DNA from: Jiangella sp. DSM 45060
Lineage (GTDB): Bacteria > Actinomycetota > Actinomycetes > Jiangellales > Jiangellaceae
Length of the DNA: 64,000 bases
Assembly (NCBI RefSeq): GCF_900105175.1
Contig: NZ_LT629771.1
Location: 6,158,622 to 6,222,621 of the forward strand
Direction: 5' to 3'
Below, in pieces: positions 1 through 64,000 of the stretch. Under the pieces are notes generated by a model. It was not told the DNA's origin, searched no databases, and worked only from the letters and a program-made list of their open reading frames with translations. Numbering within the stretch: position 1 is the stretch's first letter; the number at the start of each line of letters is the position of its first letter. Both the position numbers and the translations under genes were made by a program.

Positions 1-760
1 CAGCGACGAGGTGGCGCGGCTGGGGCACGCGTTCAACGCCATGGCGTCGTCGATCGAGGAGAACGAGCGGCAGCGCAAGGCGATGGTCAGCGACATCGCG
101 CACGAACTGCGCACGCCGCTGGCCAACGTCCGCGGCTACCTCGAGGCGGCCGAGGACGGCGTGGTGCCGATGGACCCGCAGCTGGTGTCGTCACTGCTGG
201 AGGAGTCCACGCTGCTGCAGCGGCTGATCGACGACCTGCAGGACCTCGCGCTCGCCGACGCCGGCATGCTGCGGATGCACCGCGAGAGCATCGACGTCGC
301 CGACCTCGCCCGCCAGGTGGTCGCCGCGCACCAGCCGTCGGCGTCCGGGTCGCAGGTTGAGCTGGTGGTGGCCGCGCCGCCGTCGGTCGTGGCCGACGCC
401 GACCCGGTGCGGCTGCGCCAGGCGCTGGGCAACCTGGTGGCCAACGCCGTCCAGTACTCCGGCACCGGCAGCACCGTGCTGGTGCGGGTGTCGCGCGACG
501 CGGTGTCCGACGAGGTGGTGCTGGCCGTGCGCGACGACGGTCCCGGCATCGCGCCCGAGCACCTGGAGCACCTCTTCGATCGCTTCTACCGCACCGACAC
601 CTCCCGCACCCGGGCCACCGGCGGCAGCGGCCTGGGCCTGGCCATCACCAAGCACCTGGTCGAGGCGCACGACGGCACCGTCACGGTGTCGAGCATGGTG
701 GGCGCGGGGTCGACGTTCACCGTCCGGCTGCCGTCGCGGGCGCCCGTCCCGGCCACCTGA
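1..760 (+). CDS. Sensor histidine kinase, C-terminal part (5' end outside window)
   Basis: The open frame enters from the left edge ([12 protein letters not shown], the tail of a HAMP linker) and ends at TGA 760, so only about 252 residues are visible. In order: HAMP end, dimerisation/phosphoacceptor box with [11 protein letters not shown] (the His sits near base 101), N box [12 protein letters not shown]1 box DDGPGI, F box and G2 box GGSGLGLAI. This is a complete catalytic core of a membrane-type two-component kinase. The sensor domain and its response regulator must lie upstream. A GTG at position 11 is internal to the HAMP and is not a credible start. The gene abuts the TRAP operon tail to tail with no spacer. 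The signal it senses cannot be read from this part. Confidence 0.93.
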
Positions 761-2047
761 TCAGCCGAAGGCGACCTCCGGCAGCCAGGTGACCAGGCCG
801 GGGACCAGCGCCAGCAGCAACAGCATGGCGATCATCACGGCGAGGAACGGCAGCACGGCCACGCTGAGCTTCCCGAACGACACCCCGCTCATCTTGGTGA
901 GCACGTAGAGCAGCGCGCCGACCGGCCACGTCAGCAGGCCGAGCATGAGGTTCACGACGACGATGACGCCGAAGTGGATCGGGTCGATGCCCAGCTCGGT
1001 CGCCACCGGCAGCAGGATCGGCAGGAAGATCAGGATCGCCGGCACCGCGTCCATCGGCATCCCGACGATGAGGAAGAACACCATCGCCAGCAGGATGAAC
1101 GCCACCGGGCCCACGTTGAGGTCCTCGACCAGCGACGACAGCCCGGTCGCGAGGTCGCCCACCGTCAGCACGTACGAGAACGCGCCGACCACCGCGAAAA
1201 GGATCATGATGGTCGCGCTGAACACGGCGCCGTCGCGGAACAGCGGCAGCAGGTCGCGCGGCGCCAGCGTCCGGTAGACCACCAGGCCGAGGAACAGCAC
1301 GTACGCCGCGGCCAGCATGGACAGCTCGGTGATGGTCGCGAAGCCGGTGAGGATGCCGCCGATCAGCAGCACCGGCGCGCCGAGCGCGGGCAGCGCGGCC
1401 AGCGTCAGCGGCCACAGGTCGGCGGCCCGGCGCGGCACCCGCTCCGTCCGCGGCAGCAGGCCGCGGCGGGCGTTCCACATGATCAGCAGCACCATCGAGC
1501 CCGCCAGCAGCAGCGCCGGCACGACGCCGCCGAGGAACAGCTTGCCGACGGACAGGTTCGTCACCAGCGCGACGAAGATCATCGGGATGCTCGGCGGCGC
1601 GATCGGCCCGATGACGGCGGCGCTGGCGTTCACGGCGGCGGCGAACTCGGGCCGGTAGCCCTCCTTCTTCATCGCCGGCAGCATCACCGACGAGACGGCG
1701 GACGCGTCGGCCGGCGCGCTGCCGGACACCCCCGACACCGCGACGTTGACGCCCACCGACGCGTACGCGAGGCCGCCGCGGTAGCGGCCGAGGAAGTACA
1801 TCATCAGCCGCAGGATCCGCTCGGTCATGCCGGTGCGGTTCAGCAGTTCGCCGGTGAGGATGAAGAACGGGATCGCCAGCAGCTCGAAGTTGCCGATGCC
1901 CTTGGCCATCGCCGTCGGCAGGCTGGTCGCGTCCCCGAGGCCGAGCGCGCCGATCGTCACCAGCGCGGCCACGCCCATCGAGATCCAGACCGACAGGCCC
2001 AGCCCCATACAGGCGAACAGGGTGAGGAACAGGACGATGGTCTCCAT
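761..2047 (-). CDS. dctM: TRAP transporter large permease (DctM family)
   Basis: 428 residues, the usual DctM length, with about a dozen hydrophobic segments and the family stretches around [16 protein letters not shown] and [18 protein letters not shown]. DctM is the sodium-coupled membrane subunit that moves the ligand handed over by the periplasmic-type binding protein DctP. It is the last gene of the minus-strand operon and starts 3 bases after the creatininase-family gene. The separation of dctM from dctP-dctQ by that hydrolase gene is unusual, because the three are normally contiguous. ATG start at 2047 agrees with the conserved N-terminal membrane segment. Confidence 0.95.
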
Positions 2048-2050
2048 GGC

Positions 2051-2827
2051 TCAGACCCCGTCCGCCTCGAGCCGCGAAGGCCGGGCCGCGAACGCGCGGA
2101 CGAACTCCGCCGTCCGGCGCACCGCGGCCGCGACGATCTCGTCGCCCGCCTCGCGGCTGGCCAGGCGGGCGTCGCCGAACACGCCGTTGCGGGTCCGCGA
2201 CGCGAACGAGCGCGGCACCGTCACGGCGAACGGCTCGTAGTTGTCCTCGAAGGCGCCGTAGTCGTCGACGTGGTCGCCGGCCTCCAGCGCGTCCGGGCGG
2301 ACCAGGTCCGCCGTCACGGCCAGCGCGACGCTGGTCTCCACCTCGCAGGCGTGCCCCCAGCGCGCGGTTTGACGGTGTGCGGCCACGGCGTCCGCGGCCT
2401 GCGTCATCCAGAACGCCGACGCGGCCTCGACGCCGTGCTCGTAGGTCAGCTCCGTCGTGAGGACGCCCAGCACGTTCTCGTTGCCGCGATGCCCGTTGAC
2501 GAACACGACCTTGCGCAGTCCGTGCGCGCGCAGGCTCAGCACCACGTCGGTGAGCACCGCGCGGAACGCGTCGGCGCCGATGCTCAGCGTGCCCGGGAAG
2601 GACAGGTGGTGCGCGGACAGCCCGAACGGCAGCGGCGGCGTGACGACGGCCAGCGGCGCCACCTCGTCGGCGACGCGGCCGGCGATCTCCGCGGCGACCC
2701 GCCAGTCGATGCCCATGCCCAGGTTGGGGCCGTGCTGCTCGGTGGCGCCCACCGGGATCAGGGCCACCTTCGCGTCCGCAGCGAGCGCCGCGAACTCGGT
2801 GGTGGTCAGGTCGCTGAGCCGGGTCAT
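2051..2827 (-). CDS. Creatininase-family amidohydrolase
   Basis: 258 residues, typical for the creatininase/MftE/FAPy-deformylase fold. Metal ligands visible: E30 and H32 in GATEQHGPN, D41 in GIDWRV, H113 in NGHRGNEN and an acidic ligand in CEVETSV (about 164); SAHHLSFPGT is also conserved. The family hydrolyses cyclic or linear amides with divalent metals; substrates vary (creatinine, formamidopyrimidines, mycofactocin precursor). The ATG at 2827 overlaps the stop of dctQ by 4 bases. Its position inside a TRAP operon argues that it acts on the imported compound or a pathway intermediate, not on creatinine as such. Family is sure, substrate unknown. Confidence 0.88.
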   Translation of the reverse strand: MTRLSDLTTTEFAALAADAKVALIPVGATEQHGPNLGMGIDWRVAAEIAGRVADEVAPLAVVTPPLPFGLSAHHLSFPGTLSIGADAFRAVLTDVVLSLRAHGLRKVVFVNGHRGNENVLGVLTTELTYEHGVEAASAFWMTQAADAVAAHRQTARWGHACEVETSVALAVTADLVRPDALEAGDHVDDYGAFEDNYEPFAVTVPRSFASRTRNGVFGDARLASREAGDEIVAAAVRRTAEFVRAFAARPSRLEADGV

Positions 2828-3363
2828 GCCGGGCTCCTCTCCAGGTCGGACTCGGGCACCGGCGGCGGGAAGCCGTGCGCGCGCAGCGGCATGGTCACGG
2901 CCGCGACGAGCAGCAGCACGCCGGCCACCGGGATGGCGGCATAGGCCCACGAGGTGGGCACACCGAGCTGGACGTACGGGATGTGGTCGCGGGCCTGCGC
3001 GACGGACAGGCCGGCGCCGACGACGATCGCGAAGAAGCCGATCTCGGCCACGCGCAGCAGCACGAGCAGCACCCGCAGCGGCCGGCCGGTGAGCTTGGAG
3101 TCCAGCCAGCCGGTCGTGATGTGCTCGGCGAAGCAGTACGCCGCGACCGACCCGAGCATGACGGTCCAGAGCAGCAGCAGCTGGCTCAGGTCGGTCACCC
3201 ACAGCCAGCCGTGCCCGATCTGCCGGGCCACCATCTGGGCCAGGTTCACGACGAAGATCGCGAAGAAGGCCAGCCCGCCGGCCCACGCGGTCGCCCGGCC
3301 GAGGCCGGTGGCGACGGCGGCGAAACGGCCTCCGCCCGCGCGCGGGCCGGCGGAGGGGGTCAC
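2824..3363 (-). CDS. dctQ: TRAP transporter small permease (DctQ family)
   Basis: 179 residues with four predicted membrane spans (about 20-45, 55-75, 95-120, 135-160), the normal DctQ topology. It is the small membrane subunit that pairs with DctM. The start is GTG at 3363, which overlaps the stop codon of dctP in the GTGA arrangement and indicates translational coupling. The family is weakly conserved, so the call rests on size, topology and position between dctP and dctM. Confidence 0.9.
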   Translation of the reverse strand: MTPSAGPRAGGGRFAAVATGLGRATAWAGGLAFFAIFVVNLAQMVARQIGHGWLWVTDLSQLLLLWTVMLGSVAAYCFAEHITTGWLDSKLTGRPLRVLLVLLRVAEIGFFAIVVGAGLSVAQARDHIPYVQLGVPTSWAYAAIPVAGVLLLVAAVTMPLRAHGFPPPVPESDLERSPA

Positions 3364-4409
3364 GACGCCTGCTCCTTCAGCTCGGCCACCTCGTCCAGCA
3401 GGCCTTCGGGCCACAGGTCGCCGTCGAACTGACGGAACGTCTCCGAGACGGCGGTGCGGAAAGCCTCGACGTCGGGCTGGACGACGGTGAGCGACTGCTC
3501 CAGTGCGGCCATGGCCTCGTCCATCTGCTTCTGCACCTCGGCGGTGTCCAGCTCGCCGGCCTCGTGCGCGGCGTCGACGACGGCGTCCTTGTCGTCCTGG
3601 CACAGGCCCTGCCACCAGTCGTCGGACACGTACCAGGACCGCGCGTCGCGGATGTAGTCCGTCGGCATGTAGTAGTCCTGCACCTCGTCGAGGCTCTGGT
3701 TGACGATGGTGATGGAGCCGTTCTCCTGCGCGTCGACGACGCCCTGGCGCAGCGCCAGGTACAGGTCGGCCAGCGGGACGACCTGCGGCTCGGCGCCGAG
3801 CGCCCGGGCGAACGCCTGCGGCATCGGCGCCTCGGCGATGCGCAGCTTCAGGCCCTCCATGTCCGCCGGCGTCTCGATCGCCCGGTTCGCCGACAGCGCC
3901 CGCGGCTCCGCGTCGCCCTCGATCGCGATGACGCGGACGCCGGTGGCCTCGGCCGCCTCGTCCAGCAACTCGCCGAACCGGTCGGTGCGCAGCACCTCGA
4001 GCAACTGGTCGTAGCTGTCCCACAGGAACGGGACGCTGGTGATGGTGAACGCCGAGGCGCCCTCCAGCGTCGGGTAGATGCTGATGCCCTCGTAGAACAG
4101 GTCGACCTCCTGCCCGGCGCTGAGCCCGGCGAAGATGTCGTTGACGCCGCCGATCTGGCTGTTCGGGAACACCCGGACGGTCAGCCGGCCGTCGGTGCCC
4201 TCGTCGACCAGCTCGGCGAACTTCTCCGCGGCCAGCGTGGCCGGGTCGGACTCGGCCCGGATCGTGGCCAGCCGCAGCTCCTGGTCGGTGCACTCCGCGG
4301 CGTCGCCGCCGCCGCTTCCGCCGTCGTCGCCGGTGACGAAGCCGCAGCCGGACGCGGCGACGACGCAGAGGGCGGCGATGAGGGTGGTGCGCGTCTTCAT
4401 GCGGGTCAT
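3360..4409 (-). CDS. dctP: TRAP transporter solute-binding lipoprotein (DctP family)
   Basis: 349 residues. N-terminal signal with lipobox ending ASGC (Cys22), so it should be anchored outside the membrane in this Gram-positive. DctP signatures: FPNSQIGGVND near residue 75 and the ligand-contacting region LKLRIAEAPMP...ALGAEPQVVPLADLYLAL followed by GVVDAQENG. The family binds carboxylates, typically sugar acids, C4-dicarboxylates or 2-oxo acids, via a conserved Arg. ATG at 4409 forms an ATGA overlap with the upstream ridA-like gene; a GGGAGG ribosome site precedes it. A second ATG 9 bases downstream (4400) is possible. Confidence 0.94.
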   Translation of the reverse strand: MTRMKTRTTLIAALCVVAASGCGFVTGDDGGSGGGDAAECTDQELRLATIRAESDPATLAAEKFAELVDEGTDGRLTVRVFPNSQIGGVNDIFAGLSAGQEVDLFYEGISIYPTLEGASAFTITSVPFLWDSYDQLLEVLRTDRFGELLDEAAEATGVRVIAIEGDAEPRALSANRAIETPADMEGLKLRIAEAPMPQAFARALGAEPQVVPLADLYLALRQGVVDAQENGSITIVNQSLDEVQDYYMPTDYIRDARSWYVSDDWWQGLCQDDKDAVVDAAHEAGELDTAEVQKQMDEAMAALEQSLTVVQPDVEAFRTAVSETFRQFDGDLWPEGLLDEVAELKEQAS

Positions 4410-4885
4410 GCGGTGCCTCCCGAGGTGACGGTGAGGATGAACTCGATCTCGACGGGTGAGCGGCGCGGCAGGGCCGCCACGCCGACGGCGGACCGGGCGT
4501 GCCTGCCGCGGTCGCCGAAGATCTGCCCGATCAGCTCGCTGGCGCCGTCGATGACGCGCGGCTGGTCGTGGAAGTCGGGGGTGCCGGCGACGAAGCCGGT
4601 GACGCGGAGCACGCGGCCGATGCGGTCGAGGCCGCCGGCGTGCTCGGCGGCGCAGGCCAGGCCCTGCAGCACGCAGATGCGGGCGGCCCGCTTGGCGGTC
4701 TCGAGGTCGACGTCGTCGCCGAGCCGGCCGGTGATGCGGACCTCGCCGTCCTCCTTGGGCAGCTGGCCGCTGACGTACAGGACACCCGCGTGCTCGGTGA
4801 CCGGCACGTAGTCGAAGCTGGGCGTGGCCGCCGGCGGCAGCTCCAGGCCGAGCTCGCGCAGTCGGGCGGTGGGGCTGTCGGTCAC
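4406..4885 (-). CDS. RidA/YjgF family protein
   Basis: 159 residues, a single RidA (L-PSP/UK114) domain slightly longer than the 130-residue canonical form because of an N-terminal extension. The C-terminal signature HARSAVGVAALP...VEIEFI is present. RidA proteins hydrolyse reactive enamine/imine intermediates; pathway-specific members occur in pyrimidine and amino-sugar catabolism. GTG start at 4885 overlaps the preceding stop by 4 bases. Its membership in this operon suggests that an imine, enamine or carbamate-like intermediate forms during breakdown of the imported compound. Confidence 0.85.
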   Translation of the reverse strand: MTDSPTARLRELGLELPPAATPSFDYVPVTEHAGVLYVSGQLPKEDGEVRITGRLGDDVDLETAKRAARICVLQGLACAAEHAGGLDRIGRVLRVTGFVAGTPDFHDQPRVIDGASELIGQIFGDRGRHARSAVGVAALPRRSPVEIEFILTVTSGGTA

Positions 4886-5847
4886 TGGTCCTCCTCGGTG
4901 TCGGGCGACAGGCGCGCCGCGTAGTCCGCCGCGCCGGAGGCGGCGGTGCCGTACCGGGGCGAGAAGCCCAGTTCGGCGCGGATGCGGCGGTCGTCCATCA
5001 GGGGCAGGTCGGGTGCGCCGTCCGGGATCTCGACGACGGTGGCGTCGGCGCGGCCGGTGCTGCTCGCGGCCACGATGGCCCGGACCAGCTCGGCCAGGCC
5101 GCCGCGGTGGCCGACGACGTTGTAGAGCGGGCTGGGCGGGTCGGTCCCGACGCCGGCCAAGAGTGAGGCCGCGGCGTCGTCGACGTGGATCCAGTCGGCG
5201 GTCCCGGTCCAGGCCTCGATGCGGGCCGGGCGCCCGGCGACGAGGTCGGCGAGGAACCGGACCAGCGTCTCCTGGCTGCCGCCGTACCAGCGGCCGGGCC
5301 CGTAGACCAGCGGCAGCCGGATGCCGGCGACGGGCAGACCGAGGTCGGCGGCCAGCACCCGGGCCAGCTGCTCGGCGCCGACCTTGGTGGCGCCGTAGAC
5401 GAGGTCGGGCGTCAGCGCGGCGTCCTCGTCGACGGTGCCGCGACCGGCGGCCGGGCCGTAGACGGTGCTGCTGCTGGACCAGCACAGCCGCCGGACGCCG
5501 TGTGCGGCCGCGGACTCGATGACGTTGGCCAGGCCGCGGATGTTCACGTCGACGGCCAGGGCCGGGCGGTGCCGGGCGCCGGCGGCCAGGCCCGACGCGC
5601 CGACGCCGAACGCGGCGAGGTGGACGATCGCGTCGGGGCGCGTGTCGGCCAGGACGGCGTCGACGGCGGCGCGGTCGGTGACGTCGAGGACGGTGTGCCC
5701 GACACCGTCGGGCAGGTCCGGCAGCGCCGGGCCGCCGGGCGCGTCGTGGCCGGTGACGACCACGCGCCGGCCCGCGGCGACGGCGGCACGGGCGACCGCG
5801 GCACCGATGAACCCGGTGCCGCCGATGACGAGGACGGGGCCGGTCAT
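4882..5847 (-). CDS. NAD-dependent epimerase/dehydratase family protein (uronate-dehydrogenase-like candidate)
   Basis: 321-residue extended short-chain dehydrogenase. Rossmann motif GGTGFIG at residues 9-15, SSSSTVYG, and catalytic Tyr/Lys in YGATKVG. The C-terminal third (LVYGPGRWYGG...) is the sugar-binding part. The family includes nucleotide-sugar epimerases and hexuronate dehydrogenases; next to an enolase-superfamily sugar-acid enzyme and a TRAP importer, oxidation or epimerisation of a sugar acid is more likely than a cell-wall role. ATG at 5847 overlaps the previous stop (ATGA). Exact activity is not determined by the motifs. Confidence 0.82.
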   Translation of the reverse strand: MTGPVLVIGGTGFIGAAVARAAVAAGRRVVVTGHDAPGGPALPDLPDGVGHTVLDVTDRAAVDAVLADTRPDAIVHLAAFGVGASGLAAGARHRPALAVDVNIRGLANVIESAAAHGVRRLCWSSSSTVYGPAAGRGTVDEDAALTPDLVYGATKVGAEQLARVLAADLGLPVAGIRLPLVYGPGRWYGGSQETLVRFLADLVAGRPARIEAWTGTADWIHVDDAAASLLAGVGTDPPSPLYNVVGHRGGLAELVRAIVAASSTGRADATVVEIPDGAPDLPLMDDRRIRAELGFSPRYGTAASGAADYAARLSPDTEEDQ

Positions 5848-6989
5848 CGGTCCACCCGCAGCCGGTCGAGGGCGTCCTCGTCGATCTCGATGCCCAGGCC
5901 GGGGCCGTCCGGGACCATCACGGCGCCGTCGACCAGCGTGAACGGGCGGGTCGCCAGGTCGTCGCGTAGCGCGTTGCGGCCGCGGTCGTGCTCCAGCCAC
6001 AGCGGCTCGGCCGGGTGGTCGACGTGCGGGTAGTCCGGCACGGCGGCCAGCAGCTGCACCGACGCGGCCTGCGCGACGACGCCGCCCCACACGTGCGGCG
6101 AGAACCGCACGTTCCACGTCTGCGCCAGGTGCGCGATGACCCGCGCCTCGCCCAGCCCGCCGCACTTGGACACGTCCGGCTGGACGACGTCGACCAGCCG
6201 CTCGGCGATGAGGTCGCGGAACCCGTAGCGGGTGTAGACGGCCTCGCCGGCGGCCAGCGGGACTCCGCAGCCGCGCAGCAGCGCCCAGCCGCTGCGGTCG
6301 TCCGGCGACACCGGCTCCTCGATCCAGCCGGGCGCGAACTCGCGCAGCCGGTCGATCGAGCGGCGGGCCTGGTCGGCGGTGTAGTTGCCGTTGAAGTCGA
6401 GCAGGATCGCGGCGTCCGGGCCGAGGATCTCGCGGGCGGTGCGCGCCCGGGCGACGTCGCTGTCGAAGCCGAGGCCGAGCTTGATCTTCACGCCGGTGTA
6501 GCCGTCGGCGGCCAGCTCGCGCAGCCCGTCGGCGAACCGGCCGTGGTCGTTGTCGCGGGTCACGTAGCCGGCCGACGCGTACGGCGTCAGGCGGTCGCGG
6601 GTACGGCCGCCGAGCAGCACGTGCACCGGGACGCCGAGCGTCCGGCCGAGCGCGTCCCACATCGCGATGTCGATGGCGCCGGCCGCGGCGATGTGGTGGC
6701 CGCCGCTGGAGTGGTGGTAGCCCTGGTTGAACAGCCGGGTCAGCCAGCTGCCCGACGGCTCCAGCCGCGCGCCCGCCAGCCCGCCGGCCAGCTCCTCGAT
6801 CAGCACCGCCGTCGCTCGCGACGAGCCCCACGCCTCGCCCCAGCCGACCACGCCGTCGGTGGTCTCCAGCCGCACCAGCGTCGCGGCCCGGGCGTGCACC
6901 AGCCCGCGGGCCGAGCCGTAGGCGTCGTCGGGCGCGAAGGCGTCGCGCACCGCGACCGCCTCGATGCGAGCGATCTGCGGAACGGTCAT
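5844..6989 (-). CDS. Mandelate racemase/muconate lactonizing enzyme family protein (sugar-acid dehydratase or cycloisomerase)
   Basis: 381 residues of the enolase superfamily. N-terminal capping domain (1-125), then the barrel: KIKLGLGF (catalytic K-x-K), metal ligands in LDFNGNY, IEEPVS and AAGEAVYT, and the general base in SPHVWGG. The C-terminal end MVPDGPGLGIEI and the FSPHVWGG region resemble what I recall of the galactarolactone-cycloisomerase subgroup, which acts on lactones of sugar diacids; this is recollection, not an alignment. Members abstract the alpha proton of a carboxylate. ATG at 6989 overlaps the upstream stop by 4 bases. Substrate remains inference. Confidence 0.88.
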   Translation of the reverse strand: MTVPQIARIEAVAVRDAFAPDDAYGSARGLVHARAATLVRLETTDGVVGWGEAWGSSRATAVLIEELAGGLAGARLEPSGSWLTRLFNQGYHHSSGGHHIAAAGAIDIAMWDALGRTLGVPVHVLLGGRTRDRLTPYASAGYVTRDNDHGRFADGLRELAADGYTGVKIKLGLGFDSDVARARTAREILGPDAAILLDFNGNYTADQARRSIDRLREFAPGWIEEPVSPDDRSGWALLRGCGVPLAAGEAVYTRYGFRDLIAERLVDVVQPDVSKCGGLGEARVIAHLAQTWNVRFSPHVWGGVVAQAASVQLLAAVPDYPHVDHPAEPLWLEHDRGRNALRDDLATRPFTLVDGAVMVPDGPGLGIEIDEDALDRLRVDR

Positions 6990-8629
6990 GCGCGCGCTCC
7001 CATCAGGCCGGACAGCCGGGCGGCCGGAGTCAGCACGTCGGAGTCGGTGCGGACCACGAGGACCCGTGGCCCGGCCTCGCGCCGCAACTCGGCCAGCGCG
7101 TCGTCGAGCTGGCCGGTGTCGGTGACGGTGCGCGCGGCGGCGCCCAGCGACCGGGCGAAGCCGGCGAGGTCGACCGGGCCGATGTCGACGCCGCCGGTGC
7201 GGCGCAGCTCCCGGGCCTGGTGCATGGCGATGGTCCCGTAGAGCAGGTTCTGGAAGACGACGACGATCGGCTCGACGCCGTAGCGGGCGGCGGTCTCCAG
7301 CTCCTGCCCCGTCATGAGGAAGCCGCCGTCGCCGGCGAGGGCGAGGACCGTGCTGTGTCTTTGCGCCAGAGCGGCGCCGATCGCCGCCGGGACGGCGTAG
7401 CCCATCGCGCCGGAGATCGGCGCCAGCTGCGTGCGCGGCCGCTCGAACCGCCAGTACCGGTGCCCGAAGACGGAGAAGTTGCCCGCGTCGCTGGTGACGA
7501 CGGTGTCGTCGGCGAAGCCGCGGCGCAGCGCGGCCATGACGTCGGCCGGGTGGACGCCGCCGGTGGCCTCGTCGTGCGGGGCGCCCGGGTCGCTGAACGC
7601 GAGGTAGCGGGCGTGGGCGTCGCTCCAGTCGTGCGCCGGTTCGCCGGGGCCGGCCCGCTCGACCAGCGCGGCGGCGAAGGCGCGCACGTCGGCGACGACC
7701 CCCAGCTCCAGCGGGACGACGCTGCCGAGGGTGTCCGGCTGGGTGTCGACCTGGACGACCCGCGTCCCCTCGGCCGGCAGCGCGTACGTCTGCGTCGTCA
7801 CCTCGTCCAGGCGGCTGCCCAGCACCAGCACGACGTCGGCCGTGCGCAGCGGCTCGAGCAGCTCGGGCGCCGTGCCCAGCGTCAGGTGGCCGAGGTAGTG
7901 CTGGTGCGTGTTCGGGAAAGTGTCCTGGCGGCGGAACGCCGTGTAGACGCCGAGCCCGTACCGCTCTGCCAGCGCGGTCAGCACCTCGTGGCCGTCCTGC
8001 GCGCCCTCGCCGAGGATGACGACCGGGCGGGCGGCCCGCTCCAGCAGGCCGGCCGCCGCCGCGACCTCGTCCGGGCCCGGTTGCGGCCGGGGCCGCGCCG
8101 GCACCCGGCGTCCGGCCGGCCGTCCCGGTTGTCCGAGCAGGTCAGACGGGAAGGCCACCACCGCCGGACCCGGCCGGCCGGACGTCGTCATCGCCAGCGC
8201 CCGCGCCACGACGTCGGCGGCGCGGTCGGCGCGCTGCACCGTCGCCCCGAACGTCGACAGCTGGGCGAAGAACCCCGGCAGGTCGACCTCCTGGAAGGCC
8301 TCCTTGCCGAGGTGGTCGGTCTCGACCTGGCCGAGCAGCACCAGCATCGGGGTGGAGTCCTGGTGCGCCGTGTGCACCCCGATCGCGAGGTTCGTCGCGC
8401 CGACGGCCCGGGTCGCCATCGCGACCGCCGGGCGACCCGTCAGCTTGCCCTCCGCCTCGGCCATGAAGGCCGCGCCGGACTCGTGCCGCGTCGAGATCAG
8501 CTCCAGCTCCGGGCGCCGCACGACCTCGTCGATCAGCTCCAGGAAGCTCTCGCCGGGGACGGTGTAGAACCGCCGCACCCCGGCCTCCGCGAGCAGGTCG
8601 ACCGTCGCGGCCGCCGCCGTCGTCGTCAC
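6986..8629 (-). CDS. Thiamine diphosphate-dependent enzyme (acetolactate synthase/decarboxylase family)
   Basis: 547 residues with the three-domain architecture: N-terminal pyrimidine-binding domain with the catalytic Glu in RHESGAAFMAE (about 50), central domain (about 190-330) and C-terminal TPP-binding domain with AGDGGFLMTGQE and, about 25 residues on, VVVFQN (Gln-Asn instead of the usual Asn-Asn). Such enzymes decarboxylate or ligate 2-oxo acids. There is no small regulatory subunit beside it, so biosynthetic acetolactate synthase is unlikely. GTG at 8629 overlaps the stop of the gntR gene (GTGA). In the operon it probably cleaves a 2-oxo acid produced by the dehydratase-like enzyme. Confidence 0.87.
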   Translation of the reverse strand: MTTTAAAATVDLLAEAGVRRFYTVPGESFLELIDEVVRRPELELISTRHESGAAFMAEAEGKLTGRPAVAMATRAVGATNLAIGVHTAHQDSTPMLVLLGQVETDHLGKEAFQEVDLPGFFAQLSTFGATVQRADRAADVVARALAMTTSGRPGPAVVAFPSDLLGQPGRPAGRRVPARPRPQPGPDEVAAAAGLLERAARPVVILGEGAQDGHEVLTALAERYGLGVYTAFRRQDTFPNTHQHYLGHLTLGTAPELLEPLRTADVVLVLGSRLDEVTTQTYALPAEGTRVVQVDTQPDTLGSVVPLELGVVADVRAFAAALVERAGPGEPAHDWSDAHARYLAFSDPGAPHDEATGGVHPADVMAALRRGFADDTVVTSDAGNFSVFGHRYWRFERPRTQLAPISGAMGYAVPAAIGAALAQRHSTVLALAGDGGFLMTGQELETAARYGVEPIVVVFQNLLYGTIAMHQARELRRTGGVDIGPVDLAGFARSLGAAARTVTDTGQLDDALAELRREAGPRVLVVRTDSDVLTPAARLSGLMGARA

Positions 8630-9297
8630 TGCTGCGCCTCCTCGGGCTGCTGCAGCCGGCGGAACACGTTCTCGACGTGAGCGGCGGCCTCTCTCAGCAG
8701 GGCCGGGCCGTCGCGGCCGACGAGCGCGGCGAAGATCGCGTGGTGCTCGGCCTGCGCCTCGCGCGCTTCACCGACCGAGCGGCCCTGGTAGTGGCGGGCG
8801 ACCTGCACGTGCACCTTGAGGTCGTCGAACGCGTCGAGCAGGAAGATGTTCCCGCCCGCGGCGACGGTGGCCCGGTGGAACTGCGCGTCGAGCTCGTTGA
8901 ACGCCTGGATGTCCAGCTCCGGCGCCCCCGCGACGCCGTCCAGCTTCTCCACGATCTGCCGCAGCTCGTCGATCGTCTCGTCGTCGAGGTGGTCGACGGC
9001 CGTGCGCAGCGCGCCCTGCTCGATCACCGACCGGGCGTCGAACAGCTGCCGCAGCTCGTTCTCGTCGAGCAGGTCCGTGACGCGGAAGCCCTTGTACGGC
9101 TCGACGCTGACCAGGCGCTCGGTGACGAGCCGGTTCAACGCCTCCCTGATCGGCGTATGACTGACGTCGAGCAGCGCGGACAGCCGCTCCATGGTCAGCC
9201 GCTGGCCGGGCGCCAGCCGGTGATCGATGATCTGCGCCCTGAGCATCTCGTAGGCCCGGTCGCTGAGCGCATCCCTGGAGACCTTCCCGCCAATCAT
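8626..9297 (-). CDS. GntR-family transcriptional regulator (FCD subfamily), first gene of the TRAP operon
   Basis: Winged-helix GntR domain (SHTPIREALNRL recognition helix) followed by an all-helical FCD ligand domain with the metal-site pattern DARSVIE...QFHRATVAAG...EHHAIF. 223 residues from ATG 9297. An open frame extends 36 bases further to a TTG at 9333, but that TTG is the start of a perfect TTGACA -35 hexamer and the extension overlaps the palindrome, so ATG 9297 is preferred. FCD regulators usually repress their own catabolic operon and are released by the substrate (a carboxylate). First gene of nine; its stop overlaps the next start. Confidence 0.9.
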   Translation of the reverse strand: MIGGKVSRDALSDRAYEMLRAQIIDHRLAPGQRLTMERLSALLDVSHTPIREALNRLVTERLVSVEPYKGFRVTDLLDENELRQLFDARSVIEQGALRTAVDHLDDETIDELRQIVEKLDGVAGAPELDIQAFNELDAQFHRATVAAGGNIFLLDAFDDLKVHVQVARHYQGRSVGEAREAQAEHHAIFAALVGRDGPALLREAAAHVENVFRRLQQPEEAQQ

Positions 9298-9298
9298 G

Positions 9299-9333
9299 GA
9301 TTTTATAAAATCTATCGTTTGCCGGGTTGTCAA
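9299..9333 (-). promoter_or_regulatory. Operon promoter with 14-bp palindromic operator
   Basis: On the minus strand TTGACA (9333-9328) is followed by an AT-rich stretch containing the perfect palindrome GATTTTATAAAATC (9299-9312), which ends 1 base before the ATG of gntR at 9297. Such AT content is exceptional for this genome. The palindrome covers the probable -10/transcription start, as expected for autorepression by the first-gene GntR product, and implies a very short or absent leader. Confidence 0.65.
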
Positions 9334-9443
9334 GGGGTGGGCCGAGAACGTGATGGTGTGAAGACGGCGTCAGGCCGGGGATGTGTGCACTGCCCAGCAG
9401 AACCGGTATGCTCGGCGTCGTGCCGCCTCTATGGGCGGCATCT

Positions 9444-9517
9444 GCGGGTGTAGTTCAATGGTAGAACTCCAGCTTCCCAAGCTGATAACGCGGGTTCGAT
9501 TCCCGTCACCCGCTCCA
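9444..9517 (+). tRNA. tRNA-Gly (anticodon CCC)
   Basis: Complete cloverleaf: acceptor GCGGGTG pairs perfectly with CACCCGC, D arm with TAGTTCAATGGTAGA, anticodon loop TTCCCAA giving CCC (reads GGG), T arm GGGTTCGATTCCC, discriminator T and encoded CCA (9515-9517). A short hairpin (GCCGCC/GGCGGC, 9422-9439) lies just upstream, and TATGCT at 9407-9412 is a possible -10 element. Confidence 0.97.
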
Positions 9518-9604
9518 CGCCTCCACCGCCGGTTTCGGTGCCATCATGGACACCACCGACCAGGCACGGCCAGACGGTCGCCGCCGAGCAGGTAGGAGCC
9601 GCTG

Positions 9605-10348
9605 ATGTCCAGGCGGAACCATGGCCGCAGTGGCTCGATCACCGGCGCCCCCGGGTCCACCTGGTGGGCGCCCCGGGCTCGCGGCTGGTGGATCGCCGTG
9701 CTGTTCGCCATCGGGTCGTTGCTGTTCGCGGTCGGCTCCGTGCCCGCGTACGTCAGCGCCGTCGGGACCCGGTGGGACACCGCCACCTACTTCGTCGGCT
9801 CGCTGTTCTTCACGTCGGCCTCGTTCCTGGCCTACCGCGAAGCGGTCGACGCCGGCCCGGCGCATCGGCGCTTCTTCGTCTACCAGCCCGGGCGGATCGA
9901 CTGGTGGGCGACCGCCGTTCAGCTGGCCGGGACGCTGTACTTCAACGTCAGCACGGGAGTGGCCATGGCGGCCAACCTGTCCGCCGAGACCGAGCACCAG
10001 CACCTCTGGCGGCCCGACGCGATCGGCTCGGTCTGCTTCCTGGTCGCCAGCTTCCTGGCCTGGTACGAGGCCTGCCACGGCTGGGTCGCCTGGCGTCCGC
10101 GGTCGTGGTCCTGGTGGATCACGCTGACCAACCTGATCGGCTCGATCGCGTTCGGCATCTCCGCCGTCGCGGGCTACATCAACCCGATCACCGGCCAGGT
10201 GCACGACGCGGCGCGGGCCAACACGCAGACCTTCATCGGCGCGGTGTGCTTCCTCATCGGCGCCGTGCTGCTGCTCCCCGAACGGACTCAGGAGACAGCC
10301 GGCGTCACTCCCCCTTCAGCTGGATCAGGCCGGCGTTCGTCGGGGTGA
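9605..10348 (+). CDS. Predicted integral membrane protein, YrhK-like
   Basis: 247 residues with about six hydrophobic spans in pairs (about 28-50, 62-80, 98-120, 135-155, 165-185, 205-225) and many Trp residues at membrane boundaries. The repeated pattern ...FAIGSLLFAVGSVPAY / FLVASFLAWYEA / NLIGSIAFGISAVAGY suggests internally duplicated two-helix units reminiscent of the YrhK domain. No catalytic residues are evident. AGGAG ends about 8 bases before the ATG. The 3' end overlaps the convergent GNAT gene by 44 bases. Function unknown. Confidence 0.8.
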   Translation: MSRRNHGRSGSITGAPGSTWWAPRARGWWIAVLFAIGSLLFAVGSVPAYVSAVGTRWDTATYFVGSLFFTSASFLAYREAVDAGPAHRRFFVYQPGRIDWWATAVQLAGTLYFNVSTGVAMAANLSAETEHQHLWRPDAIGSVCFLVASFLAWYEACHGWVAWRPRSWSWWITLTNLIGSIAFGISAVAGYINPITGQVHDAARANTQTFIGAVCFLIGAVLLLPERTQETAGVTPPSAGSGRRSSG

Positions 10349-10706
10349 ATCCGCAGGCGTCGAAGTAGAACGAGCGCAGGTGGTCGTCGAAGTCGACGTG
10401 GAGCCATTCGCAGCCGGCGGCTCGGGCGTTCTCGCGGGCCACGGCGATCAGCCGCACGCCGACGCCCTGCCGCTGCGCTCGTGCCGCCACCGCGGTGTCC
10501 TGGATGAACGCGTGCACCAGCCCGTCCCACACGACGTTCACGAAGCCGACGAGGTCGCCGTCGGCGCGCGCCGTGACCCAACCGACGCTGTGGCGGTCGA
10601 GTTGCGCCTGCCAGTCGTCGTCGAAGGGGCGGTGGTCGAAGGCGTCGGCGTGCAGGGCGTTCACCTCGTCGTTGGTGAACGGGCCGCGCCACTCGAAGGT
10701 CGTCAT
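10305..10706 (-). CDS. GNAT-family N-acetyltransferase
   Basis: 133 residues covering one GNAT domain. The acetyl-CoA loop is visible as RAQRQGVGVRLI (motif A) and the C-terminal FYFDACGFTPT (motif B) is present. The substrate is not predictable; small stand-alone members acetylate antibiotics, polyamines or protein N termini. ATG at 10706. It stands alone, facing the membrane protein and 20 bases beyond the DUF1905 gene in the same direction. Confidence 0.88.
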   Translation of the reverse strand: MTTFEWRGPFTNDEVNALHADAFDHRPFDDDWQAQLDRHSVGWVTARADGDLVGFVNVVWDGLVHAFIQDTAVAARAQRQGVGVRLIAVARENARAAGCEWLHVDFDDHLRSFYFDACGFTPTNAGLIQLKGE

Positions 10707-10727
10707 CGCCCCATCCTGGCCCGCTGC

Positions 10728-11015
10728 TCAGACGTCGACGAACAGGTTGATCGTGACGACGTCGCCGATCTGCAGGTTCTCGGCCCGGCGGACGACGTCC
10801 TTGAGGGGGACGAGGTAGCCGCCGTCCTTCGGGTAGAGCGACGTGGTCCACTCGGTGCCGTCGATGCGGGCCTTGACCGGGATCATCCCCCAGCCGTACG
10901 TCACCATCGCCGCCGCCTCGGCCAGCTCGGCGCTCTCGTCGGCCGGCACCGTCACGAAATGGAACGGCGACGGGCCGCGCCAGTGCCAGATCTCACCGCT
11001 GAACTCCAGCTCCAC
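10728..11015 (-). CDS. DUF1905 domain protein
   Basis: 95 residues beginning with GTG 11015 (VELEFSGEIWHWRGP). The pattern WHWRGPSPFHFVTVP, GWGMIPVKARI, TEWTTSLYPKDGGYLVPLK and the final GDVVTINLFVD is the small beta-barrel DUF1905 domain, which often occurs alone or with a YdeI-like OmpD tail in actinomycetes. It probably forms an independent unit between two minus-strand genes. The start is uncertain, because no ATG lies in frame near the domain border. Biochemical role unknown. Confidence 0.75.
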   Translation of the reverse strand: MELEFSGEIWHWRGPSPFHFVTVPADESAELAEAAAMVTYGWGMIPVKARIDGTEWTTSLYPKDGGYLVPLKDVVRRAENLQIGDVVTINLFVDV

Positions 11016-11041
11016 CGGCTCAGCATAGGGACGACCCGGCG

Positions 11042-11719
11042 TCAGTCGCGGACCTCGAGCCAGTCGAGCGCCTCCTGGCGGGTCCGTACCACCTCGCGTC
11101 CGAAGCGGGGCAGGTCGACCATCGCGACCGGCCCGCCGTAGAACGCGTCGTCGTCGGCGCGGATGCCGAGGGCGGCGAGGTACTCGATGAGGATGTCGCG
11201 GTTGAACCGCTGTTTGATCAGGCGGGCCCGATACAACTCGGGACGCTCGAACGACAGTGGGTCGCCGTACTCGTGCCAGCTCCACCGGCCGTCGGCGCAG
11301 TCCGCGCAGAGTGACCGTTCCTGCACCGGCCACGGCACGCCGGCATGCCGTGCGACCCGCAACTGGGTCCCGCCGTGCCCGGGTCCGTGCCGTGGCGAGT
11401 GCAGCGCGGTCACCCGGCGGACGCCGGGCAGCGCGGCCGCGACCGGACCCGCAATGCTCGGCTCACCACCCGTCGCCCTGTTGTCGATCAGCGCCGTCCA
11501 GGTCTCGCCGCATCCGATGACGAGGTAGCGCGTCACCGGCACGGTGAACGGCTCGAGCGCCTCGAGGCAGGCGGGGTACGGCGGCAGGCCGCGCTGCCAC
11601 CAGCGGCGGCGCCGTACCGTGCCGTGCCACACCGCCGCGACGACCTGGTCGAACGGGCCCTGCAGGTACGAAACCCACCAGCCGGCCGGGCTGGCCGATC
11701 CGCCGAGCAAGCGCTGCAC
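11042..11719 (-). CDS. Hypothetical protein
   Basis: 225 residues from GTG 11719. I do not recognise the family. It has no signal peptide or membrane span. Seen: an N-terminal GxWWVSYLQGPFD segment, a Cys pair in LCADCADGRW and a C-terminal region FNRDILIEYLAALGI followed by a Trp/Asp-rich tail. It lies 26 bases beyond the DUF1905 gene and 10 bases from the stop of the GH16-like gene upstream, all in one direction, so these could form a loose operon. Codon use looks like that of its neighbours. Confidence 0.65.
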   Translation of the reverse strand: MQRLLGGSASPAGWWVSYLQGPFDQVVAAVWHGTVRRRRWWQRGLPPYPACLEALEPFTVPVTRYLVIGCGETWTALIDNRATGGEPSIAGPVAAALPGVRRVTALHSPRHGPGHGGTQLRVARHAGVPWPVQERSLCADCADGRWSWHEYGDPLSFERPELYRARLIKQRFNRDILIEYLAALGIRADDDAFYGGPVAMVDLPRFGREVVRTRQEALDWLEVRD

Positions 11720-11729
11720 GCCGGCGAGC

Positions 11730-12479
11730 CTAGACCGCGGGCAGCGGCTCGCCGCTCACATGCGTCACCACCAGCTCCGGGACGGCGCCTTCGGAACCGC
11801 CGCGGGCGGGGAAGTCGAACACGCCGAGCATGAGCTGCATCGGGTAGTCCGGCGCCTGGTGCACCACCCGCACGACCTGCCCGTCGACGCTGAAGGTGAG
11901 GCGGCCAGGGCGCCAGTCGACGCCGTAGAGGTGGAAGTCGGAGAGCTCCAGGTCGAGCCAGGGCGTCGCGAAGTCCTCGCTCAGCAGCGGGTCGCGGAAG
12001 GCGTGCACCCCCATGCCGACGTCGTGCGGGGCGGACCCGAACACCTCCATGACGCAGATCTCGCCGGACCGCTCCGGCCGGTCCTCGATGCCGGACAGCC
12101 AGAACGCCACCATCGAGCGCTCCGTGACGACGCCGCGCATACGCGCCTCGAACCGCCCGTACGTCGGCGTGTACCCCCAGAACGGCGGCTGCTCCTCGCG
12201 CACCGTGAGCCCCGGCACGAACGGCTGCTGCCCGACGGTGCTGCCGACGGGCCCGGAGAACGCGCCGGTCTGCAGCGCCGACACCCGCAGCGGCTCGTCG
12301 TGGCGGTCGGCGCACCAGAGGCCCTGCGTCGGCGGAATGGACAGCCGCAGCTCACCGTCGCTGACGGTGTAGGTGGCGGCCGACTCGGCGCGCGAGCTCC
12401 AGTGGGACAGGTAGAAGGGACACCAGACGCTCGTGTCGAGGTCGTCGCCGTCGAACCGTTCCTCCATACGCACGGCCAT
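11730..12479 (-). CDS. GH16-like jellyroll protein with altered catalytic motif
   Basis: 249 residues of the concanavalin A-like fold typical of glycoside hydrolase family 16: YGRFEARMR strand, AFWLSGIED, then SGEICVMEVFG where GH16 enzymes carry E-[ILV]-D-x-x-E, and later FHLYGVDWRPGRLTFSVDGQ. The nucleophile and acid/base Glu residues are kept but the central Asp is Cys (codon TGC). No signal peptide is present, so the protein seems cytosolic, unlike most GH16 enzymes. It may be a hydrolase of altered activity or a carbohydrate-binding relative. ATG 12479. Confidence 0.78.
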   Translation of the reverse strand: MAVRMEERFDGDDLDTSVWCPFYLSHWSSRAESAATYTVSDGELRLSIPPTQGLWCADRHDEPLRVSALQTGAFSGPVGSTVGQQPFVPGLTVREEQPPFWGYTPTYGRFEARMRGVVTERSMVAFWLSGIEDRPERSGEICVMEVFGSAPHDVGMGVHAFRDPLLSEDFATPWLDLELSDFHLYGVDWRPGRLTFSVDGQVVRVVHQAPDYPMQLMLGVFDFPARGGSEGAVPELVVTHVSGEPLPAV

Positions 12480-12506
12480 GCCAGATCGTAGCCCCGTCCC
12501 CGGACA

Positions 12507-13037
12507 TCATTCCCAGACGGACACCGACGGGAGTCCGCGGTGCGCCCGCGCGGCGTCGACCAGCTCCTGGACCAGCGCCGTCTTGGCCCGCGTGTACGCG
12601 TCGGAGTCGTCGGTGCGGGTGGCGAGGTCGCGCTTGAGCGCGCCGTACCGGCCGGCAGCGTCGGGGTGGGCGCGCAGGTGGTCGCGGAGCAACCGCTCGT
12701 TGCGGGTGTCCCACGTGTCGGCGGTGACGACGTGCAGGTGGTGGGTGCGCCGGCCGGTGGCGTCGTCGCGCGGGTAGAACAGCCGGCCGGTCATGCCGGT
12801 GTCGAGCCGCCGGTACCCGAGCGCGAGCAGCGCGTCCTCGCGGGCCGTGACGGCGTCGAGCGCGGGCACCGACGCCATGAGGTCGATGATCGGCTTGGCC
12901 GCGAGCCCGGGCACCGACGTGCTGCCGATGTGCTCGAGCTCCAGCAGGACCCCGGGCAGCGCCGCGCGCAGCTCGCCGGCGGCCGCCTCGGCCAGCGCGG
13001 GCCACGCGGGGTCGTACTCACGCACTTCGATGACCAT
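12507..13037 (-). CDS. GrpB family protein (nucleotidyltransferase-like fold)
   Basis: 176 residues with the GrpB/UPF0157 signatures YDPAWP at the N terminus, HIGSTSVPGLAAKPIIDL around residue 37-55 and THHLHVV near the middle. The GSTSVPGL-x-AKPIIDL block resembles the active-site loop of polymerase-beta-type nucleotidyltransferases; the family's biochemical role is unsettled. ATG 13037. It diverges from the AfsR-like gene with a 43-base shared upstream region. Confidence 0.9.
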   Translation of the reverse strand: MVIEVREYDPAWPALAEAAAGELRAALPGVLLELEHIGSTSVPGLAAKPIIDLMASVPALDAVTAREDALLALGYRRLDTGMTGRLFYPRDDATGRRTHHLHVVTADTWDTRNERLLRDHLRAHPDAAGRYGALKRDLATRTDDSDAYTRAKTALVQELVDAARAHRGLPSVSVWE

Positions 13038-13080
13038 CCGGCCACGCTAACGAACCCCGGCCCGTGGTTAGGGTGTGCTC

Positions 13081-16000
13081 ATGCGTTTCGGCGTCCTCGG
13101 CCCGCTGGCCGTCTGGACCGACGACGGCGGCAGCGTCACCGTCCCGGGGGTGAAGGTACGGGCGCTGCTCGCCGACCTCCTCGTGCACCAGGGCCGCACG
13201 GTGTCGGCCGACCGACTGGCCGACGACATCTGGGGCGACGACGCGCCGGCCAACCCGGGCGCCGCGCTGCAGGTGCGGGTGTCGCAGCTGCGCAAGGCGC
13301 TCGACGACGCCGAGCCGGGCGCCCGCGACCTCGTCGTCTCCCGCGCCCCCGGCTATGCGCTCGAGACCGCTGCCGTCGACGTCGCGCGCTTCGCCGAGCT
13401 CGTGGCCCGCGCCCAGGACGCCGGCGACCCGGCCCGGCGCAAGGAGTTGCTGACGGAGGCGCTCGGCCTCTGGCGCGGCCCGGCCCTCGCCGACTTCGCC
13501 GACCACGAGTTCGCCGCCACCGTCGCCGCCGGCTGGGAGGAGCGCCGGCTGGCCGCGCTCGAGCTGCTGGCCGAGGCGCGGCTGGAGCTGGGCGAGCACA
13601 CCGTCCTGGCCGCCGAGCTGGCCGCGCCGGTCGCCGACCACCCGTTCCGCGAGCGGCTGCGCGCCGTCCACCTGCGCGCGCTCTACCGGGCGGGACGGCA
13701 GAGTGAGGCGCTGGACGGCTACGACGAGTTCCGCCGCGGCCTCGCCGACGAGCTGGGGCTGGACCCGGGCCCGGAGTTGGCCGCCCTGCACCAGGCCATC
13801 CTCGAACAGGACCCGAGCCTGGCCCCGTCGCCGCAGCGGCGGCGGGCCCGCACCAACCTCCCGCCGCCGGTCGCGCTGATCGGCCGCGACGCCGCGCTGG
13901 AGGACCTGCGCGAGCTGCTGGGCAAGGAGCGGCTGATCACGCTGACCGGCCCGGGCGGTGTCGGCAAGACCCGGCTGGCGACGTCCGCGGCGCACCCGCT
14001 GGCCGACGGTTACGACGACGGCGGCTGGCTGGTCGAGCTGGCCGCGCTGGAGCGCCCGCATCCCCGTCGCGCCGTCGACGACATCGCCGAGCTGACGATG
14101 GCCACGCTCGGCATCCGCGACGTCGCCGAGCCCGGCGAGCGCCCCGCCACCCCGGCCGACCGGCTGGCCGAGGCGCTGCGCGAGCGCCGGATGCTGCTGG
14201 TCCTGGACAACTGCGAGCACCTCGTCGAGCACGCGGCGGCGCTCGCCGACCGGCTGCTGCGCGCCGCGCCCGGCGTCACGGTCCTGGCCACCAGCCGCGA
14301 ACCGCTCGGGCTCAGCGGCGAGGTGCTCTGGGACGTCCCGCCGCTCGACCTGCCCGAGGCCGACGACCACCTCGCCGAGTCCGGCGCCGTGCGGCTGTTC
14401 GTCGAGCGGGCGACGGCGTCGGCGCGCGGCTTCACGCTGGACGCGTCGACCGGTCCGGCCGTGGCCCAGCTGTGCCGGCGCCTCGACGGCATCCCGCTCG
14501 CGCTGGAGCTGGCCGCGACCCGGGTCCGCGCGCTGGGCGTGCACACGCTGCTGGACCGCCTGGACGACCGCTTCCGCGCGCTCGGCAGCGGGCCGCGCGA
14601 CCGGCCGGCCCGGCAGCGCACGCTGCTCGCGGCCATCGAGTGGAGCTGGAACCTGCTGGAGCCGGACGAGCAGACCGTGCTCCGGCGGCTGGCCGTCCAC
14701 GCCGACGGCTGCACGCTGGCGGCCGCGGAGGCGGTCTGCGCGGAGGACGGCGACCTCGACGTCCTCGACCTGCTGGTCCGGCTGGTCGACCGGTCGCTGG
14801 TCGTGGTCGACGAACGGGCCGGCGGGCCGCGCTATCGGCTGCTGGAGTCCGTCGCCGCGTACGGCGTCAACCGGCTGCACGAGTCCGGCGAGCACGCCGT
14901 CATCCGGGCCCGGCACGCCCGCTACTACACCGACCTGGCCGAGCGGGCCGACGCGGAGCTGCGCGGTCACCGTCAGGGCGCCTGGCTGCACACCCTCGAC
15001 GTCGAGTCGGCCAACCAGCGCGCGGCGCTCGACTCCGCCGAACGGCTCGGCGACGCCGAGCTGGCGCTGCGGCTGACCGGCGCCCTGACGTGGTACCGGC
15101 TGCTGCGCGGCCGGCCGACGGAGGCCCGCCGGGCGCTGGAGACGGCGCTGACGGTCGCCGGCGAGGCGCCGCCCGCCGTCCGCGGCCGGGCGCTGACCTG
15201 GCACACCGGCATCACGATCCTGCAGGGCGACCAGCACGACTGGGCCGAGCGGTGCGAGGCGGCGCTGCGCCCGTTCGACGAGGCCGACGACCCGGCGGCC
15301 CGGGCGCACGCGGAGTGGTTCCTCTGCCACGCGACGTTCGACCTCGGCGACGCCGCCTTCACCGAGCGGCTGCTGGACAGCGCCACCGAGGGCTTCGCGG
15401 CGACCGGCAACCGCTGGGGCGAGGCCGCGGCGCTGACGCTGCGGGCGCGGCTCGCGCACGTCAACGGCGACGCGGCCGCGATGGAGGCCAGGGCGTCCCA
15501 GGCCGTGCGGATCTTCACCGACCTCGGCGACGGCTGGGGCGTGCTGCAGGCGACCGACTGGCTGATCGGGCAGGCCGACCTCACCGGCGACTACGACCAC
15601 GCGCGACGGCTGTGCGCCGACGCGCTGACGCGGGCGGAGTCGCTGGGCCTGTGGTCGGAGGTCTCCGGCGTGCTGTCGTGGCTGGCATGGATCGAGGTCC
15701 AGACCGGCGACAACCTCGCCGCCCGCGAGCACGGCGAGCGGGCGCTGCGGCTCGCCGCCGAGCACAGTGGCCGGTCCGCGCAGGTGTTCGCGTCGCTCAG
15801 CGTGAGCTTCGCCGCCCGCCGGTCCGGCGACTTCGACGCCGCCGAGGAGCTGCTGACCCGCCTGCTGCGCGGCGCCGAGGAGCAGTCCGAGACCGCCGGG
15901 ACCGCGTTCTACGCGCCGATGGTGCTGAACGAGCTGGGGCTGCTCACCGCCGAGCGGGGCGACCCCGCGGCGGCGCTCGACCTGCACCTGCGCTCGCACG

Positions 16001-16317
16001 ACGTCGGTGTCGAGATCACCGCGGGCCGCGATCAGACGGCCGCGCTGGAGGGCGCGGCCGCCGCGCTGGCGCTGTCCGGAGCGGCACGCGACGCCGCCGT
16101 CGTGCTCGGCGCCACCCGGGCCGCCCGCGACACCGTCGGCTTCCCGCTGTCACCGGCCGAGCGGCTGGAGGCCGAGCGCGTCGCGGCGCTGGTCCGATCG
16201 GTGCTGGACGACGCCGCGTTCGAGGCGGCCGTCGCCGACGGCGCGCGCATGACCAGCGCGGCCGCCCGGGACCTCGCCGGGCGGCCGCGCAGGGAGCCGG
16301 ATCACTTGGGCGCGTAG
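13081..16317 (+). CDS. AfsR/SARP-type regulator: OmpR-like DNA-binding, BTAD, NB-ARC ATPase and TPR domains
   Basis: 1078 residues from ATG 13081 (a GTG two codons upstream also opens the frame). Order: winged-helix transcription domain (about 1-90; LLVHQGRTVSADRLADDIWG), bacterial transcriptional activation domain (about 95-245), P-loop TGPGGVGKTRLA near 287 with LLVLDNCEHL (Walker B) near 375, then a long helical C-terminal part with tetratricopeptide-like repeats (about 600-1000). Large members of this family are pathway or global activators in actinomycetes. No biosynthetic cluster adjoins it, so the target is unknown. Its end overlaps the convergent DHFR-like gene by 16 bases. Confidence 0.92.
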   Translation: MRFGVLGPLAVWTDDGGSVTVPGVKVRALLADLLVHQGRTVSADRLADDIWGDDAPANPGAALQVRVSQLRKALDDAEPGARDLVVSRAPGYALETAAVDVARFAELVARAQDAGDPARRKELLTEALGLWRGPALADFADHEFAATVAAGWEERRLAALELLAEARLELGEHTVLAAELAAPVADHPFRERLRAVHLRALYRAGRQSEALDGYDEFRRGLADELGLDPGPELAALHQAILEQDPSLAPSPQRRRARTNLPPPVALIGRDAALEDLRELLGKERLITLTGPGGVGKTRLATSAAHPLADGYDDGGWLVELAALERPHPRRAVDDIAELTMATLGIRDVAEPGERPATPADRLAEALRERRMLLVLDNCEHLVEHAAALADRLLRAAPGVTVLATSREPLGLSGEVLWDVPPLDLPEADDHLAESGAVRLFVERATASARGFTLDASTGPAVAQLCRRLDGIPLALELAATRVRALGVHTLLDRLDDRFRALGSGPRDRPARQRTLLAAIEWSWNLLEPDEQTVLRRLAVHADGCTLAAAEAVCAEDGDLDVLDLLVRLVDRSLVVVDERAGGPRYRLLESVAAYGVNRLHESGEHAVIRARHARYYTDLAERADAELRGHRQGAWLHTLDVESANQRAALDSAERLGDAELALRLTGALTWYRLLRGRPTEARRALETALTVAGEAPPAVRGRALTWHTGITILQGDQHDWAERCEAALRPFDEADDPAARAHAEWFLCHATFDLGDAAFTERLLDSATEGFAATGNRWGEAAALTLRARLAHVNGDAAAMEARASQAVRIFTDLGDGWGVLQATDWLIGQADLTGDYDHARRLCADALTRAESLGLWSEVSGVLSWLAWIEVQTGDNLAAREHGERALRLAAEHSGRSAQVFASLSVSFAARRSGDFDAAEELLTRLLRGAEEQSETAGTAFYAPMVLNELGLLTAERGDPAAALDLHLRSHDVGVEITAGRDQTAALEGAAAALALSGAARDAAVVLGATRAARDTVGFPLSPAERLEAERVAALVRSVLDDAAFEAAVADGARMTSAAARDLAGRPRREPDHLGA

Positions 16318-16841
16318 ACGCCCACGATGATCCCGGAGTCGAAAACGGTCTGGTCGACCAGCTTCAGGTGGCTGACGTCGAAGCCGTCGCCCAGCCGGTA
16401 CCCGTCGCCACCGGCGATGACCGGGTACGTCCAGAAGTGGTACTCGTCGACCAGCTGATGCTCCAGCAGCGTGCGGTCCAGCTCGCCGGTGCCGTACTTG
16501 ATGATGTTCTCGCCGGGCTGCTGCTTGAGCTCGGCGACGGCCTGGGCGACGTCGCCCTCCAGCGCACGGGCGTTCCACTCCAGGTCGCCCGTCAGCGTCC
16601 GCGACGCGACGTACTTCGGCAGCGCGTTCATGCGGTCGGCGATCGGGTCGCCGGCCCGCGACATCCACGCCTCCTTGAAGCCGTCGTAGGTCTCGCGGCC
16701 CAGCAGCATCGCGTCGGAGCCGTCGACCAGCTTGGCGTTGTAGTTGTTGTGCTGCTCGTCCCAGTACGGCTGGCCCCAGACGTGCGGCTCGCCGATGCAG
16801 CCGTCGAGCGTGATGAAGGTCGACTCGATGATCTTGCGCAT
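16302..16841 (-). CDS. Dihydrofolate reductase/RibD C-terminal family protein
   Basis: 179 residues of the RibD_C/DHFR-like fold: N-terminal STFITLDGCIGEP, LLGRETYDGF, and the nucleotide-binding segment IIKYGTGELDRTLLEHQLVDEYHFWTYPVI broken here into recognisable parts (KYGTGEL, VDEYHF, PVIAGGDGYRL). Stand-alone proteins of this type are common in actinomycetes as NADPH reductases of unknown substrate. ATG 16841 is preceded by AGGAGG. It is not the essential folate reductase, which has a different motif set. Confidence 0.86.
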   Translation of the reverse strand: MRKIIESTFITLDGCIGEPHVWGQPYWDEQHNNYNAKLVDGSDAMLLGRETYDGFKEAWMSRAGDPIADRMNALPKYVASRTLTGDLEWNARALEGDVAQAVAELKQQPGENIIKYGTGELDRTLLEHQLVDEYHFWTYPVIAGGDGYRLGDGFDVSHLKLVDQTVFDSGIIVGVYAPK

Positions 16842-16966
16842 GATGTCCTCCTGGTCGGTTCGTTCTCGATGACCCCCACGATGCCGGTACCGCCTTACGG
16901 TTTCCTTCAGGTTCCGCTTCAGGCGTGTCCACAGCGGGTACGCGGGGAGGCAGGAGGTGCACCGTC

Positions 16967-17341
16967 ATGAACACCAGCTCCCACCAGATCGGCGTCTGGC
17001 TCGATCAGCTGCCCGCCGACCGCCGGGCGGAGGTCGAGGCGCTGGCCGGCCAGGTCCGTGCCGCCGTCCCGGGGCTCGACGAGGCGATCAAGTGGAACCG
17101 GCTGACCTTCACGGCCGGCGGCGACTGGCACCACTGGGTGTGCGCCGTCGCCGCGACGAAGCACGGCGCCAGCCTGTCGCTGCACAAGGGCGCCCTCCTC
17201 GACGACCCGGAGCGCCTGCTCACGGGCGACGGCCAGTACCTGCGCACCGTGCCGGGCGCCCGAGCCGGCGAGCACGCCGCGGCGCTGGCGGACCTGCTTC
17301 GACAGGCGGTCGACCGGCAACGCGACATGCTTCCCGGCTGA
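16967..17341 (+). CDS. DUF1801 domain protein
   Basis: 124 residues from ATG 16967, with CAGGAGGTG ending 7 bases upstream. The pattern ADRRAEVEALAGQVRAAVPGLDEAIKWNRLTFTAGG is the DUF1801 (YdhG/YjbR-related) fold, followed by SLSLHKGALL and a C-terminal helix. A frame extension to 16925 exists but lacks a ribosome site. Function unknown; the fold is structurally characterised in related proteins without a defined activity. It is followed 22 bases later by the GNAT-like gene in the same direction. Confidence 0.8.
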   Translation: MNTSSHQIGVWLDQLPADRRAEVEALAGQVRAAVPGLDEAIKWNRLTFTAGGDWHHWVCAVAATKHGASLSLHKGALLDDPERLLTGDGQYLRTVPGARAGEHAAALADLLRQAVDRQRDMLPG

Positions 17342-17363
17342 CGCGAGTGGCACAATCCGCCGC

Positions 17364-18116
17364 ATGCCCGCGAACCTGATCGTCGAACCGCTCGATCGGC
17401 GGCCGGAGCTGGCCGCGATGCAGTCACAGCTGCCGAACCTGTGGCCGCGCTTCATGCAGCAGGACCCCACCGCGAATCTCTATTACCCGGACGTCGAGGC
17501 CAACCACCCCGAGCACGTGCTCATCGCCTACGAGGAGCCGGACACCCCGGTCGCGCTCGCCTACACCGTCCCGTTCGAGTTCGGCAGCGAGCACCGGCGG
17601 GAACTGCCCGACGACGGCTGGGACGGCGTCATCCGGTGGGCCGCGCAGGACCGCGACCGCGACACCCGGCCGACGCTGGTGTCGGCGCTGGAGATCTCCA
17701 TCCGGCCGGACCGGCGCGGCCAGGGCCTCGCGCAGGTGCTGCTCGCGGCGATGCATGAGAACGTCCGCCGGCTGGGCTTCACCGAGCTGGTGGCGCCGGT
17801 CCGGCCGAGCGCGAAACACCTCGAGCCGCACACGCCGATGCACGAGTACGCCCACCGCACCCGCCCCGACGGCCTGCCGGAGGACCCGTGGCTGCGGGTA
17901 CACGCCCGCGCCGGCGCGACGATCGCCAAGGTCGCGCCGCGGTCGATGGTCATCACCGGCACGCTGGCCGACTGGCGCGAGTGGACCGGCCTCCCGTTCG
18001 ACACCACCGGCGACGTCGTCGTCCCGCAGGCGCTGCTGCCCGTCCACTGCAGCGTCGAGCACGACCACGCCGTCTACGTCGAGCCCAACGTGTGGATGCG
18101 CCACCCGGTCGGCTGA
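17364..18116 (+). CDS. GNAT-family acetyltransferase-like protein
   Basis: 250 residues, longer than a minimal GNAT. The acetyl-CoA signature LEISIRPDRRGQGLAQVLL lies near residue 112-130, followed by VRRLGFTELVAPVRP. The C-terminal half (HARAGATIAKVAPRSMVITG...) is an extension typical of transferases acting on large substrates. Substrate unknown. ATG 17364. It ends 9 bases before the stop of a convergent gene. Confidence 0.78.
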   Translation: MPANLIVEPLDRRPELAAMQSQLPNLWPRFMQQDPTANLYYPDVEANHPEHVLIAYEEPDTPVALAYTVPFEFGSEHRRELPDDGWDGVIRWAAQDRDRDTRPTLVSALEISIRPDRRGQGLAQVLLAAMHENVRRLGFTELVAPVRPSAKHLEPHTPMHEYAHRTRPDGLPEDPWLRVHARAGATIAKVAPRSMVITGTLADWREWTGLPFDTTGDVVVPQALLPVHCSVEHDHAVYVEPNVWMRHPVG

Positions 18117-18125
18117 CCGACGGCG

Positions 18126-18725
18126 TCAGCGGTCGGCCTGGTGGTACTCCAGGCCGGCGCCGGACGGGATCAGGTAGGCCGCCCACCGCTCCACCGGCGG
18201 CTGCCCGCCCAGCGACCGCGCCGTCGTCAGGCCCGCGACCTCGGGACCGATCAGCGCCAGCCGGAACGGCACCGCGGCGAACAGGCGGGCGCCGATGTCG
18301 GCCAGCCAGCGGTCCAGCGGCCGCCGCCACAGCAGGGAGTCGCCGCCGCGGAACGGGAAGGCGGCGCTGCGCGGCTCGGCGAGGTCCAGCGCGCCGACCG
18401 GGATGAAGAACACCAGCCAGTCGGTACCGGACACCTGCCGGACGGCCCGCGCCCCGCAAACGACGGTGCGCTGCCGCGGCAGCGTGACGAGACCGGCCAG
18501 GCGGCCGTGCCGCTGCAGCGCGGCCGCGGTGCACGGCGCGTCGGTCCACGTACCGGGGTCGTCGCGGCCGGCCGCATGGCACCCGGCGACATCGGCGGCC
18601 GCCCACAGCGTCGTCAACGCCGTCTCCAGCCGCGCGTCGTCGCGTTCGCCCAGCTCGACGGCCAGTTCATAGGCACCGCCGAGCCAGAGCGCGTCATCTC
18701 GCAGATCGGAAGCGTCCGCCGCCAC
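18126..18725 (-). CDS. Hypothetical protein
   Basis: 199 residues from GTG 18725. No family recognised. The N-terminal half is helical (LWLGGAYELAVELGERDDARLETALTTLW), the middle has CGARAVRQVSGTDWLVFFIPVGAL (a strand-turn unit) and the C terminus LALIGPEVAG...WAAYLIPSGAGLEYH. No membrane span or signal. It is separated by 65 bases from the glucose-dehydrogenase stop on the same strand. Coding potential is supported by strong third-position GC. Confidence 0.65.
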   Translation of the reverse strand: MAADASDLRDDALWLGGAYELAVELGERDDARLETALTTLWAAADVAGCHAAGRDDPGTWTDAPCTAAALQRHGRLAGLVTLPRQRTVVCGARAVRQVSGTDWLVFFIPVGALDLAEPRSAAFPFRGGDSLLWRRPLDRWLADIGARLFAAVPFRLALIGPEVAGLTTARSLGGQPPVERWAAYLIPSGAGLEYHQADR

Positions 18726-18790
18726 GGGACCATCATTCCGGCTGGACGGCGCTCATGGGGGTGGTTCCGGACATCTCGGGCCAGACGGTC

Positions 18791-19840
18791 CTAGATGAGG
18801 TCGACGACCACCTTGATGTCGTCGTCCTCGCGCCGCAGTGCCCGCGCCGCGTCCTCCAGTGGCACCCGCCGGGTGATCAGCCGGCCGAGCCAGGCGGGGT
18901 CGGCCGCCGCCAGAGCGTCCGCCGCGGCCCGGTAGTGCCGGTGGTTGGCGTTGACCGACCCGAACAGCACGTCGTTCTCCAGCACCATCTCGCGATAGCC
19001 GCTGCCCGCCTCGACGGAGATGCGTCGCCCGGCGGCGTACACGCCGGTCAAGCAGACGATGCCGAACGCGGCGGTGTTCGCCATGGCGCCGAAGGCGAGG
19101 TCGGAGACACCGGTGGCCTCGATGACGACGTCCGGCCGGACCTTCTCGGCGGCCCGCTCCAGCCCGTCGTGGTGGTACGTCGCGCCGAGGGCGGCGACGG
19201 CGTCCGGCTTGGGCCCGCGGCCGACGACGTCGAGGACGTGCACGTCCAGTCCGCGCTGCACGCCCAGCAACGCGGCCAGCAGACCGATCGGACCGGCGCC
19301 GGTGACGAGCACCGAGGCGGGCTCGAACCACGCCCGCTCCCCGATGCGCTGGATCTGCTCCCACGCCTTCGCCACCACACTGGCCGGCTCGACCAGCATG
19401 CCGACCGGCTGCAGTGCCGGATCGAGCACGACCACGTCGCCGTCCGGGACGCACCATGCCTGCGAGCCGAAGCCGTCCAGTCCCTTGATGCCGTGCTCGG
19501 TGTAGCGGCCGTTGCGGCACATGTCGAACTCACCATGCGCGCAGGCCGGGCACGGCACCGGGTCGGGCCGCCGGACGACGCCGACCACCAGATCGCCCGG
19601 CTCGGCCCGGCTCCCGGCCGGCGCCCGCAGGACCCGGCCGAGCGACTCGTGCCCCAGCACCAGGAGGTCGCGACCGGGCGGCGGGTCTCCGTACTCACCA
19701 GCGACGATCTCGGCGTCGGTGCCGCAGATCCCGATCGCGACGCCCCGCACCAGCAGGTCGCCCTCCCCTGGCGTCGGGTCGGGCACCTCGCGGACCTCGA
19801 ACGACCCGGGCCGGCCGGGCTCCACCGTCATCGCGCGCAC
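18791..19840 (-). CDS. Zinc-dependent glucose 1-dehydrogenase-like MDR oxidoreductase
   Basis: 349 residues of the medium-chain dehydrogenase family. Catalytic zinc: GICGTD (near 38) and GHES (near 67); lobe cysteines CPACAHGEFDMC; Rossmann motif VTGAGPIGLLAAL near 185; and the C-terminal GSVNANHRHYRAAADAL, which is characteristic of the archaeal-type glucose dehydrogenase subgroup that oxidises aldoses with NAD(P). GTG start at 19840 gives the family's usual VRAMTV opening. It is a single gene, divergent from the RibD-like gene, sharing a 103-base upstream region. Confidence 0.87.
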   Translation of the reverse strand: MRAMTVEPGRPGSFEVREVPDPTPGEGDLLVRGVAIGICGTDAEIVAGEYGDPPPGRDLLVLGHESLGRVLRAPAGSRAEPGDLVVGVVRRPDPVPCPACAHGEFDMCRNGRYTEHGIKGLDGFGSQAWCVPDGDVVVLDPALQPVGMLVEPASVVAKAWEQIQRIGERAWFEPASVLVTGAGPIGLLAALLGVQRGLDVHVLDVVGRGPKPDAVAALGATYHHDGLERAAEKVRPDVVIEATGVSDLAFGAMANTAAFGIVCLTGVYAAGRRISVEAGSGYREMVLENDVLFGSVNANHRHYRAAADALAAADPAWLGRLITRRVPLEDAARALRREDDDIKVVVDLI

Positions 19841-19943
19841 TGTGGACCCTTACCCCGGAACCCATCGGCCACCGGAGTAAGAATACTTGACGGGTGGACA
19901 CTATTTGATGAGGATAGGGGGCCCATCAACCAGGAGGAAGGCC

Positions 19944-20531
19944 ATGTCCACGTCGGTGCTCTACATGTCCATGTCCGTCGACGGCTACATCGCAGCGCCG
20001 GACGACTTCCTCGGCGGCCCCGAGGGTCACCGGCTGCACGAGTGGTTCGCGCCGGGCGGCGAGTTCGCCGAGCTCACCGGGCCGGCGGCGCAGGTGATGG
20101 AGGAGATGGGTGCGGCCGGCGCCGTCGTCACCGGACGGCGCACGGCCGAGCTGATGGACCACTGGGGCGGCGACCTCGGCGGCCGGCCGATCTTCGTCGT
20201 CAGCCACCGCCCGCCGGGTCCGGCCGCGCGGTTCGGGTACCCGCTGGTGACCTACGTGACCGACGGCGTCGCCAGCGCGATGGAGCAGGCGCGGGCCGCG
20301 GCCGGCGACAAGGACGTGCACGTCCAGGGCGGGTACACCGCGCAGCAGGCGCTCGCGGCCGGTGTGCTGGACGAGCTGCAGATCGCGCAGGTGCCGGTGC
20401 TGCTGGGCGGCGGCCGGCGGCTGTTCGACCTGCTGCCCGCCGAGGTCGAGCTGGAGATCGTCCGGGTCATCGACACCCCGGAGGCCACCCACCTGCGGTA
20501 TCGCGTGGTCAGTCCGGCAGCATCGGCATGA
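19944..20531 (+). CDS. RibD C-terminal/dihydrofolate reductase family protein
   Basis: 195 residues from ATG 19944 with CAGGAGGAAG 5-13 bases upstream. Features of the family: VLYMSMSVDGYIAAPDD at the N terminus, VVTGRRTAELMDHWGGD, the cofactor region KDVHVQGGYTAQQAL and LQIAQVPVLLGGGRRLFD. Predicted NADPH-dependent reductase of unknown substrate; a second paralogue lies at 16302-16841. A TTGACG element at 19887-19892 may be the -35 box. The last 23 bases overlap dinB tail to tail. Confidence 0.87.
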   Translation: MSTSVLYMSMSVDGYIAAPDDFLGGPEGHRLHEWFAPGGEFAELTGPAAQVMEEMGAAGAVVTGRRTAELMDHWGGDLGGRPIFVVSHRPPGPAARFGYPLVTYVTDGVASAMEQARAAAGDKDVHVQGGYTAQQALAAGVLDELQIAQVPVLLGGGRRLFDLLPAEVELEIVRVIDTPEATHLRYRVVSPAASA

Positions 20532-21705
20532 CCAGGCCCTCGTCCTTGTTCAGCAGCACCGCCCGGGTGACGGCGCGGACGCCGAACCGGTTGCGGACGT
20601 CGTCGACGGTGGCGTCGAGGGCGCTGCCGCCGTGGCGGTCGATGGGCAGCGCCAGCTGCAGCGGATCGTCGTCCTCGAGGTTGCTCAGCGCGACGCCGAC
20701 CAGCGTGAGGCCGCGCTCCTCGATGGTCGGCGCCGTCGCGGCGACGAGGTTGCGCACCACCGTGAGCAGCTGGCCGGTGTGCGACGTCGGCTCGGCCAGC
20801 GTGTGCGAGCGCGTCGCCCGGGTGTAGTCGTCGAAACGCAGCCGCAGGACGACGGTGCGAGCGACCCGGCGGGCGGCGCGCAGCCGGCGGGTGACGCGGT
20901 CGATGATGCCGACGACGACGGCGTCCAGCTCGGCCGCCGTGCGGCGGCGGCTGCCGAGCGCGTGCTGCGACCCGATGGAGTGGCGGCGCTGGCCGACGAC
21001 GACGCGGCGCGGGTCGCGGCCGATGGAGAGCGCGTGCAGGTGCCGGCCGGCCGCCGGGCCGACGATCGCGACCAGCGATCGCTCCGCGAGCAGCGCGACG
21101 TCGCCGACGGTGTGGATGCCGCGCTGGCGCAGCTTCACCGACGTCTTCTCGCCGACGCCCCACAGCCGCTCGATCGGCAACGGGTGCAGGAAGTCGAGCT
21201 CGCGGTCGGGCTCGACCACCAGCAGGCCGTCGGGCTTGGCGACGGCGCTGGCCACCTTGGCGAGGAACTTCGTGCGGGCGACGCCGACGGTGATCGGCAG
21301 GCCGACCTTCCGCAGCACCTCGCGGCGCAACCGGGCAGCGATCTCGGGCGGCGAGCCGGAGATCTTGGCCAGCCCCCCGACGTCGAGAAACGCCTCGTCG
21401 ATGGAGAGCCCCTCCACCAGCGGAGTGGTCTGCCGGAACACGTCGAACACCGCCTCGCTGGCCGCCGAGTAGGCGGACATGCGCGGTGAGACGACGACGG
21501 CCTCGGGGCACAGCCGGCGCGCCTGGCGGCCGCCCATCGCCGTGCGCACGCCGCGCGCCTTGGCCTCGTAACTGGCGGCCAGGACCACGCCCATGCCGAC
21601 GATGACGGGCTTGCCGCGCAGGTCGGGGTCGTCGCGCTGCTCGACCGACGCGTAGAAGGCGTCGAGGTCGGCATGCAGGATGTTCGCCCGCTTGACCACG
21701 AACAC
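20509..21705 (-). CDS. dinB: DNA polymerase IV (Y-family, DinB)
   Basis: 398 residues. Catalytic palm motifs ILHADLDAFYASVEQ and GLSIDEAFLDV carry the metal-binding acidic residues; finger, thumb (VGLPITVGVARTKFLAKVAS; LWGVGEKTSVKLRQRGI helix-hairpin-helix) and little-finger domains follow. QLALPI near the C terminus resembles a sliding-clamp-binding peptide. It performs error-prone translesion synthesis. Start is GTG 21705; a second GTG lies two codons on (21699). A perfect LexA box overlaps the start, so the gene should be damage-inducible. Confidence 0.95.
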   Translation of the reverse strand: MFVVKRANILHADLDAFYASVEQRDDPDLRGKPVIVGMGVVLAASYEAKARGVRTAMGGRQARRLCPEAVVVSPRMSAYSAASEAVFDVFRQTTPLVEGLSIDEAFLDVGGLAKISGSPPEIAARLRREVLRKVGLPITVGVARTKFLAKVASAVAKPDGLLVVEPDRELDFLHPLPIERLWGVGEKTSVKLRQRGIHTVGDVALLAERSLVAIVGPAAGRHLHALSIGRDPRRVVVGQRRHSIGSQHALGSRRRTAAELDAVVVGIIDRVTRRLRAARRVARTVVLRLRFDDYTRATRSHTLAEPTSHTGQLLTVVRNLVAATAPTIEERGLTLVGVALSNLEDDDPLQLALPIDRHGGSALDATVDDVRNRFGVRAVTRAVLLNKDEGLVMPMLPD

Positions 21706-21712
21706 ATGTTCG
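21699..21712 (-). promoter_or_regulatory. LexA (SOS) box of dinB
   Basis: CGAACACATGTTCG matches the actinobacterial LexA consensus CGAAC-N4-GTTCG in all ten fixed bases and is almost fully palindromic. It overlaps the predicted GTG start codon, implying that transcription starts at or just downstream of the box edge or that translation starts at the second GTG. Confidence 0.85.
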
Positions 21713-21759
21713 CATCATCTCCACATGATGCCAAGACCTCCGACAGTCCGTATCTTCTT

Positions 21760-21775
21760 GACAAATGTATTTGTC
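21760..21775 (+). promoter_or_regulatory. Palindromic operator upstream of the ArsR-type regulator
   Basis: GACAAAT-GT-ATTTGTC, perfect 7-bp arms around 2 bases, ends 9 bases before the ATG 21785 and contains a TTGACA hexamer at its left edge (21758-21763). Position and symmetry fit an autorepressed ArsR/SmtB-type promoter. Confidence 0.6.
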
Positions 21776-21784
21776 GGTGACAGC

Positions 21785-22393
21785 ATGGTCGGCATGCAGG
21801 ACGTGACGGTGATCGAGGACCCCGCAGCGGCCGAGGCGTCGCTGGACCCCATGCGCACCCGGCTGCTGGCCGAGCTCGCCGAGCCGCTGTCGGCCACCAT
21901 GCTGGCCGGGCGCGTCGGGCTGGCCCGGCAGAAGGTGAACTACCACCTGCGCACGCTCGAACGGCACGGGCTGGTCGAGCTGGTCGAGGAACGCCGGAAG
22001 GGCAATGTCACCGAGCGGGTGCTCCAGGCGACGGCGGCGTCGTACGTCATCTCGCCGACGGCGCTCGCGGCGGTGCAGCCCGACCCGTCCCGCTCCCCCG
22101 ACAAGCTGTCCGCGCGCTGGCTGCTGGCGCTCGCGTCGAAGCTGGTCCGCGACGTCGGGCTGCTGCTCACGGCATCGACGAAGGCACGTAAGCGGGTGGC
22201 CACGTTCGCCATCGACGGCGAGGTGCGCTTCGCGTCGGCCGCCGACCGCGCCGCGTTCGCCGAAGAGCTGGGCGGCGCCGTCAGCGCGCTGGTCGCCAAG
22301 TACCACGACGAGTCCGCCGCCGGCGGGCGCACGCACCGCGTCGTCGTCGCCGTCCACCCGAGCGTCGACACCGCGAAGAACGAGGAGTCCTGA
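21785..22393 (+). CDS. ArsR-type winged-helix transcriptional regulator
   Basis: 202 residues from ATG 21785 (a second ATG at 21794 is equally possible). Winged helix-turn-helix: PMRTRLLAELAEPLSATMLAGRVGLARQKVNYHLRTLERHGLVELVEERRK (shown here only as landmark pieces: LLAELAEP, GLARQKVNYHLR, GLVEL). A longer C-terminal part (about 100-195) is probably dimerisation. It leads the unit ArsR - SRPBCC - alpha/beta hydrolase, with 1 base between its stop and the next start. This ArsR+SRPBCC pairing is common in actinomycetes; the ligand is unknown. Confidence 0.87.
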   Translation: MVGMQDVTVIEDPAAAEASLDPMRTRLLAELAEPLSATMLAGRVGLARQKVNYHLRTLERHGLVELVEERRKGNVTERVLQATAASYVISPTALAAVQPDPSRSPDKLSARWLLALASKLVRDVGLLLTASTKARKRVATFAIDGEVRFASAADRAAFAEELGGAVSALVAKYHDESAAGGRTHRVVVAVHPSVDTAKNEES

Positions 22394-22394
22394 C

Positions 22395-23123
22395 ATGAGC
22401 CGCCGCTTCGAATCCACCCACCAGGCCGACCTCGACGCCACGCCCGAGGACATCTGGCAGGCCATCGCCACCGGTCCCGGCATCGACTCGTGGTTCATGG
22501 GCAAGGCCGACGTCGAGCCCGGGCCCGACGGCAGCGTCCGCATCGACTTCGGCGGCTACGCGCCGTCGTACGACGTCACCGCGTGGGAGCCCGGCAAGCG
22601 GCTGGCCTACGGCGAGACCCCTGAGCCCGACGGCCGGTTCGTCGCCTACGAGTTCCTGCTCGAGGGCCGCGATCACGGCAGCACCACGCTGCGGGTGGTG
22701 GCCAGCGGGTTCCTGCCGGGCGACGACTGGGCCGACGAGTTCGAGGCGATGTCGCGCGGCCACGAGATGTTCTTCCGCACGCTGTTCGAGTACCTCGCCC
22801 ACTTCGCCGGCCGCACCGCCACGCCCGTCACGGCGTTCGGCCCGCCGGTCGCCGACTGGGACCACGCCTGGTCGACGCTGCACGACGAGCTCGGCCTCAC
22901 CGCCCCGGTCCGGCCCGGCGACGCCGCCACCGTGCTGGGCGCCGACGGCGTCGTGTACTACGTCAACGCCGACACCCTCGGCGTCCGCACCGGCGACGCG
23001 CTGCTCCGCTTCATCAAGGGGTTCCGCGGCCCGATGATCGCCTCCCACCACGTCTTCGCCGACGACGCGCAGCGGCACACCGACGCCGCCTGGCAGTCGT
23101 GGCTCGCCCGCGTCTTCGGCTGA
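22395..23123 (+). CDS. SRPBCC (AHSA1/START-like) domain protein
   Basis: 242 residues. The AHSA1-like ligand-binding fold is recognisable from FESTHQADLDATPEDIWQAIATGPGIDSWF, the strand VRIDFGGYAPSYDVTAWEPGKRLAYGE and the long final helix DEFEAMSRGHEMFFRTLFEYLAHF. A C-terminal extension (about 155-242) is not part of the basic domain and may be a second, degenerate copy. The domain binds small hydrophobic ligands. Starts 1 base after the arsR stop, so co-translated; it may sense, sequester or modify the compound that releases the repressor. Confidence 0.83.
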   Translation: MSRRFESTHQADLDATPEDIWQAIATGPGIDSWFMGKADVEPGPDGSVRIDFGGYAPSYDVTAWEPGKRLAYGETPEPDGRFVAYEFLLEGRDHGSTTLRVVASGFLPGDDWADEFEAMSRGHEMFFRTLFEYLAHFAGRTATPVTAFGPPVADWDHAWSTLHDELGLTAPVRPGDAATVLGADGVVYYVNADTLGVRTGDALLRFIKGFRGPMIASHHVFADDAQRHTDAAWQSWLARVFG

Positions 23124-23149
23124 TCCCACCCGACAAGGAGAGTCCGCCC

Positions 23150-23947
23150 ATGTCCACCGTCACCTCGGCCGACGGCACCGTCATCGCGTACAGCAAGGCC
23201 GGCTCCGGCCCGCCGCTCGTCCTCGTCGACGGCGCCCTGTGCTACCGCGATTTCGGCCCCATGTCCGGCCTCGCCGACGCCCTGGCCTCGTCGTTCACCG
23301 TCTACACCTACGACCGGCGCGGCCGCGGCGAGAGCGGCGACACCGCGCCGTACGCCGTCGAGCGCGAAGCCGAGGACCTCGAGGCGCTGATCGCCGCGGC
23401 CGGCGGCGAGGCGTTCGTGTACGGCGTCTCGTCCGGCGCGGCGCTGGCGCTGGAGACGGCGAAGCGGCCCGGATCCGGCATCACGAAGCTGGCGCTGTAC
23501 GAGCTGCCCGCCATCATCGACGACACCGCGAAGCCGTGGCCGTCCGACCTGCTGGCCCGCACCGACGCGCTGGTCGCGGCCGGCCGCCGCGGCGATGTCG
23601 TCAAGCTGTTCATGAAGACCGTCGGCGCACCGGCGGTCGCCATCGCGATGATGCGGCTCACCCCGGTGTGGAAGAAGCTCAAGGCCGTGGCGCACACCAT
23701 CCCGAACGACTTCCGCGTGCTCGGCGACACCGGCTACGGCAAGCCGTTCCCCGCCGACCGGTGGTCCGCGGTCGCCCAGCCGGCCCTCGTCATGGACGGC
23801 GGCAAGAGCCCCGAGTACATGCGGGGCAGCCAGCGGCGGCTGGCCGAGGTGCTGCCGAACGCGCAGCACCGGACCCTGCCCGGCCAGACGCACATGGTGA
23901 AGGCGGCCGTGCACGCTCCGGTGCTCGCGGAGTACTTCAGCTCCTGA
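23150..23947 (+). CDS. Alpha/beta hydrolase
   Basis: 265 residues with a classical fold: oxyanion region VLVDGALCYRDFGPM, strand-loop YDRRGRGESGDT, nucleophile elbow GVSSGAAL (Ser near 95), and terminal His in GQTHMVKA. AAGGAG lies 10 bases before ATG 23150. Third gene of the ArsR-led unit, 26 bases after the SRPBCC gene. Ester or lactone hydrolysis is likely; substrate unknown. Its last 11 bases overlap the convergent MFS gene. Confidence 0.88.
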   Translation: MSTVTSADGTVIAYSKAGSGPPLVLVDGALCYRDFGPMSGLADALASSFTVYTYDRRGRGESGDTAPYAVEREAEDLEALIAAAGGEAFVYGVSSGAALALETAKRPGSGITKLALYELPAIIDDTAKPWPSDLLARTDALVAAGRRGDVVKLFMKTVGAPAVAIAMMRLTPVWKKLKAVAHTIPNDFRVLGDTGYGKPFPADRWSAVAQPALVMDGGKSPEYMRGSQRRLAEVLPNAQHRTLPGQTHMVKAAVHAPVLAEYFSS

Positions 23948-25352
23948 CGACCTCCGCCGCCCGCTCGCCTGGCGTCGGAGCCGGCGCCGTCCGCCGTGCG
24001 GGCAGCAGCAGCCCCACGGCGGCGCCGGCCAGGGCCAGCAGGAACGCGCCGGCCAGAGCGGCCGTGAACCCGTCGGCGAACTCCTCCGGCGACTCGTAGC
24101 CGCCCCGGGCGGCGAAGACGGCGACCAGCACGGCGATGCCGAACACGCCGCCCAGCTGGCGCAGCATCGTGTTCGCGCCGGCGGCCTTGCCGATCAGGTG
24201 CTCGGGGACGGATCCGACGGCGGAGTTCTGCGTCGCCGGCATCGCCATCGCGATGCCGATGCCGGCGATCACCAGCGGCGGCACCATCGCGGCGTAGGCC
24301 AGCCCCGGCGACGCGATCAGCGCCAGCCAGCCGAACCCGGCCGCCTGCAGCACCAGCCCGCCGGCCAGGAACGGCCGCTCGCCGAACCGGTCGACCAGCG
24401 CGCCCGCGATCGGCGCCACCACCATGAGGCACCCCGTCCACGGCACCAGCCGCAGCCCCGCCTGCAGCGGCGAGTGCCCCTGCGCGACCTGCAGGAACTG
24501 AGCGATCAGGAAGAGCGTCCCGAACAGCGACGCGATCAGCAGGAACCCGGCCGCGTTGCCGGCCGAGAACGACCGTGACCGGAACAGGCTCATCGGCAGC
24601 ATCGCGTGCGCCGCCCGCCGCTCCCACCCGACGAACGCCACCAGCAGCACCGCGCCGAGCGCCAGCGTCGTCACGACCTCCGCGCTGGCCCAGCCGGCGC
24701 CGTTGCCGCGGACCAGCCCCCACACCAGCCCGAGCGCCGCGCCCGTCGCCAGCACCAGCCCGGTCAGGTCGAGCGACGTGCGGGCGCCGCGGCTCTCCTC
24801 GATCCGGGTCAGCGCGAACGGCAGCACCACCAGCCCGAGCGGCACGTTCAGCCAGAAGATCCACTCCCAGGACAGCCCCTCGGTGATCGCGCCGCCCAGC
24901 AGCGGGCCGCCGACCACCGAGAGCCCGGTCACGCCCATGAAGATGCCCAGCGCCCGGCCGCGGCGCTCGGCCGGGAAGGCGGCACTGAGCAGCGCGAGCG
25001 ACAACGGCATCAGCAGTGCGGCGCCGGCGCCCTGGGCGATGCGGGCCGCGATGAGCCAGCCGACGCCCGGCGCCAGCGCGCAGGCCGTCGACGACGCGGT
25101 GAACGCCACCAGGCCGACGGCGAACATGCGACGCCGTCCGTAGCGGTCGCCCAGCGCCGACCCGGTCAGCAGCAGCACCGCCAGGCTCACGTTGTAGGCG
25201 TTGACCGTCCATTCCAGTTCTTCCAGCGTGGCGCCGAGATCGTCCCTGATGGTGCTCAGGGCCACGGTGACGATCAACGTGTCCAGGGCCACCATCAGCG
25301 AGGCGACCGAAGTGAGGGCCAGCACCCAGGCCCGGTGCGAGCGAGAGCTCAT
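23937..25352 (-). CDS. MFS transporter, DHA2 (EmrB/QacA) family
   Basis: 471 residues with about 14 membrane spans. Drug:H+ antiporter motifs: LDTLIVTVALSTIRDDLGA (motif D1), GDRYGRRRMF (motif A) and GGPLLGGAI (motif C), which define the 14-helix DHA2 exporters. ATG 25352 is preceded by AAAGGAG 4-10 bases upstream; an upstream frame to 25469 lacks these signals. It is expected to export toxic compounds or metabolites. Diverges from a sigma-factor gene across 115 bases that hold a paired inverted repeat. Confidence 0.92.
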   Translation of the reverse strand: MSSRSHRAWVLALTSVASLMVALDTLIVTVALSTIRDDLGATLEELEWTVNAYNVSLAVLLLTGSALGDRYGRRRMFAVGLVAFTASSTACALAPGVGWLIAARIAQGAGAALLMPLSLALLSAAFPAERRGRALGIFMGVTGLSVVGGPLLGGAITEGLSWEWIFWLNVPLGLVVLPFALTRIEESRGARTSLDLTGLVLATGAALGLVWGLVRGNGAGWASAEVVTTLALGAVLLVAFVGWERRAAHAMLPMSLFRSRSFSAGNAAGFLLIASLFGTLFLIAQFLQVAQGHSPLQAGLRLVPWTGCLMVVAPIAGALVDRFGERPFLAGGLVLQAAGFGWLALIASPGLAYAAMVPPLVIAGIGIAMAMPATQNSAVGSVPEHLIGKAAGANTMLRQLGGVFGIAVLVAVFAARGGYESPEEFADGFTAALAGAFLLALAGAAVGLLLPARRTAPAPTPGERAAEVVRS

Positions 25353-25375
25353 CACGACTCCTTTCGTCACCGGGG

Positions 25376-25433
25376 CAGATCCGCGCACCGTCCGGAACTC
25401 GCCGCGATGACTTCTGGCGGCGGCGCGGATCTG
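25376..25433. promoter_or_regulatory. Paired 11-bp inverted repeat between MFS and sigma-factor genes
   Basis: CAGATCCGCGC (25376-25386) and its exact reverse complement GCGCGGATCTG (25423-25433) are separated by 36 bases, about 4.5 helix turns centre to centre. The pair lies in the divergent promoter region, so it may be two half-sites for one regulator or a looping operator serving both genes. Confidence 0.45.
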
Positions 25434-25467
25434 TACTGGAGTGAGGGCACTCCAAGGAGGAAGATCC

Positions 25468-26460
25468 ATGACCGTGACGTCCGAGGCGCGGGCCGACGAG
25501 TTCGCCCGGCAGGCCGACCCGTACCGCCGGGAGCTGCTGGCGCACTGCTACCGCATGCTCGGCTCGCTGCACGACGCCGAGGACACCGTCCAGGAGACCT
25601 ACCTGCGGGCGTGGCGCGGCTACGACGGGTTCGAGGGCCGGTCGTCGCTGCGGACCTGGCTCTACACCATCGCGACCCGGGCCTGCCTGCGTGCGCTGGA
25701 GACCCGCGGCCGCCGCGCGCTGCCGTCGGGACTCGCCGGACCTGGCGGCGACCCGGACGCTGCGCTGGAGCCGCCGCTGACCGACGTCCCGTGGCTCGAG
25801 CCGTTCCCTGACACCCTCGCCGACCCGCTGGCCGGCGACCCCGCCGCGATCGCCGTCGGGCGCGAGAGCACCCGGCTGGCGCTGATCGCGGCGCTGCAGT
25901 ACCTGCCGGCGCGGCAGCGGGCGGTGCTGATCCTGCGCGACGTGCTGCGCTGGCGGGCCGCCGAGGTGGCCCGGCTGCTGGACACGACGACGACGGCGGT
26001 CAACAGCGCGCTACGGCGGGCCCGGGCGCAGCTGGCCGAGCTGAACGTCGACGGCGTCGATGCGGCGCCGTCCGACGCGCGGCAGCGGGACCTGCTGGAC
26101 CGGTACGTCGCCGCGTTCGAGCACGCCGACATCGACGGCCTGGTGCGGCTGCTGGCCCGCGACGCCGTGCTGGAGATGCCGCCGCACGCCACCTGGTTCC
26201 GCGGCGCCGAGACGATCGGCCGGTTCCTGGCGCCGCGGCTGCGAGCGCCCGGCGGCATGTTGGCGCTGCCCACCCGGGCCAACGGCCAGCCGGCGCACGC
26301 GATGTACAAGCGCGGCCCGGACGGCGTGCACCGGGCGCACGGGCTGGTGGTGCTGACGATGGCCGGTGCGCGGATCGACCGGCTGACGGTGTTCCTGGAC
26401 CCCGAGGTGGTCAGGGCGTTCGGTCTGCCCGCCGTCCGAGCTGGCGGCGCCACCAGGTGA
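25468..26460 (+). CDS. Sigma-70/ECF-type sigma factor with C-terminal SnoaL-like domain
   Basis: 330 residues from ATG 25468 (AAGGAGG 7-13 bases upstream). Region 2: ELLAHCYRMLGSLHDAEDTVQETYLRAW landmarks (YRMLGSLHDAED, TYLRAWR); region 4: YLPARQRAVLILRDVL and TTTTAVNSALRRARAQL. After about residue 205 a SnoaL/NTF2-like domain follows (RYVAAFEHADIDGLVRLLARDAVLEMPP). This SigJ/SigG-like architecture replaces an anti-sigma factor by a fused regulatory domain. It ends inside the convergent DUF1992 gene (50-base overlap). Faces a multidrug-type MFS gene, a likely target. Confidence 0.9.
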   Translation: MTVTSEARADEFARQADPYRRELLAHCYRMLGSLHDAEDTVQETYLRAWRGYDGFEGRSSLRTWLYTIATRACLRALETRGRRALPSGLAGPGGDPDAALEPPLTDVPWLEPFPDTLADPLAGDPAAIAVGRESTRLALIAALQYLPARQRAVLILRDVLRWRAAEVARLLDTTTTAVNSALRRARAQLAELNVDGVDAAPSDARQRDLLDRYVAAFEHADIDGLVRLLARDAVLEMPPHATWFRGAETIGRFLAPRLRAPGGMLALPTRANGQPAHAMYKRGPDGVHRAHGLVVLTMAGARIDRLTVFLDPEVVRAFGLPAVRAGGATR

Positions 26461-27010
26461 GCCAGGTGTAGGGGCTGAGCGGGTTGCCGCGGTTGCGGCG
26501 GGCCTCCTCGGCGGCGGCCCGCTCCTCGGCGGCGGCCCGCTCCTCGGCCGCCGCCCGCGCGGCCTCGGCGGCGCGCTCGGCCCGCACCTGCTGCTCGGCG
26601 GCCATGCGCTGGGCCCGCGCGGCGCGCCACTCGGCCACGACGGTGTCGGGGTCGGCCAGGGCGACCGCGATGTCCGGGCCCGACGGCGCGCGCAGCCACT
26701 GCTTGATGCGCTCGTTCAGGTCGGCGACGACGTCGCGGACGACCTGCTCGGACCGGACGTCGCGGAGCGTCTCGGGCAGCTTGTGCAGCTCTTTGCGCAG
26801 CAGCAGCGGTGTCGGCAGCAGGACGTCGGTGGACTCGCCCTCGCGGGCCAGCTTCTCGCGGATCCAGCTGTACTCGTCGCCCGGCCGTGAGGGCGGCAGC
26901 GGTTTGCCGGAGAGCGGGAGATCGTCGAACTCGCCGCGCTCCTGCGCCTCGCGGACCTGTTTGTCGATCCACGACTCGAAACCCATGCCGGGCGGTTTGC
27001 GTTCCGCCAT
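26411..27010 (-). CDS. DUF1992 (DnaJ-homologue subfamily C28-like) protein
   Basis: 199 residues. The conserved core is at the N terminus: ESWIDKQVREAQERGEFDDLPLSGKPL, DEYSWIREKLAREG and a central helical part with LRDVRSEQVVRDVVADLNERI. The C-terminal 60 residues are an Ala/Glu/Arg-rich helix with an in-frame tandem repeat (EERAA units) produced by an 18-bp repeated DNA segment near 26505-26550. Role unknown. ATG 27010. Stop-to-start distance from the upstream MarR-GNAT gene is 4 bases, so co-transcription is likely. Confidence 0.85.
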   Translation of the reverse strand: MAERKPPGMGFESWIDKQVREAQERGEFDDLPLSGKPLPPSRPGDEYSWIREKLAREGESTDVLLPTPLLLRKELHKLPETLRDVRSEQVVRDVVADLNERIKQWLRAPSGPDIAVALADPDTVVAEWRAARAQRMAAEQQVRAERAAEAARAAAEERAAAEERAAAEEARRNRGNPLSPYTWLTWWRRQLGRRADRTP

Positions 27011-27014
27011 GACC

Positions 27015-27902
27015 CTATTGTCGCAGGAGCGGCTTCTCGAACCAGAAGTGGGCGTACGGCTCGGCGTTGAACGCGGGCACCTCGGTGTATCCCGCGGACC
27101 GGTAGAGCGCGATGGCCTCCGTCAGGGCCGCGTTGGTCTCCAGCCTGACGGCGGGCGCGCCGGCCTCGGCGGCGTGCCGCTCCAGTTCGGCCAGCAGCCG
27201 GCGGCCCAGACCGAGCCCGCGGGCGGACGCGTCGACCCACATGCGCTTCAGGTGCGCGGGCCCGGCGTCGTGGAACAGCAGCACACCGCACCCCACCGGC
27301 GTCGTGTGCAGCAGGGCGACCAGGAGCAGCCCGTTCGGCGGGCGCAGGTCGGCGGCGGCGGCGCGGATGCCGCGGTCGAGGGAGAATCCGCCGTCGAACC
27401 GGACGTCCAGCTCGGCCGCGTAGGCGCGCAGGCAGTGCTGGGCGACCGGGTCGTCCGGGTCGGTCACCGCGAACCGCACGGTGGCCGCCGTCAGCAGCCG
27501 CTCGACGTCGGCCATCGCCGCGACCAGCCGGTCGCGCTGCCGGCCGTCGAGCGCGTCGAGCAACTGTGTGGCGAGCTCGTCGCTGCGCTCGTCCAGCAGC
27601 CGCTTCTCGGCCCGGCCCGCCGCCGTGAGCCGGGCGAGCGTCACCCGCCGATCCCCCGTGCTGCGCTCCGTCGTCACCAGACCGGCCGCCTCCAGCGAGC
27701 GCAGCAACCGGCTGACGTAGCCGGAGTCGAGATCGAGCGCCGCCCGCAGCGACCGCACGTCGCGACCGTCGCCGATCTCCCACAACAGCCGCGACTCGCC
27801 CAGCGGGCGGTCGCGCGCCAGGAACCGGTCGGACAGCGCGCCGACCTGCTGCGTGACCACCCGGTTGAACCGACGCACCTGCGCGACCATCGCCTCGTCC
27901 AT
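27015..27902 (-). CDS. MarR-type regulator fused to GNAT acetyltransferase
   Basis: 295 residues in two parts. MarR winged helix (about 1-145): LGESRLLWEIGDG, SLRAALDLDSGYVSRLLRSLEAAGLV, wing STGDRRVTLARLT. GNAT domain (about 150-290): VDASARGLGLGRRLLAELERH (acetyl-CoA loop) and ALYRSAGYTEVP. Such fusions occur widely; the transferase part may modify the ligand sensed. ATG 27902 lies inside a perfect 24-bp palindrome, so it very likely controls itself and the divergent 3-hydroxybutyrate dehydrogenase gene 45 bases away. Confidence 0.92.
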   Translation of the reverse strand: MDEAMVAQVRRFNRVVTQQVGALSDRFLARDRPLGESRLLWEIGDGRDVRSLRAALDLDSGYVSRLLRSLEAAGLVTTERSTGDRRVTLARLTAAGRAEKRLLDERSDELATQLLDALDGRQRDRLVAAMADVERLLTAATVRFAVTDPDDPVAQHCLRAYAAELDVRFDGGFSLDRGIRAAAADLRPPNGLLLVALLHTTPVGCGVLLFHDAGPAHLKRMWVDASARGLGLGRRLLAELERHAAEAGAPAVRLETNAALTEAIALYRSAGYTEVPAFNAEPYAHFWFEKPLLRQ

Positions 27903-27924
27903 TCTCTGACTCTAGTCAGAGAAT
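27901..27924. promoter_or_regulatory. 24-bp palindromic MarR operator
   Basis: ATTCTCTGACT and AGTCAGAGAAT, perfect 11-bp arms around CT. The element overlaps the first codon of the MarR-GNAT gene on the minus strand and lies 23 bases before the ATG of the SDR gene on the plus strand, i.e. across both promoters. Confidence 0.75.
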
Positions 27925-27947
27925 GCGCGTGGGCCTAGAGTCCTGCC

Positions 27948-28703
27948 ATGGCCGAACTCGATCTGGGCGGACGGCGTGCGCTGGTCACCGGCGGCGGCAG
28001 CGGCATCGGCGCGGCGGTGGCCCGGCGGCTGGGCGCAGCGGGCGCTCACGTCATCGTCGCCGACATCGACGGCGGGCGTGCGGCGTCCGTGGCCGGCGAA
28101 TGCGGCAGCGGCGAGGCGTGGCAGGTCGACCTCGCCGACACCGCCGCCCTCGCGACCACCGAGCTGGACGTCGACGTCCTCGTCAACAACGCCGGCATCC
28201 AGCACGTCGCCCGGCTGGAGGAGTTCCCGCCGGACCGGTTCGCGTTCATGCTGCGGCTCATGCTCGAGGCGCCGTTCCTGCTCATCCGGGCCGCGCTGCC
28301 GGGCATGTACGCGCGCGGCTGGGGCCGCGTCGTCAACGTGTCCAGTGCGCACGGCCTGCGCGCCAGCGCGTTCAAGGCGGCCTATGTCACCGCGAAGCAC
28401 GGCCTCGAAGGGCTGTCCAAGGTGACGGCGCTCGAGGGCGCCGCGCACGGCGTCACGTCGAACTGCGTCAACCCCGGCTACGTCCGCACACCGCTGGTCG
28501 AGGCACAGATCGCCGACCAGGCCCGGGTGCACGGCCTGCCCGAGGACCGCGTCGTCAGCGAGATCCTGCTCGCCAACGAGGCGATCAAGCGCCTCATCGA
28601 GCCCGGCGAGGTCGCCGAGGCCGTCGCCTACCTCGCCAGCCCGGCGGCGCAGTCGATCACCGGCACCGACCTCGTCCTCGACGGCGGCTGGTCGGCCCGC
28701 TAG
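27948..28703 (+). CDS. 3-hydroxybutyrate dehydrogenase-type short-chain dehydrogenase
   Basis: 251 residues. Cofactor motif TGGGSGIGAA (near 16), NNAGIQH, catalytic Ser in NVSSAHGL and Tyr/Lys in YVTAKHG, ending with TGTDLVLDGGWSAR. The stretches FMLRLMLEAPFLLIRAALPGM, RTPLVEAQI and the KRLIEPGEVA tail fit the D-3-hydroxybutyrate dehydrogenase subfamily, which interconverts 3-hydroxybutyrate and acetoacetate with NAD. Divergent from the MarR-GNAT regulator, sharing its operator. Ends with a 4-base overlap with the convergent hydrolase gene. Confidence 0.87.
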   Translation: MAELDLGGRRALVTGGGSGIGAAVARRLGAAGAHVIVADIDGGRAASVAGECGSGEAWQVDLADTAALATTELDVDVLVNNAGIQHVARLEEFPPDRFAFMLRLMLEAPFLLIRAALPGMYARGWGRVVNVSSAHGLRASAFKAAYVTAKHGLEGLSKVTALEGAAHGVTSNCVNPGYVRTPLVEAQIADQARVHGLPEDRVVSEILLANEAIKRLIEPGEVAEAVAYLASPAAQSITGTDLVLDGGWSAR

Positions 28704-29575
28704 ACGGAGGTCCCGACGGCGTAGGCGATCAGCCGCACCGCTTGGGGCTCGAACAGCACGGTGTAGTGGTTGACGCCGCCGGCCGGGATGACGCGGACGG
28801 TCGGGGGCAGGCCGGCCGCGGCGATGCGGTCCGCGTCGAGCAGGCCCTGCGGCTCGTCCATCAGCCCTCGAGCGGCGTACAGCAGCGTCGCCGGGACGGT
28901 GCCGTCGCGCAGCGACCGCAGCACGACCGGGTCGGCCAGCACGTCGGCGCCGTCGGCCCGCACGGCGTCGAGCACGCAGGACGAGCGGCGCTCGCCGCCG
29001 GCGCCCACGAGGTCGTGGCGCAGGTACGCCGTCAGCAGGTCGCCGTACGGCGCGGCCAGGGCCGGGCCGATGGCCGGGTGCTCGCGCCAGAAGTCCAGGT
29101 ATGCGTCGTCGTCGGGGAAGCTCATCGTGAGCCGCCGCATCGCCGGGCCGATCACCTGCTCCAGCGCGTCGTCGATGTCACCCTCGGGCGCCGGGAACCC
29201 GACCCCGCCGTCGATCAGGACCAGCGACGACACCCGCGACGGGTACAGGTACGCCGTCAGCGCCGCCACGTAGGCGCCCATCGAGTGACCCAGCAGCACG
29301 GCCGACTCCACCCGCGCGGCGTCCAGCACGGCGACGACGTCGGCGGCGTGCGCGGCCAGCCCCCACGGCCCGCGGACGGACCGGCTGTCGGCGCGGCCGC
29401 GCAGGTCGGGCGCCAGCAGCCGGACCTCGCCGTCCAGCGCCTGTGCGACAGCGCCGAAGGCGAGCGCGTTGGCGGTGATGCCGTGCAACGCCATGACGGC
29501 GGGAGCGCCGGCCGGACCGCGTCCCAGCTCGTGGACCGCGAGCGTCCCCCCGTCGACCGCGACCCCGAGTGTCAT
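28700..29575 (-). CDS. Alpha/beta hydrolase
   Basis: 291 residues. Oxyanion motif LHGITANA, DLRGRADS, nucleophile elbow LGHSMGAY (Ser near 98) and terminal GGVNHYTV with the catalytic His. Overlaps the stop of the upstream hydrolase gene by 4 bases (ATGA), so the two hydrolases are translationally coupled though not close paralogues. Esterase, lactonase or C-C hydrolase activity is possible. Confidence 0.87.
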   Translation of the reverse strand: MTLGVAVDGGTLAVHELGRGPAGAPAVMALHGITANALAFGAVAQALDGEVRLLAPDLRGRADSRSVRGPWGLAAHAADVVAVLDAARVESAVLLGHSMGAYVAALTAYLYPSRVSSLVLIDGGVGFPAPEGDIDDALEQVIGPAMRRLTMSFPDDDAYLDFWREHPAIGPALAAPYGDLLTAYLRHDLVGAGGERRSSCVLDAVRADGADVLADPVVLRSLRDGTVPATLLYAARGLMDEPQGLLDADRIAAAGLPPTVRVIPAGGVNHYTVLFEPQAVRLIAYAVGTSV

Positions 29576-30630
29576 GAGCCGTCCAACCCGCTGACCAGCG
29601 CCGCGACGAAGTCGTCCGGTTTCTCGACGTGTGGGCTGTGCGCGGTGCCGTCGAGGACGGTCTCGGTGCTGACGCCGCCGGCCGCGCGGTAGGCGTCGAG
29701 GACGGCGCGGGTCTGCGCGACCATCGGCTGCGGCGGCGCGACGTCGTCGCCCGGCCAGCCCGGCACCGCGCCGATGGCGCCGAGGTAGGCGAGGTCGAAC
29801 AGCGAGGTGTCGGAGACGATGACGTCGTCGGAGCCGCGGATCCAGCGGATCGGCGGCTTCGGGTCGATCGCGTCGAGCCCGTCCAGCCGCAGGTGCGTCG
29901 GCGCCATGGTGTTGAGCACGCCGTGGGTGCCCGGGCCGACGCCCGGCCAGGCCTCGGTGGCGACGGCGTCGCCGGGATAGTGGTCGTCGCCGACCGCCGT
30001 CGTGAGCATCGACTCGACGTAGGCGTCGGCGTGCTCGGGCACGAACGGCGGCTTCACGTACGACGACAGCATGACCTGCCGGGGCGACAGCGCGCCGTCG
30101 TCGCCGCGGTCGCCGTCGCGCAGCCGGGCCACGAACTCGGGGTTGGCCGCGCCGCCGCCGGAACCCGCCGCCGACGGGTCGGCCAGCGCGCCGTCCACGC
30201 CGCGGGTGCCGCCGAACCCGTACGGCGACACCGGGTTCACCAGCGTGACCGACCGGTACCGCGCCGGGGCGTCGAGCAGCAGCTGCAGCACGACGGCGCC
30301 GCCCATGCTCCAGCCGACCAGGTGCACGCCGTCGAGCCCGAGCAGGTCGAGCAGCCCGGCGACGTCGTCGGCGTAGTCGCGGACGCCGCGGGTCGCGTCG
30401 ACCGGCAGCGTCTCGGTGCCGCCGAAGCCGCGCAGGTCGGCCGCGATCGGGCGGAACCGGTCGGGCAGCCGGAGCATCGCCGGCTGCCAGAACACGCTGG
30501 ACGACACGTTGCCGTGGACGAACACGACCGGTTCACCGGTGTCGCGGCCGGCCACCGTGAGTGTGTTGACGGTGAGCCGCGGCGTCGGGTGGCGGTTCTC
30601 CGTCACGCCCGGCATGAGCATCGATGTCAT
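29572..30630 (-). CDS. Alpha/beta hydrolase
   Basis: 352 residues, with VVFVHGNVSSSVFW (oxyanion), DLRGFGGTE, nucleophile elbow VGWSMGGAV (Ser near 119) and terminal GTAHSPHVEKPDDF (His). An insertion between about 145 and 260, rich in Gly/Asp/Pro, forms an enlarged cap. A strong ribosome site (GAGGAGGGGG) directly precedes ATG 30630. It lies 54 bases after the Gfo/Idh gene on the same strand and could belong to the same unit. Confidence 0.87.
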   Translation of the reverse strand: MTSMLMPGVTENRHPTPRLTVNTLTVAGRDTGEPVVFVHGNVSSSVFWQPAMLRLPDRFRPIAADLRGFGGTETLPVDATRGVRDYADDVAGLLDLLGLDGVHLVGWSMGGAVVLQLLLDAPARYRSVTLVNPVSPYGFGGTRGVDGALADPSAAGSGGGAANPEFVARLRDGDRGDDGALSPRQVMLSSYVKPPFVPEHADAYVESMLTTAVGDDHYPGDAVATEAWPGVGPGTHGVLNTMAPTHLRLDGLDAIDPKPPIRWIRGSDDVIVSDTSLFDLAYLGAIGAVPGWPGDDVAPPQPMVAQTRAVLDAYRAAGGVSTETVLDGTAHSPHVEKPDDFVAALVSGLDGS

Positions 30631-30684
30631 GGCCCCCTCCTCAGAGGATGATGCCCTACCCGGGGCCGGAGCGCGCGGGGGCCG

Positions 30685-31662
30685 CTACTCGGTGGGAAAG
30701 CGCAACCCGATCTGCCGGCGGATCTCGTCCAGCGTCGCCATGATCGCCACCGTCTCGTCCAGCGGCATGACGTCGCTCTCCGTCGCCCCGTCGCGCAGCA
30801 GCCGGGCGACCTCGACTGCCTGGTGTCGCAGGCCGCCGCCGGTCGCGGGCTCGAACCGCTCCGGCTCCGCACCGGGGCGCAGCAGCGAGAACGACGTCGG
30901 CGCGTACCAGACGTCGTCGATCTCGATGCGCGCCTCGGTGCCGGTGATGACGGCGCGGTTGGCCGTCCGCGCCCGCAGCGTCGTCGTGACGACGGCGTGC
31001 GCGCCGCTCGCGTATGTGAACACGGCGGACGTCTGCGCGTCGACACCGCTCTCCGACAGCGTGCCCGCCGCGCTGACGCCGTCGGGGCGGCCGAGGACGT
31101 ACGACGCGAGCGACACCGGGTAGATGCCGAGGTCGAGCAGCGCGCCGCCGGCGAGGTCGGCCCGCTGCAGGCGGTGACCGGGATCGGCCGGGATGGCCTG
31201 CCCGTGGTCGGCGACGACCGTCGTGATCTCACCGAGCGCGCCGGCCCGCAGCAGCTCGTCGATGCGGCGGAAGTGCGGGAGGAACCGCGTCCACATCGCC
31301 TCCATCAGGAACAGCCCGCGCTCGCGCGCCAGCTCGACGAGGTCGCGGGCCTCGGCGGCGTTGACGGTGAACGGCTTCTCGCACAGCACCGGCTTGCCGG
31401 CCTCGAGCGCGAGCCTGACGTTCGCCGCGTGCGCCGTCTGCGGTGTGGCGACATACACGACGTCGACGTCGGGGTCGTCGACCAGCTTCTCGAACGACCC
31501 GTACGACCGCGGGACGTCGAGCCGGCCGGCGAAGTCGCTCGCGCTCTCGTCGCTGCGCGACCCGACCGCCACCACCTCGGCGTCGTCGACCGGCCGGAGG
31601 TCGCGGGCGAACGCGGCCGCGATGCCGCCGGTGCCGATGATGCCCCAGCGGGTGCGCGACAT
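30685..31662 (-). CDS. Gfo/Idh/MocA family oxidoreductase
   Basis: 325 residues. N-terminal Rossmann motif GIIGTGGIAAAFARDL, then the family motif EKPFT (CEKPFTVNAAEA near 95) and the EAMWTRFLPHFRRI segment near 125. The C-terminal GFO-type beta-sheet domain follows. Substrates of this family are sugars, inositols or their derivatives, oxidised with NAD(P). It starts 9 bases after the SDR gene upstream, so the two are probably co-expressed. Confidence 0.9.
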   Translation of the reverse strand: MSRTRWGIIGTGGIAAAFARDLRPVDDAEVVAVGSRSDESASDFAGRLDVPRSYGSFEKLVDDPDVDVVYVATPQTAHAANVRLALEAGKPVLCEKPFTVNAAEARDLVELARERGLFLMEAMWTRFLPHFRRIDELLRAGALGEITTVVADHGQAIPADPGHRLQRADLAGGALLDLGIYPVSLASYVLGRPDGVSAAGTLSESGVDAQTSAVFTYASGAHAVVTTTLRARTANRAVITGTEARIEIDDVWYAPTSFSLLRPGAEPERFEPATGGGLRHQAVEVARLLRDGATESDVMPLDETVAIMATLDEIRRQIGLRFPTE

Positions 31663-31671
31663 GCCTTCTCC

Positions 31672-32586
31672 CTACCGATAGCCCGTGACGTCGGCGGGCT
31701 TGCCGGCGTCCTGCACCTCCACCAGGTACCGCCAGGCGTCGGGGCGGCTGCCGTCGAGGTCAGAGAAACCATAGACCTGGGCCAGCTGTCCGCTGGACAG
31801 CGACTGCCCGTTCCACCGCGCGACCTCCGGGTCGGCGGCCAGCGCCGCGACCGCCCGCCCGACGTAGCGAGGCGTCTCGGAGATCGCGAAGTGCGGCTGC
31901 GCCTCCAGCGCGTCGCGCCAGGTGTCCTCCGTCACGCCGAAGTGGCTCAGCATGAGCTCCGAACGCAGCCAGCCCGGCGTCAGCGCCACCGCCGTCGCCT
32001 GATGCGGCGCGAGCTCCTTCGCCTGCCCGAACGCCATGCGCAGCACCGACGACTTCGCGAGGTCGTAGAAGAACGACACCCGGTAGTTCGTCGCGTTGTA
32101 GTCGGCCGTCCCGTCCGTCATCTCGACCACCAGGCCGCCCTTGGTGCGGATCAGCAGCGGCAGCGCGAAGTGGCTGGTGATGATGTGGGTGTCGATGGCG
32201 AGCCGGAGGATCTTCAGGCCCTTCTCCAGCGAGTGCTCCCACAGCGGCTCGTCCCAGGCGAACAGCAGCTCGCCGCCCCAGATGTCGTTGACCAGCACGT
32301 CCAGCCGCCCCTGCTCGGCGTCGATGCGGCCGACCAGCGCCTCGACCTGCTCCGGCACCAGGTGGTCGACCTGCACGGGGATGCCGGTGCCGCCGGCCGC
32401 CGTGACCAGCTCCGCGGTCTCCTCGATGGTCTCGGGCAGGTTCTGCTCGGACCGCTGTGCCCGGGTCGTCCGCGCCGTGCAGTACACGGTCGCGCCGGCC
32501 GCCCCCAGCTCGACCGCGATCCCCCTGCCCGCGCCGCGCGACGCCCCGGTGACGAGCGCGACCTTGCCTTGCAGCGTTGTCTCCAT
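31672..32586 (-). CDS. Short-chain dehydrogenase/reductase
   Basis: 304 residues from ATG 32586. Cofactor motif TGASRGAGRGIA and VLVNDIWGGE (in place of NNAG). The usual catalytic pair is visible as YDLAKSSVLRMAFG, with Tyr and Lys in Y-x-x-x-K spacing. The long C-terminal part SETPRYVGRAVAALAADPEVARW...SLSSGQLA resembles the DHRS1-like group. A 15-base inverted repeat (TGACAC-GGC-GTGTCA) lies 25 bases upstream of the start. Confidence 0.86.
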   Translation of the reverse strand: METTLQGKVALVTGASRGAGRGIAVELGAAGATVYCTARTTRAQRSEQNLPETIEETAELVTAAGGTGIPVQVDHLVPEQVEALVGRIDAEQGRLDVLVNDIWGGELLFAWDEPLWEHSLEKGLKILRLAIDTHIITSHFALPLLIRTKGGLVVEMTDGTADYNATNYRVSFFYDLAKSSVLRMAFGQAKELAPHQATAVALTPGWLRSELMLSHFGVTEDTWRDALEAQPHFAISETPRYVGRAVAALAADPEVARWNGQSLSSGQLAQVYGFSDLDGSRPDAWRYLVEVQDAGKPADVTGYR

Positions 32587-32610
32587 GGTTCGATGGTGCG
32601 CGGTGGTCAC

Positions 32611-32625
32611 TGACACGGCGTGTCA
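32611..32625. promoter_or_regulatory. Inverted repeat, candidate operator
   Basis: TGACAC-GGC-GTGTCA, perfect 6-bp arms, 25 bases before the SDR start and 61 bases past the kdpE stop. The symmetry resembles TetR-type operators; no TetR gene is adjacent. Confidence 0.45.
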
Positions 32626-32686
32626 GGGATTTCGGCGGGGCTTGGTTTCGGACTCGACCACGTGCGCGGCGACCGCAGCCCAACGG

Positions 32687-33385
32687 TTACAGGACGTCCT
32701 CGGGCAGCTGGAAGCGGTACCCCAGCCCTGGCTCGGTGATGAAGTAGCGGGGCTTCGACGGCTCGGGCTCCAGCCGCTGCCGGATCTGCGTCATGAACAC
32801 CCGCAGATAGTTCGTCTCGGTGCCGTACGCCGGACCCCAGACCTCCCGCAGCAGCTGCTCGTACGTCACCAGCCGCCCGCTGTGGCGCACCAGCACCTCG
32901 ACGATGTGCCACTGCCGCGGCGTCAGCCGGACGGCGGCGCCGTCACGGACGACCCGCTTCGCGGCGAAGTCGATGACGAAATCGGGGGTCGAGACGACCG
33001 CGTCGCCGTCGGGCAGGACGGCGCGGCGGGTGGCGGCGCGCAGGCGGGCGAACAGCTCGTCCATGCCGAACGGCTTGGTGACGTAGTCGTCGGCGCCGAG
33101 GTCGAGCGCCTCGACCTTGGCCGCCTCGGTACCCCGCCCGGACAGCACGACGATGGGCACCGACGACCAGCCGCGGATGCCGCGCACGACGTCGAGGCCG
33201 TCCATGCTGGGCAGCCCGAGGTCGAGGATGACGGCGTCGGGGTGGTGGCGCGCGGCCAGTTGCAGGGCGTGCTCACCGGTGCCGGCGAGGTCGGCGGTGT
33301 AACCCCGGGCCTTGAGGTTGAGGGCGAGGGTCTTGCGGATGCCGGCGTCGTCATCGACGACGAGCACCCGGCCGGCCGACTCCAT
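32687..33385 (-). CDS. kdpE: Response regulator, OmpR/KdpE family
   Basis: 232 residues from ATG 33385. Receiver domain with acidic pair VVDDD, phosphoacceptor in VILDLGLPSMDG, Thr/Ser and Lys (KPFG) in place; then the winged-helix output domain with LTPRQWHIVEVLVRHSGRLVTYEQLLREVWGP landmarks (LTPRQWHIVE, YEQLLREVWG) and TEPGLGYRF at the end. This matches KdpE, which activates the potassium-transport operon. Here it is transcribed away from kdpD, with 34 bases between the two starts. Confidence 0.9.
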   Translation of the reverse strand: MESAGRVLVVDDDAGIRKTLALNLKARGYTADLAGTGEHALQLAARHHPDAVILDLGLPSMDGLDVVRGIRGWSSVPIVVLSGRGTEAAKVEALDLGADDYVTKPFGMDELFARLRAATRRAVLPDGDAVVSTPDFVIDFAAKRVVRDGAAVRLTPRQWHIVEVLVRHSGRLVTYEQLLREVWGPAYGTETNYLRVFMTQIRQRLEPEPSKPRYFITEPGLGYRFQLPEDVL

Positions 33386-33419
33386 GCAGCCGATCGTAGC
33401 CGCAGGCACACTTGGGGGT

Positions 33420-35957
33420 ATGGGACGCGGTCAGCTGCGGATCTACCTGGGCGCCGCACCCGGCGTGGGCAAGACGTACGCCATGCTCGAGGAGGCGCAC
33501 CGGCGGCTGGCCCGCGGCACCGACGTCGTCGTCGGGGTGGTCGAGGCGCACGGCCGGGCCCGGACGGCGGACCTGCTGGCCGGTCTGGACGAGGTCCCGC
33601 GGCGCACGATGACCTACCGCGGCGCCGAGTTCGAGGAGATGGACCTCGACGCCGTGCTGCGACGCCGGCCGGAGGTCGCGCTCGTCGACGAGCTCGCGCA
33701 CAGCAACGTGCCCGGGTCGCGCAACGCCAAGCGCTGGCAGGACATCGAGGAACTGCTCGACGCCGGCATCACGGTGCTGTCGACGGTGAACATCCAGCAC
33801 CTCGAGTCGTTGAACGACGTCGTCGAGCGCATCACCGGGGTGCCGCAGCGCGAGACCGTCCCGGACGAGGTCGTGCGGCGGGCCGACCAGGTCGAGCTGG
33901 TCGACATGACGCCGGAGGCGCTGCGCCGCCGTATGGTGCACGGCAACGTGTACACGCGGGAGAAGATCGACGCGGCGCTGGGCAACTACTTCCGGGTCGG
34001 CAACCTGACGGCGCTGCGCGAGCTGGCGCTGCTCTGGCTGGCCGACAAGGTCGACGACCAGCTGGACCGCTACCGCGCCGACCACCACATCGACGACACG
34101 TGGGAGGCGCGCGAACGCGTCGTCGTCGCGCTGACCGGCGGTGCGGAGGGCGAGACGCTGATCCGCCGGGCCGCCCGCATCGCCGCGCGCGGCCGGGGCG
34201 CCGACCTCATGGCCGTGCACGTCATGCCGAGCGACGGGCTGGTCGGCGCCGACCCGACGCTGCTGGCCCGGCAGCGGCTGCTGGTCGAGAGCCTCGGCGG
34301 CACCTATCACCAGGTGCTCGGCGAGGACATCCCGGCGGCGCTGATCGAGTTCGCCCGCGGCGTCAACGCCACCCAGTTGGTGCTCGGCGCGAGCCGACGC
34401 GGCCGGCTGGCGCAACTGTTCTCCCGCGGCGTCGCGCTGACGACGATGTCGCAGGCCGGCTCGATGGACGTGCACCTCGTGCCGCACCGGCAGGCCGGCC
34501 GCGGGCGGACCGCCGCGCTCGGCAGCCCGCTGTCGCGGCACCGGCGGATCGCCGGGTTCGTGCTGGCGCTGGCCGTGCCGCCGCTGTTGGTGCTCGCGGT
34601 CCGGCTGCTGCGCGACGACGTGTCGCTGGCGACCGGCGAGGTGTTGCTGCTGGCGACGGTCATCGCGGCCGCGTTGGCCGGTGGCATGTGGCCGGCGCTG
34701 CTGGCGGCCGTGGCCGGCTTCCTGCTGCTGAACTGGTTCTTCACCGAGCCGATCCACTCGTTCGCGGTCAACCGGCCGGAGAACATCATCGCGCTGGCGG
34801 TGTTCCTGCTGGTCGCGGCGTCGGTGAGCGTCGTCGTCGACACCGCCGCCCGGCGCACCCGCGAGGCGGCCCGGGCCAGCGCCGACGCGCAGAACCTGGC
34901 GACCGTCGCGAGCAGCATGGTCGGCAACCCGCGGCCGCTGATCGGGCTGCTGGAGCGGCTGCTGGAGACCTACGGGCTGACGTCGGTGACGTTGCTGGAG
35001 CGCTCCACCGGCGCGCCGCGACTGCCGGGCACGCAGGAGAACCCGTCCGCGTGGTCGGTCGTCGCGTGTGTCGGCGAGCGGCCGTCGCTGACGCCGGCCG
35101 AGGCAGACGTCGAGGTGCCGATCGACGACGTGCTCGCGCTGGCGCTGCGTGGCCCCGCGCTGCCGGCCGAGGACCGTCGCGTGATCGAGGCGTTCGCCGC
35201 CCAGGCCGCCCTGGCGCTGCGGCAGGAACGCCTGGCCCGCGAGGCCGCGTCGGCCGGCACGATCGCCGAGGCCGACCGCATGCGCACGGCGCTGCTGGCC
35301 ACCGTCGGTCACGACCTGCGCACCCCGCTCGCCGCCGCCAAGGCCGCCGTCACCAGCCTGCGCAGCGACGAGGTCCGCTTCGACGCCGACGACGAGGCCG
35401 AGCTGCTGGCGACCGCGGACGAGTCGCTGGACCGGCTGACCGAGCTGATCACCAACCTGCTCGACCTCAGCCGCCTGCAGGCCGGCGTGCTGGGCGTCGC
35501 GTCGCGCCCGACGGAGGCGGCCGACAGCATCGCCCGCGCCCTCGCCGAACTGGGCGAACCGGGCCGCCTGGTGACCGTCGACCTCCCCGCCGACCTCCCG
35601 CGCGTCGACGCCGACCCGGCGCTGCTGGAACGGGTGCTGGTGAACGTCGTCGGCAACGCGCTGCGGTTCAGCCCGCCGGACCGCCCGCCGACCATCACCG
35701 CGCGCGAGGACGACGCCGTCGTCGAGCTGCGCGTCATCGACCACGGCCCGGGCATCCCCGAGGACCAGCGCGACCGCGTGTTCGTCCCGTTCCAGCGGCT
35801 CGGCGACAGCGGCACCGGCGTCGGGCTCGGGCTGGCGCTCTCGCGCGGCCTCACCGAGGCGATGGGCGGCACCCTGATCCCCGAGACCACACCCGACGGC
35901 GGGCTCACCATGCTGCTGGCGATCCCGATCGAGGACGAGAAATCCGCGTCGGACTAG
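33420..35957 (+). CDS. kdpD: Osmosensitive K+ channel sensor histidine kinase KdpD
   Basis: 845 residues from ATG 33420. KdpD N-terminal domain with P-loop GAAPGVGKTYAML (near 10-22) and VDELAHSN; universal-stress-like domain (about 225-360); four clustered membrane spans (about 375-475); GAF-like region; HisKA with phosphoacceptor in GHDLRTPLAAAK (near 630) and HATPase with NVVGNALRFSPP, DHGPGI and GVGLGLALS. It senses potassium/turgor status. No kdpFABC genes lie within 25 kb either side. The stop overlaps a convergent HTH gene by 4 bases. Confidence 0.95.
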   Translation: MGRGQLRIYLGAAPGVGKTYAMLEEAHRRLARGTDVVVGVVEAHGRARTADLLAGLDEVPRRTMTYRGAEFEEMDLDAVLRRRPEVALVDELAHSNVPGSRNAKRWQDIEELLDAGITVLSTVNIQHLESLNDVVERITGVPQRETVPDEVVRRADQVELVDMTPEALRRRMVHGNVYTREKIDAALGNYFRVGNLTALRELALLWLADKVDDQLDRYRADHHIDDTWEARERVVVALTGGAEGETLIRRAARIAARGRGADLMAVHVMPSDGLVGADPTLLARQRLLVESLGGTYHQVLGEDIPAALIEFARGVNATQLVLGASRRGRLAQLFSRGVALTTMSQAGSMDVHLVPHRQAGRGRTAALGSPLSRHRRIAGFVLALAVPPLLVLAVRLLRDDVSLATGEVLLLATVIAAALAGGMWPALLAAVAGFLLLNWFFTEPIHSFAVNRPENIIALAVFLLVAASVSVVVDTAARRTREAARASADAQNLATVASSMVGNPRPLIGLLERLLETYGLTSVTLLERSTGAPRLPGTQENPSAWSVVACVGERPSLTPAEADVEVPIDDVLALALRGPALPAEDRRVIEAFAAQAALALRQERLAREAASAGTIAEADRMRTALLATVGHDLRTPLAAAKAAVTSLRSDEVRFDADDEAELLATADESLDRLTELITNLLDLSRLQAGVLGVASRPTEAADSIARALAELGEPGRLVTVDLPADLPRVDADPALLERVLVNVVGNALRFSPPDRPPTITAREDDAVVELRVIDHGPGIPEDQRDRVFVPFQRLGDSGTGVGLGLALSRGLTEAMGGTLIPETTPDGGLTMLLAIPIEDEKSASD

Positions 35958-36229
35958 TCCGGCCGCGTGTGGTCGATTCCCGCGCGGTCGAGCACGTCGG
36001 TGAGGTCCAGGCCGAGGCCACGGGCGTAGCGGATCAGCTCGATCACGTCGATGCGCCGGTCGCCCGACTCGAACAGCGACACCTTGCGCTGGGTGAGCCC
36101 GATGCGCTCACCGAGCTGGGTCTGGGTGAGGTGGCGCTCCACCCTCAGCTGCTTGAGCGTGGCATAGAGCCGCTGGTACTCGGGAGCCCGGCTGTCCACC
36201 ACCCGCACATCCGACCGTCCTGGGATCAA
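35954..36229 (-). CDS. XRE-family helix-turn-helix protein
   Basis: Up to 91 residues, a single Cro/C1-type domain: LKQLRVERHLTQTQLGERIGLTQRKVSLFESGDRRIDVIELIRYA landmarks (HLTQTQLGERIG, KVSLFESG). The start is uncertain: TTG at 36229 or one of several GTG codons near 36198-36206. A possible -10 element (GATAAACT) precedes it. With a short C-terminal tail it may be the antitoxin-like or regulator half of a pair, but no partner gene is present on either side. Confidence 0.78.
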   Translation of the reverse strand: MIPGRSDVRVVDSRAPEYQRLYATLKQLRVERHLTQTQLGERIGLTQRKVSLFESGDRRIDVIELIRYARGLGLDLTDVLDRAGIDHTRPD

Positions 36230-36250
36230 CTAGCCAAAGTTTATCTGCCG

Positions 36251-36266
36251 GTCCGGAATGCCGGAC
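36251..36266 (-). terminator. Hairpin after the SDR gene
   Basis: GTCCGG-AATG-CCGGAC, a 6-bp stem with 4-base loop, begins 3 bases after the stop of the minus-strand SDR gene at 36270. There is no U tract, so intrinsic termination is only possible, not shown. Confidence 0.35.
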
Positions 36267-36269
36267 TCG

Positions 36270-37115
36270 TCAGCGTCCGCGCACGCGGTCGAGGCGATCG
36301 AGGAGCGCCGCGGTCCGCTCGGCCAGCCGGCCGGCCCGGTCCGCGTCGAGCGTCGGCAGGGTGAGGGGAAGGCGCCGGTCACGATCGACGGCGGTCAGCG
36401 ACGCCGGCGGCGGCGCGTCGATGAACCAGTCGATCGGCGCCACCGCGGCCTCGACCGGCCGGGCGAACAGCCGGGCCGCCACCCGGATCGAGCCGCGGGT
36501 GAGCCGGGGCAGCGTGGAGAGGTCGCCGCTGCGGGTGAAGCCCGGGTGGTAGAGGACGTAGGGCACGCGGTCGCCGTGCCGTGCGGCGTACCCGACACCG
36601 AGCAGGTCGTTGGCGCGGCCGGCCTGCAACTGCGCGGCCACCGCACGGTAGCGCCGGGTCAGCTGCAGGTCGTCCCAGTGGATCGTCCCGTTGCGGGTGC
36701 CGACTCCGGCGACGTTGACGATGACGGGGGACGCGCTCAGCTTCAGCGCCGGCGTGAGCCCGTGACTGAGCAGATAGCGGCTCAGGTAGTAGAGCGCGAA
36801 GGTGCTCTCGAATCCCTCGGTGGTCTCGACCCGGCGCGGCCGCACCCGGTTCGCGCACAGCACCAGGGCGTCGACGACGTCGGTGGACGCCTCGATCGCG
36901 CGGATGACGGACCGGGCGCCCGCGACGGTGGTGAGATCGGCGCGGACGACCTCGGCCCGTCCGCCGACGGTGGCCGCGTCGGCGACCAGCCGGGCGCCCT
37001 TCTCCGCGTTGCTGCCGACGGCGATCACGTGGTCGCCCTGGGCCAGCCGGCGCAGTGCGAGCGCCCGGCCCATGCCGTCGGTGCCGCCGCTGATCACGAT
37101 GGTGCGCGAATCCAT
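36270..37115 (-). CDS. Short-chain dehydrogenase-like protein with altered active site
   Basis: 281 residues. The cofactor glycine motif is intact (SGGTDGMGRALA near 9-20) but NNAG is replaced by LCANRV, and where the catalytic Y-x-x-x-K is expected the sequence reads AQLQAGRANDLL, with Gln and Gly at the Tyr and Lys positions by my alignment to AYSxSKxANxLL. It may have lost dehydrogenase activity or use other residues. Diverges from the HxlR regulator gene across 78 bases, the usual arrangement of a regulator and its target. Confidence 0.8.
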   Translation of the reverse strand: MDSRTIVISGGTDGMGRALALRRLAQGDHVIAVGSNAEKGARLVADAATVGGRAEVVRADLTTVAGARSVIRAIEASTDVVDALVLCANRVRPRRVETTEGFESTFALYYLSRYLLSHGLTPALKLSASPVIVNVAGVGTRNGTIHWDDLQLTRRYRAVAAQLQAGRANDLLGVGYAARHGDRVPYVLYHPGFTRSGDLSTLPRLTRGSIRVAARLFARPVEAAVAPIDWFIDAPPPASLTAVDRDRRLPLTLPTLDADRAGRLAERTAALLDRLDRVRGR

Positions 37116-37128
37116 GAACGCTCCGTGG

Positions 37129-37150
37129 TGGTATCAAACAGTAAGTACCA
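37129..37150. promoter_or_regulatory. Candidate HxlR operator
   Basis: TGGTA-N12-TACCA lies in the 78-base divergent region between the SDR-like gene and the hxlR-type gene, within an AT-richer stretch (GTATCAAACAGTAAGTAC). Short arms make this a weak call. Confidence 0.35.
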
Positions 37151-37193
37151 GCATCATCGGTAACCACAGCCGCCCACGGAAGAAGGCACTTCG

Positions 37194-37616
37194 ATGTCCG
37201 ATACGCACACCGATGTGCCCTCGGTGGTCGCCGCGCCGCTCCCCACCCCGGTGCCGGCGGACGAGTACGAGCAGTGCCCCGTCACCGACGTGCTGCGCCG
37301 TGTCGGCGACAAGTGGACCGTGCTGGTCGTCGTCCTGCTCGGCCGCCGCCCCTACCGGTTCAACGAATTGCACCGCGGCATCCAGGGCATCAGCCAGCGC
37401 ATGCTGACCCGGACCCTGCGCGCCCTGGAGGACGACGGCCTGGTGCATCGTGAGGTGTTCCCGACCGTCCCGCCCGCGGTGGAGTACAGCCTCACCCCTC
37501 TGGGTGAGTCGCTGCTCGTCCAGCTCTCCGCGGTCGCCGACTGGGCCGTGCGGCACCGCGACGAGATCGCACGCGCCCGGCTGGCCGCGGACGCGGGGCC
37601 TGACCGGGCGGAATGA
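37194..37616 (+). CDS. HxlR-family transcriptional regulator
   Basis: 140 residues. The HxlR signature is clear: CPVTDVLRRVGDKWTVLVVVLL (with the N-terminal redox-relevant Cys), RFNELHRGIQGISQRMLTRTLRALEDDGLVHRE in pieces (FNELHRGI, GISQRMLTRTLR) and PPAVEYSLTPLG. These regulators respond to electrophiles or aldehydes and usually control a divergent oxidoreductase, here the SDR-like gene. Confidence 0.93.
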   Translation: MSDTHTDVPSVVAAPLPTPVPADEYEQCPVTDVLRRVGDKWTVLVVVLLGRRPYRFNELHRGIQGISQRMLTRTLRALEDDGLVHREVFPTVPPAVEYSLTPLGESLLVQLSAVADWAVRHRDEIARARLAADAGPDRAE

Positions 37617-37622
37617 GGGGGG

Positions 37623-37698
37623 TGGAGCCGCCTGTCGGAATCGAACCGACGACCTATTCATTACGAGTGAATCGCTCTACCGACTGAGCTAAGGCGGC
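37623..37698 (-). tRNA. tRNA-Thr (anticodon CGT)
   Basis: Read on the minus strand: acceptor GCCGCCT pairs with AGGCGGC, D arm with AGCTCAGTCGGTAGAGC, anticodon stem ATTCA/TGAAT with loop CTCGTAA giving CGT (reads ACG), T arm GTCGGTTCGATTCCGAC, discriminator T and encoded CCA (37625-37623). Confidence 0.97.
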
Positions 37699-37700
37699 GC

Positions 37701-37720
37701 GTGCCCGGCGAACCGGGCAC
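37701..37720 (-). other. Hairpin just upstream of tRNA-Thr
   Basis: GTGCCCG-GCGAAC-CGGGCAC, a 7-bp stem, begins 3 bases before the mature 5' end of tRNA-Thr and lies between it and the -10 element. It may be a 5' leader structure of the precursor. Confidence 0.4.
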
Positions 37721-37728
37721 GGTGCACG

Positions 37729-37734
37729 AGTATA
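37729..37734 (-). promoter_or_regulatory. -10 element of the tRNA-Thr promoter
   Basis: TATACT on the minus strand, 30 bases before the tRNA 5' end. No good -35 hexamer at 17 bases; TTGGGT is found at 19 bases (37754-37759). Confidence 0.5.
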
Positions 37735-37765
37735 GGGCGTCGACCGCCCTGGCACCCAATCGGGC

Positions 37766-38995
37766 TCAGAGCGCGTCGGTGGTGATGGGCGCGCCGCCGG
37801 CCGATCCGGCCACGTACTGGTCCCAGCCGAGGTTCCAGTCGGCCATGCCGGGGTCGCCGCGCTCGAGGAGGTCTTCCGGGCCGCGGGTGGAGTTGGCGAC
37901 GGTGACGATGTCGCCGTACTGCGCGAGCTGGAAGAACGTGGCGCCGTTGGCCGCGCTGAGGTTGATGCAGCCGTGCGACACGTTCTCGGAGCCCTGCGAG
38001 CCCTCGGACCACGACGCCGAGTGGACGAACGTGCCGCTCCAGGTGAGGCGGACGGAGTTGGGCACCTCGAGGTCGTAGTAGTTCGGGTCGGCGGGATCGC
38101 AGGTGATGTTCGCGTTGCACGACGTCATCTGCCGCGTCTCGAACTTCTCCAGCACGATGTAGGTGCCGTTGCGGGTGGCGAACTCGGGTGCGCCGAGGCT
38201 GGTGTCCCAGGTGGCGACGGCGGCGCCGTCGACGCTGTAGGTGACGGAGTGGGTGGCGGCGTCGACGGCGGCGACCTGGGACTTGCCGACGGTGAAGTCG
38301 AGGTCGTAGGCACGCCCGCCCCAGAGCTCGTCGCCGGCCTGGACGCCGTTGAGGTCGAGGTCGACGCGCACCTGGGTGCCGGACGGCCAGTACTCCTTGG
38401 GCCGGAAGTGCACCTCCTGCGAGCTCACCCAGTGCCACGACCCCTCGACCTGCGGGTTCGACGCGATATGCAGGGCCTGCTCGACGTTCTCGCGCTCGGT
38501 GACCTCTTGGTCGAACCGGATGGTGACGGGCGCGCCCACGCCGACGACGGAGCCGTCGGCGGGCTGCATGCTCAGCGTGAGGCGGTCGCCGTCGGGCACG
38601 GCGCCGACGGCGAAGGCGTCGGTGAGCGTGTGCTCCATGCCGAGGCGGTCGGACGCCACCACCGTGACGGCGTACGAGGCGCCGGGCTCGAGCGGCGCCG
38701 CGCTGGCCCAGCTGCTGCCGTCGTCGCCGACCTGGCCGTCGACAGGTTCGCCGCCCTCGGGCGCCACCTCGACGGAGTCGATGCGGCCGTTGGGGACGCT
38801 GAGCTGCAGCGGCGTGCCGAACGCCACCTCGTCGGTGATGCCGTCGAGGTGCAACGGGACCCGCTGCGCCTTCGGACCCTCCGGCTGGGCGGTGGGGCCG
38901 CCGGAACCGGAGTCGTCGGAGCCGCTGCACGCGGTCAGCAGCACCGCCGCGCTCAGGACGAGCGCGACCCGGTGGAGCGTCGGACGCAGGCGCAT
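37766..38995 (-). CDS. L,D-transpeptidase lipoprotein (Ig-like domains plus YkuD)
   Basis: 409 residues. Signal peptide with lipobox LTAC (Cys23), so anchored outside the membrane. Two Ig-like domains (about 45-150 and 150-250) precede the YkuD catalytic domain (about 250-385) with the active-site His and HGC motif: HSASW, then NVSHGCINLS carrying the nucleophile Cys. The architecture equals mycobacterial LdtMt2-type enzymes that form 3-3 cross-links in peptidoglycan. ATG 38995. Single gene. Confidence 0.94.
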   Translation of the reverse strand: MRLRPTLHRVALVLSAAVLLTACSGSDDSGSGGPTAQPEGPKAQRVPLHLDGITDEVAFGTPLQLSVPNGRIDSVEVAPEGGEPVDGQVGDDGSSWASAAPLEPGASYAVTVVASDRLGMEHTLTDAFAVGAVPDGDRLTLSMQPADGSVVGVGAPVTIRFDQEVTERENVEQALHIASNPQVEGSWHWVSSQEVHFRPKEYWPSGTQVRVDLDLNGVQAGDELWGGRAYDLDFTVGKSQVAAVDAATHSVTYSVDGAAVATWDTSLGAPEFATRNGTYIVLEKFETRQMTSCNANITCDPADPNYYDLEVPNSVRLTWSGTFVHSASWSEGSQGSENVSHGCINLSAANGATFFQLAQYGDIVTVANSTRGPEDLLERGDPGMADWNLGWDQYVAGSAGGAPITTDAL

Positions 38996-39025
38996 CGTTC
39001 CATTATCCGCATACTCCGCCCGGAT

Positions 39026-40624
39026 TCACGAAGCGCAGCTGGTGCCGTCGTCGGGCACCGTGCCGTCCAGCAGGTAGGTGTCGACGGCGGCGTCGATGCA
39101 GTCGCTGCCGGCGAGGTAGGCGGTGTGCACGGTGGAGTCGTAGGTGAGCAGGGTGCCCGACGACAGCTGTTCGGCCAGCGCCTGCGCCCACTCGTACGGC
39201 GTGGCGGGGTCGCCGGTGGTGCCGACGACGAGGATCGGGTCGGCGCCCGGCGCGGTGACCGGCGGGTGCGGCGCCGGGTCGCCCGTGGGCGAGGCGGTGG
39301 GATCGACGTCGGCGTCGTCGAGGCCTTCGGCGAGCGCGGAGCAGCCCAGCCCACCCCAGGCGAGGAACGGGCCGAACACCTCGGACGCGGCGGTGAACTC
39401 GGCCAGCCCCGCCTTCGCCTCGTCGGCGGTGGCCGACTCGGGGTGGTCCTTGCAGTTCACCAGGCTGATGACCTCGTTGGCGTTGCCGTTGTACGTGCCG
39501 TCGGTGTTGCGCTCGAGGTAGAGGTCGGCGAACGTCATGAGCAGCGTGCCGTCGTCCTCGGTCAGCGCGAGGTCGAGCGCCTCGTTCAGCGGCTCGTAGC
39601 CTTCGTCGGCGGTGAGGTACAGCGGCAGGATGATCCCGTAGAACGCCATCGACTCGGTCAACGGCCGGTTGTCGTCGTCGGTGGCCAGCGGCTCTTCGTC
39701 GGCCTGACGCAGCAGCCCCGCCAGCGTGGCGCGGGCTTCGTCCTCGGACGAGCCGACCGCGCAGTTGTCCTGCGCGAAGCACCAGGTGAGGAACGTTGAC
39801 AGCGCCCGCTCGAAGCCGCGCGCCTGGCCGAGGCCGAGGTCGTCGCCGGTGAGCGTGGGGTCGATGGCGCCGTCGAGGACCAGCCGGCCGACGCGGTCGG
39901 GGAACTGATCGGCGTAGAGGGCGCCGATGAACGTCCCGTACGACTTGCCCAGGTAGTTCAGCTTCTCGTCGCCCAGCGCCGCGCGCAGGACGTCGAGGTC
40001 GCGGGCGACGTCGGCGGTGCCGATGTGCGGGACCAGGTCGCCGGAGCGGGCCTGGCAGCCCGCGGCGAGGTCGCGGACCGACTCTTCCATGTCGGCGATC
40101 TCGGCGTCGTCGTCAGGGGTCGGGTCGGCGGCGAGGTAGTCGTCGAGCTCGGCGTCGTCGACGCAGTCGACGGGGCTGGAGCCGGCGACGCCGCGCGGGT
40201 CGAAGCCGACGATGTCGTAGCGCTCGCGCACCTGCTCGGTGACGACGGACCCGGCCAGCTGCGCGTACTCGACGCCGGACGCGCCCGGCCCGCCCGGGTT
40301 GACCAGCAGCGAGCCGAGGCGGTCGTCGCCCGTGGCCGGCGCCCGCAGCAGCGCCAGCTCGATGGTGTCGCCGCCGGGGTCGGCGTAGTCGATCGGGACG
40401 GTCGCGGTGGAGCACTGGTGGCCCTCGCCGCAGTCGCGCCACTCGAGCTCCTGCGTGTAGAACGGCGCCAGCGCGGGGTCGACCCCCTCGGTGGCGTCGG
40501 CCGCCGGCGTCGACCGGTCCGGCACGTCCGCCGGGCGGCCGTCGCGCTCCTCCGGTTCGGCCGAGCAGCCCGCGGCGGCCACGACGGCGACGAACGCCAG
40601 TGCGGCCAGGGCACGCAGTGTCAC
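39026..40624 (-). CDS. Secreted alpha/beta hydrolase, tripeptidyl-aminopeptidase-like lipoprotein
   Basis: 532 residues from GTG 40624. Signal with lipobox AAAGC (Cys20). Peptidase-S33 features: LLVNPGGPGASGVEYA (oxyanion), VGFDPRGVAGSSPVDC, nucleophile in LGKSYGTFIG (Ser near 237), Asp in VGTTGDPATPYEWA and His in DSTVHTAYL. The C-terminal TAP-like region holds the last two. It removes N-terminal tripeptides or acts as an esterase in other actinomycetes. The start overlaps the stop of ricT by 4 bases (GTGA), an unusual coupling of a secreted enzyme to a housekeeping gene. Confidence 0.9.
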   Translation of the reverse strand: MTLRALAALAFVAVVAAAGCSAEPEERDGRPADVPDRSTPAADATEGVDPALAPFYTQELEWRDCGEGHQCSTATVPIDYADPGGDTIELALLRAPATGDDRLGSLLVNPGGPGASGVEYAQLAGSVVTEQVRERYDIVGFDPRGVAGSSPVDCVDDAELDDYLAADPTPDDDAEIADMEESVRDLAAGCQARSGDLVPHIGTADVARDLDVLRAALGDEKLNYLGKSYGTFIGALYADQFPDRVGRLVLDGAIDPTLTGDDLGLGQARGFERALSTFLTWCFAQDNCAVGSSEDEARATLAGLLRQADEEPLATDDDNRPLTESMAFYGIILPLYLTADEGYEPLNEALDLALTEDDGTLLMTFADLYLERNTDGTYNGNANEVISLVNCKDHPESATADEAKAGLAEFTAASEVFGPFLAWGGLGCSALAEGLDDADVDPTASPTGDPAPHPPVTAPGADPILVVGTTGDPATPYEWAQALAEQLSSGTLLTYDSTVHTAYLAGSDCIDAAVDTYLLDGTVPDDGTSCAS

Positions 40625-41514
40625 AGGTTCTCTCCGTCGTCCTCGTACGCGTCGTCCTCGATGTCGGGGGTGCGGCGGGCGCCCTGGGCGACCGCGCCCT
40701 CGTAGGCCTGCCGCGACCCGCACACGCTGGCCTTCGGGCAGGCGACCCGCCGGCCGGTCTCGCGGTCGCGGACGTAGACCGTCTCGGACGGCACGTTGTA
40801 CGCGACGACGGTGCCCTCGACGCCGTCGTCGGTGGTGACGTCGCAGCCGACCGTCGGCACGCTGCGTTTGAAGTCCTGGTAGAGCGGGTGCTCGTACTTC
40901 AGGCAGCACATCAGCCGGCCGCACGCCCCGGAGATCTTCAACGGGTTCAGCGGGAGGTCCTGGTCCTTGGCCATGCGGACGCTGACCGGCTCGAAGTCGG
41001 TGAGGAACGTCGAGCAGCAGGTGTCGCGGCCGCACGGCCCGATGCCGCCCTGCACGCGGGCTTCGTCGCGGGCGCCGAGCTGACGCAGGTCGATGCGGGC
41101 CCGCAGGGTGCGGGCGAGGTCGCGGACCAGTTCGCGGAAGTCGACCCGGTGCGGCGCGCTGAAGTAGATGGTGACCAGCTGGTCGACGTCGGGGCGGGTG
41201 TCGACGTAGTCGACGCCGACGATCTTCATCGGCAGCTCATGGTGCTTGATCAGCCGGCGGGCGGCGACGCGGATCTCGGCCCGGCGGCGCCGGTTGCGCT
41301 CTTCGCGCTGCAGGTGCTTCTCGGTGGCCGGGCCCTCGCACACGGGCAGGCCGCCGATGTCGTCGCTGACCCACTGCGGCGCCCACACGCACTCGGCGAC
41401 CTCGGGTCCGTCGTCGGTGGGGACGAGGACCTTGTCGCCGACGCGCGGGGTGTGCTCACCCGGATCGAGGTAGTAGAGCCTCCCGTACCGGGTGAAGGCC
41501 ACTGCCATCACCAT
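40621..41514 (-). CDS. ricT: PSP1 C-terminal domain protein (RicT/YaaT family)
   Basis: About 297 residues from ATG 41514 (41508 and GTG 41520 are alternatives). The PSP1 domain is recognisable from YYFSAP-like IYFSAPHRVDFRELVRDLARTLRARIDLRQLGARDEA pieces and the cysteine cluster GGIGPCGRDTCC, ISGACGRLMCCLKYE. In Bacillus the homologue forms an Fe-S complex affecting RNA processing. In actinomycetes the gene commonly follows tmk-holB, as here, with one extra gene inserted. The C-terminal 40 residues are acidic and disordered. Confidence 0.9.
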   Translation of the reverse strand: MVMAVAFTRYGRLYYLDPGEHTPRVGDKVLVPTDDGPEVAECVWAPQWVSDDIGGLPVCEGPATEKHLQREERNRRRRAEIRVAARRLIKHHELPMKIVGVDYVDTRPDVDQLVTIYFSAPHRVDFRELVRDLARTLRARIDLRQLGARDEARVQGGIGPCGRDTCCSTFLTDFEPVSVRMAKDQDLPLNPLKISGACGRLMCCLKYEHPLYQDFKRSVPTVGCDVTTDDGVEGTVVAYNVPSETVYVRDRETGRRVACPKASVCGSRQAYEGAVAQGARRTPDIEDDAYEDDGENL

Positions 41515-41529
41515 GCCCACGCGTCCACC

Positions 41530-42321
41530 CTACGGTGTCGCGGCCCCGAGGCGGCGCAGCGCCTCGGCCCGCACGCCGTCGACGGCGTGCGGCGCGGCCA
41601 GCGGCTCGAGCACGCGGCCCAGCGCCCGGGCCGCCGCGAGGACGGCGGCGGGTTCGGCGGCAGACGGCAGCGTGGCGGCCAGCCCGGCCGGATCGGGGAG
41701 ATCGGCGTTCTGGACGCTCACCGCGCCGAACCCCGGGTAGTCGACGCCCAGCTCGGCGGCGTGCAGCCGCCAGACGTACGTGCGCACCTCGTGCAGCGAC
41801 TCGATGGCCCGCCAGACCCGGCCGCGGCCGGCGTGCTTGGCGACGTCGGCCAGCCCCCACCAGCCGAGGAACGCCCACTCGCGGCGCTGTTCGTCGCCGG
41901 CGTGCAGGGCGGGCGGGGTGAACGGCGCGGCCAGCCGGCCGGACCGGTCGAACACCGCCTGCGACCCCGCCGCCAGCCCGGGGCGGCTGTCGGCGGCCAT
42001 GACGACGAGGCTGAGCTGCCGGCCGTCGGCGTACTGGAGGACGAGGTGGTCGGCCGGCCGCTCCGGACTGCCGAGGTGCTGGATGAGCTCGTCGGCGACG
42101 ACGGCGTACCCGCGGGCCGCGGCCAGCGCGGCGTCGCGGCGGTCGTCGTACGTGGCGCCGTCGAGGAGCACGCCGAGCCCGGCGTCGACGTCGGACAGCG
42201 GGTCGCCCGCGCCGCGGCCGAGCGACCCGGCCAGCTCGACCCAGTCGCACCACGGCGTGCGCCGCGCCCACGACGTGAGCGCGTCGACGATCTCCCAGGG
42301 GCCCGCGGCGTCGGTCGTCAT
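41530..42321 (-). CDS. Nucleotidyltransferase-domain protein
   Basis: 263 residues. The polymerase-beta-type nucleotidyltransferase motif is LAGSLGRGAGDPLSDVDAGL near residues 30-49 (Gly-Ser followed by Asp-x-Asp). The C-terminal helical region (WWGLADVAKHAGRGRVWRAIESLHEVRTYVW pieces) resembles aminoglycoside-adenylyltransferase relatives. Substrate unknown. It sits between holB (4 bases upstream) and ricT (15 bases downstream), so it is expressed with replication genes; whether it is functionally tied to them is unclear. Confidence 0.83.
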   Translation of the reverse strand: MTTDAAGPWEIVDALTSWARRTPWCDWVELAGSLGRGAGDPLSDVDAGLGVLLDGATYDDRRDAALAAARGYAVVADELIQHLGSPERPADHLVLQYADGRQLSLVVMAADSRPGLAAGSQAVFDRSGRLAAPFTPPALHAGDEQRREWAFLGWWGLADVAKHAGRGRVWRAIESLHEVRTYVWRLHAAELGVDYPGFGAVSVQNADLPDPAGLAATLPSAAEPAAVLAAARALGRVLEPLAAPHAVDGVRAEALRRLGAATP

Positions 42322-42325
42322 CGGC

Positions 42326-43483
42326 TCAGCCTTCCCGCAGGGCCAGTGCCATTGCCTCGAGCTGCAGCAGCGGCAGCGCATTGGCCTGCAGCGCCTCGCG
42401 TGCCGCGACGACCGCCTCCATGCGGCGCAGCGTGGCCGACGCGCCGCCGGAGCGGGCCAGGCGGTCGATGGACGGGCGCATCTCCTCGTTGACCAGTTCG
42501 GTGCGCACACCCAGCTGCAGCATCATGACGTCGCGGTAGAGCGCGAGGACGTCGACCAGGGCGCGGTCGATGGAGTCGCGCTGGACCCGGGTGCGGCGCA
42601 GCTTCTGCTCGCGCTCGAGGTCTTTCACCGCGGCCTCGATGTTGCGCGGCTTGCGGCCGGTGGTGCCGGCGCCGAGCGCCTTGCGCAGCTCTTCGACCTC
42701 GCGTTCGTCGAGGGCGTCGCAGTGCTTCTCGGCGTCGGCCTTCGCTGCCGCGACGAGGTTGGCGGCGGCGTCGAGGCACTGGCGGATGTCGGCGAGGTCG
42801 AACGGCAGCCGCAGCACCTCGGCGCGGCGGGCACGGACCTCGGCGTCGGTGGCCAGCGCGCGGGCCCGGCCGACGTGGCCCTGCGAGGCGCGGGCGGCGA
42901 ACTCGGCCAGCTCCTGCTCGACGCCCGCGGTGGCGACGAGGTGCTGGGCGACGTCGGCGTACGGCGGGGTGCGCAGCAGCACGACCCGGCAGCGCGACCG
43001 GATGGTCGGCACGATGTCTTCGGCCGTGGGCGCGCACAGCATCCACACGGTGCGCTCGGGCGGCTCCTCGACCGACAGCAGCAGCGCGTCGGCGGCGTCC
43101 TCGCCGAGGCGGTCGGCGTCTTCGACGACGACGACCTGCCAGCGGCCGCGGGCCGGGCGCAGCGCCGCGCGCGGCACGAGGTCGCGGACCTGGGCGATGC
43201 GGATGTTCAGGCCCTGGGTGACCAGCGACGCGACGTCGGGATGGGTGCCGGCGCGCACGTCGGCGCACTCGGAGCACTGGCCGCAGCCGCCGTTGGGGCA
43301 CTGCAGCGCGGCCGCGAACGCCCGCGCGACGACCGAGCGGCCGGACCCGGGCGGGCCGGTGAACAGCCAGGCGTGCGTCATGGCGCCGCGCCGCCCGCCC
43401 TCGAGGTAGCCGGCGGCGTCGGCGACGGTGCGCTGCAGGGCGGGCACCACGGTCTGCCCGACGACGGAGTCCCAGACGGTCAC
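42326..43483 (-). CDS. holB: DNA polymerase III subunit delta'
   Basis: 385 residues. AAA+ clamp-loader fold: Walker A TGPPGSGRSVVARAF near 42, zinc-binding cluster CPNGGCGQCSEC near 68-79, Walker B VVVEDADRLGEDAADALL, and the SRC-type motif RSRCRVVLL. The C-terminal helical collar follows. GTG 43483 overlaps the tmk stop (GTGA). It loads the sliding clamp together with the delta and tau/gamma subunits. Confidence 0.95.
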   Translation of the reverse strand: MTVWDSVVGQTVVPALQRTVADAAGYLEGGRRGAMTHAWLFTGPPGSGRSVVARAFAAALQCPNGGCGQCSECADVRAGTHPDVASLVTQGLNIRIAQVRDLVPRAALRPARGRWQVVVVEDADRLGEDAADALLLSVEEPPERTVWMLCAPTAEDIVPTIRSRCRVVLLRTPPYADVAQHLVATAGVEQELAEFAARASQGHVGRARALATDAEVRARRAEVLRLPFDLADIRQCLDAAANLVAAAKADAEKHCDALDEREVEELRKALGAGTTGRKPRNIEAAVKDLEREQKLRRTRVQRDSIDRALVDVLALYRDVMMLQLGVRTELVNEEMRPSIDRLARSGGASATLRRMEAVVAAREALQANALPLLQLEAMALALREG

Positions 43484-44106
43484 GCGCGCATCACCTTCTC
43501 GACCGCGATGGCGACATCGACGGCGACCTCGTCGGGCGCCCGGCCGGCGTCGACGACGACGTAGCGGTGCGGCTCGGCGGCGGCCAGCTCGAGGAACGCC
43601 CGGCGGACCCGCTCGTGCACGTGGTCGGGCTCGCGCTCGATGCGGTCGACGTAGCCCTGCCGGCGCACCCGCTCGGCCCGCGCGGCTTCGTCGAGGTCGA
43701 GGACGACGGTGAGGTGGGGCAGCAGGCCCTGCGTGGCGAACCGGGAGATGGCGGCGATCTGCTCGCGGCCCAGCCCGCGGCCCTCGCCCTGGTACGTGAT
43801 GGAGGAGTCGACGTAGCGGTCGACCAGCACGACGGCGCCGCGCTCGAGCGCCGGCCGCACGACGTGCGCGACGTGGTCGGCGCGGTCGGCCGCGAACAGC
43901 AGCGCCTCGGCCCGTGGGTCGAGCTCACCGCCGTCGAGCACGATGGCGCGCACCTGCGGACCGATGCGGGAGTCGCCGGGCTCGCGGGTGACGACGACGT
44001 CGCGGCCCTGCGCGCGCAGATGGTCTGCCAGCAGCGCCTGCTGGGTGGTCTTGCCGACGCCGTCGCCGCCCTCGAAGGCGACGAACAGCCCTCGCGGTCC
44101 GGTCAC
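43480..44106 (-). CDS. tmk: Thymidylate kinase
   Basis: 208 residues. P-loop EGGDGVGKTTQ (near 13-22), TREPGDS, the DR-Y motif VLVDRYVDSSITYQGEGRGL and lid-region residues in RRQGYVDRIE. It phosphorylates dTMP to dTDP. GTG start at 44106. First gene of the tmk - holB - nucleotidyltransferase - ricT - peptidase string, in which several start and stop codons overlap. Confidence 0.96.
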   Translation of the reverse strand: MTGPRGLFVAFEGGDGVGKTTQQALLADHLRAQGRDVVVTREPGDSRIGPQVRAIVLDGGELDPRAEALLFAADRADHVAHVVRPALERGAVVLVDRYVDSSITYQGEGRGLGREQIAAISRFATQGLLPHLTVVLDLDEAARAERVRRQGYVDRIEREPDHVHERVRRAFLELAAAEPHRYVVVDAGRAPDEVAVDVAIAVEKVMRA

Positions 44107-44192
44107 GCCGTCAGCCTAGTGAATGGCACCGACAACGCGGGCGGACGCCCCGAGACTGGGGATACCCCCACCACCGTCCCTGACCCGGACCC

Positions 44193-44218
44193 TGAGAACT
44201 CCCTGAGTTCGGTTCTCA
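44193..44218. repeat. Inverted repeat upstream of dedA
   Basis: TGAGAAC-N12-GTTCTCA, with a nested GAACT-CCCTG-AGTTC inside. It lies in the 143-base divergent region between tmk and dedA and could be an operator or a leader hairpin. Confidence 0.4.
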
Positions 44219-44258
44219 ACCGTTGCCCCGGCACCGGTAGGAACCCAGTGTGGAGTCC

Positions 44259-44924
44259 ATGGACCTGCTGTCGTTCGTGGCCGTACCCGCGCTCGCCTAC
44301 CTCGTCATGGCGGCGCTCGTGGCGGTCGACGCGGTCGTGCCGGCCGTGCCGGGTGAGGTCGCGGTCATCTCCGCCGGCGCGCTCGCCGCGGCCGGTCACC
44401 TGAACGTCGGCTGGGCCATCGCCGCCGCCACGCTCGGCGCGCTGACGGGCGACCTCGCGGTGCACGGCATGAGCCGGCGCGCGCTGCCCGGTGTGCTGGA
44501 ACGGTTCGGCGCCGGCCGGCGGCTCAAGGCGAAGATCGCCCAGGCCCATGAGCGCATGGGATCGACCAGCGCGGCGGCCATCATCGCGGCCCGGTTCATC
44601 CCGCTCGGCCGCACGACGATGTCGGCGGCGGCGGGCGTGGCCGGCATGGGACCGCGGCGGTTCGGCGTCATCGCGTTCGCCGCGGGACTGCTGTGGTCCA
44701 GCTGGGCGGTCGGGCTCGGCTACGTCACCGGCTCCGTCACCGACGCGCCGCTGTGGCTGCAGGTGGCCATCGGCGCAGCGGTCGGTGTGCTGGTGGGCGT
44801 GTGGGCCGGCGCCGCGCACACCATCGTCCGCACCCGCCGCCGCATGAGCGAGCGGGCCCGCGCCGCCGAGGCCACCGAGTGCGACGAGCCGTCGCCGTCA
44901 CGGACCCCCGAGCTGGTGGCGTGA
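44259..44924 (+). CDS. DedA-family membrane protein
   Basis: 221 residues from ATG 44259 (GTG 44250 is possible). The VTT/SNARE-associated domain is recognisable: PAVPGEVAVISAGALAAAGHLNV pieces, GALTGDLAVHGMSRR, RFIPLGRTTMSAAAGVAGM and FAAGLLWSSWAVGLGYVTG. About five hydrophobic spans, cytosolic Arg-rich tail. DedA proteins are linked to lipid-carrier flipping and membrane homeostasis. The stop lies 2 bases from the stop of the convergent serpin gene. Confidence 0.92.
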   Translation: MDLLSFVAVPALAYLVMAALVAVDAVVPAVPGEVAVISAGALAAAGHLNVGWAIAAATLGALTGDLAVHGMSRRALPGVLERFGAGRRLKAKIAQAHERMGSTSAAAIIAARFIPLGRTTMSAAAGVAGMGPRRFGVIAFAAGLLWSSWAVGLGYVTGSVTDAPLWLQVAIGAAVGVLVGVWAGAAHTIVRTRRRMSERARAAEATECDEPSPSRTPELVA

Positions 44925-44926
44925 GC

Positions 44927-46147
44927 TCACCGCGCTGACGGCGGCGGCAGGCGGTCGCGCATGGCGCGGGGCCGCTCGGCCTTCGGCGCGTCCGACCAGT
45001 CCTCCGGCGCGTCGACCCAGCCGGCGAAGAGCACCAGCCCGCTCTCGCGGTGCACGGCGAGGAAGCCGAACGGACGGTCGTAGCTGACGGCCAGCGCCTG
45101 GGCCCGGTGCACCGGCATGGACACCGCGCGCAGCCCGATGGCGGTGACGGCGGCCGCCTCGAAGCCGGTGGCGCTGAAGATCGCGACGGCGGCCTGGCGG
45201 GCTTGGTCGACGCGCAGCGGCACCGGCCCGATGGCCGGGAAGTGGTCGCGGTCGCCGGAGCTGACCGCGCGCAGCCCGAACACGTCGGCCTGTTCGAGCA
45301 GGTCGTGCAGTGAGCGGACGGTGAACCGGGCGGTCTTGAGCACGAGGCCGGGACGCTGCGCGGACACCGTCGACACCCCGGGCCAGCGCTCGACGTCGCC
45401 CGACTCGAGCAGCGCCGCGCCGCCGGTCACCGCGGCATCGCCGGCCAGCAGCGCGACCGCGGCCGCGAGCACGTCGCCGGAGGCCCGGCCGTCCTCGCCG
45501 AGCACCAGGTGGACGTCGAGGCCGTTGTCGCCGGCCACCCGGGTGAGCGTCAGCGGGCCGGCCGCGGAGTCGGCGACGCGCACGTCGTCGGCGTCGGGCG
45601 TGGTGCGCGCGAGCCCGGCCAGCCGGCGGCCGGCCCAGGCGCCCTCGGACACCTGCCACGACTCGTCGGAGAACTTGCGCTGCCAGGTGGTGCGCAGCGC
45701 GAGCGCCGTGGCGAGGGTCAGCATGAGCTCCGGCCCGGCCTGGACGGGGAACCGCTCGATGAGCCCGTGGGTGCGCTCGCTCGCCCACGCGTCGAGGACC
45801 GGTTGGTCGACGCCGGCCTCGCCGGTCAGCTCGCCGAACGTGCCGGACGGCAGGGTGTCGCGCCACTCCGGGCGGACCCGTGCCGCCTGCTGCGCCCACA
45901 GTCCGAGGGCGGCGTCGACGCCGTCGAGGTCGGCCAGCGCCTTCAGCACGTCGCGCGCGGCGTCCATGGACTCGTCGGCGGACAGCCCCACCGCGTCAGC
46001 CAGCTCCGCCCGCCCGGGCTCGTCGGCCGACGCCGCGAGGACGGCGAGCAGCGGCCACAGCCCGGCGCCGGACAGGACGCCGGCGCCCTGGGTGCGCCGC
46101 AACCAGGCGGCGGTGAGGTGGTTGACCTCGGTGGCGTGCAGGCTCAT
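44927..46147 (-). CDS. Serpin-family protein
   Basis: 406 residues. The C-terminal serpin signature is recognisable: hinge-like TGFEAAAVTAIG (normally GTEAAAAT), a short reactive-centre loop, then SYDRPFGFLAVHRESGLVLFAGWVDAPE (family pattern F-x-F-x-I-x-H-x(4)-I-L-F-x-G-x-V). The N-terminal part gives SGAGLWPLLAVLAASADEPGRAEL. No signal peptide, so it would be cytosolic, unlike most protease-inhibiting serpins. The hinge small-residue run is kept, consistent with an inhibitory or chaperone-like role. Target unknown. Confidence 0.83.
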   Translation of the reverse strand: MSLHATEVNHLTAAWLRRTQGAGVLSGAGLWPLLAVLAASADEPGRAELADAVGLSADESMDAARDVLKALADLDGVDAALGLWAQQAARVRPEWRDTLPSGTFGELTGEAGVDQPVLDAWASERTHGLIERFPVQAGPELMLTLATALALRTTWQRKFSDESWQVSEGAWAGRRLAGLARTTPDADDVRVADSAAGPLTLTRVAGDNGLDVHLVLGEDGRASGDVLAAAVALLAGDAAVTGGAALLESGDVERWPGVSTVSAQRPGLVLKTARFTVRSLHDLLEQADVFGLRAVSSGDRDHFPAIGPVPLRVDQARQAAVAIFSATGFEAAAVTAIGLRAVSMPVHRAQALAVSYDRPFGFLAVHRESGLVLFAGWVDAPEDWSDAPKAERPRAMRDRLPPPSAR

Positions 46148-46157
46148 GCCACCGAGC

Positions 46158-47903
46158 CTAGCCGGGCTCCGGCACCTTGGTGAGGACGTCGACGAGCACC
46201 GGGACCCGCTGCTCCACGACGGTCGCGACCGCGGCGTCGAGCACCTCCGGCAGCTCCGCCGCCGTCCGGACCGGGCCGAACGCCGTCACCCCCATCGACC
46301 GCGCCATGTCGGCGAAGTCGATGGCCGGCTCGTCGATGGCCGTGCCGACGCCGGCCTTGGACGGGTCGCGGTTCCGGTCGCGGGCGATGCGGTCGGCGTG
46401 CATCACCGAGTTGTTGAACGCCCGGTTGTTGTCCATGACGACGAGCATCGGGACCCGGTGGTGCGCGGCGGTCCACAGCGCGCCCGGCGTCATCATGAAG
46501 TCGCCGTCGGACTGGACGTCGACGACCAGCCGGCCGGTGTCGCGGTGCGCCAGGCCGGCGCCGATGGCCGCGCCGATGCCGTAGCCCAGCCCGGCGCCGC
46601 CGGAGCTGCCGAGGTAGTCGTCGACGGTGTTCAGGTCCCAGAGCCGGTGCAGGTAGCCGTACGCGCTCCCGTTCGCGATGACGGGGTCCGTGCCGGCCGT
46701 GGCGCGCAGCAGCTCGCGCGCCAGCCACGCCGGGTGCACCGGGCCCGGGCCGTCCTGGGCGGCGGCGAACGCGGCCCACCGCTCCCGCGCCGCCCCGGTC
46801 AGCTCGGCCAGCCGCTTGGCGCGGTCGCGTGCCGCGGCCGCCAGCTCGGGCTCCCGCTCGACCAGCGCGCGCACCGCGGAGCGAAGCGCCAGCGCCGTGG
46901 CCGACGACGACGCGGGCAGCGCCAGCCGGCAGTGCTGAAGTCGTTGCAGGTCCGCCGCCCACGCCTTGGCGCCGAACTGCGCGGTGCCGGCGAGCGCGAC
47001 GGTGGCGTCGGGACGCGCCCGGAACCCGTGCAGGGCGGCGAGGTCGCGCACCTCCAGGGCCACGACGACGTCGGCCTCGGGCAGCTGCGCGGCCAGCCCG
47101 GTGGCGTTGTGCGGGTGCGCCGACGGGAAGCCGAGCGCGGGCCGGCCGTAGTCGCGCGACGGCTCCAGCACGGCCGCGCCGGTCAGCTCGGCCACCTCGA
47201 CCAGCGCGTCGAGCGCCGGCTGCGACCGGTCCACCGTCTCGACCGCGATGACCGGCGCCTCGGCCTCCAGCAGCCAGCGCGCCAGTTGCTCGACGGCGGC
47301 GGGGTCGGGCGCGACGAGGCCCGGCGCGGCGTAGTCGGCGACCGGCCGGTACGCGAACCCGTCCGGCAGCCGCTGCTCCTGCACGTCGGAGTCGAAGCAG
47401 ACGTACACCGGCCCGGGCGGCGCCCCGGTGGCCAGCTGGTAGGCGCGCACCAGCGACTCGGGCACCGCCTCGATCGAGGCTGGCTGGTCGTCCCAGCGGG
47501 TGTAGTCGCGCACCTGGGTGGCCTGGACGTTCGCCGTGTGGATCCAGTCGATCCACGGCCGCCGCCGTGCGGCGTCGACCGGTCCCGTGCCGCCGAGCAC
47601 CAGCACGGGCGCGCGGTCGCACCACGCGTTGTAGATGGCCATGGTGGCGTGCTGCAGGCCGACGACGTCGTGGACGGCGGCGGCCATCGGCCGACCGGCC
47701 GCCTTCGCGTAGCCGTGCGCGATGGCGACCGAGATCTCCTCGTGCGTGCACTCGATGATCTCCGGGACGCCGGCCCGGTAGTTGACCAGCGAGTCGTGGA
47801 TGCCACGGAAGGTGGCGCCCGGATTGCAGGCCACGAACTCGATGCCCAGCTCGTCGAGCAGGTCGACGATGACGTCAGAGCCGTACTCCGGCCGAGACTG
47901 CAT
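46158..47903 (-). CDS. Thiamine diphosphate-dependent decarboxylase-like enzyme
   Basis: 581 residues from ATG 47903. N-terminal domain with catalytic Glu in CTHEEISVAIAHGYAKA (about 55), central domain (about 200-345) and C-terminal domain with DVQSDGDFMMTPGALWTAA and VVMDNNRAFNN; the usual GDG is SDG here, with the closing Asn-Asn intact. Family members decarboxylate 2-oxo acids or act as carboligases. It follows the aldehyde dehydrogenase gene by 17 bases, an order suggesting 2-oxo acid to aldehyde to acid (as in benzoylformate breakdown). Not a close copy of the TPP enzyme at 6986-8629. Confidence 0.87.
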   Translation of the reverse strand: MQSRPEYGSDVIVDLLDELGIEFVACNPGATFRGIHDSLVNYRAGVPEIIECTHEEISVAIAHGYAKAAGRPMAAAVHDVVGLQHATMAIYNAWCDRAPVLVLGGTGPVDAARRRPWIDWIHTANVQATQVRDYTRWDDQPASIEAVPESLVRAYQLATGAPPGPVYVCFDSDVQEQRLPDGFAYRPVADYAAPGLVAPDPAAVEQLARWLLEAEAPVIAVETVDRSQPALDALVEVAELTGAAVLEPSRDYGRPALGFPSAHPHNATGLAAQLPEADVVVALEVRDLAALHGFRARPDATVALAGTAQFGAKAWAADLQRLQHCRLALPASSSATALALRSAVRALVEREPELAAAARDRAKRLAELTGAARERWAAFAAAQDGPGPVHPAWLARELLRATAGTDPVIANGSAYGYLHRLWDLNTVDDYLGSSGGAGLGYGIGAAIGAGLAHRDTGRLVVDVQSDGDFMMTPGALWTAAHHRVPMLVVMDNNRAFNNSVMHADRIARDRNRDPSKAGVGTAIDEPAIDFADMARSMGVTAFGPVRTAAELPEVLDAAVATVVEQRVPVLVDVLTKVPEPG

Positions 47904-47920
47904 GATCCCTCCCGGACCGG

Positions 47921-49390
47921 TCAGCGAAGCACGAGGTTGTAGGTCTTGACCTGGGTGTAGCCGAGCAGTTCCTCCATCGACTCCTCGCGCCCGACGCCGG
48001 ACTCCTTGACCCCGCCGAACGGCATGCCGATGAAGTGGGTGGAGGTGTCGTTGACCCACACGTAGCCGGCCCGCATCGCACGGGCCATCCGGTGGGCGCG
48101 GTCGAAGTCGCGCGTGTACACGCTGGCGGTCAGGCCGAAGTCGACGCCGTTGGCGACGTCGACGGCCTCCTGCTCGGTGCGGAACGTCAGGACGGAGATC
48201 ACCGGCCCGAAGATCTCGGTGCCGGCCACCCGCATGCCCGGCTCGACGCCGTCGAGCAGCGTCGCGGGGTAATAGTGGCCGCCGCCGGCAGGGGCGTCGC
48301 CGCCGCACACCAGCCGGGCGCCCTCGTCGAGCGCCGTCCGCACGTGCGCGGCGACGCGGTCGCGGTGGGCGGCCGAGATGAGCGGGCCCATGGTGACGCC
48401 GTCGTCGAACGGGGCGCCCACGACGACCTTCTCCAGCCGCTGGCGCAGCCTGTCGACGAGGTCCGCGGCGAGGTCGGCGTGCACCAGGACGCGCGACGTG
48501 GAACCGCAGGACTGGCCGGCGAAGGCGAAGTTCATGCCCTTGACGGCGCCCTCGACGACGGCGTCGAGGTCGGCGTCGGGGAAGACGACGAGGGCGTTCT
48601 TGCCGCCGAGCTCCAGCGAGACGTCCTTGACGCCCGACTCGGCCGCGGCCCGCTGGATGGCCCGGCCGGTCTGCGGACTCCCGGTGAAGGCGATGCGCCG
48701 CACGGCCGGATGGCGCACCAGCGCGTCGCCGGTCTCGACGCCGCTGCCGCTGACGACGGAGAACACGCCGGCGGGGACGTGCTCGGCCCACAGCTCGCCC
48801 AGCCGCAGCGCGGACAGCGGCGTGAGGTCGGACGGCTTGAGCACGACGGTGTTGCCGGCCACCAGCGGCGCGGCGATCTTGGAGGCGCCGAACATGCCGG
48901 GGTGGTTGTAGGCGATGATCCGCGCGACCACGCCGAACGGCACCCGCTCGGTGAAGTGGACGTTGCCGGTGCTGGACGGGATCGTCTCACCGCGCAGGTG
49001 CAGCGCCCAGTCGGCGAACATCCGCATGCGGTCGCCGGCGGTGCCGATGTCCTTGCGCATCATCCACAGCGGGAAGCCGCCGTCGAGGGAGTCGAGCCGG
49101 GCGATCTCCTCGACGTGCTGGTCGAGGACGTCGGCCAGCCGCCGGACGACGGCGGCCCGCTCGCGCACGTCGGTGCCGGCCCAGCCGGCCGCGGCGTCGT
49201 CGGCGGCCTGGACCGTGGCCGCGACGTCGGCCGCACCGGCGTCGGGCACCCGGGCGAGCGGCCCGCCCGTCGCGGGGTTCTCGACGTCGTACCGCGCGTC
49301 GCCGGCCGCCGGCGTCAACCGGCCGCCGCTCAGCAGCCGCCAGTCGTGCGCGGAGGGGTCGTCGAGCACCTGTCCGTCTGCCTGACTCAC
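47921..49390 (-). CDS. Aldehyde dehydrogenase (NAD(P)-dependent)
   Basis: 489 residues from GTG 49390. NAD-binding and catalytic elements: AYNHPGMFGASKIAAPLVAGNTVVLKPSDLTPL pieces (NTVVLKPSD), FTGSPQTGR, catalytic Glu in LELGGKN (about 260), catalytic Cys in GQSCGSTSRVL (about 293) and EIFGPVISVL. It oxidises an aldehyde to the acid. First gene of a two-gene unit with the TPP enzyme. The upstream region carries the CTGTAT element shared with the other units of this island. Confidence 0.94.
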   Translation of the reverse strand: MSQADGQVLDDPSAHDWRLLSGGRLTPAAGDARYDVENPATGGPLARVPDAGAADVAATVQAADDAAAGWAGTDVRERAAVVRRLADVLDQHVEEIARLDSLDGGFPLWMMRKDIGTAGDRMRMFADWALHLRGETIPSSTGNVHFTERVPFGVVARIIAYNHPGMFGASKIAAPLVAGNTVVLKPSDLTPLSALRLGELWAEHVPAGVFSVVSGSGVETGDALVRHPAVRRIAFTGSPQTGRAIQRAAAESGVKDVSLELGGKNALVVFPDADLDAVVEGAVKGMNFAFAGQSCGSTSRVLVHADLAADLVDRLRQRLEKVVVGAPFDDGVTMGPLISAAHRDRVAAHVRTALDEGARLVCGGDAPAGGGHYYPATLLDGVEPGMRVAGTEIFGPVISVLTFRTEQEAVDVANGVDFGLTASVYTRDFDRAHRMARAMRAGYVWVNDTSTHFIGMPFGGVKESGVGREESMEELLGYTQVKTYNLVLR

Positions 49391-49416
49391 TCGCAGCCTC
49401 CCTGATCGCTCGAATT

Positions 49417-49437
49417 AGATTCAAAATACAGTGTCTA
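49417..49437 (-). promoter_or_regulatory. Shared CTGTAT operator-like element, upstream of aldehyde dehydrogenase
   Basis: Minus strand TAGACACTGTATTTTGAATC, 27-47 bases before the GTG start. CTGTAT (49431-49426) with preceding TAGACnC is nearly identical to the element upstream of the hydrolase gene near 63400. Confidence 0.5.
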
Positions 49438-49457
49438 CTTCGCCTGTGGAAGGGGTG

Positions 49458-50327
49458 TCACACCAGCAGCAGCCCGGCCACGCCTCCGGCGATGAGGACG
49501 GCGCCGACGGCCGTGCGGGGACGGACCCGCTCCCGGTTGGCGAACAGCAGCACGCTGACCGGGATCACCACCATCGGCGTGGCGGCGGAGATCGCGACCG
49601 CCACCGACACCGGGAGGTACGCCGTCGACGCGATCACCGAGGCCTGCCCGCCGATCGTGAGCGCGCCGCTGAGCAGCCACAGCGCCAGGCCGCGGCGCGG
49701 CCGTCGCGGCCCGGCCACGGCCGACCAGGCCGGGCGATGCAGCGCCGCGTAGACCACGGTCGCGGCGACGGCGCCGGCCAGCGCGCCGAGCAGCGGCTCG
49801 GACCAGCGGTCCAGTGCGTCGCCGCGGATGATGTTCCCCACCGCGTACGCCGCCGCCGAGAACAGCCCCACGCCGATCTCCCGCCACGGCACGACGCCGC
49901 CGGCCAGCCGGCCGCTGGCGAGGTAGAGGCCGAGCATGACGCCGCCCATGCAGGCCAGCTCGACCGGCCCGAGCCGCTCGCCGAGCAGCAGCCAGCCGAG
50001 CACCAGCGCGAACGCCGGGCTGCTGTTCTGGATGGTGCTGGCCCGCGACGGCCCGATCGTCTCGACGGTGCGGAAGTACCCGCGGCGGCCGAGATAGCTG
50101 GCGAAGATCCCGGAGACGGCGAACATCCCTAGCGCGAACGGGTCGACCCGCAGCGGTTCGGCGCGCACCGCCAGGTGCCCGACCACCAGGACCGCGCCGA
50201 CCACGACGTTCGCCACCAGCGCCACGAGGAAGCCGGTCCGCTGTCCCATGTGCGCGGCGGCGGCCCGCACGACGAAGGCGTTGCCGGCGAACAACAGCAG
50301 CGCCAGCACCGCCAGCAGGTCACCCAT
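49458..50327 (-). CDS. EamA-family (DMT superfamily) transporter
   Basis: 289 residues with ten hydrophobic spans in two five-helix EamA repeats (about 1-140 and 150-289). Typical pieces: SSPAFALVLGWLLLGERLGPVE near the end of repeat one and SAATPMVVIPVSVLLFANRERVRPR in repeat two. Such carriers export amino acids or small metabolites. Start ATG 50327 overlaps the stop of the MFS gene by 8 bases; last gene of the importer unit. Confidence 0.9.
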   Translation of the reverse strand: MGDLLAVLALLLFAGNAFVVRAAAAHMGQRTGFLVALVANVVVGAVLVVGHLAVRAEPLRVDPFALGMFAVSGIFASYLGRRGYFRTVETIGPSRASTIQNSSPAFALVLGWLLLGERLGPVELACMGGVMLGLYLASGRLAGGVVPWREIGVGLFSAAAYAVGNIIRGDALDRWSEPLLGALAGAVAATVVYAALHRPAWSAVAGPRRPRRGLALWLLSGALTIGGQASVIASTAYLPVSVAVAISAATPMVVIPVSVLLFANRERVRPRTAVGAVLIAGGVAGLLLV

Positions 50328-51504
50328 GGGAGCGCCGCAACGACGTCTCCAGCCGGGACACCGGCACGAGGACGAACGCCAGCGCGGCGCCCGCCGCGGC
50401 CATCACGAGGAACACCGACGGCAGCGGCAGCAGGACCGCGAGCGCGCCGCAGGCGACCGGCGCCGCCAGCTTGCCGAGGTTGCGCACCGCACCGGTCAGC
50501 GACACGAAGGCGGCCCGCGCACCCGGCGGCGCCGCCTCGGTGACCAGCACGTTCTGCGCGACGGCGTAACAGCCGTCGGCCGCGCCGAAGGCCAGCAGGC
50601 TCGCCACCACCGCGACCGGCTGGGGTACGAGGCCGAGCACCACGAAGGCCGCCACCGTGACCACGATCGACGTCGCCACGACCGTCGCGGCCCGGAACCG
50701 GCGCAGCAACCGGCCCGACGCCGCGGCCGTCACCGCGCCGAGCACGCTCGCGGCGCCGAGCACGATGCCCGTGGCGGCCACCGACAGCCCGGCCTCCCGG
50801 ACCGCCAGCAGCGGGAAGTACGTCAGCAGCGCGAACTTGAAGAAGAACCGGAGGAACGCCAGCACCTGCAGGCCGACGATGCCGCCGTCGCGGAGGCTGT
50901 GCCCGACCTGGCGCAGGGTCGACGGCGGGCGGGCGGCCCGCTCCCCCGCGTCCGGCCGGTCCACGACGGACCGCGACGGAGGCGGCAGGACGAACCAGCC
51001 CCACAGCGCCACCGGCACCGCCAGCACCGACAGCGCGAACGGCGCGTACCACGCCACCGCCACGAGGAGTCCGGCCACGGCCGGCAGCACCGCCTCGCCG
51101 ACGGTCATGGCCACGATCCGCCGGCCCTGCGCGGCGGCCTGCGCCGGCCCGGTGAGTACGTCGCCGATGAGGGTGATCGTCAGCGCGAGGATCGCGCCGA
51201 ACGCCGCGCCCTGCACCGCGCGCGACACCAGGATCGGGACGAACGACGGCGCCAGCAGCGGCGCCAGGCCGGCCACCGCGAAGACCGCCAGGGAGAGACA
51301 GAGCACGGCCCGCCGCCCGAACCGCTCGGCGAGCAGGCCGGCGGGAACACCGAGGACGACGCCCGGCAGCAGGTAGGCGGTGGTGAACAGCGCCACCTCG
51401 GCGTCGTCGAGCGACAGCGCCTCCTGCATCGCCGGCAGCATCGGCGCCAGCCCCTGGACGCCGGTGGTGGCGACCGCGGCGGCTACGCACGCGACCGCCA
51501 CCAC
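50320..51504 (-). CDS. MFS transporter
   Basis: 394 residues, 12 predicted spans. Motif A is GLLAERFGRRAVL, and the second-half counterpart GRLLRRFRAATV. ATTGVQGLAPMLPAMQEAL at the N terminus is typical of the sugar-efflux/drug-efflux-like MFS groups. GTG 51504 is the most likely start; a preceding GTG codon (51507) and an upstream CTG are alternatives. It follows the binding-protein gene by 29 bases, so a co-expressed exporter or second importer for the pathway. Confidence 0.88.
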   Translation of the reverse strand: MVAVACVAAAVATTGVQGLAPMLPAMQEALSLDDAEVALFTTAYLLPGVVLGVPAGLLAERFGRRAVLCLSLAVFAVAGLAPLLAPSFVPILVSRAVQGAAFGAILALTITLIGDVLTGPAQAAAQGRRIVAMTVGEAVLPAVAGLLVAVAWYAPFALSVLAVPVALWGWFVLPPPSRSVVDRPDAGERAARPPSTLRQVGHSLRDGGIVGLQVLAFLRFFFKFALLTYFPLLAVREAGLSVAATGIVLGAASVLGAVTAAASGRLLRRFRAATVVATSIVVTVAAFVVLGLVPQPVAVVASLLAFGAADGCYAVAQNVLVTEAAPPGARAAFVSLTGAVRNLGKLAAPVACGALAVLLPLPSVFLVMAAAGAALAFVLVPVSRLETSLRRSHG

Positions 51505-51533
51505 CGGCCGGGACCGGCCCGGCCCCGGGTGGG

Positions 51534-52595
51534 TCAGGACTGCTCCTCGACCAACTCGAGGGCACGCTCCAGGACGTCGACCGCGACGACGTCCTCGTAC
51601 TCCGGCACCTCCTCCAGAAGGCCGGACTTCACGCCCACCTCGGCCATGAACGTGACGCTCTCCTCGCTGAGCCCCCCGTCCTCACCGGGCCAGAACCCGT
51701 AGTCGACCGCGCTGGTGTGCAGCGCGCGCAGCGTCTCGTCGTCGGGCATCTCCTCGACGTCGGCGAACTCCTCGACCGCGCCGACGAACGCGTCGTAGTC
51801 GGCCGACAGCTCCCGCATGCCCATGAGGACCGCCGCGCAGTAGTTGGCGGCCAGCTCGGCGTTCTCCTCCAGCCACGCCGCCGGCGCCGCGTGCGCCTCC
51901 TTGACGAAGTCCGGCACCTCCTCGAACAGGCTGGCGATGATCACCGGGTCGGTGGCCTGCTCGGCCGCGTCGTAGTACTGGTAGTCGTGGATCACCGTCG
52001 CGTCGACGTCGCCCGAGGCGAACGCGGTGGTGCGCAGGCCCGACGACTCCAGGATCTGGATGCCGGGGATGTCGGCGGCGGTCTGCTCCTGGCCGAGCGC
52101 CTGCAGCATGGCGTTGAGGATGACGTCGCCGGCGCCGCCGGGGCTGTCCAGCGCGACCCGGGTGTTCGGGTCGAACAGGTCCTCCACGGTGGAGATCCCG
52201 TTCGCGCCGGCGATGACGAAGTCGTCCTGCGCGATGTACGGGCAGAACAGCTTGAAGTCCTGGCCCTGCTCGTTGAGCAGCAGGTTGGAGACCAGGGACC
52301 CGGCCACCACGTCGGCGCGGCCGGACAGCACGGTCTGCGTCGCCACCGCGTGGGAGTCGAACGTCGTGAAGTTGTCGATGGTCATGTCGAGGCCGAAGTC
52401 CTCGCCATAGGTGATGACGCCGAACTTGGCCGGGACGAAGCCGGGCTGGGTCGGCGACGTGTTCGCCACTCTGATGGTGCCGGCGCCGTCACCGCCGCTG
52501 GTGGACGCATCGTCGTCACCGCCACCGCACGCGGCGGCGACAAGTACCAGCGCGACGGCTGGCACGGCGGCTCGGATCGCTGTCTGACGTGCCAT
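51534..52595 (-). CDS. ABC transporter substrate-binding lipoprotein (NitT/TauT/ThiY-like)
   Basis: 353 residues. Lipobox VAAAC (Cys23) and an acidic, Gly-rich linker. The NMT1/SsuA-type fold is recognisable: GFVPAKFGVITYGEDFGLDM, SGRADVVAGSLVSNLLL, and VALDSPGGAGDVILNAMLQALG. Family members bind sulfonates, nitrate, hydroxymethylpyrimidine, riboflavin or aromatic acids. GGAGG precedes ATG 52595 by 5 bases. Placed after the two permease genes, 78 bases on, whereas the ATPase gene comes first. Ligand probably the substrate of the molybdenum hydroxylase pathway (inference). Confidence 0.9.
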   Translation of the reverse strand: MARQTAIRAAVPAVALVLVAAACGGGDDDASTSGGDGAGTIRVANTSPTQPGFVPAKFGVITYGEDFGLDMTIDNFTTFDSHAVATQTVLSGRADVVAGSLVSNLLLNEQGQDFKLFCPYIAQDDFVIAGANGISTVEDLFDPNTRVALDSPGGAGDVILNAMLQALGQEQTAADIPGIQILESSGLRTTAFASGDVDATVIHDYQYYDAAEQATDPVIIASLFEEVPDFVKEAHAAPAAWLEENAELAANYCAAVLMGMRELSADYDAFVGAVEEFADVEEMPDDETLRALHTSAVDYGFWPGEDGGLSEESVTFMAEVGVKSGLLEEVPEYEDVVAVDVLERALELVEEQS

Positions 52596-52673
52596 GAGAA
52601 CCTCCGGATGAACAGACCGGCAACAGGGCCGGGACGTCGGAGAACCGCGAGATCGTGACAGCGCGACGTGGGG

Positions 52674-53465
52674 TCACGCGGTCCGGTAGGCCAGGCTCTT
52701 GCCCTCCACGAACGACGCGAGACGCATGAGCACGAGGCCGAGCAGCATCGTCAGGACGATGCCGGCGAGAAGTGTCGGGATGTCGAACGTGGACTGGGCA
52801 CCGAGCAGGACGCGGCCCAGGTTCGCCGCGGACAGCAGCAGTTCGGCCGTCACCGCGCCGCGGATCGCGCGGCCGACGCCGATCTTGAGGCCGAGGAAGA
52901 TGTACGGCCTCGCCGCGGGCAGCACGACCTTGCGGTAGAGGTCGAGCTTGGAGGCGTTGAACGACTTGCCGACGTCGATCAGCGCCGGCGGAACCTCCTT
53001 GATCCCGGTCGAGGTGTTGACCAGGATCTCGAAGACGCACCACAGCACCACGAGGATGATCCGGCCGCGCAGTTCCAGGCCGGTGTAGATGCCGAGGATC
53101 GGGATGAGCAGCGACACCGGCGTCGCGTAGCCGGCGTGCACCAGCGGCTCGATGGTGTTCTGGGCGTAGCGGGACACGCCGATCCACAGGCCCACGCCGA
53201 CGCCGATGACGGCGGCGATGACGTAGCCGACCACCATGGTGAGCATCGTGCCGGCGAGCGCCCGGCCGAAGTCGCCGCTGGCGAAGCCGTCCCACATGGC
53301 GGTGGCGACCTCGGTGACCGGCGCGATGGTGAAGGACTCGGGCTTGCGGCCGTACCACTCCCAGGCGGCGAGCAGCGCGATCACCGAGGTGATCCGCAGC
53401 GTCCACATCAGGATCGGCCCGGTCGGGTCGATGCGGGCGGCCGCCGGTTTCGTCGTCGACGCCAT
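52674..53465 (-). CDS. ABC transporter permease (SsuC/ThiX-like), second of two
   Basis: 263 residues with six spans and the EAA-type loop near 175 (KEVPPALIDVGKSFNASKLDLYRKVVLPAARPYI in pieces: DVGKSFNAS, VVLPAARPY). It is similar in fold but clearly different in sequence from the adjacent permease. Its ATG overlaps the stop of that gene by one base (TGATG). A heteromeric permease pair is implied. Confidence 0.9.
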   Translation of the reverse strand: MASTTKPAAARIDPTGPILMWTLRITSVIALLAAWEWYGRKPESFTIAPVTEVATAMWDGFASGDFGRALAGTMLTMVVGYVIAAVIGVGVGLWIGVSRYAQNTIEPLVHAGYATPVSLLIPILGIYTGLELRGRIILVVLWCVFEILVNTSTGIKEVPPALIDVGKSFNASKLDLYRKVVLPAARPYIFLGLKIGVGRAIRGAVTAELLLSAANLGRVLLGAQSTFDIPTLLAGIVLTMLLGLVLMRLASFVEGKSLAYRTA

Positions 53466-54316
53466 CAGTTCGCCCCCCTGACGCTGGACGCCACGTCGCC
53501 GGACCACGGGGTGAACCGCCGCTGGGCGAGCATGAGCGATTGAGTGAGTGCGGTGCCGACCAGGACGATCACCGCGGCGAGGGCGAAGAACTCGCCCAGG
53601 TTGCGGTCGAGGCCGAGCGTGGTGAGCTTCCGGCCCGTGCCGATGGTCACCCACAGCTCGGCGATGATCATGCCCTGGACGGCCTGGCCGAGGCCGAGTC
53701 GCAGGCCGGCGATGATGAACGGCAGCGTCCCCGGCAGCGTGATCGAGACGAACCGCTTGACCGGCCCGATGTTGAACGACCGCGCCATCTCCAGCACGGC
53801 CGGGTCGATGGACCGGACGCCGTTCGCGGGGTTGATGGTGACGTAGAAGATCGCGAACAGCGCCACGACGGCGACCCGGAACTCGAAGCCGGTGCCGAAC
53901 ACCAGGATGATGAACGGCAGCATCGCCGCCAGCGACGTCACGAACAGGGCGTTCACGTACGGCCCGAGCAGGAACTCGACCGGGCGGAACGTGCCCATCA
54001 GCAGGCCGACCGGCACCCCGATGAGCACGGCGATGCCGAAGCCGACCAGCATCTGGGTGAAGCTCTCGGCGACCAGGCCGAGCGAGCCGTCGCCGACGAT
54101 GGTCCGGAAGCCGTCAGCGACGTCGCTGAGGCTGGGGAAGAAGAACGGCCCGACCCGCCGCGCGAACAGCTCCCACGCGACGAGCAGCAGGCCCCAGGTG
54201 ACGGTCCGCTGGAACCACACCCGCTGGTACAGCGGCAGGCGGTCGCGCGCGGCCGGCGCGGCGGGGACGGGGGTGGCGGGGGCCTCGGCGACCGGCGCCG
54301 CCGGCTCAGGCCGCAC
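53465..54316 (-). CDS. ABC transporter permease (SsuC/ThiX-like), first of two
   Basis: 283 residues from GTG 54316. A Pro/Ala-rich N-terminal tail (about 30 residues) precedes six spans. The EAA loop reads DPAVLEMARSFNIGPVKRFVSITLPGTLPFI in pieces (EMARSFNIG, ITLPGTLPF). The gene overlaps the ATPase gene by 11 bases. Together with the second permease it should form a heterodimeric channel. Confidence 0.9.
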   Translation of the reverse strand: MRPEPAAPVAEAPATPVPAAPAARDRLPLYQRVWFQRTVTWGLLLVAWELFARRVGPFFFPSLSDVADGFRTIVGDGSLGLVAESFTQMLVGFGIAVLIGVPVGLLMGTFRPVEFLLGPYVNALFVTSLAAMLPFIILVFGTGFEFRVAVVALFAIFYVTINPANGVRSIDPAVLEMARSFNIGPVKRFVSITLPGTLPFIIAGLRLGLGQAVQGMIIAELWVTIGTGRKLTTLGLDRNLGEFFALAAVIVLVGTALTQSLMLAQRRFTPWSGDVASSVRGAN

Positions 54317-55091
54317 GGCCAGCCGTCCCCGACTTGAGGGCGTCCCAGAGCTGGAACTTCATCTTCGCGAACTCGGGGTCGCTGCGCAGGTCGTCGCGGC
54401 GCGGCCGGGCGAACGGCACGTCGACGATCTGGGCCACCCGCCCGGGCCGGTTGCTCATCACGATGATGCGGTCGGCGAGGAACAGCGCCTCCTCGATGTC
54501 GTGCGTGATGAGCAGCGCGGTGCTGCGGCGAACCTCCCAGATCCGCTCCAGCTCGCCCTGCATGACGATCTTGGTCTGCGCGTCGAGGGCGCCGAACGGC
54601 TCATCCAGCAGCAGCATCTCCGGCTCGACGGCGAACGCGCGGGCCAGGCCGACCCGCTGCTGCATGCCGCCGGAGAGCTGGGCCGGGTAGTGGTCCTCGA
54701 ACCCGGACAGGCCGACCATGTCGATGTAGGTGGCGGCCCGCTCGCGGCGCTCCCGCTGGCCGACGCCCAGACACTCCAGCCCGAACTCCACGTTCTTGCG
54801 GACGGTCCGCCAGGGCAGCAGGTGTGCGTGCTGGAAGACGACGCCGCGGTCGGGTCCGGGGCCGGTGATCGGGCGGCCCTTCAGCAGGATCTGGCCCGAC
54901 GACGGCGCGGTCAGGCCGTCGATCATGCGCAGCAGGGTGGACTTGCCACACCCGCTGGCGCCGATGATGACGCAGAACTCGCCTTCGTCGACGGACAGGC
55001 TGACGTCCGCAAGGGCGTGTGTCTCCTGGACGACACGGCCGCGCTTGGTCGTGAAGGTCTTGGACACGTTCTCGATGGTGAGGACGCTCAT
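54306..55091 (-). CDS. ABC transporter ATP-binding protein (SsuB/TauB-like)
   Basis: 261 residues from ATG 55091 (ATG 55118 would add 9). Walker A GASGCGKSTLLR near 40, Q-loop FQHAHLLPW, signature LSGGMQQRVGLARAF, Walker B MLLLDEPFGALDAQ and H-loop ITHDIEEALFL. Energises the NitT/TauT-type importer. The frame continues to GTG 55142 but that codon lies inside the TGTATCC element and is not a start. First gene of the importer unit. Confidence 0.93.
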   Translation of the reverse strand: MSVLTIENVSKTFTTKRGRVVQETHALADVSLSVDEGEFCVIIGASGCGKSTLLRMIDGLTAPSSGQILLKGRPITGPGPDRGVVFQHAHLLPWRTVRKNVEFGLECLGVGQRERRERAATYIDMVGLSGFEDHYPAQLSGGMQQRVGLARAFAVEPEMLLLDEPFGALDAQTKIVMQGELERIWEVRRSTALLITHDIEEALFLADRIIVMSNRPGRVAQIVDVPFARPRRDDLRSDPEFAKMKFQLWDALKSGTAGRAA

Positions 55092-55130
55092 CAGATCCGT
55101 CCGTTCATGATGGGACATTCGTCTACATGA

Positions 55131-55142
55131 TTTTGGATACAC
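55131..55142 (-). promoter_or_regulatory. Shared TGTATCC operator-like element upstream of the ABC importer unit
   Basis: Minus strand GTGTATCCAAAA, 43 bases before ATG 55091 (16 before ATG 55118). Shares TGTATCCAA with the element at 63461-63470. Confidence 0.5.
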
Positions 55143-55210
55143 TAGGTGCGGTGCGCGAACGCGTCAACAGCGGGGAACGAGATTTCGGCGGCTGAGATCC
55201 GATCGAAACA

Positions 55211-55230
55211 CGGGCGCCCGCGGGCGCCCG
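55211..55230 (-). terminator. GC-rich palindrome after the gntR gene
   Basis: CGGGCGCCCG occurs twice in tandem, giving a perfect 20-bp palindrome that begins 1 base after the stop of the minus-strand gntR gene (55232) and is followed on that strand by TGTTTCG. A strong hairpin suited to termination in this genome, though without a long U tract. Confidence 0.5.
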
Positions 55231-55231
55231 G

Positions 55232-55945
55232 TCAGACGGTCTCGGATTCCTCTTGTTCGACCAGTGCCTGCAGCTCGACGGAGACCCGGCCGAGGTGCGT
55301 GGCCAGCCATGCCTTGGCCTTCTCGGTGTCGCCGGCTTCCAGGTGGGCGATGAGGCCGGGGTGCCCGCCGCGCTCGGGGACGCGGCGCAGCAGGAGGTAC
55401 CGGCCCACGGAGTCGCGCAGGTTCTTCGCCGAGGCGAGCGTGCGAGGCCGGTCGGCCAGCGCGTAGAGCCGCTCGTAGAACTCCTTGCGCAGTTCCAGCC
55501 CGGTGGCGAGGTCGGTGGTGTCGTCGAGCTGGACCGCGAGCCGCTTGAGGTCGTCGAGCACCTCAGGCGTGAGGTTGGGGATCGACAGCTCGATCAGGTG
55601 CCCCTCGAGCAGGATGCGCAGCTCGTAGATCTCGGCGATCTCGGACGGGCTGAGCACCGACACGGTGACGCCGCGGTGGGTGTGGATGCGCACCAGGCCC
55701 TCACCCTCGAGCTGCCGGAGGCTGGCCCGCACGGGCATGCGGCTCACGCCGAGATGCGATGCGATGGCGTCGAGGTTGAGGCGGTGGCCGGGTGGGAAGG
55801 CGCCCTGCAGGATGGCCTCGCGGATGAACGCCTGGGTCATCTCCTCGACGGTCATGAACGTGCCGCGCACGGACTTGGCGATGACGTCGAGCGTCTCGTC
55901 GTCGGCCGGGGCCGTCCCGCCATTGCGCGCGCTCGTCCTACCCAT
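55232..55945 (-). CDS. GntR-family regulator (FCD/VanR type) of the catabolic island
   Basis: 237 residues from ATG 55945. Winged helix with DAIASHLGVSRMPVRASLRQLEGEGLVRI pieces (HLGVSRMPVR) at about 50-80 and an FCD helical ligand domain (EIYELRILLEGHLIEL near 115; HLEAGDTEKAKAWLATHLGR near 215). One of the usual FCD metal-site His residues is not evident in FYERLYAL. It lies between the molybdenum-hydroxylase unit and the ABC unit and has the CTGTAT element at its own promoter; probable regulator of all four units. Confidence 0.9.
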   Translation of the reverse strand: MGRTSARNGGTAPADDETLDVIAKSVRGTFMTVEEMTQAFIREAILQGAFPPGHRLNLDAIASHLGVSRMPVRASLRQLEGEGLVRIHTHRGVTVSVLSPSEIAEIYELRILLEGHLIELSIPNLTPEVLDDLKRLAVQLDDTTDLATGLELRKEFYERLYALADRPRTLASAKNLRDSVGRYLLLRRVPERGGHPGLIAHLEAGDTEKAKAWLATHLGRVSVELQALVEQEESETV

Positions 55946-55969
55946 GCACGTTCCTCTGCTCTGAAGGGG

Positions 55970-55989
55970 TTATCAAGAATACAGTCATG
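55970..55989 (-). promoter_or_regulatory. Shared CTGTATTC operator-like element upstream of gntR
   Basis: Minus strand CATGACTGTATTCTTGATAA (55989-55970), 33 bases from the CTGTAT core to ATG 55945. Overlaps the stop codon of the upstream molybdenum-hydroxylase gene. Confidence 0.5.
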
Positions 55990-58276
55990 ACTGGCTACGT
56001 CCATTGATCAGGCGCCAGACGCGCTCGGGAGTGAGCGGGAGCCGGTCGGGCCAGCGACCCGTCGCCCGGGCCACGGCCGCCGCCACCGCCCCGCCGATCG
56101 GGTTGAGCGTGCCCTCCCCCGCGCCTTTGGCGCCATACGGTCCCACACCATCGCGGCGCTCGGCAATCATCAGATCGATCTTGCGTGGAAGATCCTGCAC
56201 CCGGGGCACGCGATAGTCGACGACGTTGGCGTTGGCGAGCTGCGCGCCGTCGTAGACGAGCTCCTCGTGCAGCGCGATGCCCAGGCCCTGGGTGGCGGCG
56301 CCGAGGTCCTGCCCCTCGACGGCGCGCGGGTTGATGGCGAAGCCGACGTCGGCGACGGTGACCAGCTGGTCGACGGCCACGACGCCGGTCTCGGGGTCGA
56401 TCTCCACCGCGACGCCGACCATGCCGACCTCCCAGAACGGCGGCATCTGCTGGGTCGCGCCGTCGCGGCGCAGCAACCCGACGCCGGTGACCTCGCCGGC
56501 CGACCCGCCGAACCACTGCCGCACGACGGCGCCGAAGTCGAGCTCGCGCCCGTCCGGGCCGGCCACCGCGCCGGGGAGGTCGCTGACGTCCTCGGGTGCG
56601 CATGAGAACAGCTCGGCGGCCATGTCGCGCAGCCGTGAGCGCGCGTCGGCGCAGGCGCGTTGCAGCGCGAGGCCGACCAGCGTGGTGGTGCGGCTGGCGC
56701 CGGTGGTCCGCTCGTACGGCGTCACGGAGGTGTCGGACTGGACCACGGTGACGACGGCGAGGTCGACGCCCAGCTCCTCGGCGGCGACCTGCGCGAGCAG
56801 CGAGCGGCTGCCCTGTCCCATCTCCGTCGACCCGCTGAGCACCAGCACGGAGCCGTCGGTCTGGATGCGGACCTGGGCGGTCGAGATCGGGTAGGCGCCG
56901 GCGTCGGACACGGAGCAGCCGAAGCCGATGCCGTAGTGCGCGACGTCCTTGCGGTCGCGCTCCAGCGACTCGACCACCATCTCGAGGTCGGCCGGGATGT
57001 CGGCGTCGATGCCGCGCTTGCCGGGCAGGATCGTCTCGCCCTTGCGCGCGAGGTTGCGCCGGCGGATGTCCGCGCCGGAGATGCCCAGCCGCTCGGCCGC
57101 CTGGTCGAGGTTGGTCTCGCCGGCGAGGTTGCCCTGCGGCGCCCCGAACCCGCGGTACGACGACGCCGGCGACGTGTTCGTGTAGACGGAGCGGCCGCGG
57201 ACGCGCAGGTTCGGTATGCGGTACGGGCCGAAGCAGCGGTTCACCGACTTCGCCATGACCAGCGGGCCGTTGTCGGCGTACGCGCCGGAGTCCATGACGA
57301 TGTCGAACTCGCGCGCCAGGATGGTGCCGTCGGCGGCGAACCCGCTCTTCACCCGGACACGCGCGGAGTCGACGCGGGTGGTGTAGATGGCCTCCTCGAC
57401 GCTCAGCGTCAGCTTCACCGGCCGGCCGGTGGCCCACGACGCCACCGACGCCAGCGGCTCGACCTTGGTGTACGACTTCGACCCGTAGCCGCCGCCGAGG
57501 TACGGCGACGTGACCCGCACACGCGACAGCGGCAGGTCGAAGACGCGCGCCAGGTCGTCGCGGACCATGTATGGGTGCTGCGCCGTGGAGACGACGGTCA
57601 GCGCGCCCTCGTGGTACGACGCCACCGCGTTGTACGGCTCCATGGCGTACGCGTAGAGCATCGGGAAGTGCACGGTGTTCTCGACGACGACGGCGGCCTC
57701 GGCGAACGCGGCGTCGACGTCGCCCCAGCCGATGCTCACCTCGTGGGCGAGGTTCGACAGTGCTGGTTCGGAGTCGTCGGCCTCTTCATCGACGTGCGAG
57801 AGGTTCTTGAACGACTCGTCGCCGGTGGCGTCGTAGGACCGCTCGTGCACCAGCGGCGCGCCCTCGGCCAGCGCGGCGTCGACGTCCATGACGGACGGCA
57901 GGTCCTCGTAGGACACCCGGACCAGTTCGACGGCGTCGGCGGCGGCCGCGACGGTCTCGGCGACGACGACGGCGACCGGCTCGCCGTAGTAGCGCACCTT
58001 CCCGGTGGCCAGGATCCAGTGGTCGGAGATGATGTGGCCGAACCGCGCGAACAGCGCCGAGAGGTCGTCGGCCGTCACCACGGCGACGACGCCGGGGCTC
58101 TTTAGCGCCGCCGCGACGTCGATGCCGGTGATGCGGGCGTGCGCGCGGTCGGAGCGGACGACCTTCGCGTGCGCCATGCCGGGCATCGTCACGTCGACGC
58201 AGTACTCCGCCGCGCCGGTGACCTTCTCGAGGAGGTCGGGCCGGCGCACCGACCGCCCGACGACGGTCTCACCCAT
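55985..58276 (-). CDS. Molybdenum hydroxylase large subunit (xanthine dehydrogenase family)
   Basis: 763 residues. Two-part molybdopterin-binding subunit: N-terminal a/b hammerhead domain (1-115) and C-terminal Mo-binding domain with TSPYLGGGYGSKSY, SSYRGFGAPQGNLAGE, GSTEMGQGSRSLLAQ and the catalytic Glu in GAKGAGEGTLNP. The active-site loop lacks the Cys of CO dehydrogenases (AYRCSFR), so this is a hydroxylase of the XdhB/aldehyde-oxidase type, inserting oxygen from water into an N-heterocycle or aldehyde. Overlaps the 2Fe-2S gene by 8 bases. No xdhC-type maturation gene is adjacent. Confidence 0.93.
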   Translation of the reverse strand: MGETVVGRSVRRPDLLEKVTGAAEYCVDVTMPGMAHAKVVRSDRAHARITGIDVAAALKSPGVVAVVTADDLSALFARFGHIISDHWILATGKVRYYGEPVAVVVAETVAAAADAVELVRVSYEDLPSVMDVDAALAEGAPLVHERSYDATGDESFKNLSHVDEEADDSEPALSNLAHEVSIGWGDVDAAFAEAAVVVENTVHFPMLYAYAMEPYNAVASYHEGALTVVSTAQHPYMVRDDLARVFDLPLSRVRVTSPYLGGGYGSKSYTKVEPLASVASWATGRPVKLTLSVEEAIYTTRVDSARVRVKSGFAADGTILAREFDIVMDSGAYADNGPLVMAKSVNRCFGPYRIPNLRVRGRSVYTNTSPASSYRGFGAPQGNLAGETNLDQAAERLGISGADIRRRNLARKGETILPGKRGIDADIPADLEMVVESLERDRKDVAHYGIGFGCSVSDAGAYPISTAQVRIQTDGSVLVLSGSTEMGQGSRSLLAQVAAEELGVDLAVVTVVQSDTSVTPYERTTGASRTTTLVGLALQRACADARSRLRDMAAELFSCAPEDVSDLPGAVAGPDGRELDFGAVVRQWFGGSAGEVTGVGLLRRDGATQQMPPFWEVGMVGVAVEIDPETGVVAVDQLVTVADVGFAINPRAVEGQDLGAATQGLGIALHEELVYDGAQLANANVVDYRVPRVQDLPRKIDLMIAERRDGVGPYGAKGAGEGTLNPIGGAVAAAVARATGRWPDRLPLTPERVWRLINGRSQS

Positions 58277-58772
58277 GCGCGCCTCCCCGCAGCTGCTCGG
58301 CGACCTGCTCGACCGCCTCGACGATCGGCTCGTAGCCGGTGCACCGGCAGATGTTGCCCTCGAGGTGCTCGACGATGGCCGCGCGGTCGGGCACGTCGTC
58401 GCCGTCGAGCAGCGCCTTCGACATCATCAGGAACCCGGGCGTGCAGAACCCGCACTGCAGCGCGAAGTTGTCGACGAACGACTCCTGCAGCGGGTGCAGC
58501 GTCTGCCCGTCGGACAGCCCTTCGACCGTGGTGACGGCGGCGCCGTCGGCGTCGGCGGTGAGGAACGTGCACGAGCTGACCGGCCGGCCGTCGACCAGCA
58601 CGGTGCACACACCGCACACCTGCAGCTCGCAGCTCACCTTCGTCCCGGTCAGGCCGAGATCCTCGCGCAGGAAGTCGGCCAGCAGCGACCGCGGTTCAAT
58701 CTGCCGGCTGACGCTGACGCCGTTGACGTCGACGGTCACCGGGACGCTGGGCGGCCCAGAAGGCTCGGTCAT
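58269..58772 (-). CDS. Molybdenum hydroxylase 2Fe-2S subunit
   Basis: 167 residues from ATG 58772. Plant-type ferredoxin cluster ligands C48, C53, C56 and C68 (CELQVCGVC...SSC; the family's usual Gly after CE is Leu-Gln here) and the second cluster C107, C110, C142 and C144 (CGFC...NICRCTGY). It passes electrons from the Mo centre to the FAD subunit. Start and stop overlap neighbours by 4-8 bases. Confidence 0.95.
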   Translation of the reverse strand: MTEPSGPPSVPVTVDVNGVSVSRQIEPRSLLADFLREDLGLTGTKVSCELQVCGVCTVLVDGRPVSSCTFLTADADGAAVTTVEGLSDGQTLHPLQESFVDNFALQCGFCTPGFLMMSKALLDGDDVPDRAAIVEHLEGNICRCTGYEPIVEAVEQVAEQLRGGAHG

Positions 58773-59572
58773 GCGCTCACCTGCTCCAGCTTGGCCAGGG
58801 CACGCCGCACGTAGACCGCGGTGACGTGCCGCTTGTACTCCTCGGACCCGGAGAGGTCCGGCGTGGGGTCGATCCAGCCCGCAACGGCGTCGGGGTCGAT
58901 CTCGCCGAGCGACCCGAACGACCATGCCATCGGCACCTCGCCGACCGCGCCGACGCCCAGCCGGTACCACCCGGCGGCGTCGTCGGCCAGCACCGCGACC
59001 CCGACCGTCGGCCGCTCCATGGTCTGGAACTTCACGTACGCGCCGCGCAGGCCGTCGCGCAGCGGGATGCGCACGTCGACCAGCAGCTCGTCGGGCTCCT
59101 TCTCCGCGTAGTACGGACCGGCCACGAACTCCTCGACCGTGACGGTGCGCCGGCCGGCGGGCGCGGCCAGCGTGACCGTGGCGCTCAGCGCCATGAGCAC
59201 CGTCGCGACGTCGGACTTCGGCTCGGCGAAGCAGAGGTTGCCGCCGATGGAGCCCTGGCTGCGCACCCGGGCGTTGCCGATGTGCTTCTCCATGCGGGCG
59301 AAGACCGGCAGCCGCTGCTGGATGACGGGGTGCGCGGCGAGGTCGGCGTGCCGCTCGGTCGCGCCGACGACCAGCACGTCGTCGTCGACGCGGACACCGG
59401 ACAGCTCGGGCACCCGCTTGAGGTCGACCAGCGCGTCGGGCCGGTGCAGGCCGGCCCGCATGGCGAGCAGGAGCTCGGTGCCGCCGCAGTACGGCACCGA
59501 GTCCTCGGACAGCTCGCGCAGCGCCTCGTCGAGCGTCGCGGGACGCCGCAACGCGAACGGCGGCAGCGTCAT
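58769..59572 (-). CDS. Molybdenum hydroxylase FAD-binding subunit
   Basis: 267 residues from ATG 59572. FAD-binding elements of the CoxM/XdhB type: VPYCGGTELLLAMRAG near 27-42 and ARVRSQGSIGGNLCFAEPKSD near 105-125 (family pattern TIGGNLxxxDPxxD). The C-terminal CO_deh_flav_C domain follows. Overlaps both neighbours by 4 bases (ATGA). Gene order here is CoxG-FAD-FeS-Mo along transcription. Confidence 0.93.
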   Translation of the reverse strand: MTLPPFALRRPATLDEALRELSEDSVPYCGGTELLLAMRAGLHRPDALVDLKRVPELSGVRVDDDVLVVGATERHADLAAHPVIQQRLPVFARMEKHIGNARVRSQGSIGGNLCFAEPKSDVATVLMALSATVTLAAPAGRRTVTVEEFVAGPYYAEKEPDELLVDVRIPLRDGLRGAYVKFQTMERPTVGVAVLADDAAGWYRLGVGAVGEVPMAWSFGSLGEIDPDAVAGWIDPTPDLSGSEEYKRHVTAVYVRRALAKLEQVSA

Positions 59573-60030
59573 ACGGCGCCCAGCACCTTCTCGGCGTTGG
59601 CGAAGAACTCGCCGATGATCTTCTCGGCCTTCTTGTTGATGGTCCCGCCGCCCATGGCCGCGACCTTGCCGCTGACCTCGTAGACGCCGGCCACGCGCAC
59701 CGTGGTGCCGCCGTCGCCGGACGGTGCGAGGTCGAGCGTCGCGTCGACGACGAGCCGGGAGCCGACCTGGCGGTCCTCGCCCTCGGCGTGCACCGTGACG
59801 TGCTCCTCGGTGCGGACGTCGCTGAGCGTGATGGCGAGGTCGGCGCGCAGCTTGAACGGGCCGAGGCGGTCCAGCAGCACCGCCGAGTACCTGGCCAGGT
59901 GCTCGTGCTCCTCGGCCTGCTCGAGCACGCTGATCCACGACACCAGCACGGGCACGTCGATCAGCGTCGCCCACGCCTGCGCCGGCGCCGCGGACACCGT
60001 CAGCTCCCGGCCGAACTCACTTCGAGGCAT
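59569..60030 (-). CDS. SRPBCC-family protein, CoxG-like
   Basis: 153 residues. CoxG/SRPBCC features: FGRELTVSAAPAQAWATLIDVPVLVSWI at the N terminus and the C-terminal amphipathic helix MGGGTINKKAEKIIGEFFANAEKVL. CoxG-type proteins anchor molybdenum hydroxylases to the membrane or the quinone pool. ATG 60030. Gene overlaps the FAD-subunit gene by 4 bases, so it belongs to the hydroxylase unit. Confidence 0.9.
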   Translation of the reverse strand: MPRSEFGRELTVSAAPAQAWATLIDVPVLVSWISVLEQAEEHEHLARYSAVLLDRLGPFKLRADLAITLSDVRTEEHVTVHAEGEDRQVGSRLVVDATLDLAPSGDGGTTVRVAGVYEVSGKVAAMGGGTINKKAEKIIGEFFANAEKVLGAV

Positions 60031-60046
60031 GCGGGCCCCCTTCTCG

Positions 60047-61027
60047 TCAGCCCTTGAGCTTGGGCAGGACCTCGTTGCCGAGCAGCTCGATCTGGTCGAA
60101 CCACTTGTCGAACTTGAAGCGGAAGTCGAAGACCAGGTGCTCGACGCCGGCTGCCTCGAACTTACGGCATTCCTCGACGGCGCCGTCGACGTCGCCCGCG
60201 ATCAGCTGGCCCTCGAGATCGTCGACCGTCTCGAACGTGCCCGACGGCGGCTTGACCGCCCACTTGGACTTGTTCGCCCAGGCCAGCAGGCCGGGGATGT
60301 TGACGTGCTGGAGCGCCTCCTCGCGGGTGCGCTCGATCGAGGTCGGCGGGATGACGGCGATCGTGGGGCGCGGCTTGCCGGCCGCGGCCGACAGCTCCTC
60401 GATCGTCTCGACCCGCTTCTTCAGCGTGGCCATCGCGATGCGGCCGGGCATCCAGCCGTCGCAGAACTCCACCGCGAGGCGGGCCGAGCGCGGCGTGGCG
60501 CCGCAGTACCAGAACGGGATGCGCCCGCCCAGCGGCTTCGGCTCGATGGTGATGTCCTCGAACGAGAAGTTGTCGTCCTTGTAGGTGACCTCGTTCTCGG
60601 TGAAGACCCGCTTGAGGATCTCCGCGTTGGAGCGGACCAGCTCGACGCGGTCGCGGTCGCCCCAGCCGATCGCCTCGAACTCGTGGTCGAACGTGCCGGC
60701 CCCGAACCCGAGGATCAGCCGGTCGGCGCCCAGCAGGTGCGACATGGTGCCGGCCATGAGCGCCGTGACCAGCGGGTGCCGGAACGGGATCAGCGAGCCG
60801 GTGCCCAGCTGGATCCGCTCGGTGACCGCGCCGATGGCGGTGAGCGTGGTCAGCGCGTCGTAGAACGTCCGGTTCGGCTTCTCCATCTCGCCGTGCGGCT
60901 CGAAGACCAGGTGGTCGCGCACCCACACGGAGTCGAAGCCGAGCTCCTCGGCCCGCTGCGAGCCGCGCAGCAGCTTGTCGCGGTCGGCCTGCTCACCGAA
61001 GTGGGGCAGCAGAAGTCCATACTTCAT
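60047..61027 (-). CDS. LLM-class flavin-dependent oxidoreductase
   Basis: 326 residues from ATG 61027 (GAAGGACG upstream). Luciferase-like barrel: YGLLLPHFGEQAD, GFDSVWVRDHL, GTGSLIPFRHPLV, GFGAGTFDHEFEAIGW and IPFWYCGATPRSARLAVEFCDGWMP. Whether it uses FMN or coenzyme F420 cannot be told; F420 is common in actinomycetes. In RutA-like pathways such enzymes open pyrimidine rings; that is an analogy only. Lies 16 bases before the CoxG-like gene and 12 after the amidohydrolase. Confidence 0.9.
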   Translation of the reverse strand: MKYGLLLPHFGEQADRDKLLRGSQRAEELGFDSVWVRDHLVFEPHGEMEKPNRTFYDALTTLTAIGAVTERIQLGTGSLIPFRHPLVTALMAGTMSHLLGADRLILGFGAGTFDHEFEAIGWGDRDRVELVRSNAEILKRVFTENEVTYKDDNFSFEDITIEPKPLGGRIPFWYCGATPRSARLAVEFCDGWMPGRIAMATLKKRVETIEELSAAAGKPRPTIAVIPPTSIERTREEALQHVNIPGLLAWANKSKWAVKPPSGTFETVDDLEGQLIAGDVDGAVEECRKFEAAGVEHLVFDFRFKFDKWFDQIELLGNEVLPKLKG

Positions 61028-61039
61028 CGTCAACGTCCT

Positions 61040-62428
61040 TCAGGCGGAGGGGTGGGCGGTGGCGAGCCGGCCGTGGCCGGGCTTCCCGACGACGGCGCCG
61101 TCGGCGAACACGTCCGTGCCGCGGACGAGCGTGCGCTCGAACCGGACGCCGAGGCTGCGGCCGTCGTACGGCGTCCAGCCGATGCGGGAGAGGACGTCGT
61201 CGTTGGTGATGGTCCACGGGCTGTCGAGGTTCGCGACCACCAGGTCGGCGTCGTAGCCGACGGCGATGCGGCCCTTGCGGCCCGTGAGGCCGAACGCGTC
61301 GGCCGGTCGGCGGGCGGCGGCCTCGACGGCGCGCTCGAGCGGGAGCTTGCCCAGGCGGACCGCGTCGAGCAGCAGCGGGTAGTAGTACTGGATGCCGGGG
61401 GTGCCGGTGTGGGCGCTCCACATCTTCGTCCAGCCGACCTCCTTCTCCTCGCGCGTGTGCGGCGCGTGGTCGGAGGAGATCATGTCGATGGTGCCGTCGA
61501 GCAGCCCCTCCCACACGGCCGCCCGGTGGTCGTCGGGCACCCAGTACGACAGCACGTACGGGCCCTGCGTCTCGACGTCGCTCCACGTGGACAGGAACAG
61601 CGCCCAGTGGTTCACCTCGCCGGTGACGTCGACGCCGCGGGCCTTGGCCCGGCGCACCGCGTCGATGGACCGGCGGGTCTGCATGTGCGCGATGTGGATG
61701 GGGCAGCCCGACGCCTCGGACAGCCGCAGCACGACGTCGATGGCGGTGTCCCAGATGACGCCGTCGCGGGCGGCGTAGGCGCTGGCGTAGCCCTGCGGGG
61801 TGTTGTCGCCGCGGGCCAGCACCTCGCCCTCGATGTAGTCCATCAGCGCCTGGTCGTGCGGGTGGATGATGAATCGCTTCCCGGTGGGCTTGATGCGGTC
61901 CATCATCTGCAGCAGGTGGCCGTGGTCGTGCATGCCGGTGCCGGCCGGGTGCGGGTAGGTGCGGCCGGTGTCGACGACCATGTAGATCTTGTACGCGTTG
62001 ATGCCGGCCTCGGCCATCGACGCGATGTCGTCGAAGTTCGTCGGCGCCGGGTTGTGGTTGTAGTCGACGATCGACTTCTCCGCGTACAGCGCCATGACCT
62101 CGTCGAGCGTCTTGCGGTCGGTCGTCGGCGGGTCGAGGTTCGGCATGCCGAAGATCGTCGTGACGCCGCCCACCGCCGCCTGCTCGGTGGTGGTGATGAT
62201 GTCTTCCTTGTGCGTGTACCCGGGCTCGCGGGTGTGCACGTGGACGTCGACCATGCCGGGCAGCACCAGCCGGCCGGTGGCGTCGACGACGGTCGCGTCG
62301 TCGCCGATGGCGGTGCCGGGCGAGACCAGCCCCGCGATGGTGCCGTCGTCGCCGATCAGGATGTCGGCGCGGACCGTGCCGTCCGGAGTGACGACGTCGC
62401 CTCCGCTGATCCGGGTGGTCACTGCCAT
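61040..62428 (-). CDS. Dihydroorotase/hydantoinase/allantoinase-family cyclic amidohydrolase
   Basis: 462 residues. Metal ligands: H63 and H65 in DVHVHTREPGY, carboxylated Lys K147 in INAYKIYM, His in FIIHPHD (189/191), H245/H248 in IHIAHMQ, and D320 with H321 in SSDHAPHT. The enzyme opens cyclic amides or imides (hydantoin, dihydropyrimidine, dihydroorotate, allantoin). Pyrimidine-biosynthetic dihydroorotase is unlikely given the catabolic neighbours. It begins 1 base after the hydrolase stop. Confidence 0.92.
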   Translation of the reverse strand: MAVTTRISGGDVVTPDGTVRADILIGDDGTIAGLVSPGTAIGDDATVVDATGRLVLPGMVDVHVHTREPGYTHKEDIITTTEQAAVGGVTTIFGMPNLDPPTTDRKTLDEVMALYAEKSIVDYNHNPAPTNFDDIASMAEAGINAYKIYMVVDTGRTYPHPAGTGMHDHGHLLQMMDRIKPTGKRFIIHPHDQALMDYIEGEVLARGDNTPQGYASAYAARDGVIWDTAIDVVLRLSEASGCPIHIAHMQTRRSIDAVRRAKARGVDVTGEVNHWALFLSTWSDVETQGPYVLSYWVPDDHRAAVWEGLLDGTIDMISSDHAPHTREEKEVGWTKMWSAHTGTPGIQYYYPLLLDAVRLGKLPLERAVEAAARRPADAFGLTGRKGRIAVGYDADLVVANLDSPWTITNDDVLSRIGWTPYDGRSLGVRFERTLVRGTDVFADGAVVGKPGHGRLATAHPSA

Positions 62429-62429
62429 G

Positions 62430-63371
62430 TCACTGCCCCTCCAGATACGTCACCGATTCGGCCCGGCCGTCCTGCGTGGTGATGACGACGTCGCCGTTGG
62501 TCAGGTAGGTGTCGAACCAGCCCACGATCGCCGGGGTGACCTTCTCCCAGTACTTGTCGTAGGCGGCGTAGTGCGTGGTGTGGCGCTGCATGACCAGGCT
62601 GCGCGGGCCCTTGGCGGCCTCGTAGATCGCGACGGCGTGGTCGGTCGGCGTGGTGGCGTCGCCCTCGATGCCGATGACCAGCAGCGGCGTCGTCAGCGTC
62701 CGAGCGGCGCTCAGCGGGTCGTACTCGAGGATCTCGTCGGCCGCGGCCAGCGAGACCGCCGTCGGGATGCGGCTGTCGACGTCGGCCTTCACCGTCGTGG
62801 CGCGCCGCTCCGGCGTCGGGACCATGATCTCCTCGCGCGGGTGGACCAGCCGGCCCTTGCCCGTGGTGACCCGCTCGCGGCGGTCGTCGTCGAGGCCCTT
62901 GAGGAAGTCGAGCCACTCGTACTCCGAGCGCATGCGGTGCAGCCAGTCGCGTCCGTTCGCGACGGGGAGCTGGCTGACGGCGGCCCGCACGCGGTCGTCG
63001 ACGGCGGCCAGCAGGACGGCGTTGCCGCCGCCGGTGCCGCCGGAGCCGAACACGCCGATCCGGTCGGCGTCGACGTCGTCGCGCGTGGTCAGGTAGGTGA
63101 CGGCGTTGCGCAGGTCCTGCAGCTGGACGGCCGGCGAGAGCTTCTTCTCGCCCTCGGAGTCGCCGAAGCCCCGGTAGTCGAGGATCAGCACGCCGAAACC
63201 CGCGGCGGTGAGCGCCTCGTGGTACCGGACGTACAGCTTCGCGTCCTTCAGGCCCAGCCAGCCCGGCCCCTGCACGATGGCCCGCAGCGGCCCGTCGGAC
63301 CGATCCGGCGTGCGCCAGGACGCCGAGATCCGGCTGCCCTCGCTATAGAAGACGACGTCTTCGCTCCGCAT
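62430..63371 (-). CDS. Alpha/beta hydrolase (S9/S15/dienelactone-hydrolase-like)
   Basis: 313 residues. Features: ISASWRTPD, IVQGPGWLGLKDAK (oxyanion region), VLILDYRGFGDSEG, nucleophile in GVFGSGGTGGGNAV (Ser near 132), LLVIGIEGDATTPTDHAVA (Asp) and a terminal THYAAYD His. Resembles YcjY/FrsA-type hydrolases. First gene of the unit that continues into the amidohydrolase, LLM and molybdenum-hydroxylase genes. Could cleave an ester, amide or C-C bond late in the pathway. Confidence 0.86.
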   Translation of the reverse strand: MRSEDVVFYSEGSRISASWRTPDRSDGPLRAIVQGPGWLGLKDAKLYVRYHEALTAAGFGVLILDYRGFGDSEGEKKLSPAVQLQDLRNAVTYLTTRDDVDADRIGVFGSGGTGGGNAVLLAAVDDRVRAAVSQLPVANGRDWLHRMRSEYEWLDFLKGLDDDRRERVTTGKGRLVHPREEIMVPTPERRATTVKADVDSRIPTAVSLAAADEILEYDPLSAARTLTTPLLVIGIEGDATTPTDHAVAIYEAAKGPRSLVMQRHTTHYAAYDKYWEKVTPAIVGWFDTYLTNGDVVITTQDGRAESVTYLEGQ

Positions 63372-63381
63372 CGAACCTCCA

Positions 63382-63406
63382 TTTTGGATAATTGATACAG
63401 AGTCTA
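63382..63406 (-). promoter_or_regulatory. Shared operator-like element upstream of the hydrolase-amidohydrolase-hydroxylase unit
   Basis: Minus strand AGACTCTGTATCAATTATCC; the core CTGTAT (63400-63395) is 23 bases before ATG 63371 and a second half TTGGATA (63384-63390) follows. Nearly identical to the TAGACACTGTAT element at 49426-49437. Confidence 0.55.
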
Positions 63407-63460
63407 AAGTCCAGGGCCTTGGCGGGCAAGATGCCGGAGCACGTTGGCGGCTATCTTATG

Positions 63461-63470
63461 TTGTATCCAA
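63461..63470. promoter_or_regulatory. Additional TTGTATCCAA element
   Basis: TTGTATCCAA, symmetrical at its outer TTG/CAA ends, 90 bases upstream of the hydrolase start. It could be a second binding site of the same regulator or belong to a gene beyond the window. Confidence 0.4.
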
Positions 63471-63539
63471 CGGTCGCCGGGCTGCCGCGACGGGGTCGGA
63501 GTGGTGGTCGGCCGGGCGGGCGGGGTGAGGGGACGGCGG

Positions 63540-64000
63540 TCGCGGCGGCCGGCCCGGGCGGGTGACCGGCGGCGGCCCCGGCGGCGGCCCAGGCGGATGC
63601 CGTGGCGGCGGCAGCCGAGGCAGCGGCGGCCGGCCCAGGCGGGTGACCGGTGGCGGCCCAGGCGGATGCCGTGGCGGTGGCCGGGCCGGCGGATGCCGAG
63701 GCAGCGATCGGGCCGGCAGGTAACCGTGGCGGCGGCACTAGTGGCGGCCCGGGTGACGACAACGCCAACAGTTGGCGCTCAGGTCAACCCGCGCGGACGC
63801 ACCACCGTCGCCTGGGCCGGCGGATGCCGAGGCAGCGACCGGCCCGTCGCCTGCCGTGGCGGCGGCCGGACCGGCAAAGCCGTGGCGGCGGTCGCCGCAG
63901 CGGCGGCACTAGTGGCGGCCCGGGTGACGACAACGCCAACAGTTGGCGCTCAAGTCAACCCGCGCGGAACACCACCGTCGCCTTGGCCGGCGGATGCCGA
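63540..64000. repeat. GC-rich minisatellite-like repeat array running off the window
   Basis: From 63372 to 64000 I see no credible gene. Two unit types occur. One of about 80 bp (CGGCGGCCGGCCCNGGCGGG, then TGACCGG and GGCGGATGCCG) appears at about 63542 and again at about 63622. Another of about 100 bp appears at 63731-63830 and 63902-64000, with a handful of differences; each copy holds the perfect palindrome CGCCAAC-A-GTTGGCG (63763-63777 and 63934-63948). GGCGGATGCCG recurs many times. Confidence 0.75.

Follow-up and report, generated by a model that had tools for sequence, protein, structure and literature searches.

The core of a probable catabolic locus in Jiangella sp. DSM 45060 is a triad of an α/β-hydrolase-fold protein (ABH), a cyclic amidohydrolase (AHY) and a luciferase-like oxidoreductase (LLM), and the recurrence of this triad in distant genomes goes beyond chance. 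The locus probably serves the uptake and opening of a nitrogen-containing ring compound by this soil actinomycete. It occupies positions 46158–63371 of the window (the whole stretch of 64,000 nucleotides that was analysed) in a genome consisting of a single contig of 7.49 Mb. All 16 genes lie on the minus strand and all have family matches in Pfam or NCBIfam, so the gene inventory of the initial annotation holds for every gene it named; the GntR/FCD regulator is an addition to that list. The genes are as follows:

62430–63371, minus: ABH, α/β-hydrolase-fold protein (S15/UilS-like), core triad; Pfam S15/PETase-like
61040–62428, minus: AHY, cyclic amidohydrolase, core triad; Amidohydro_1
60047–61027, minus: LLM, luciferase-like oxidoreductase, core triad; Bac_luciferase, 149.5 bits
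59569–60030, minus: CoxG-like accessory protein; PF06240, 50.7 bits
58769–59572, minus: Mo hydroxylase, FAD subunit; PF00941
58269–58772, minus: Mo hydroxylase, [2Fe-2S] subunit; PF01799 and PF00111, 8 cysteines
55985–58276, minus: Mo hydroxylase, molybdopterin subunit; PF02738, PF20256 and PF01315, GAGEG present, AYRCxFR absent
55232–55945, minus: GntR/FCD regulator; PF00392 and PF07729
54306–55118, minus: ABC importer ATPase, swappable block; PF00005
53465–54316, minus: ABC permease 1; PF00528
52674–53465, minus: ABC permease 2; PF00528
51534–52595, minus: NMT1/SsuA-type solute-binding lipoprotein; PF09084, 25.7 bits, cysteine after a signal-like N-terminus in the translation
50320–51504, minus: MFS transporter; PF07690, 171.3 bits
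49458–50327, minus: EamA transporter; PF00892
47921–49390, minus: aldehyde dehydrogenase (ALDH), accessory; PF00171, 516.6 bits
46158–47903, minus: TPP-dependent enzyme, accessory; TPP_enzyme_N and C, best NCBIfam score 238 against a cut-off of 456

Starts were corrected for the TPP enzyme, the FAD and FeS subunits and the second permease. The genes are separated by −11 to +39 bases. Larger gaps are found in three places only: 113 bases following GntR, 78 ahead of the binding protein and 67 ahead of ALDH. A sigma-70 scan found no promoter, and terminator-like sites number 5 against 3.3 expected. A serpin gene (44927–46147) follows on the same strand, 10 bases after the TPP gene.

Within the class, ABH, AHY and LLM have one and the same distribution (15 of 393 genomes), and the three also occur in MAGs of Chloroflexi, Acidobacteria and Myxococcales. 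An AHY relative of at least 43% identity is present at 44 loci of the genome collection (57 matched loci minus 13 at 28–32% identity); of these, 40 contain ABH, 39 LLM and 22 the Mo subunit. These counts include L034, L058 and L074, all with ABH and AHY and the first and last also with LLM; the LLM-type neighbours at L030 (34%) and L038 (27%) are non-orthologues and were excluded from the LLM counts, while the LLM alignment still includes them. On plasmids AHY matches reach only 35–39% identity (8 records), and no ABH match was found there at E 1e-30. Since the three genes are kept or lost jointly across phyla, they very likely share one job. All three proteins score below the cut-offs of the NCBIfam models listed for them, and a description of the triad itself was not found in the titles and abstract starts of the matching open-licence PubMed Central papers, which is weak evidence of absence. 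The Mo hydroxylase and the GntR regulator often accompany the triad, and the former is dispensable: the Mo-subunit match at E 1e-100 is missing in 6 of 21 triad genomes and G019 has a 38% match only, which places the Mo step outside the core.

The rest of the 17 kb is more variable. Among nine Jiangella genomes with the triad, the importer–EamA–ALDH–TPP block is present in four, different genes follow GntR in three, and contig ends cut the region in two. The TPP orthologue is absent from the five genomes in which the block is not seen, and G015 has a 44% homologue. The initial annotation had treated the whole region as one fixed pathway, which these genomes contradict, and had placed a 2-oxo acid decarboxylation and an aldehyde oxidation after ring opening, steps that are not general, since both the block and the TPP orthologue vary within the genus. 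The TPP enzyme scores 149.4 with the benzoylformate decarboxylase model NF005485 (cut-off 493). The only match to the solute-binding protein was weak (3qsl, E 0.00013) and gave no hint of a ligand; carboxylate importers of the Tct or DASS type are used at other loci.

The strongest conservation of residues is found in AHY. The binuclear metal set H63, H65, K147, H189, H248 and D320 is complete in all 47 aligned sequences, as are the dihydroorotase-type residues R67, N97 and H324. The columns of the latter align with the HVHLREPG/MPN/DHAPH positions of 3mpg, which we take to bind the dihydroorotate carboxylate. The nearest structure is the L-hydantoinase 1gkr (Z 56.3, 445 aligned residues, rmsd 1.6), a comparison that informs on the fold alone. 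The complete metal set and this fold support the earlier proposal that the locus takes up and opens a cyclic amide or imide. Of the 56 NCBIfam models matched by AHY, 25 were listed, and its score stays under the cut-off of each. The nearest miss is the dihydroorotase model TIGR00857 (254.5 against 279.05); the others include dihydroorotase NF002668 (289.6 against 452), allantoinase TIGR03178 (267.9 against 357.85), D-hydantoinase/dihydropyrimidinase TIGR02033 (222.8 against 393.25) and the hydantoin-5-propionate amidohydrolase ErtD, NF058539 (207.9 against 650).

The canonical GxSxG serine is missing in ABH, where the motif reads FG[ST]GGTGGGN, with G111-G112-T113 in 40 of 40 aligned sequences, and the G111 region aligns with GI-SLGG of 7qjm, the nearest structure to the AlphaFold model (pLDDT 88.3; Z 38.3, 288 aligned residues, rmsd 1.8), again a comparison of fold alone. 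A shifted Ser/Thr110 or Thr113 may conceivably act as the nucleophile. The match to the UilS lactonase model is weak (139.9 against a cut-off of 400), and a serine-less ABH as near-constant partner in the triad is a puzzle of chemistry.

What is the cofactor of the LLM then? Its score with the F420 subfamily model TIGR03619 is just below the cut-off (149.3 against 166.9), while with RutA (TIGR03612) it reaches 25.8 bits against 498.3. The Mo subunit is also below the xanthine dehydrogenase cut-offs (NF043082, 444.2 against 780; TIGR03196, 395.7 against 783.65), in line with the mismatch with a purine or Rut pathway that the initial annotation remarked on. The LLM need not have the uracil-type activity considered there, as several triad neighbourhoods point to F420, a cofactor that the initial annotation left out of account. 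All 13 triad genomes tested have CofD and CofE matches over the cut-off; in the window genome (G000) these score 399.1 and 227 bits, respectively, again over the cut-off. In Microbacterium (L042) CofE, F420-G6P dehydrogenase, CofC and CofD lie 3.7–7.2 kb upstream of the triad. Ten further LLM-type neighbours were scanned and six are F420-G6P dehydrogenases over the cut-off, at loci of Actinomycetota, Chloroflexi, Myxococcales and Acidobacteria; the one in Jatrophihabitans (L038) directly follows AHY. With F420 genes near the triad in several lineages, the locus is possibly F420-linked. Against this link, such genes are widespread in these groups in general. No F420 gene was found near the window triad, and the CofH domain model of FO synthase (TIGR03551) has no match in the window genome; 7 of 20 AHY-bearing genomes have a match over its cut-off. 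An F420 route would therefore need another source of FO. We had inferred from the missing CofH an LLM using FMN only, and withdrew this, given CofD and CofE in all tested genomes and the F420 genes near the triad, keeping it as an alternative discussed below.

What was observed is the gene content, the co-inheritance of the triad, the conserved residues, and the F420 tail-assembly genes and their position close to the triad in several lineages. From this we infer a substrate, a cofactor for the window LLM and all of the reactions, as follows. A carboxylated N-heterocycle of the nicotinate, isonicotinate, picolinate or orotate type would be imported by the ABC system, and the Mo hydroxylase would add an oxo group next to a ring nitrogen, giving a lactam or imide tautomer. 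The LLM would saturate a ring bond with reduced F420, AHY, as a dihydroorotase/hydantoinase-like enzyme, would hydrolyse the now non-aromatic cyclic amide, and ABH, without its usual serine nucleophile, would process the ring-opened acid. The TPP enzyme and ALDH would then provide strain-specific finishing steps. We favour this sequence of Mo hydroxylation, F420H2-dependent ring reduction and ring opening by AHY tentatively, as a reading that could well be correct; the Tct and DASS carboxylate importers of other loci and the aspartase gene beside LLM in Mycolicibacterium L041 also speak for it. Isonicotinate via citrazinate, orotate, picolinate and nicotinate are chemically plausible candidate substrates, as known pathways also indicate; matching genes for these four routes were not found in the literature searched. 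More speculative, although possible, is the broader view that the triad marks an aerobic pathway that is widespread yet undescribed. LLM and F420H2 would here de-aromatise an N-heterocyclic carboxylate, a dihydroorotase-like enzyme would hydrolyse it, a serine-less ABH of new function would be a near-constant partner, and organisms such as Jiangella would obtain FO without the usual FO synthase.

In a rather unlikely oxidative route, the LLM would be an FMNH2-dependent monooxygenase cleaving the ring or a ring amide, with AHY and ABH hydrolysing the fragments. RutA, TgnB and pyridine monooxygenase are precedents for such cleavage, and the missing CofH match, the LLM score just under the F420 cut-off and three flavin-reductase-domain genes elsewhere in the window genome are in line with it. 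However, no flavin reductase was found among the Pfam-scanned neighbours of the triad, the RutA score is far too low, and the constant CofD and CofE, as well as the F420-G6P dehydrogenase genes close to the triad in several phyla, argue for F420. The dihydroorotase-type residues of AHY would also fit a plain breakdown of orotate, dihydroorotate or hydantoin-5-acetate, with orotate reduced by the LLM and AHY yielding N-carbamoylaspartate, then aspartate and fumarate. An aspartase follows LLM in Mycolicibacterium L041 (698 against a cut-off of 510), with cluster relatives in L029 and L035, and M20 proteins are found at Chloroflexi and Acidobacteria loci. Nevertheless, we consider this improbable, since aspartase-type genes cluster in 4 loci only, the M20 proteins score far below the ArgE/DapE cut-off, AHY is under the best dihydroorotase models and nearest in fold to an L-hydantoinase, and orotate, from its chemistry, would lack a site for the Mo hydroxylase.

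It is quite improbable that the 17 kb do form a single pathway, in which the TPP enzyme would decarboxylate a heteroaryl-2-carboxylate and the Mo hydroxylase oxidise the freed position. In the precedent, lumichrome breakdown, LumK/LumL decarboxylate and LumJ then oxidises (PMC12746152), and the lum cluster of Nocardioides simplex, also actinobacterial, similarly unites ring hydrolases with a TPP enzyme and a xanthine-oxidase-type Mo enzyme. TPP homologues of at least 35% identity are present in 5 of 41 loci, and G403 has three TPP matches (E 1e-60) within 14 kb of a Mo-subunit relative; but in G015 and G401 the TPP and Mo-subunit matches are on separate contigs, and five of the nine triad Jiangella lack the orthologue. 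According to the available excerpt of that report (PMC12746152), the lum TPP enzyme consists of two small subunits (LumK and LumL, 20 and 23 kDa), unlike the 581-residue enzyme here, and the cluster includes a P450 and Rieske and catechol dioxygenases, with no LLM protein among the genes named in the excerpt. As the P450, Rieske dioxygenase and catechol dioxygenase are absent among our 16 genes and the TPP enzyme differs in architecture, we rejected riboflavin/lumichrome breakdown as the identity of the locus. Finally, the Mo enzyme might oxidise an aldehyde, CO or another acid, with a lactone or peptide-like natural product as the substrate of ABH and AHY, outside any heterocycle pathway. The presence of CoxG and the weak UilS-lactonase likeness of ABH point this way, but the CO dehydrogenase motif AYRCxFR is absent, the CoxL score is low (TIGR02416, 269 against 991.15), the canonical serine is missing in ABH and AHY belongs to the hydantoinase/allantoinase/dihydroorotase fold group, making this very improbable.

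The proposed hydroxylation, F420H2-dependent reduction and hydrolysis would resemble reductive pyrimidine catabolism, which uses dihydropyrimidine dehydrogenase and dihydropyrimidinase: there, too, ring reduction precedes opening by an amidohydrolase of the same superfamily as AHY. In contrast, an LLM, likely F420-dependent, would replace the FAD/FeS reductase, ABH is extra, and a Mo hydroxylase is often present. The Rut uracil pathway likewise has an LLM enzyme and an α/β hydrolase in a ring-opening operon, but the window LLM is far from RutA and the amidohydrolase family differs. In picrate/dinitrophenol breakdown, F420H2-dependent hydride transferases of the LLM class add hydride onto an aromatic ring, with a substrate class and partner enzymes different from those of the window LLM. 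The kpi cluster for 4-hydroxypyridine also combines an amidohydrolase (KpiC) and an α/β hydrolase (KpiB) for heterocycle ring opening (PMC7356986). KpiC, however, is described as an extradiol dioxygenase of PF01979 outside the characterised groups and KpiA is a flavin-dependent monooxygenase, and the available excerpt names neither a Mo hydroxylase nor an LLM (PMC7356986). If the LLM is F420-dependent, the roles of F420 in soil bacteria would extend to ring reduction of N-heterocycles, and the F420 genes near the triad in several lineages would be explained. The identity of the substrate would show which vitamin, alkaloid or pollutant such bacteria remove from soil.

A 9-base motif provides a candidate operator at two sites:

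63462–63470, plus: candidate operator TGTATCCAA, about 90 bases upstream of ABH; one of two exact genomic copies
55133–55141, minus: candidate operator TGTATCCAA, before the ABC genes; the second exact genomic copy

Both sites are kept in the three other variant-1 genomes. The motif is post hoc, picked from its own two sites; its reversed control also occurs twice in the genome, and with one mismatch allowed, 26 of 100 window shuffles contain at least the two matches observed. Upstream of ABH, a search for the pattern TnGTnnnACnA found no site. Further TGKATNCA sites are located at 5186 and, within the TPP gene, at 47539. Among 31 de-duplicated loci, 11 have TGKATNCA upstream of ABH, where shuffling gives 0.57 on average and at most 4; six of these 11 (L014, L016, L017, L023, L042 and L043) share a nearly identical sequence.

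The initial annotation proposed a 17-kb island (46158-63371) for breakdown of an N-heterocycle or cyclic imide. Every gene that it listed is found, on the minus strand; a GntR/FCD regulator gene had been left unnamed, and the interpretation is right in part only. From high to low coordinates the cluster reads:

62430-63371, minus strand, alpha/beta-hydrolase-fold protein (ABH), first of the cluster
61040-62428, minus strand, hydantoinase/dihydroorotase-like amidohydrolase (AHY)
60047-61027, minus strand, luciferase-like oxidoreductase (LLM)
59569-60030, minus strand, CoxG
58769-59572, minus strand, FAD subunit of the Mo hydroxylase
58269-58772, minus strand, FeS subunit
55985-58276, minus strand, molybdopterin (Mo) subunit
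55232-55945, minus strand, GntR/FCD regulator
from GntR down to 46158, minus strand, ABC ATPase, two permeases, NMT1-type binding protein, MFS, EamA, ALDH and TPP enzyme

Most adjacent genes overlap or are at most 39 bases apart, with wider gaps between GntR and the ATPase (113 bases), ahead of the binding protein (78) and ahead of ALDH (67). The genome is a single contig of 7,485,957 bases, and the G+C content of the cluster (0.71 and 0.726) is close to that of the remaining window (0.735), so composition shows no sign of recent acquisition.

The cluster is a catabolic module for ring opening, built on a core of three tightly linked genes, ABH-AHY-LLM (the triad), in which ABH lacks the canonical serine. 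The enzyme families are already known; the combination seems undescribed, as a literature search of open-licence PubMed Central found no description of it. Searches of 393 genomes of the class with the window proteins returned AHY (E 1e-100), ABH and LLM (E 1e-60 each) in the identical 15 genomes, nine of them Jiangella, in 6 of 137 genera. A named genome collection gave 57 loci, of which 44 with an AHY relative of at least 43% identity were kept and 13 (28-32%) left out; within the locus DNA searched, ABH (at least 40% identity) is present in 40 of the 44 and LLM in 39. The exceptions are L057, L030 and L044, where neither ABH nor LLM was found in that DNA, L038 without LLM, L052 (a 4.4-kb contig) without ABH, and L058, which is cut by a contig end. 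Hosts are Actinomycetota, together with MAGs that are labelled Chloroflexi, Acidobacteria/Bryobacterales or Myxococcales. The search for the same gene set in other genomes, suggested with the original proposal, shows the triad recurring together, while the full 17-kb set is not constant. Two loci (L059:53-2359 and L051) carry extra ABH and AHY paralogues (~40-50% identity) beside the triad, which may mean that ring opening there involves more than one cyclic bond.

The metal ligands of AHY are invariant in 47/47 sequences, as are R67, N97 and H324; in a comparison with 3mpg these three correspond to the HVHLREPG, MPN and DHAPH positions that hold the substrate carboxylate in dihydroorotases. 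The allantoinases and L-hydantoinase compared differ from AHY at one or more of these positions. The predicted model (pLDDT 89.3) is nearest in fold to L-hydantoinase 1gkr (Z 56.3, 445 residues, 1.6 Å), followed by allantoinase (Z 50.5) and dihydroorotases (Z ~47-49). AHY falls under the cut-off of each of the 25 NCBIfam models listed of 56 matched, the nearest miss among the matches listed being the dihydroorotase subfamily TIGR00857 (254.5 against 279.05). In a Gaiella MAG (L044:8261-11407) AHY follows a hydantoinase-B/oxoprolinase domain in one fused protein and adjoins a caprolactamase-alpha-like gene, an arrangement that again points toward cyclic amides; ABH and LLM are not found at that locus.

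At the expected serine-nucleophile site the strand-turn-helix of ABH reads FG[ST]GGTGGG in 40/40 sequences, where the nearest solved structure, 7qjm (Z 38.3), has GISLGG. Position 110 holds Ser in 22 of them and Thr in the other 18, and Thr113, H267 and D238 are invariant. Judging from these alignments, ABH may use another nucleophile (110 or 113) or perform non-hydrolytic chemistry.

What cofactor does LLM use? It scores under the F420 model TIGR03619, yet close to it (149.3 against 166.9). CofH, one domain of the FO synthase of F420 biosynthesis, has no match in the window genome, which at first suggested FMN, and it exceeds the cut-off in 7 of 20 AHY-bearing genomes (these include the Gaiella MAG without ABH and LLM). 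The FMN reading was reversed by the biosynthetic CofE and CofD, both over cut-off in 13/13 triad genomes, the window genome among them, and in 3/14 control genomes in each search (three archaea for CofE). CofD and CofE without a CofH match occur in the window genome, Agromyces L023, Microbacterium L042, Actinotalea L036 and Chloroflexi G400, G401 and G403. In L042 the interval 0.9-5.4 kb contains a TIGR03557 LLM, CofE, F420-glucose-6-phosphate dehydrogenase (621 against a cut-off of 420), CofC and CofD, and the triad is at 9.0-12.4 kb; in genomes G131 and G288 the triad is flanked, within ~20 kb, by genes for CofE and CofD. The dehydrogenase passes its equivalog cut-off in 6 of 10 further LLM-type neighbours scanned (L031, L038, L040, L056, L059, L060), the rest being TIGR03557-type (L022, L039, L050) or TIGR03619-type (L029); in L038, where no LLM orthologue was found, its start meets the end of AHY. 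Relatives at least 50% identical to the Microbacterium dehydrogenase occur in 12/58 loci (tblastn; ~48 distinct places), although many of the F420-neighbour loci are related and the counts cover triad-bearing loci. F420 is common in these bacterial groups, its use in the window genome would call for FO from another source, and in the window the sole match to the F420 queries is the triad LLM itself (26%). The case for F420 use by LLM is good but circumstantial.

The Mo hydroxylase is a frequent yet dispensable partner of the triad. Its Mo subunit (at least 40% identity) is present in 22/44 loci and, at E 1e-100, in 9/9 triad Jiangella and 0/3 triad-negative ones; at this threshold it is unmatched in 6/21 triad genomes (G131, G177, G288, G393, G395, G405), and the sole match in triad genome G019 is only 38% identical. 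The window protein is under the cut-off of 13/13 NCBIfam models matched, and the CO dehydrogenase loop was not found in it. The Actinotalea cluster also has XdhC and a MobA-like nucleotidyltransferase. The Chloroflexi MAG G403 (L088, L089, L090) has ten Mo-subunit relatives, and each of its three TPP-enzyme matches (E 1e-60) lies within 14 kb of one; in G015 and G401 the two kinds of match fall on separate contigs.

The ABC-EamA-ALDH-TPP half is a swappable block, present in 4/9 triad Jiangella (window, G005, G006, G013), with MFS matched in all of these except G006. The remaining five retain a GntR 66-68% identical, and none has a TPP orthologue (G015 has a 44% homologue). Downstream of GntR, G010, G012 and G014 carry another gene set, in G012 (L078:2275-10609) MFS_3, another alpha/beta hydrolase, a small cupin, TctC, TctA, an AhpC-type protein and a two-domain cupin; the G007 and G015 loci are cut by contig ends. 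A serpin-family gene (44927-46147, minus strand), 10 bases past the TPP gene, stands at the same region end in G005, G006, G010, G013 and G014, and so stays in place when the block is exchanged. TPP relatives recur in 5/41 loci (L033, L038, L039, L041, L059), so the TPP gene looks accessory rather than accidental.

Importers elsewhere are Tct systems (Mycolicibacterium, Actinotalea), a DASS carboxylate transporter (an Acidobacterium locus) and an NMT1-type ABC system (Agromyces, Microbacterium); carboxylate importers across several lineages fit an acidic substrate. Other neighbours are an aspartase (698 against 510 in L041) and a class II aldolase downstream of LLM in Mycolicibacterium, M20 proteins in Chloroflexi and Acidobacteria loci, a cupin weakly resembling gentisate dioxygenase (L053) and, in Microbacteriaceae and a few others, CaiB-type CoA-transferase (10/58 loci), Zn-alcohol dehydrogenase (11/58) and LigB-type dioxygenase (4/58). 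These enzymes are compatible with an acidic ring-opened product, and no single substrate is fixed by them.

A 9-mer, TGTATCCAA, with exactly two copies in the genome, marks two candidate operators:

63462-63470, upstream of ABH
55133-55141, ahead of the ABC genes

Both sites are retained in the 3/3 other block-bearing Jiangella. Since the motif was chosen from these two sites and the reversed pattern likewise has two genome copies, it is suggestive only. A pattern TGKATNCA occurs upstream of ABH in 11/31 loci, against a shuffle mean of 0.57, six of the 11 being near-copies.
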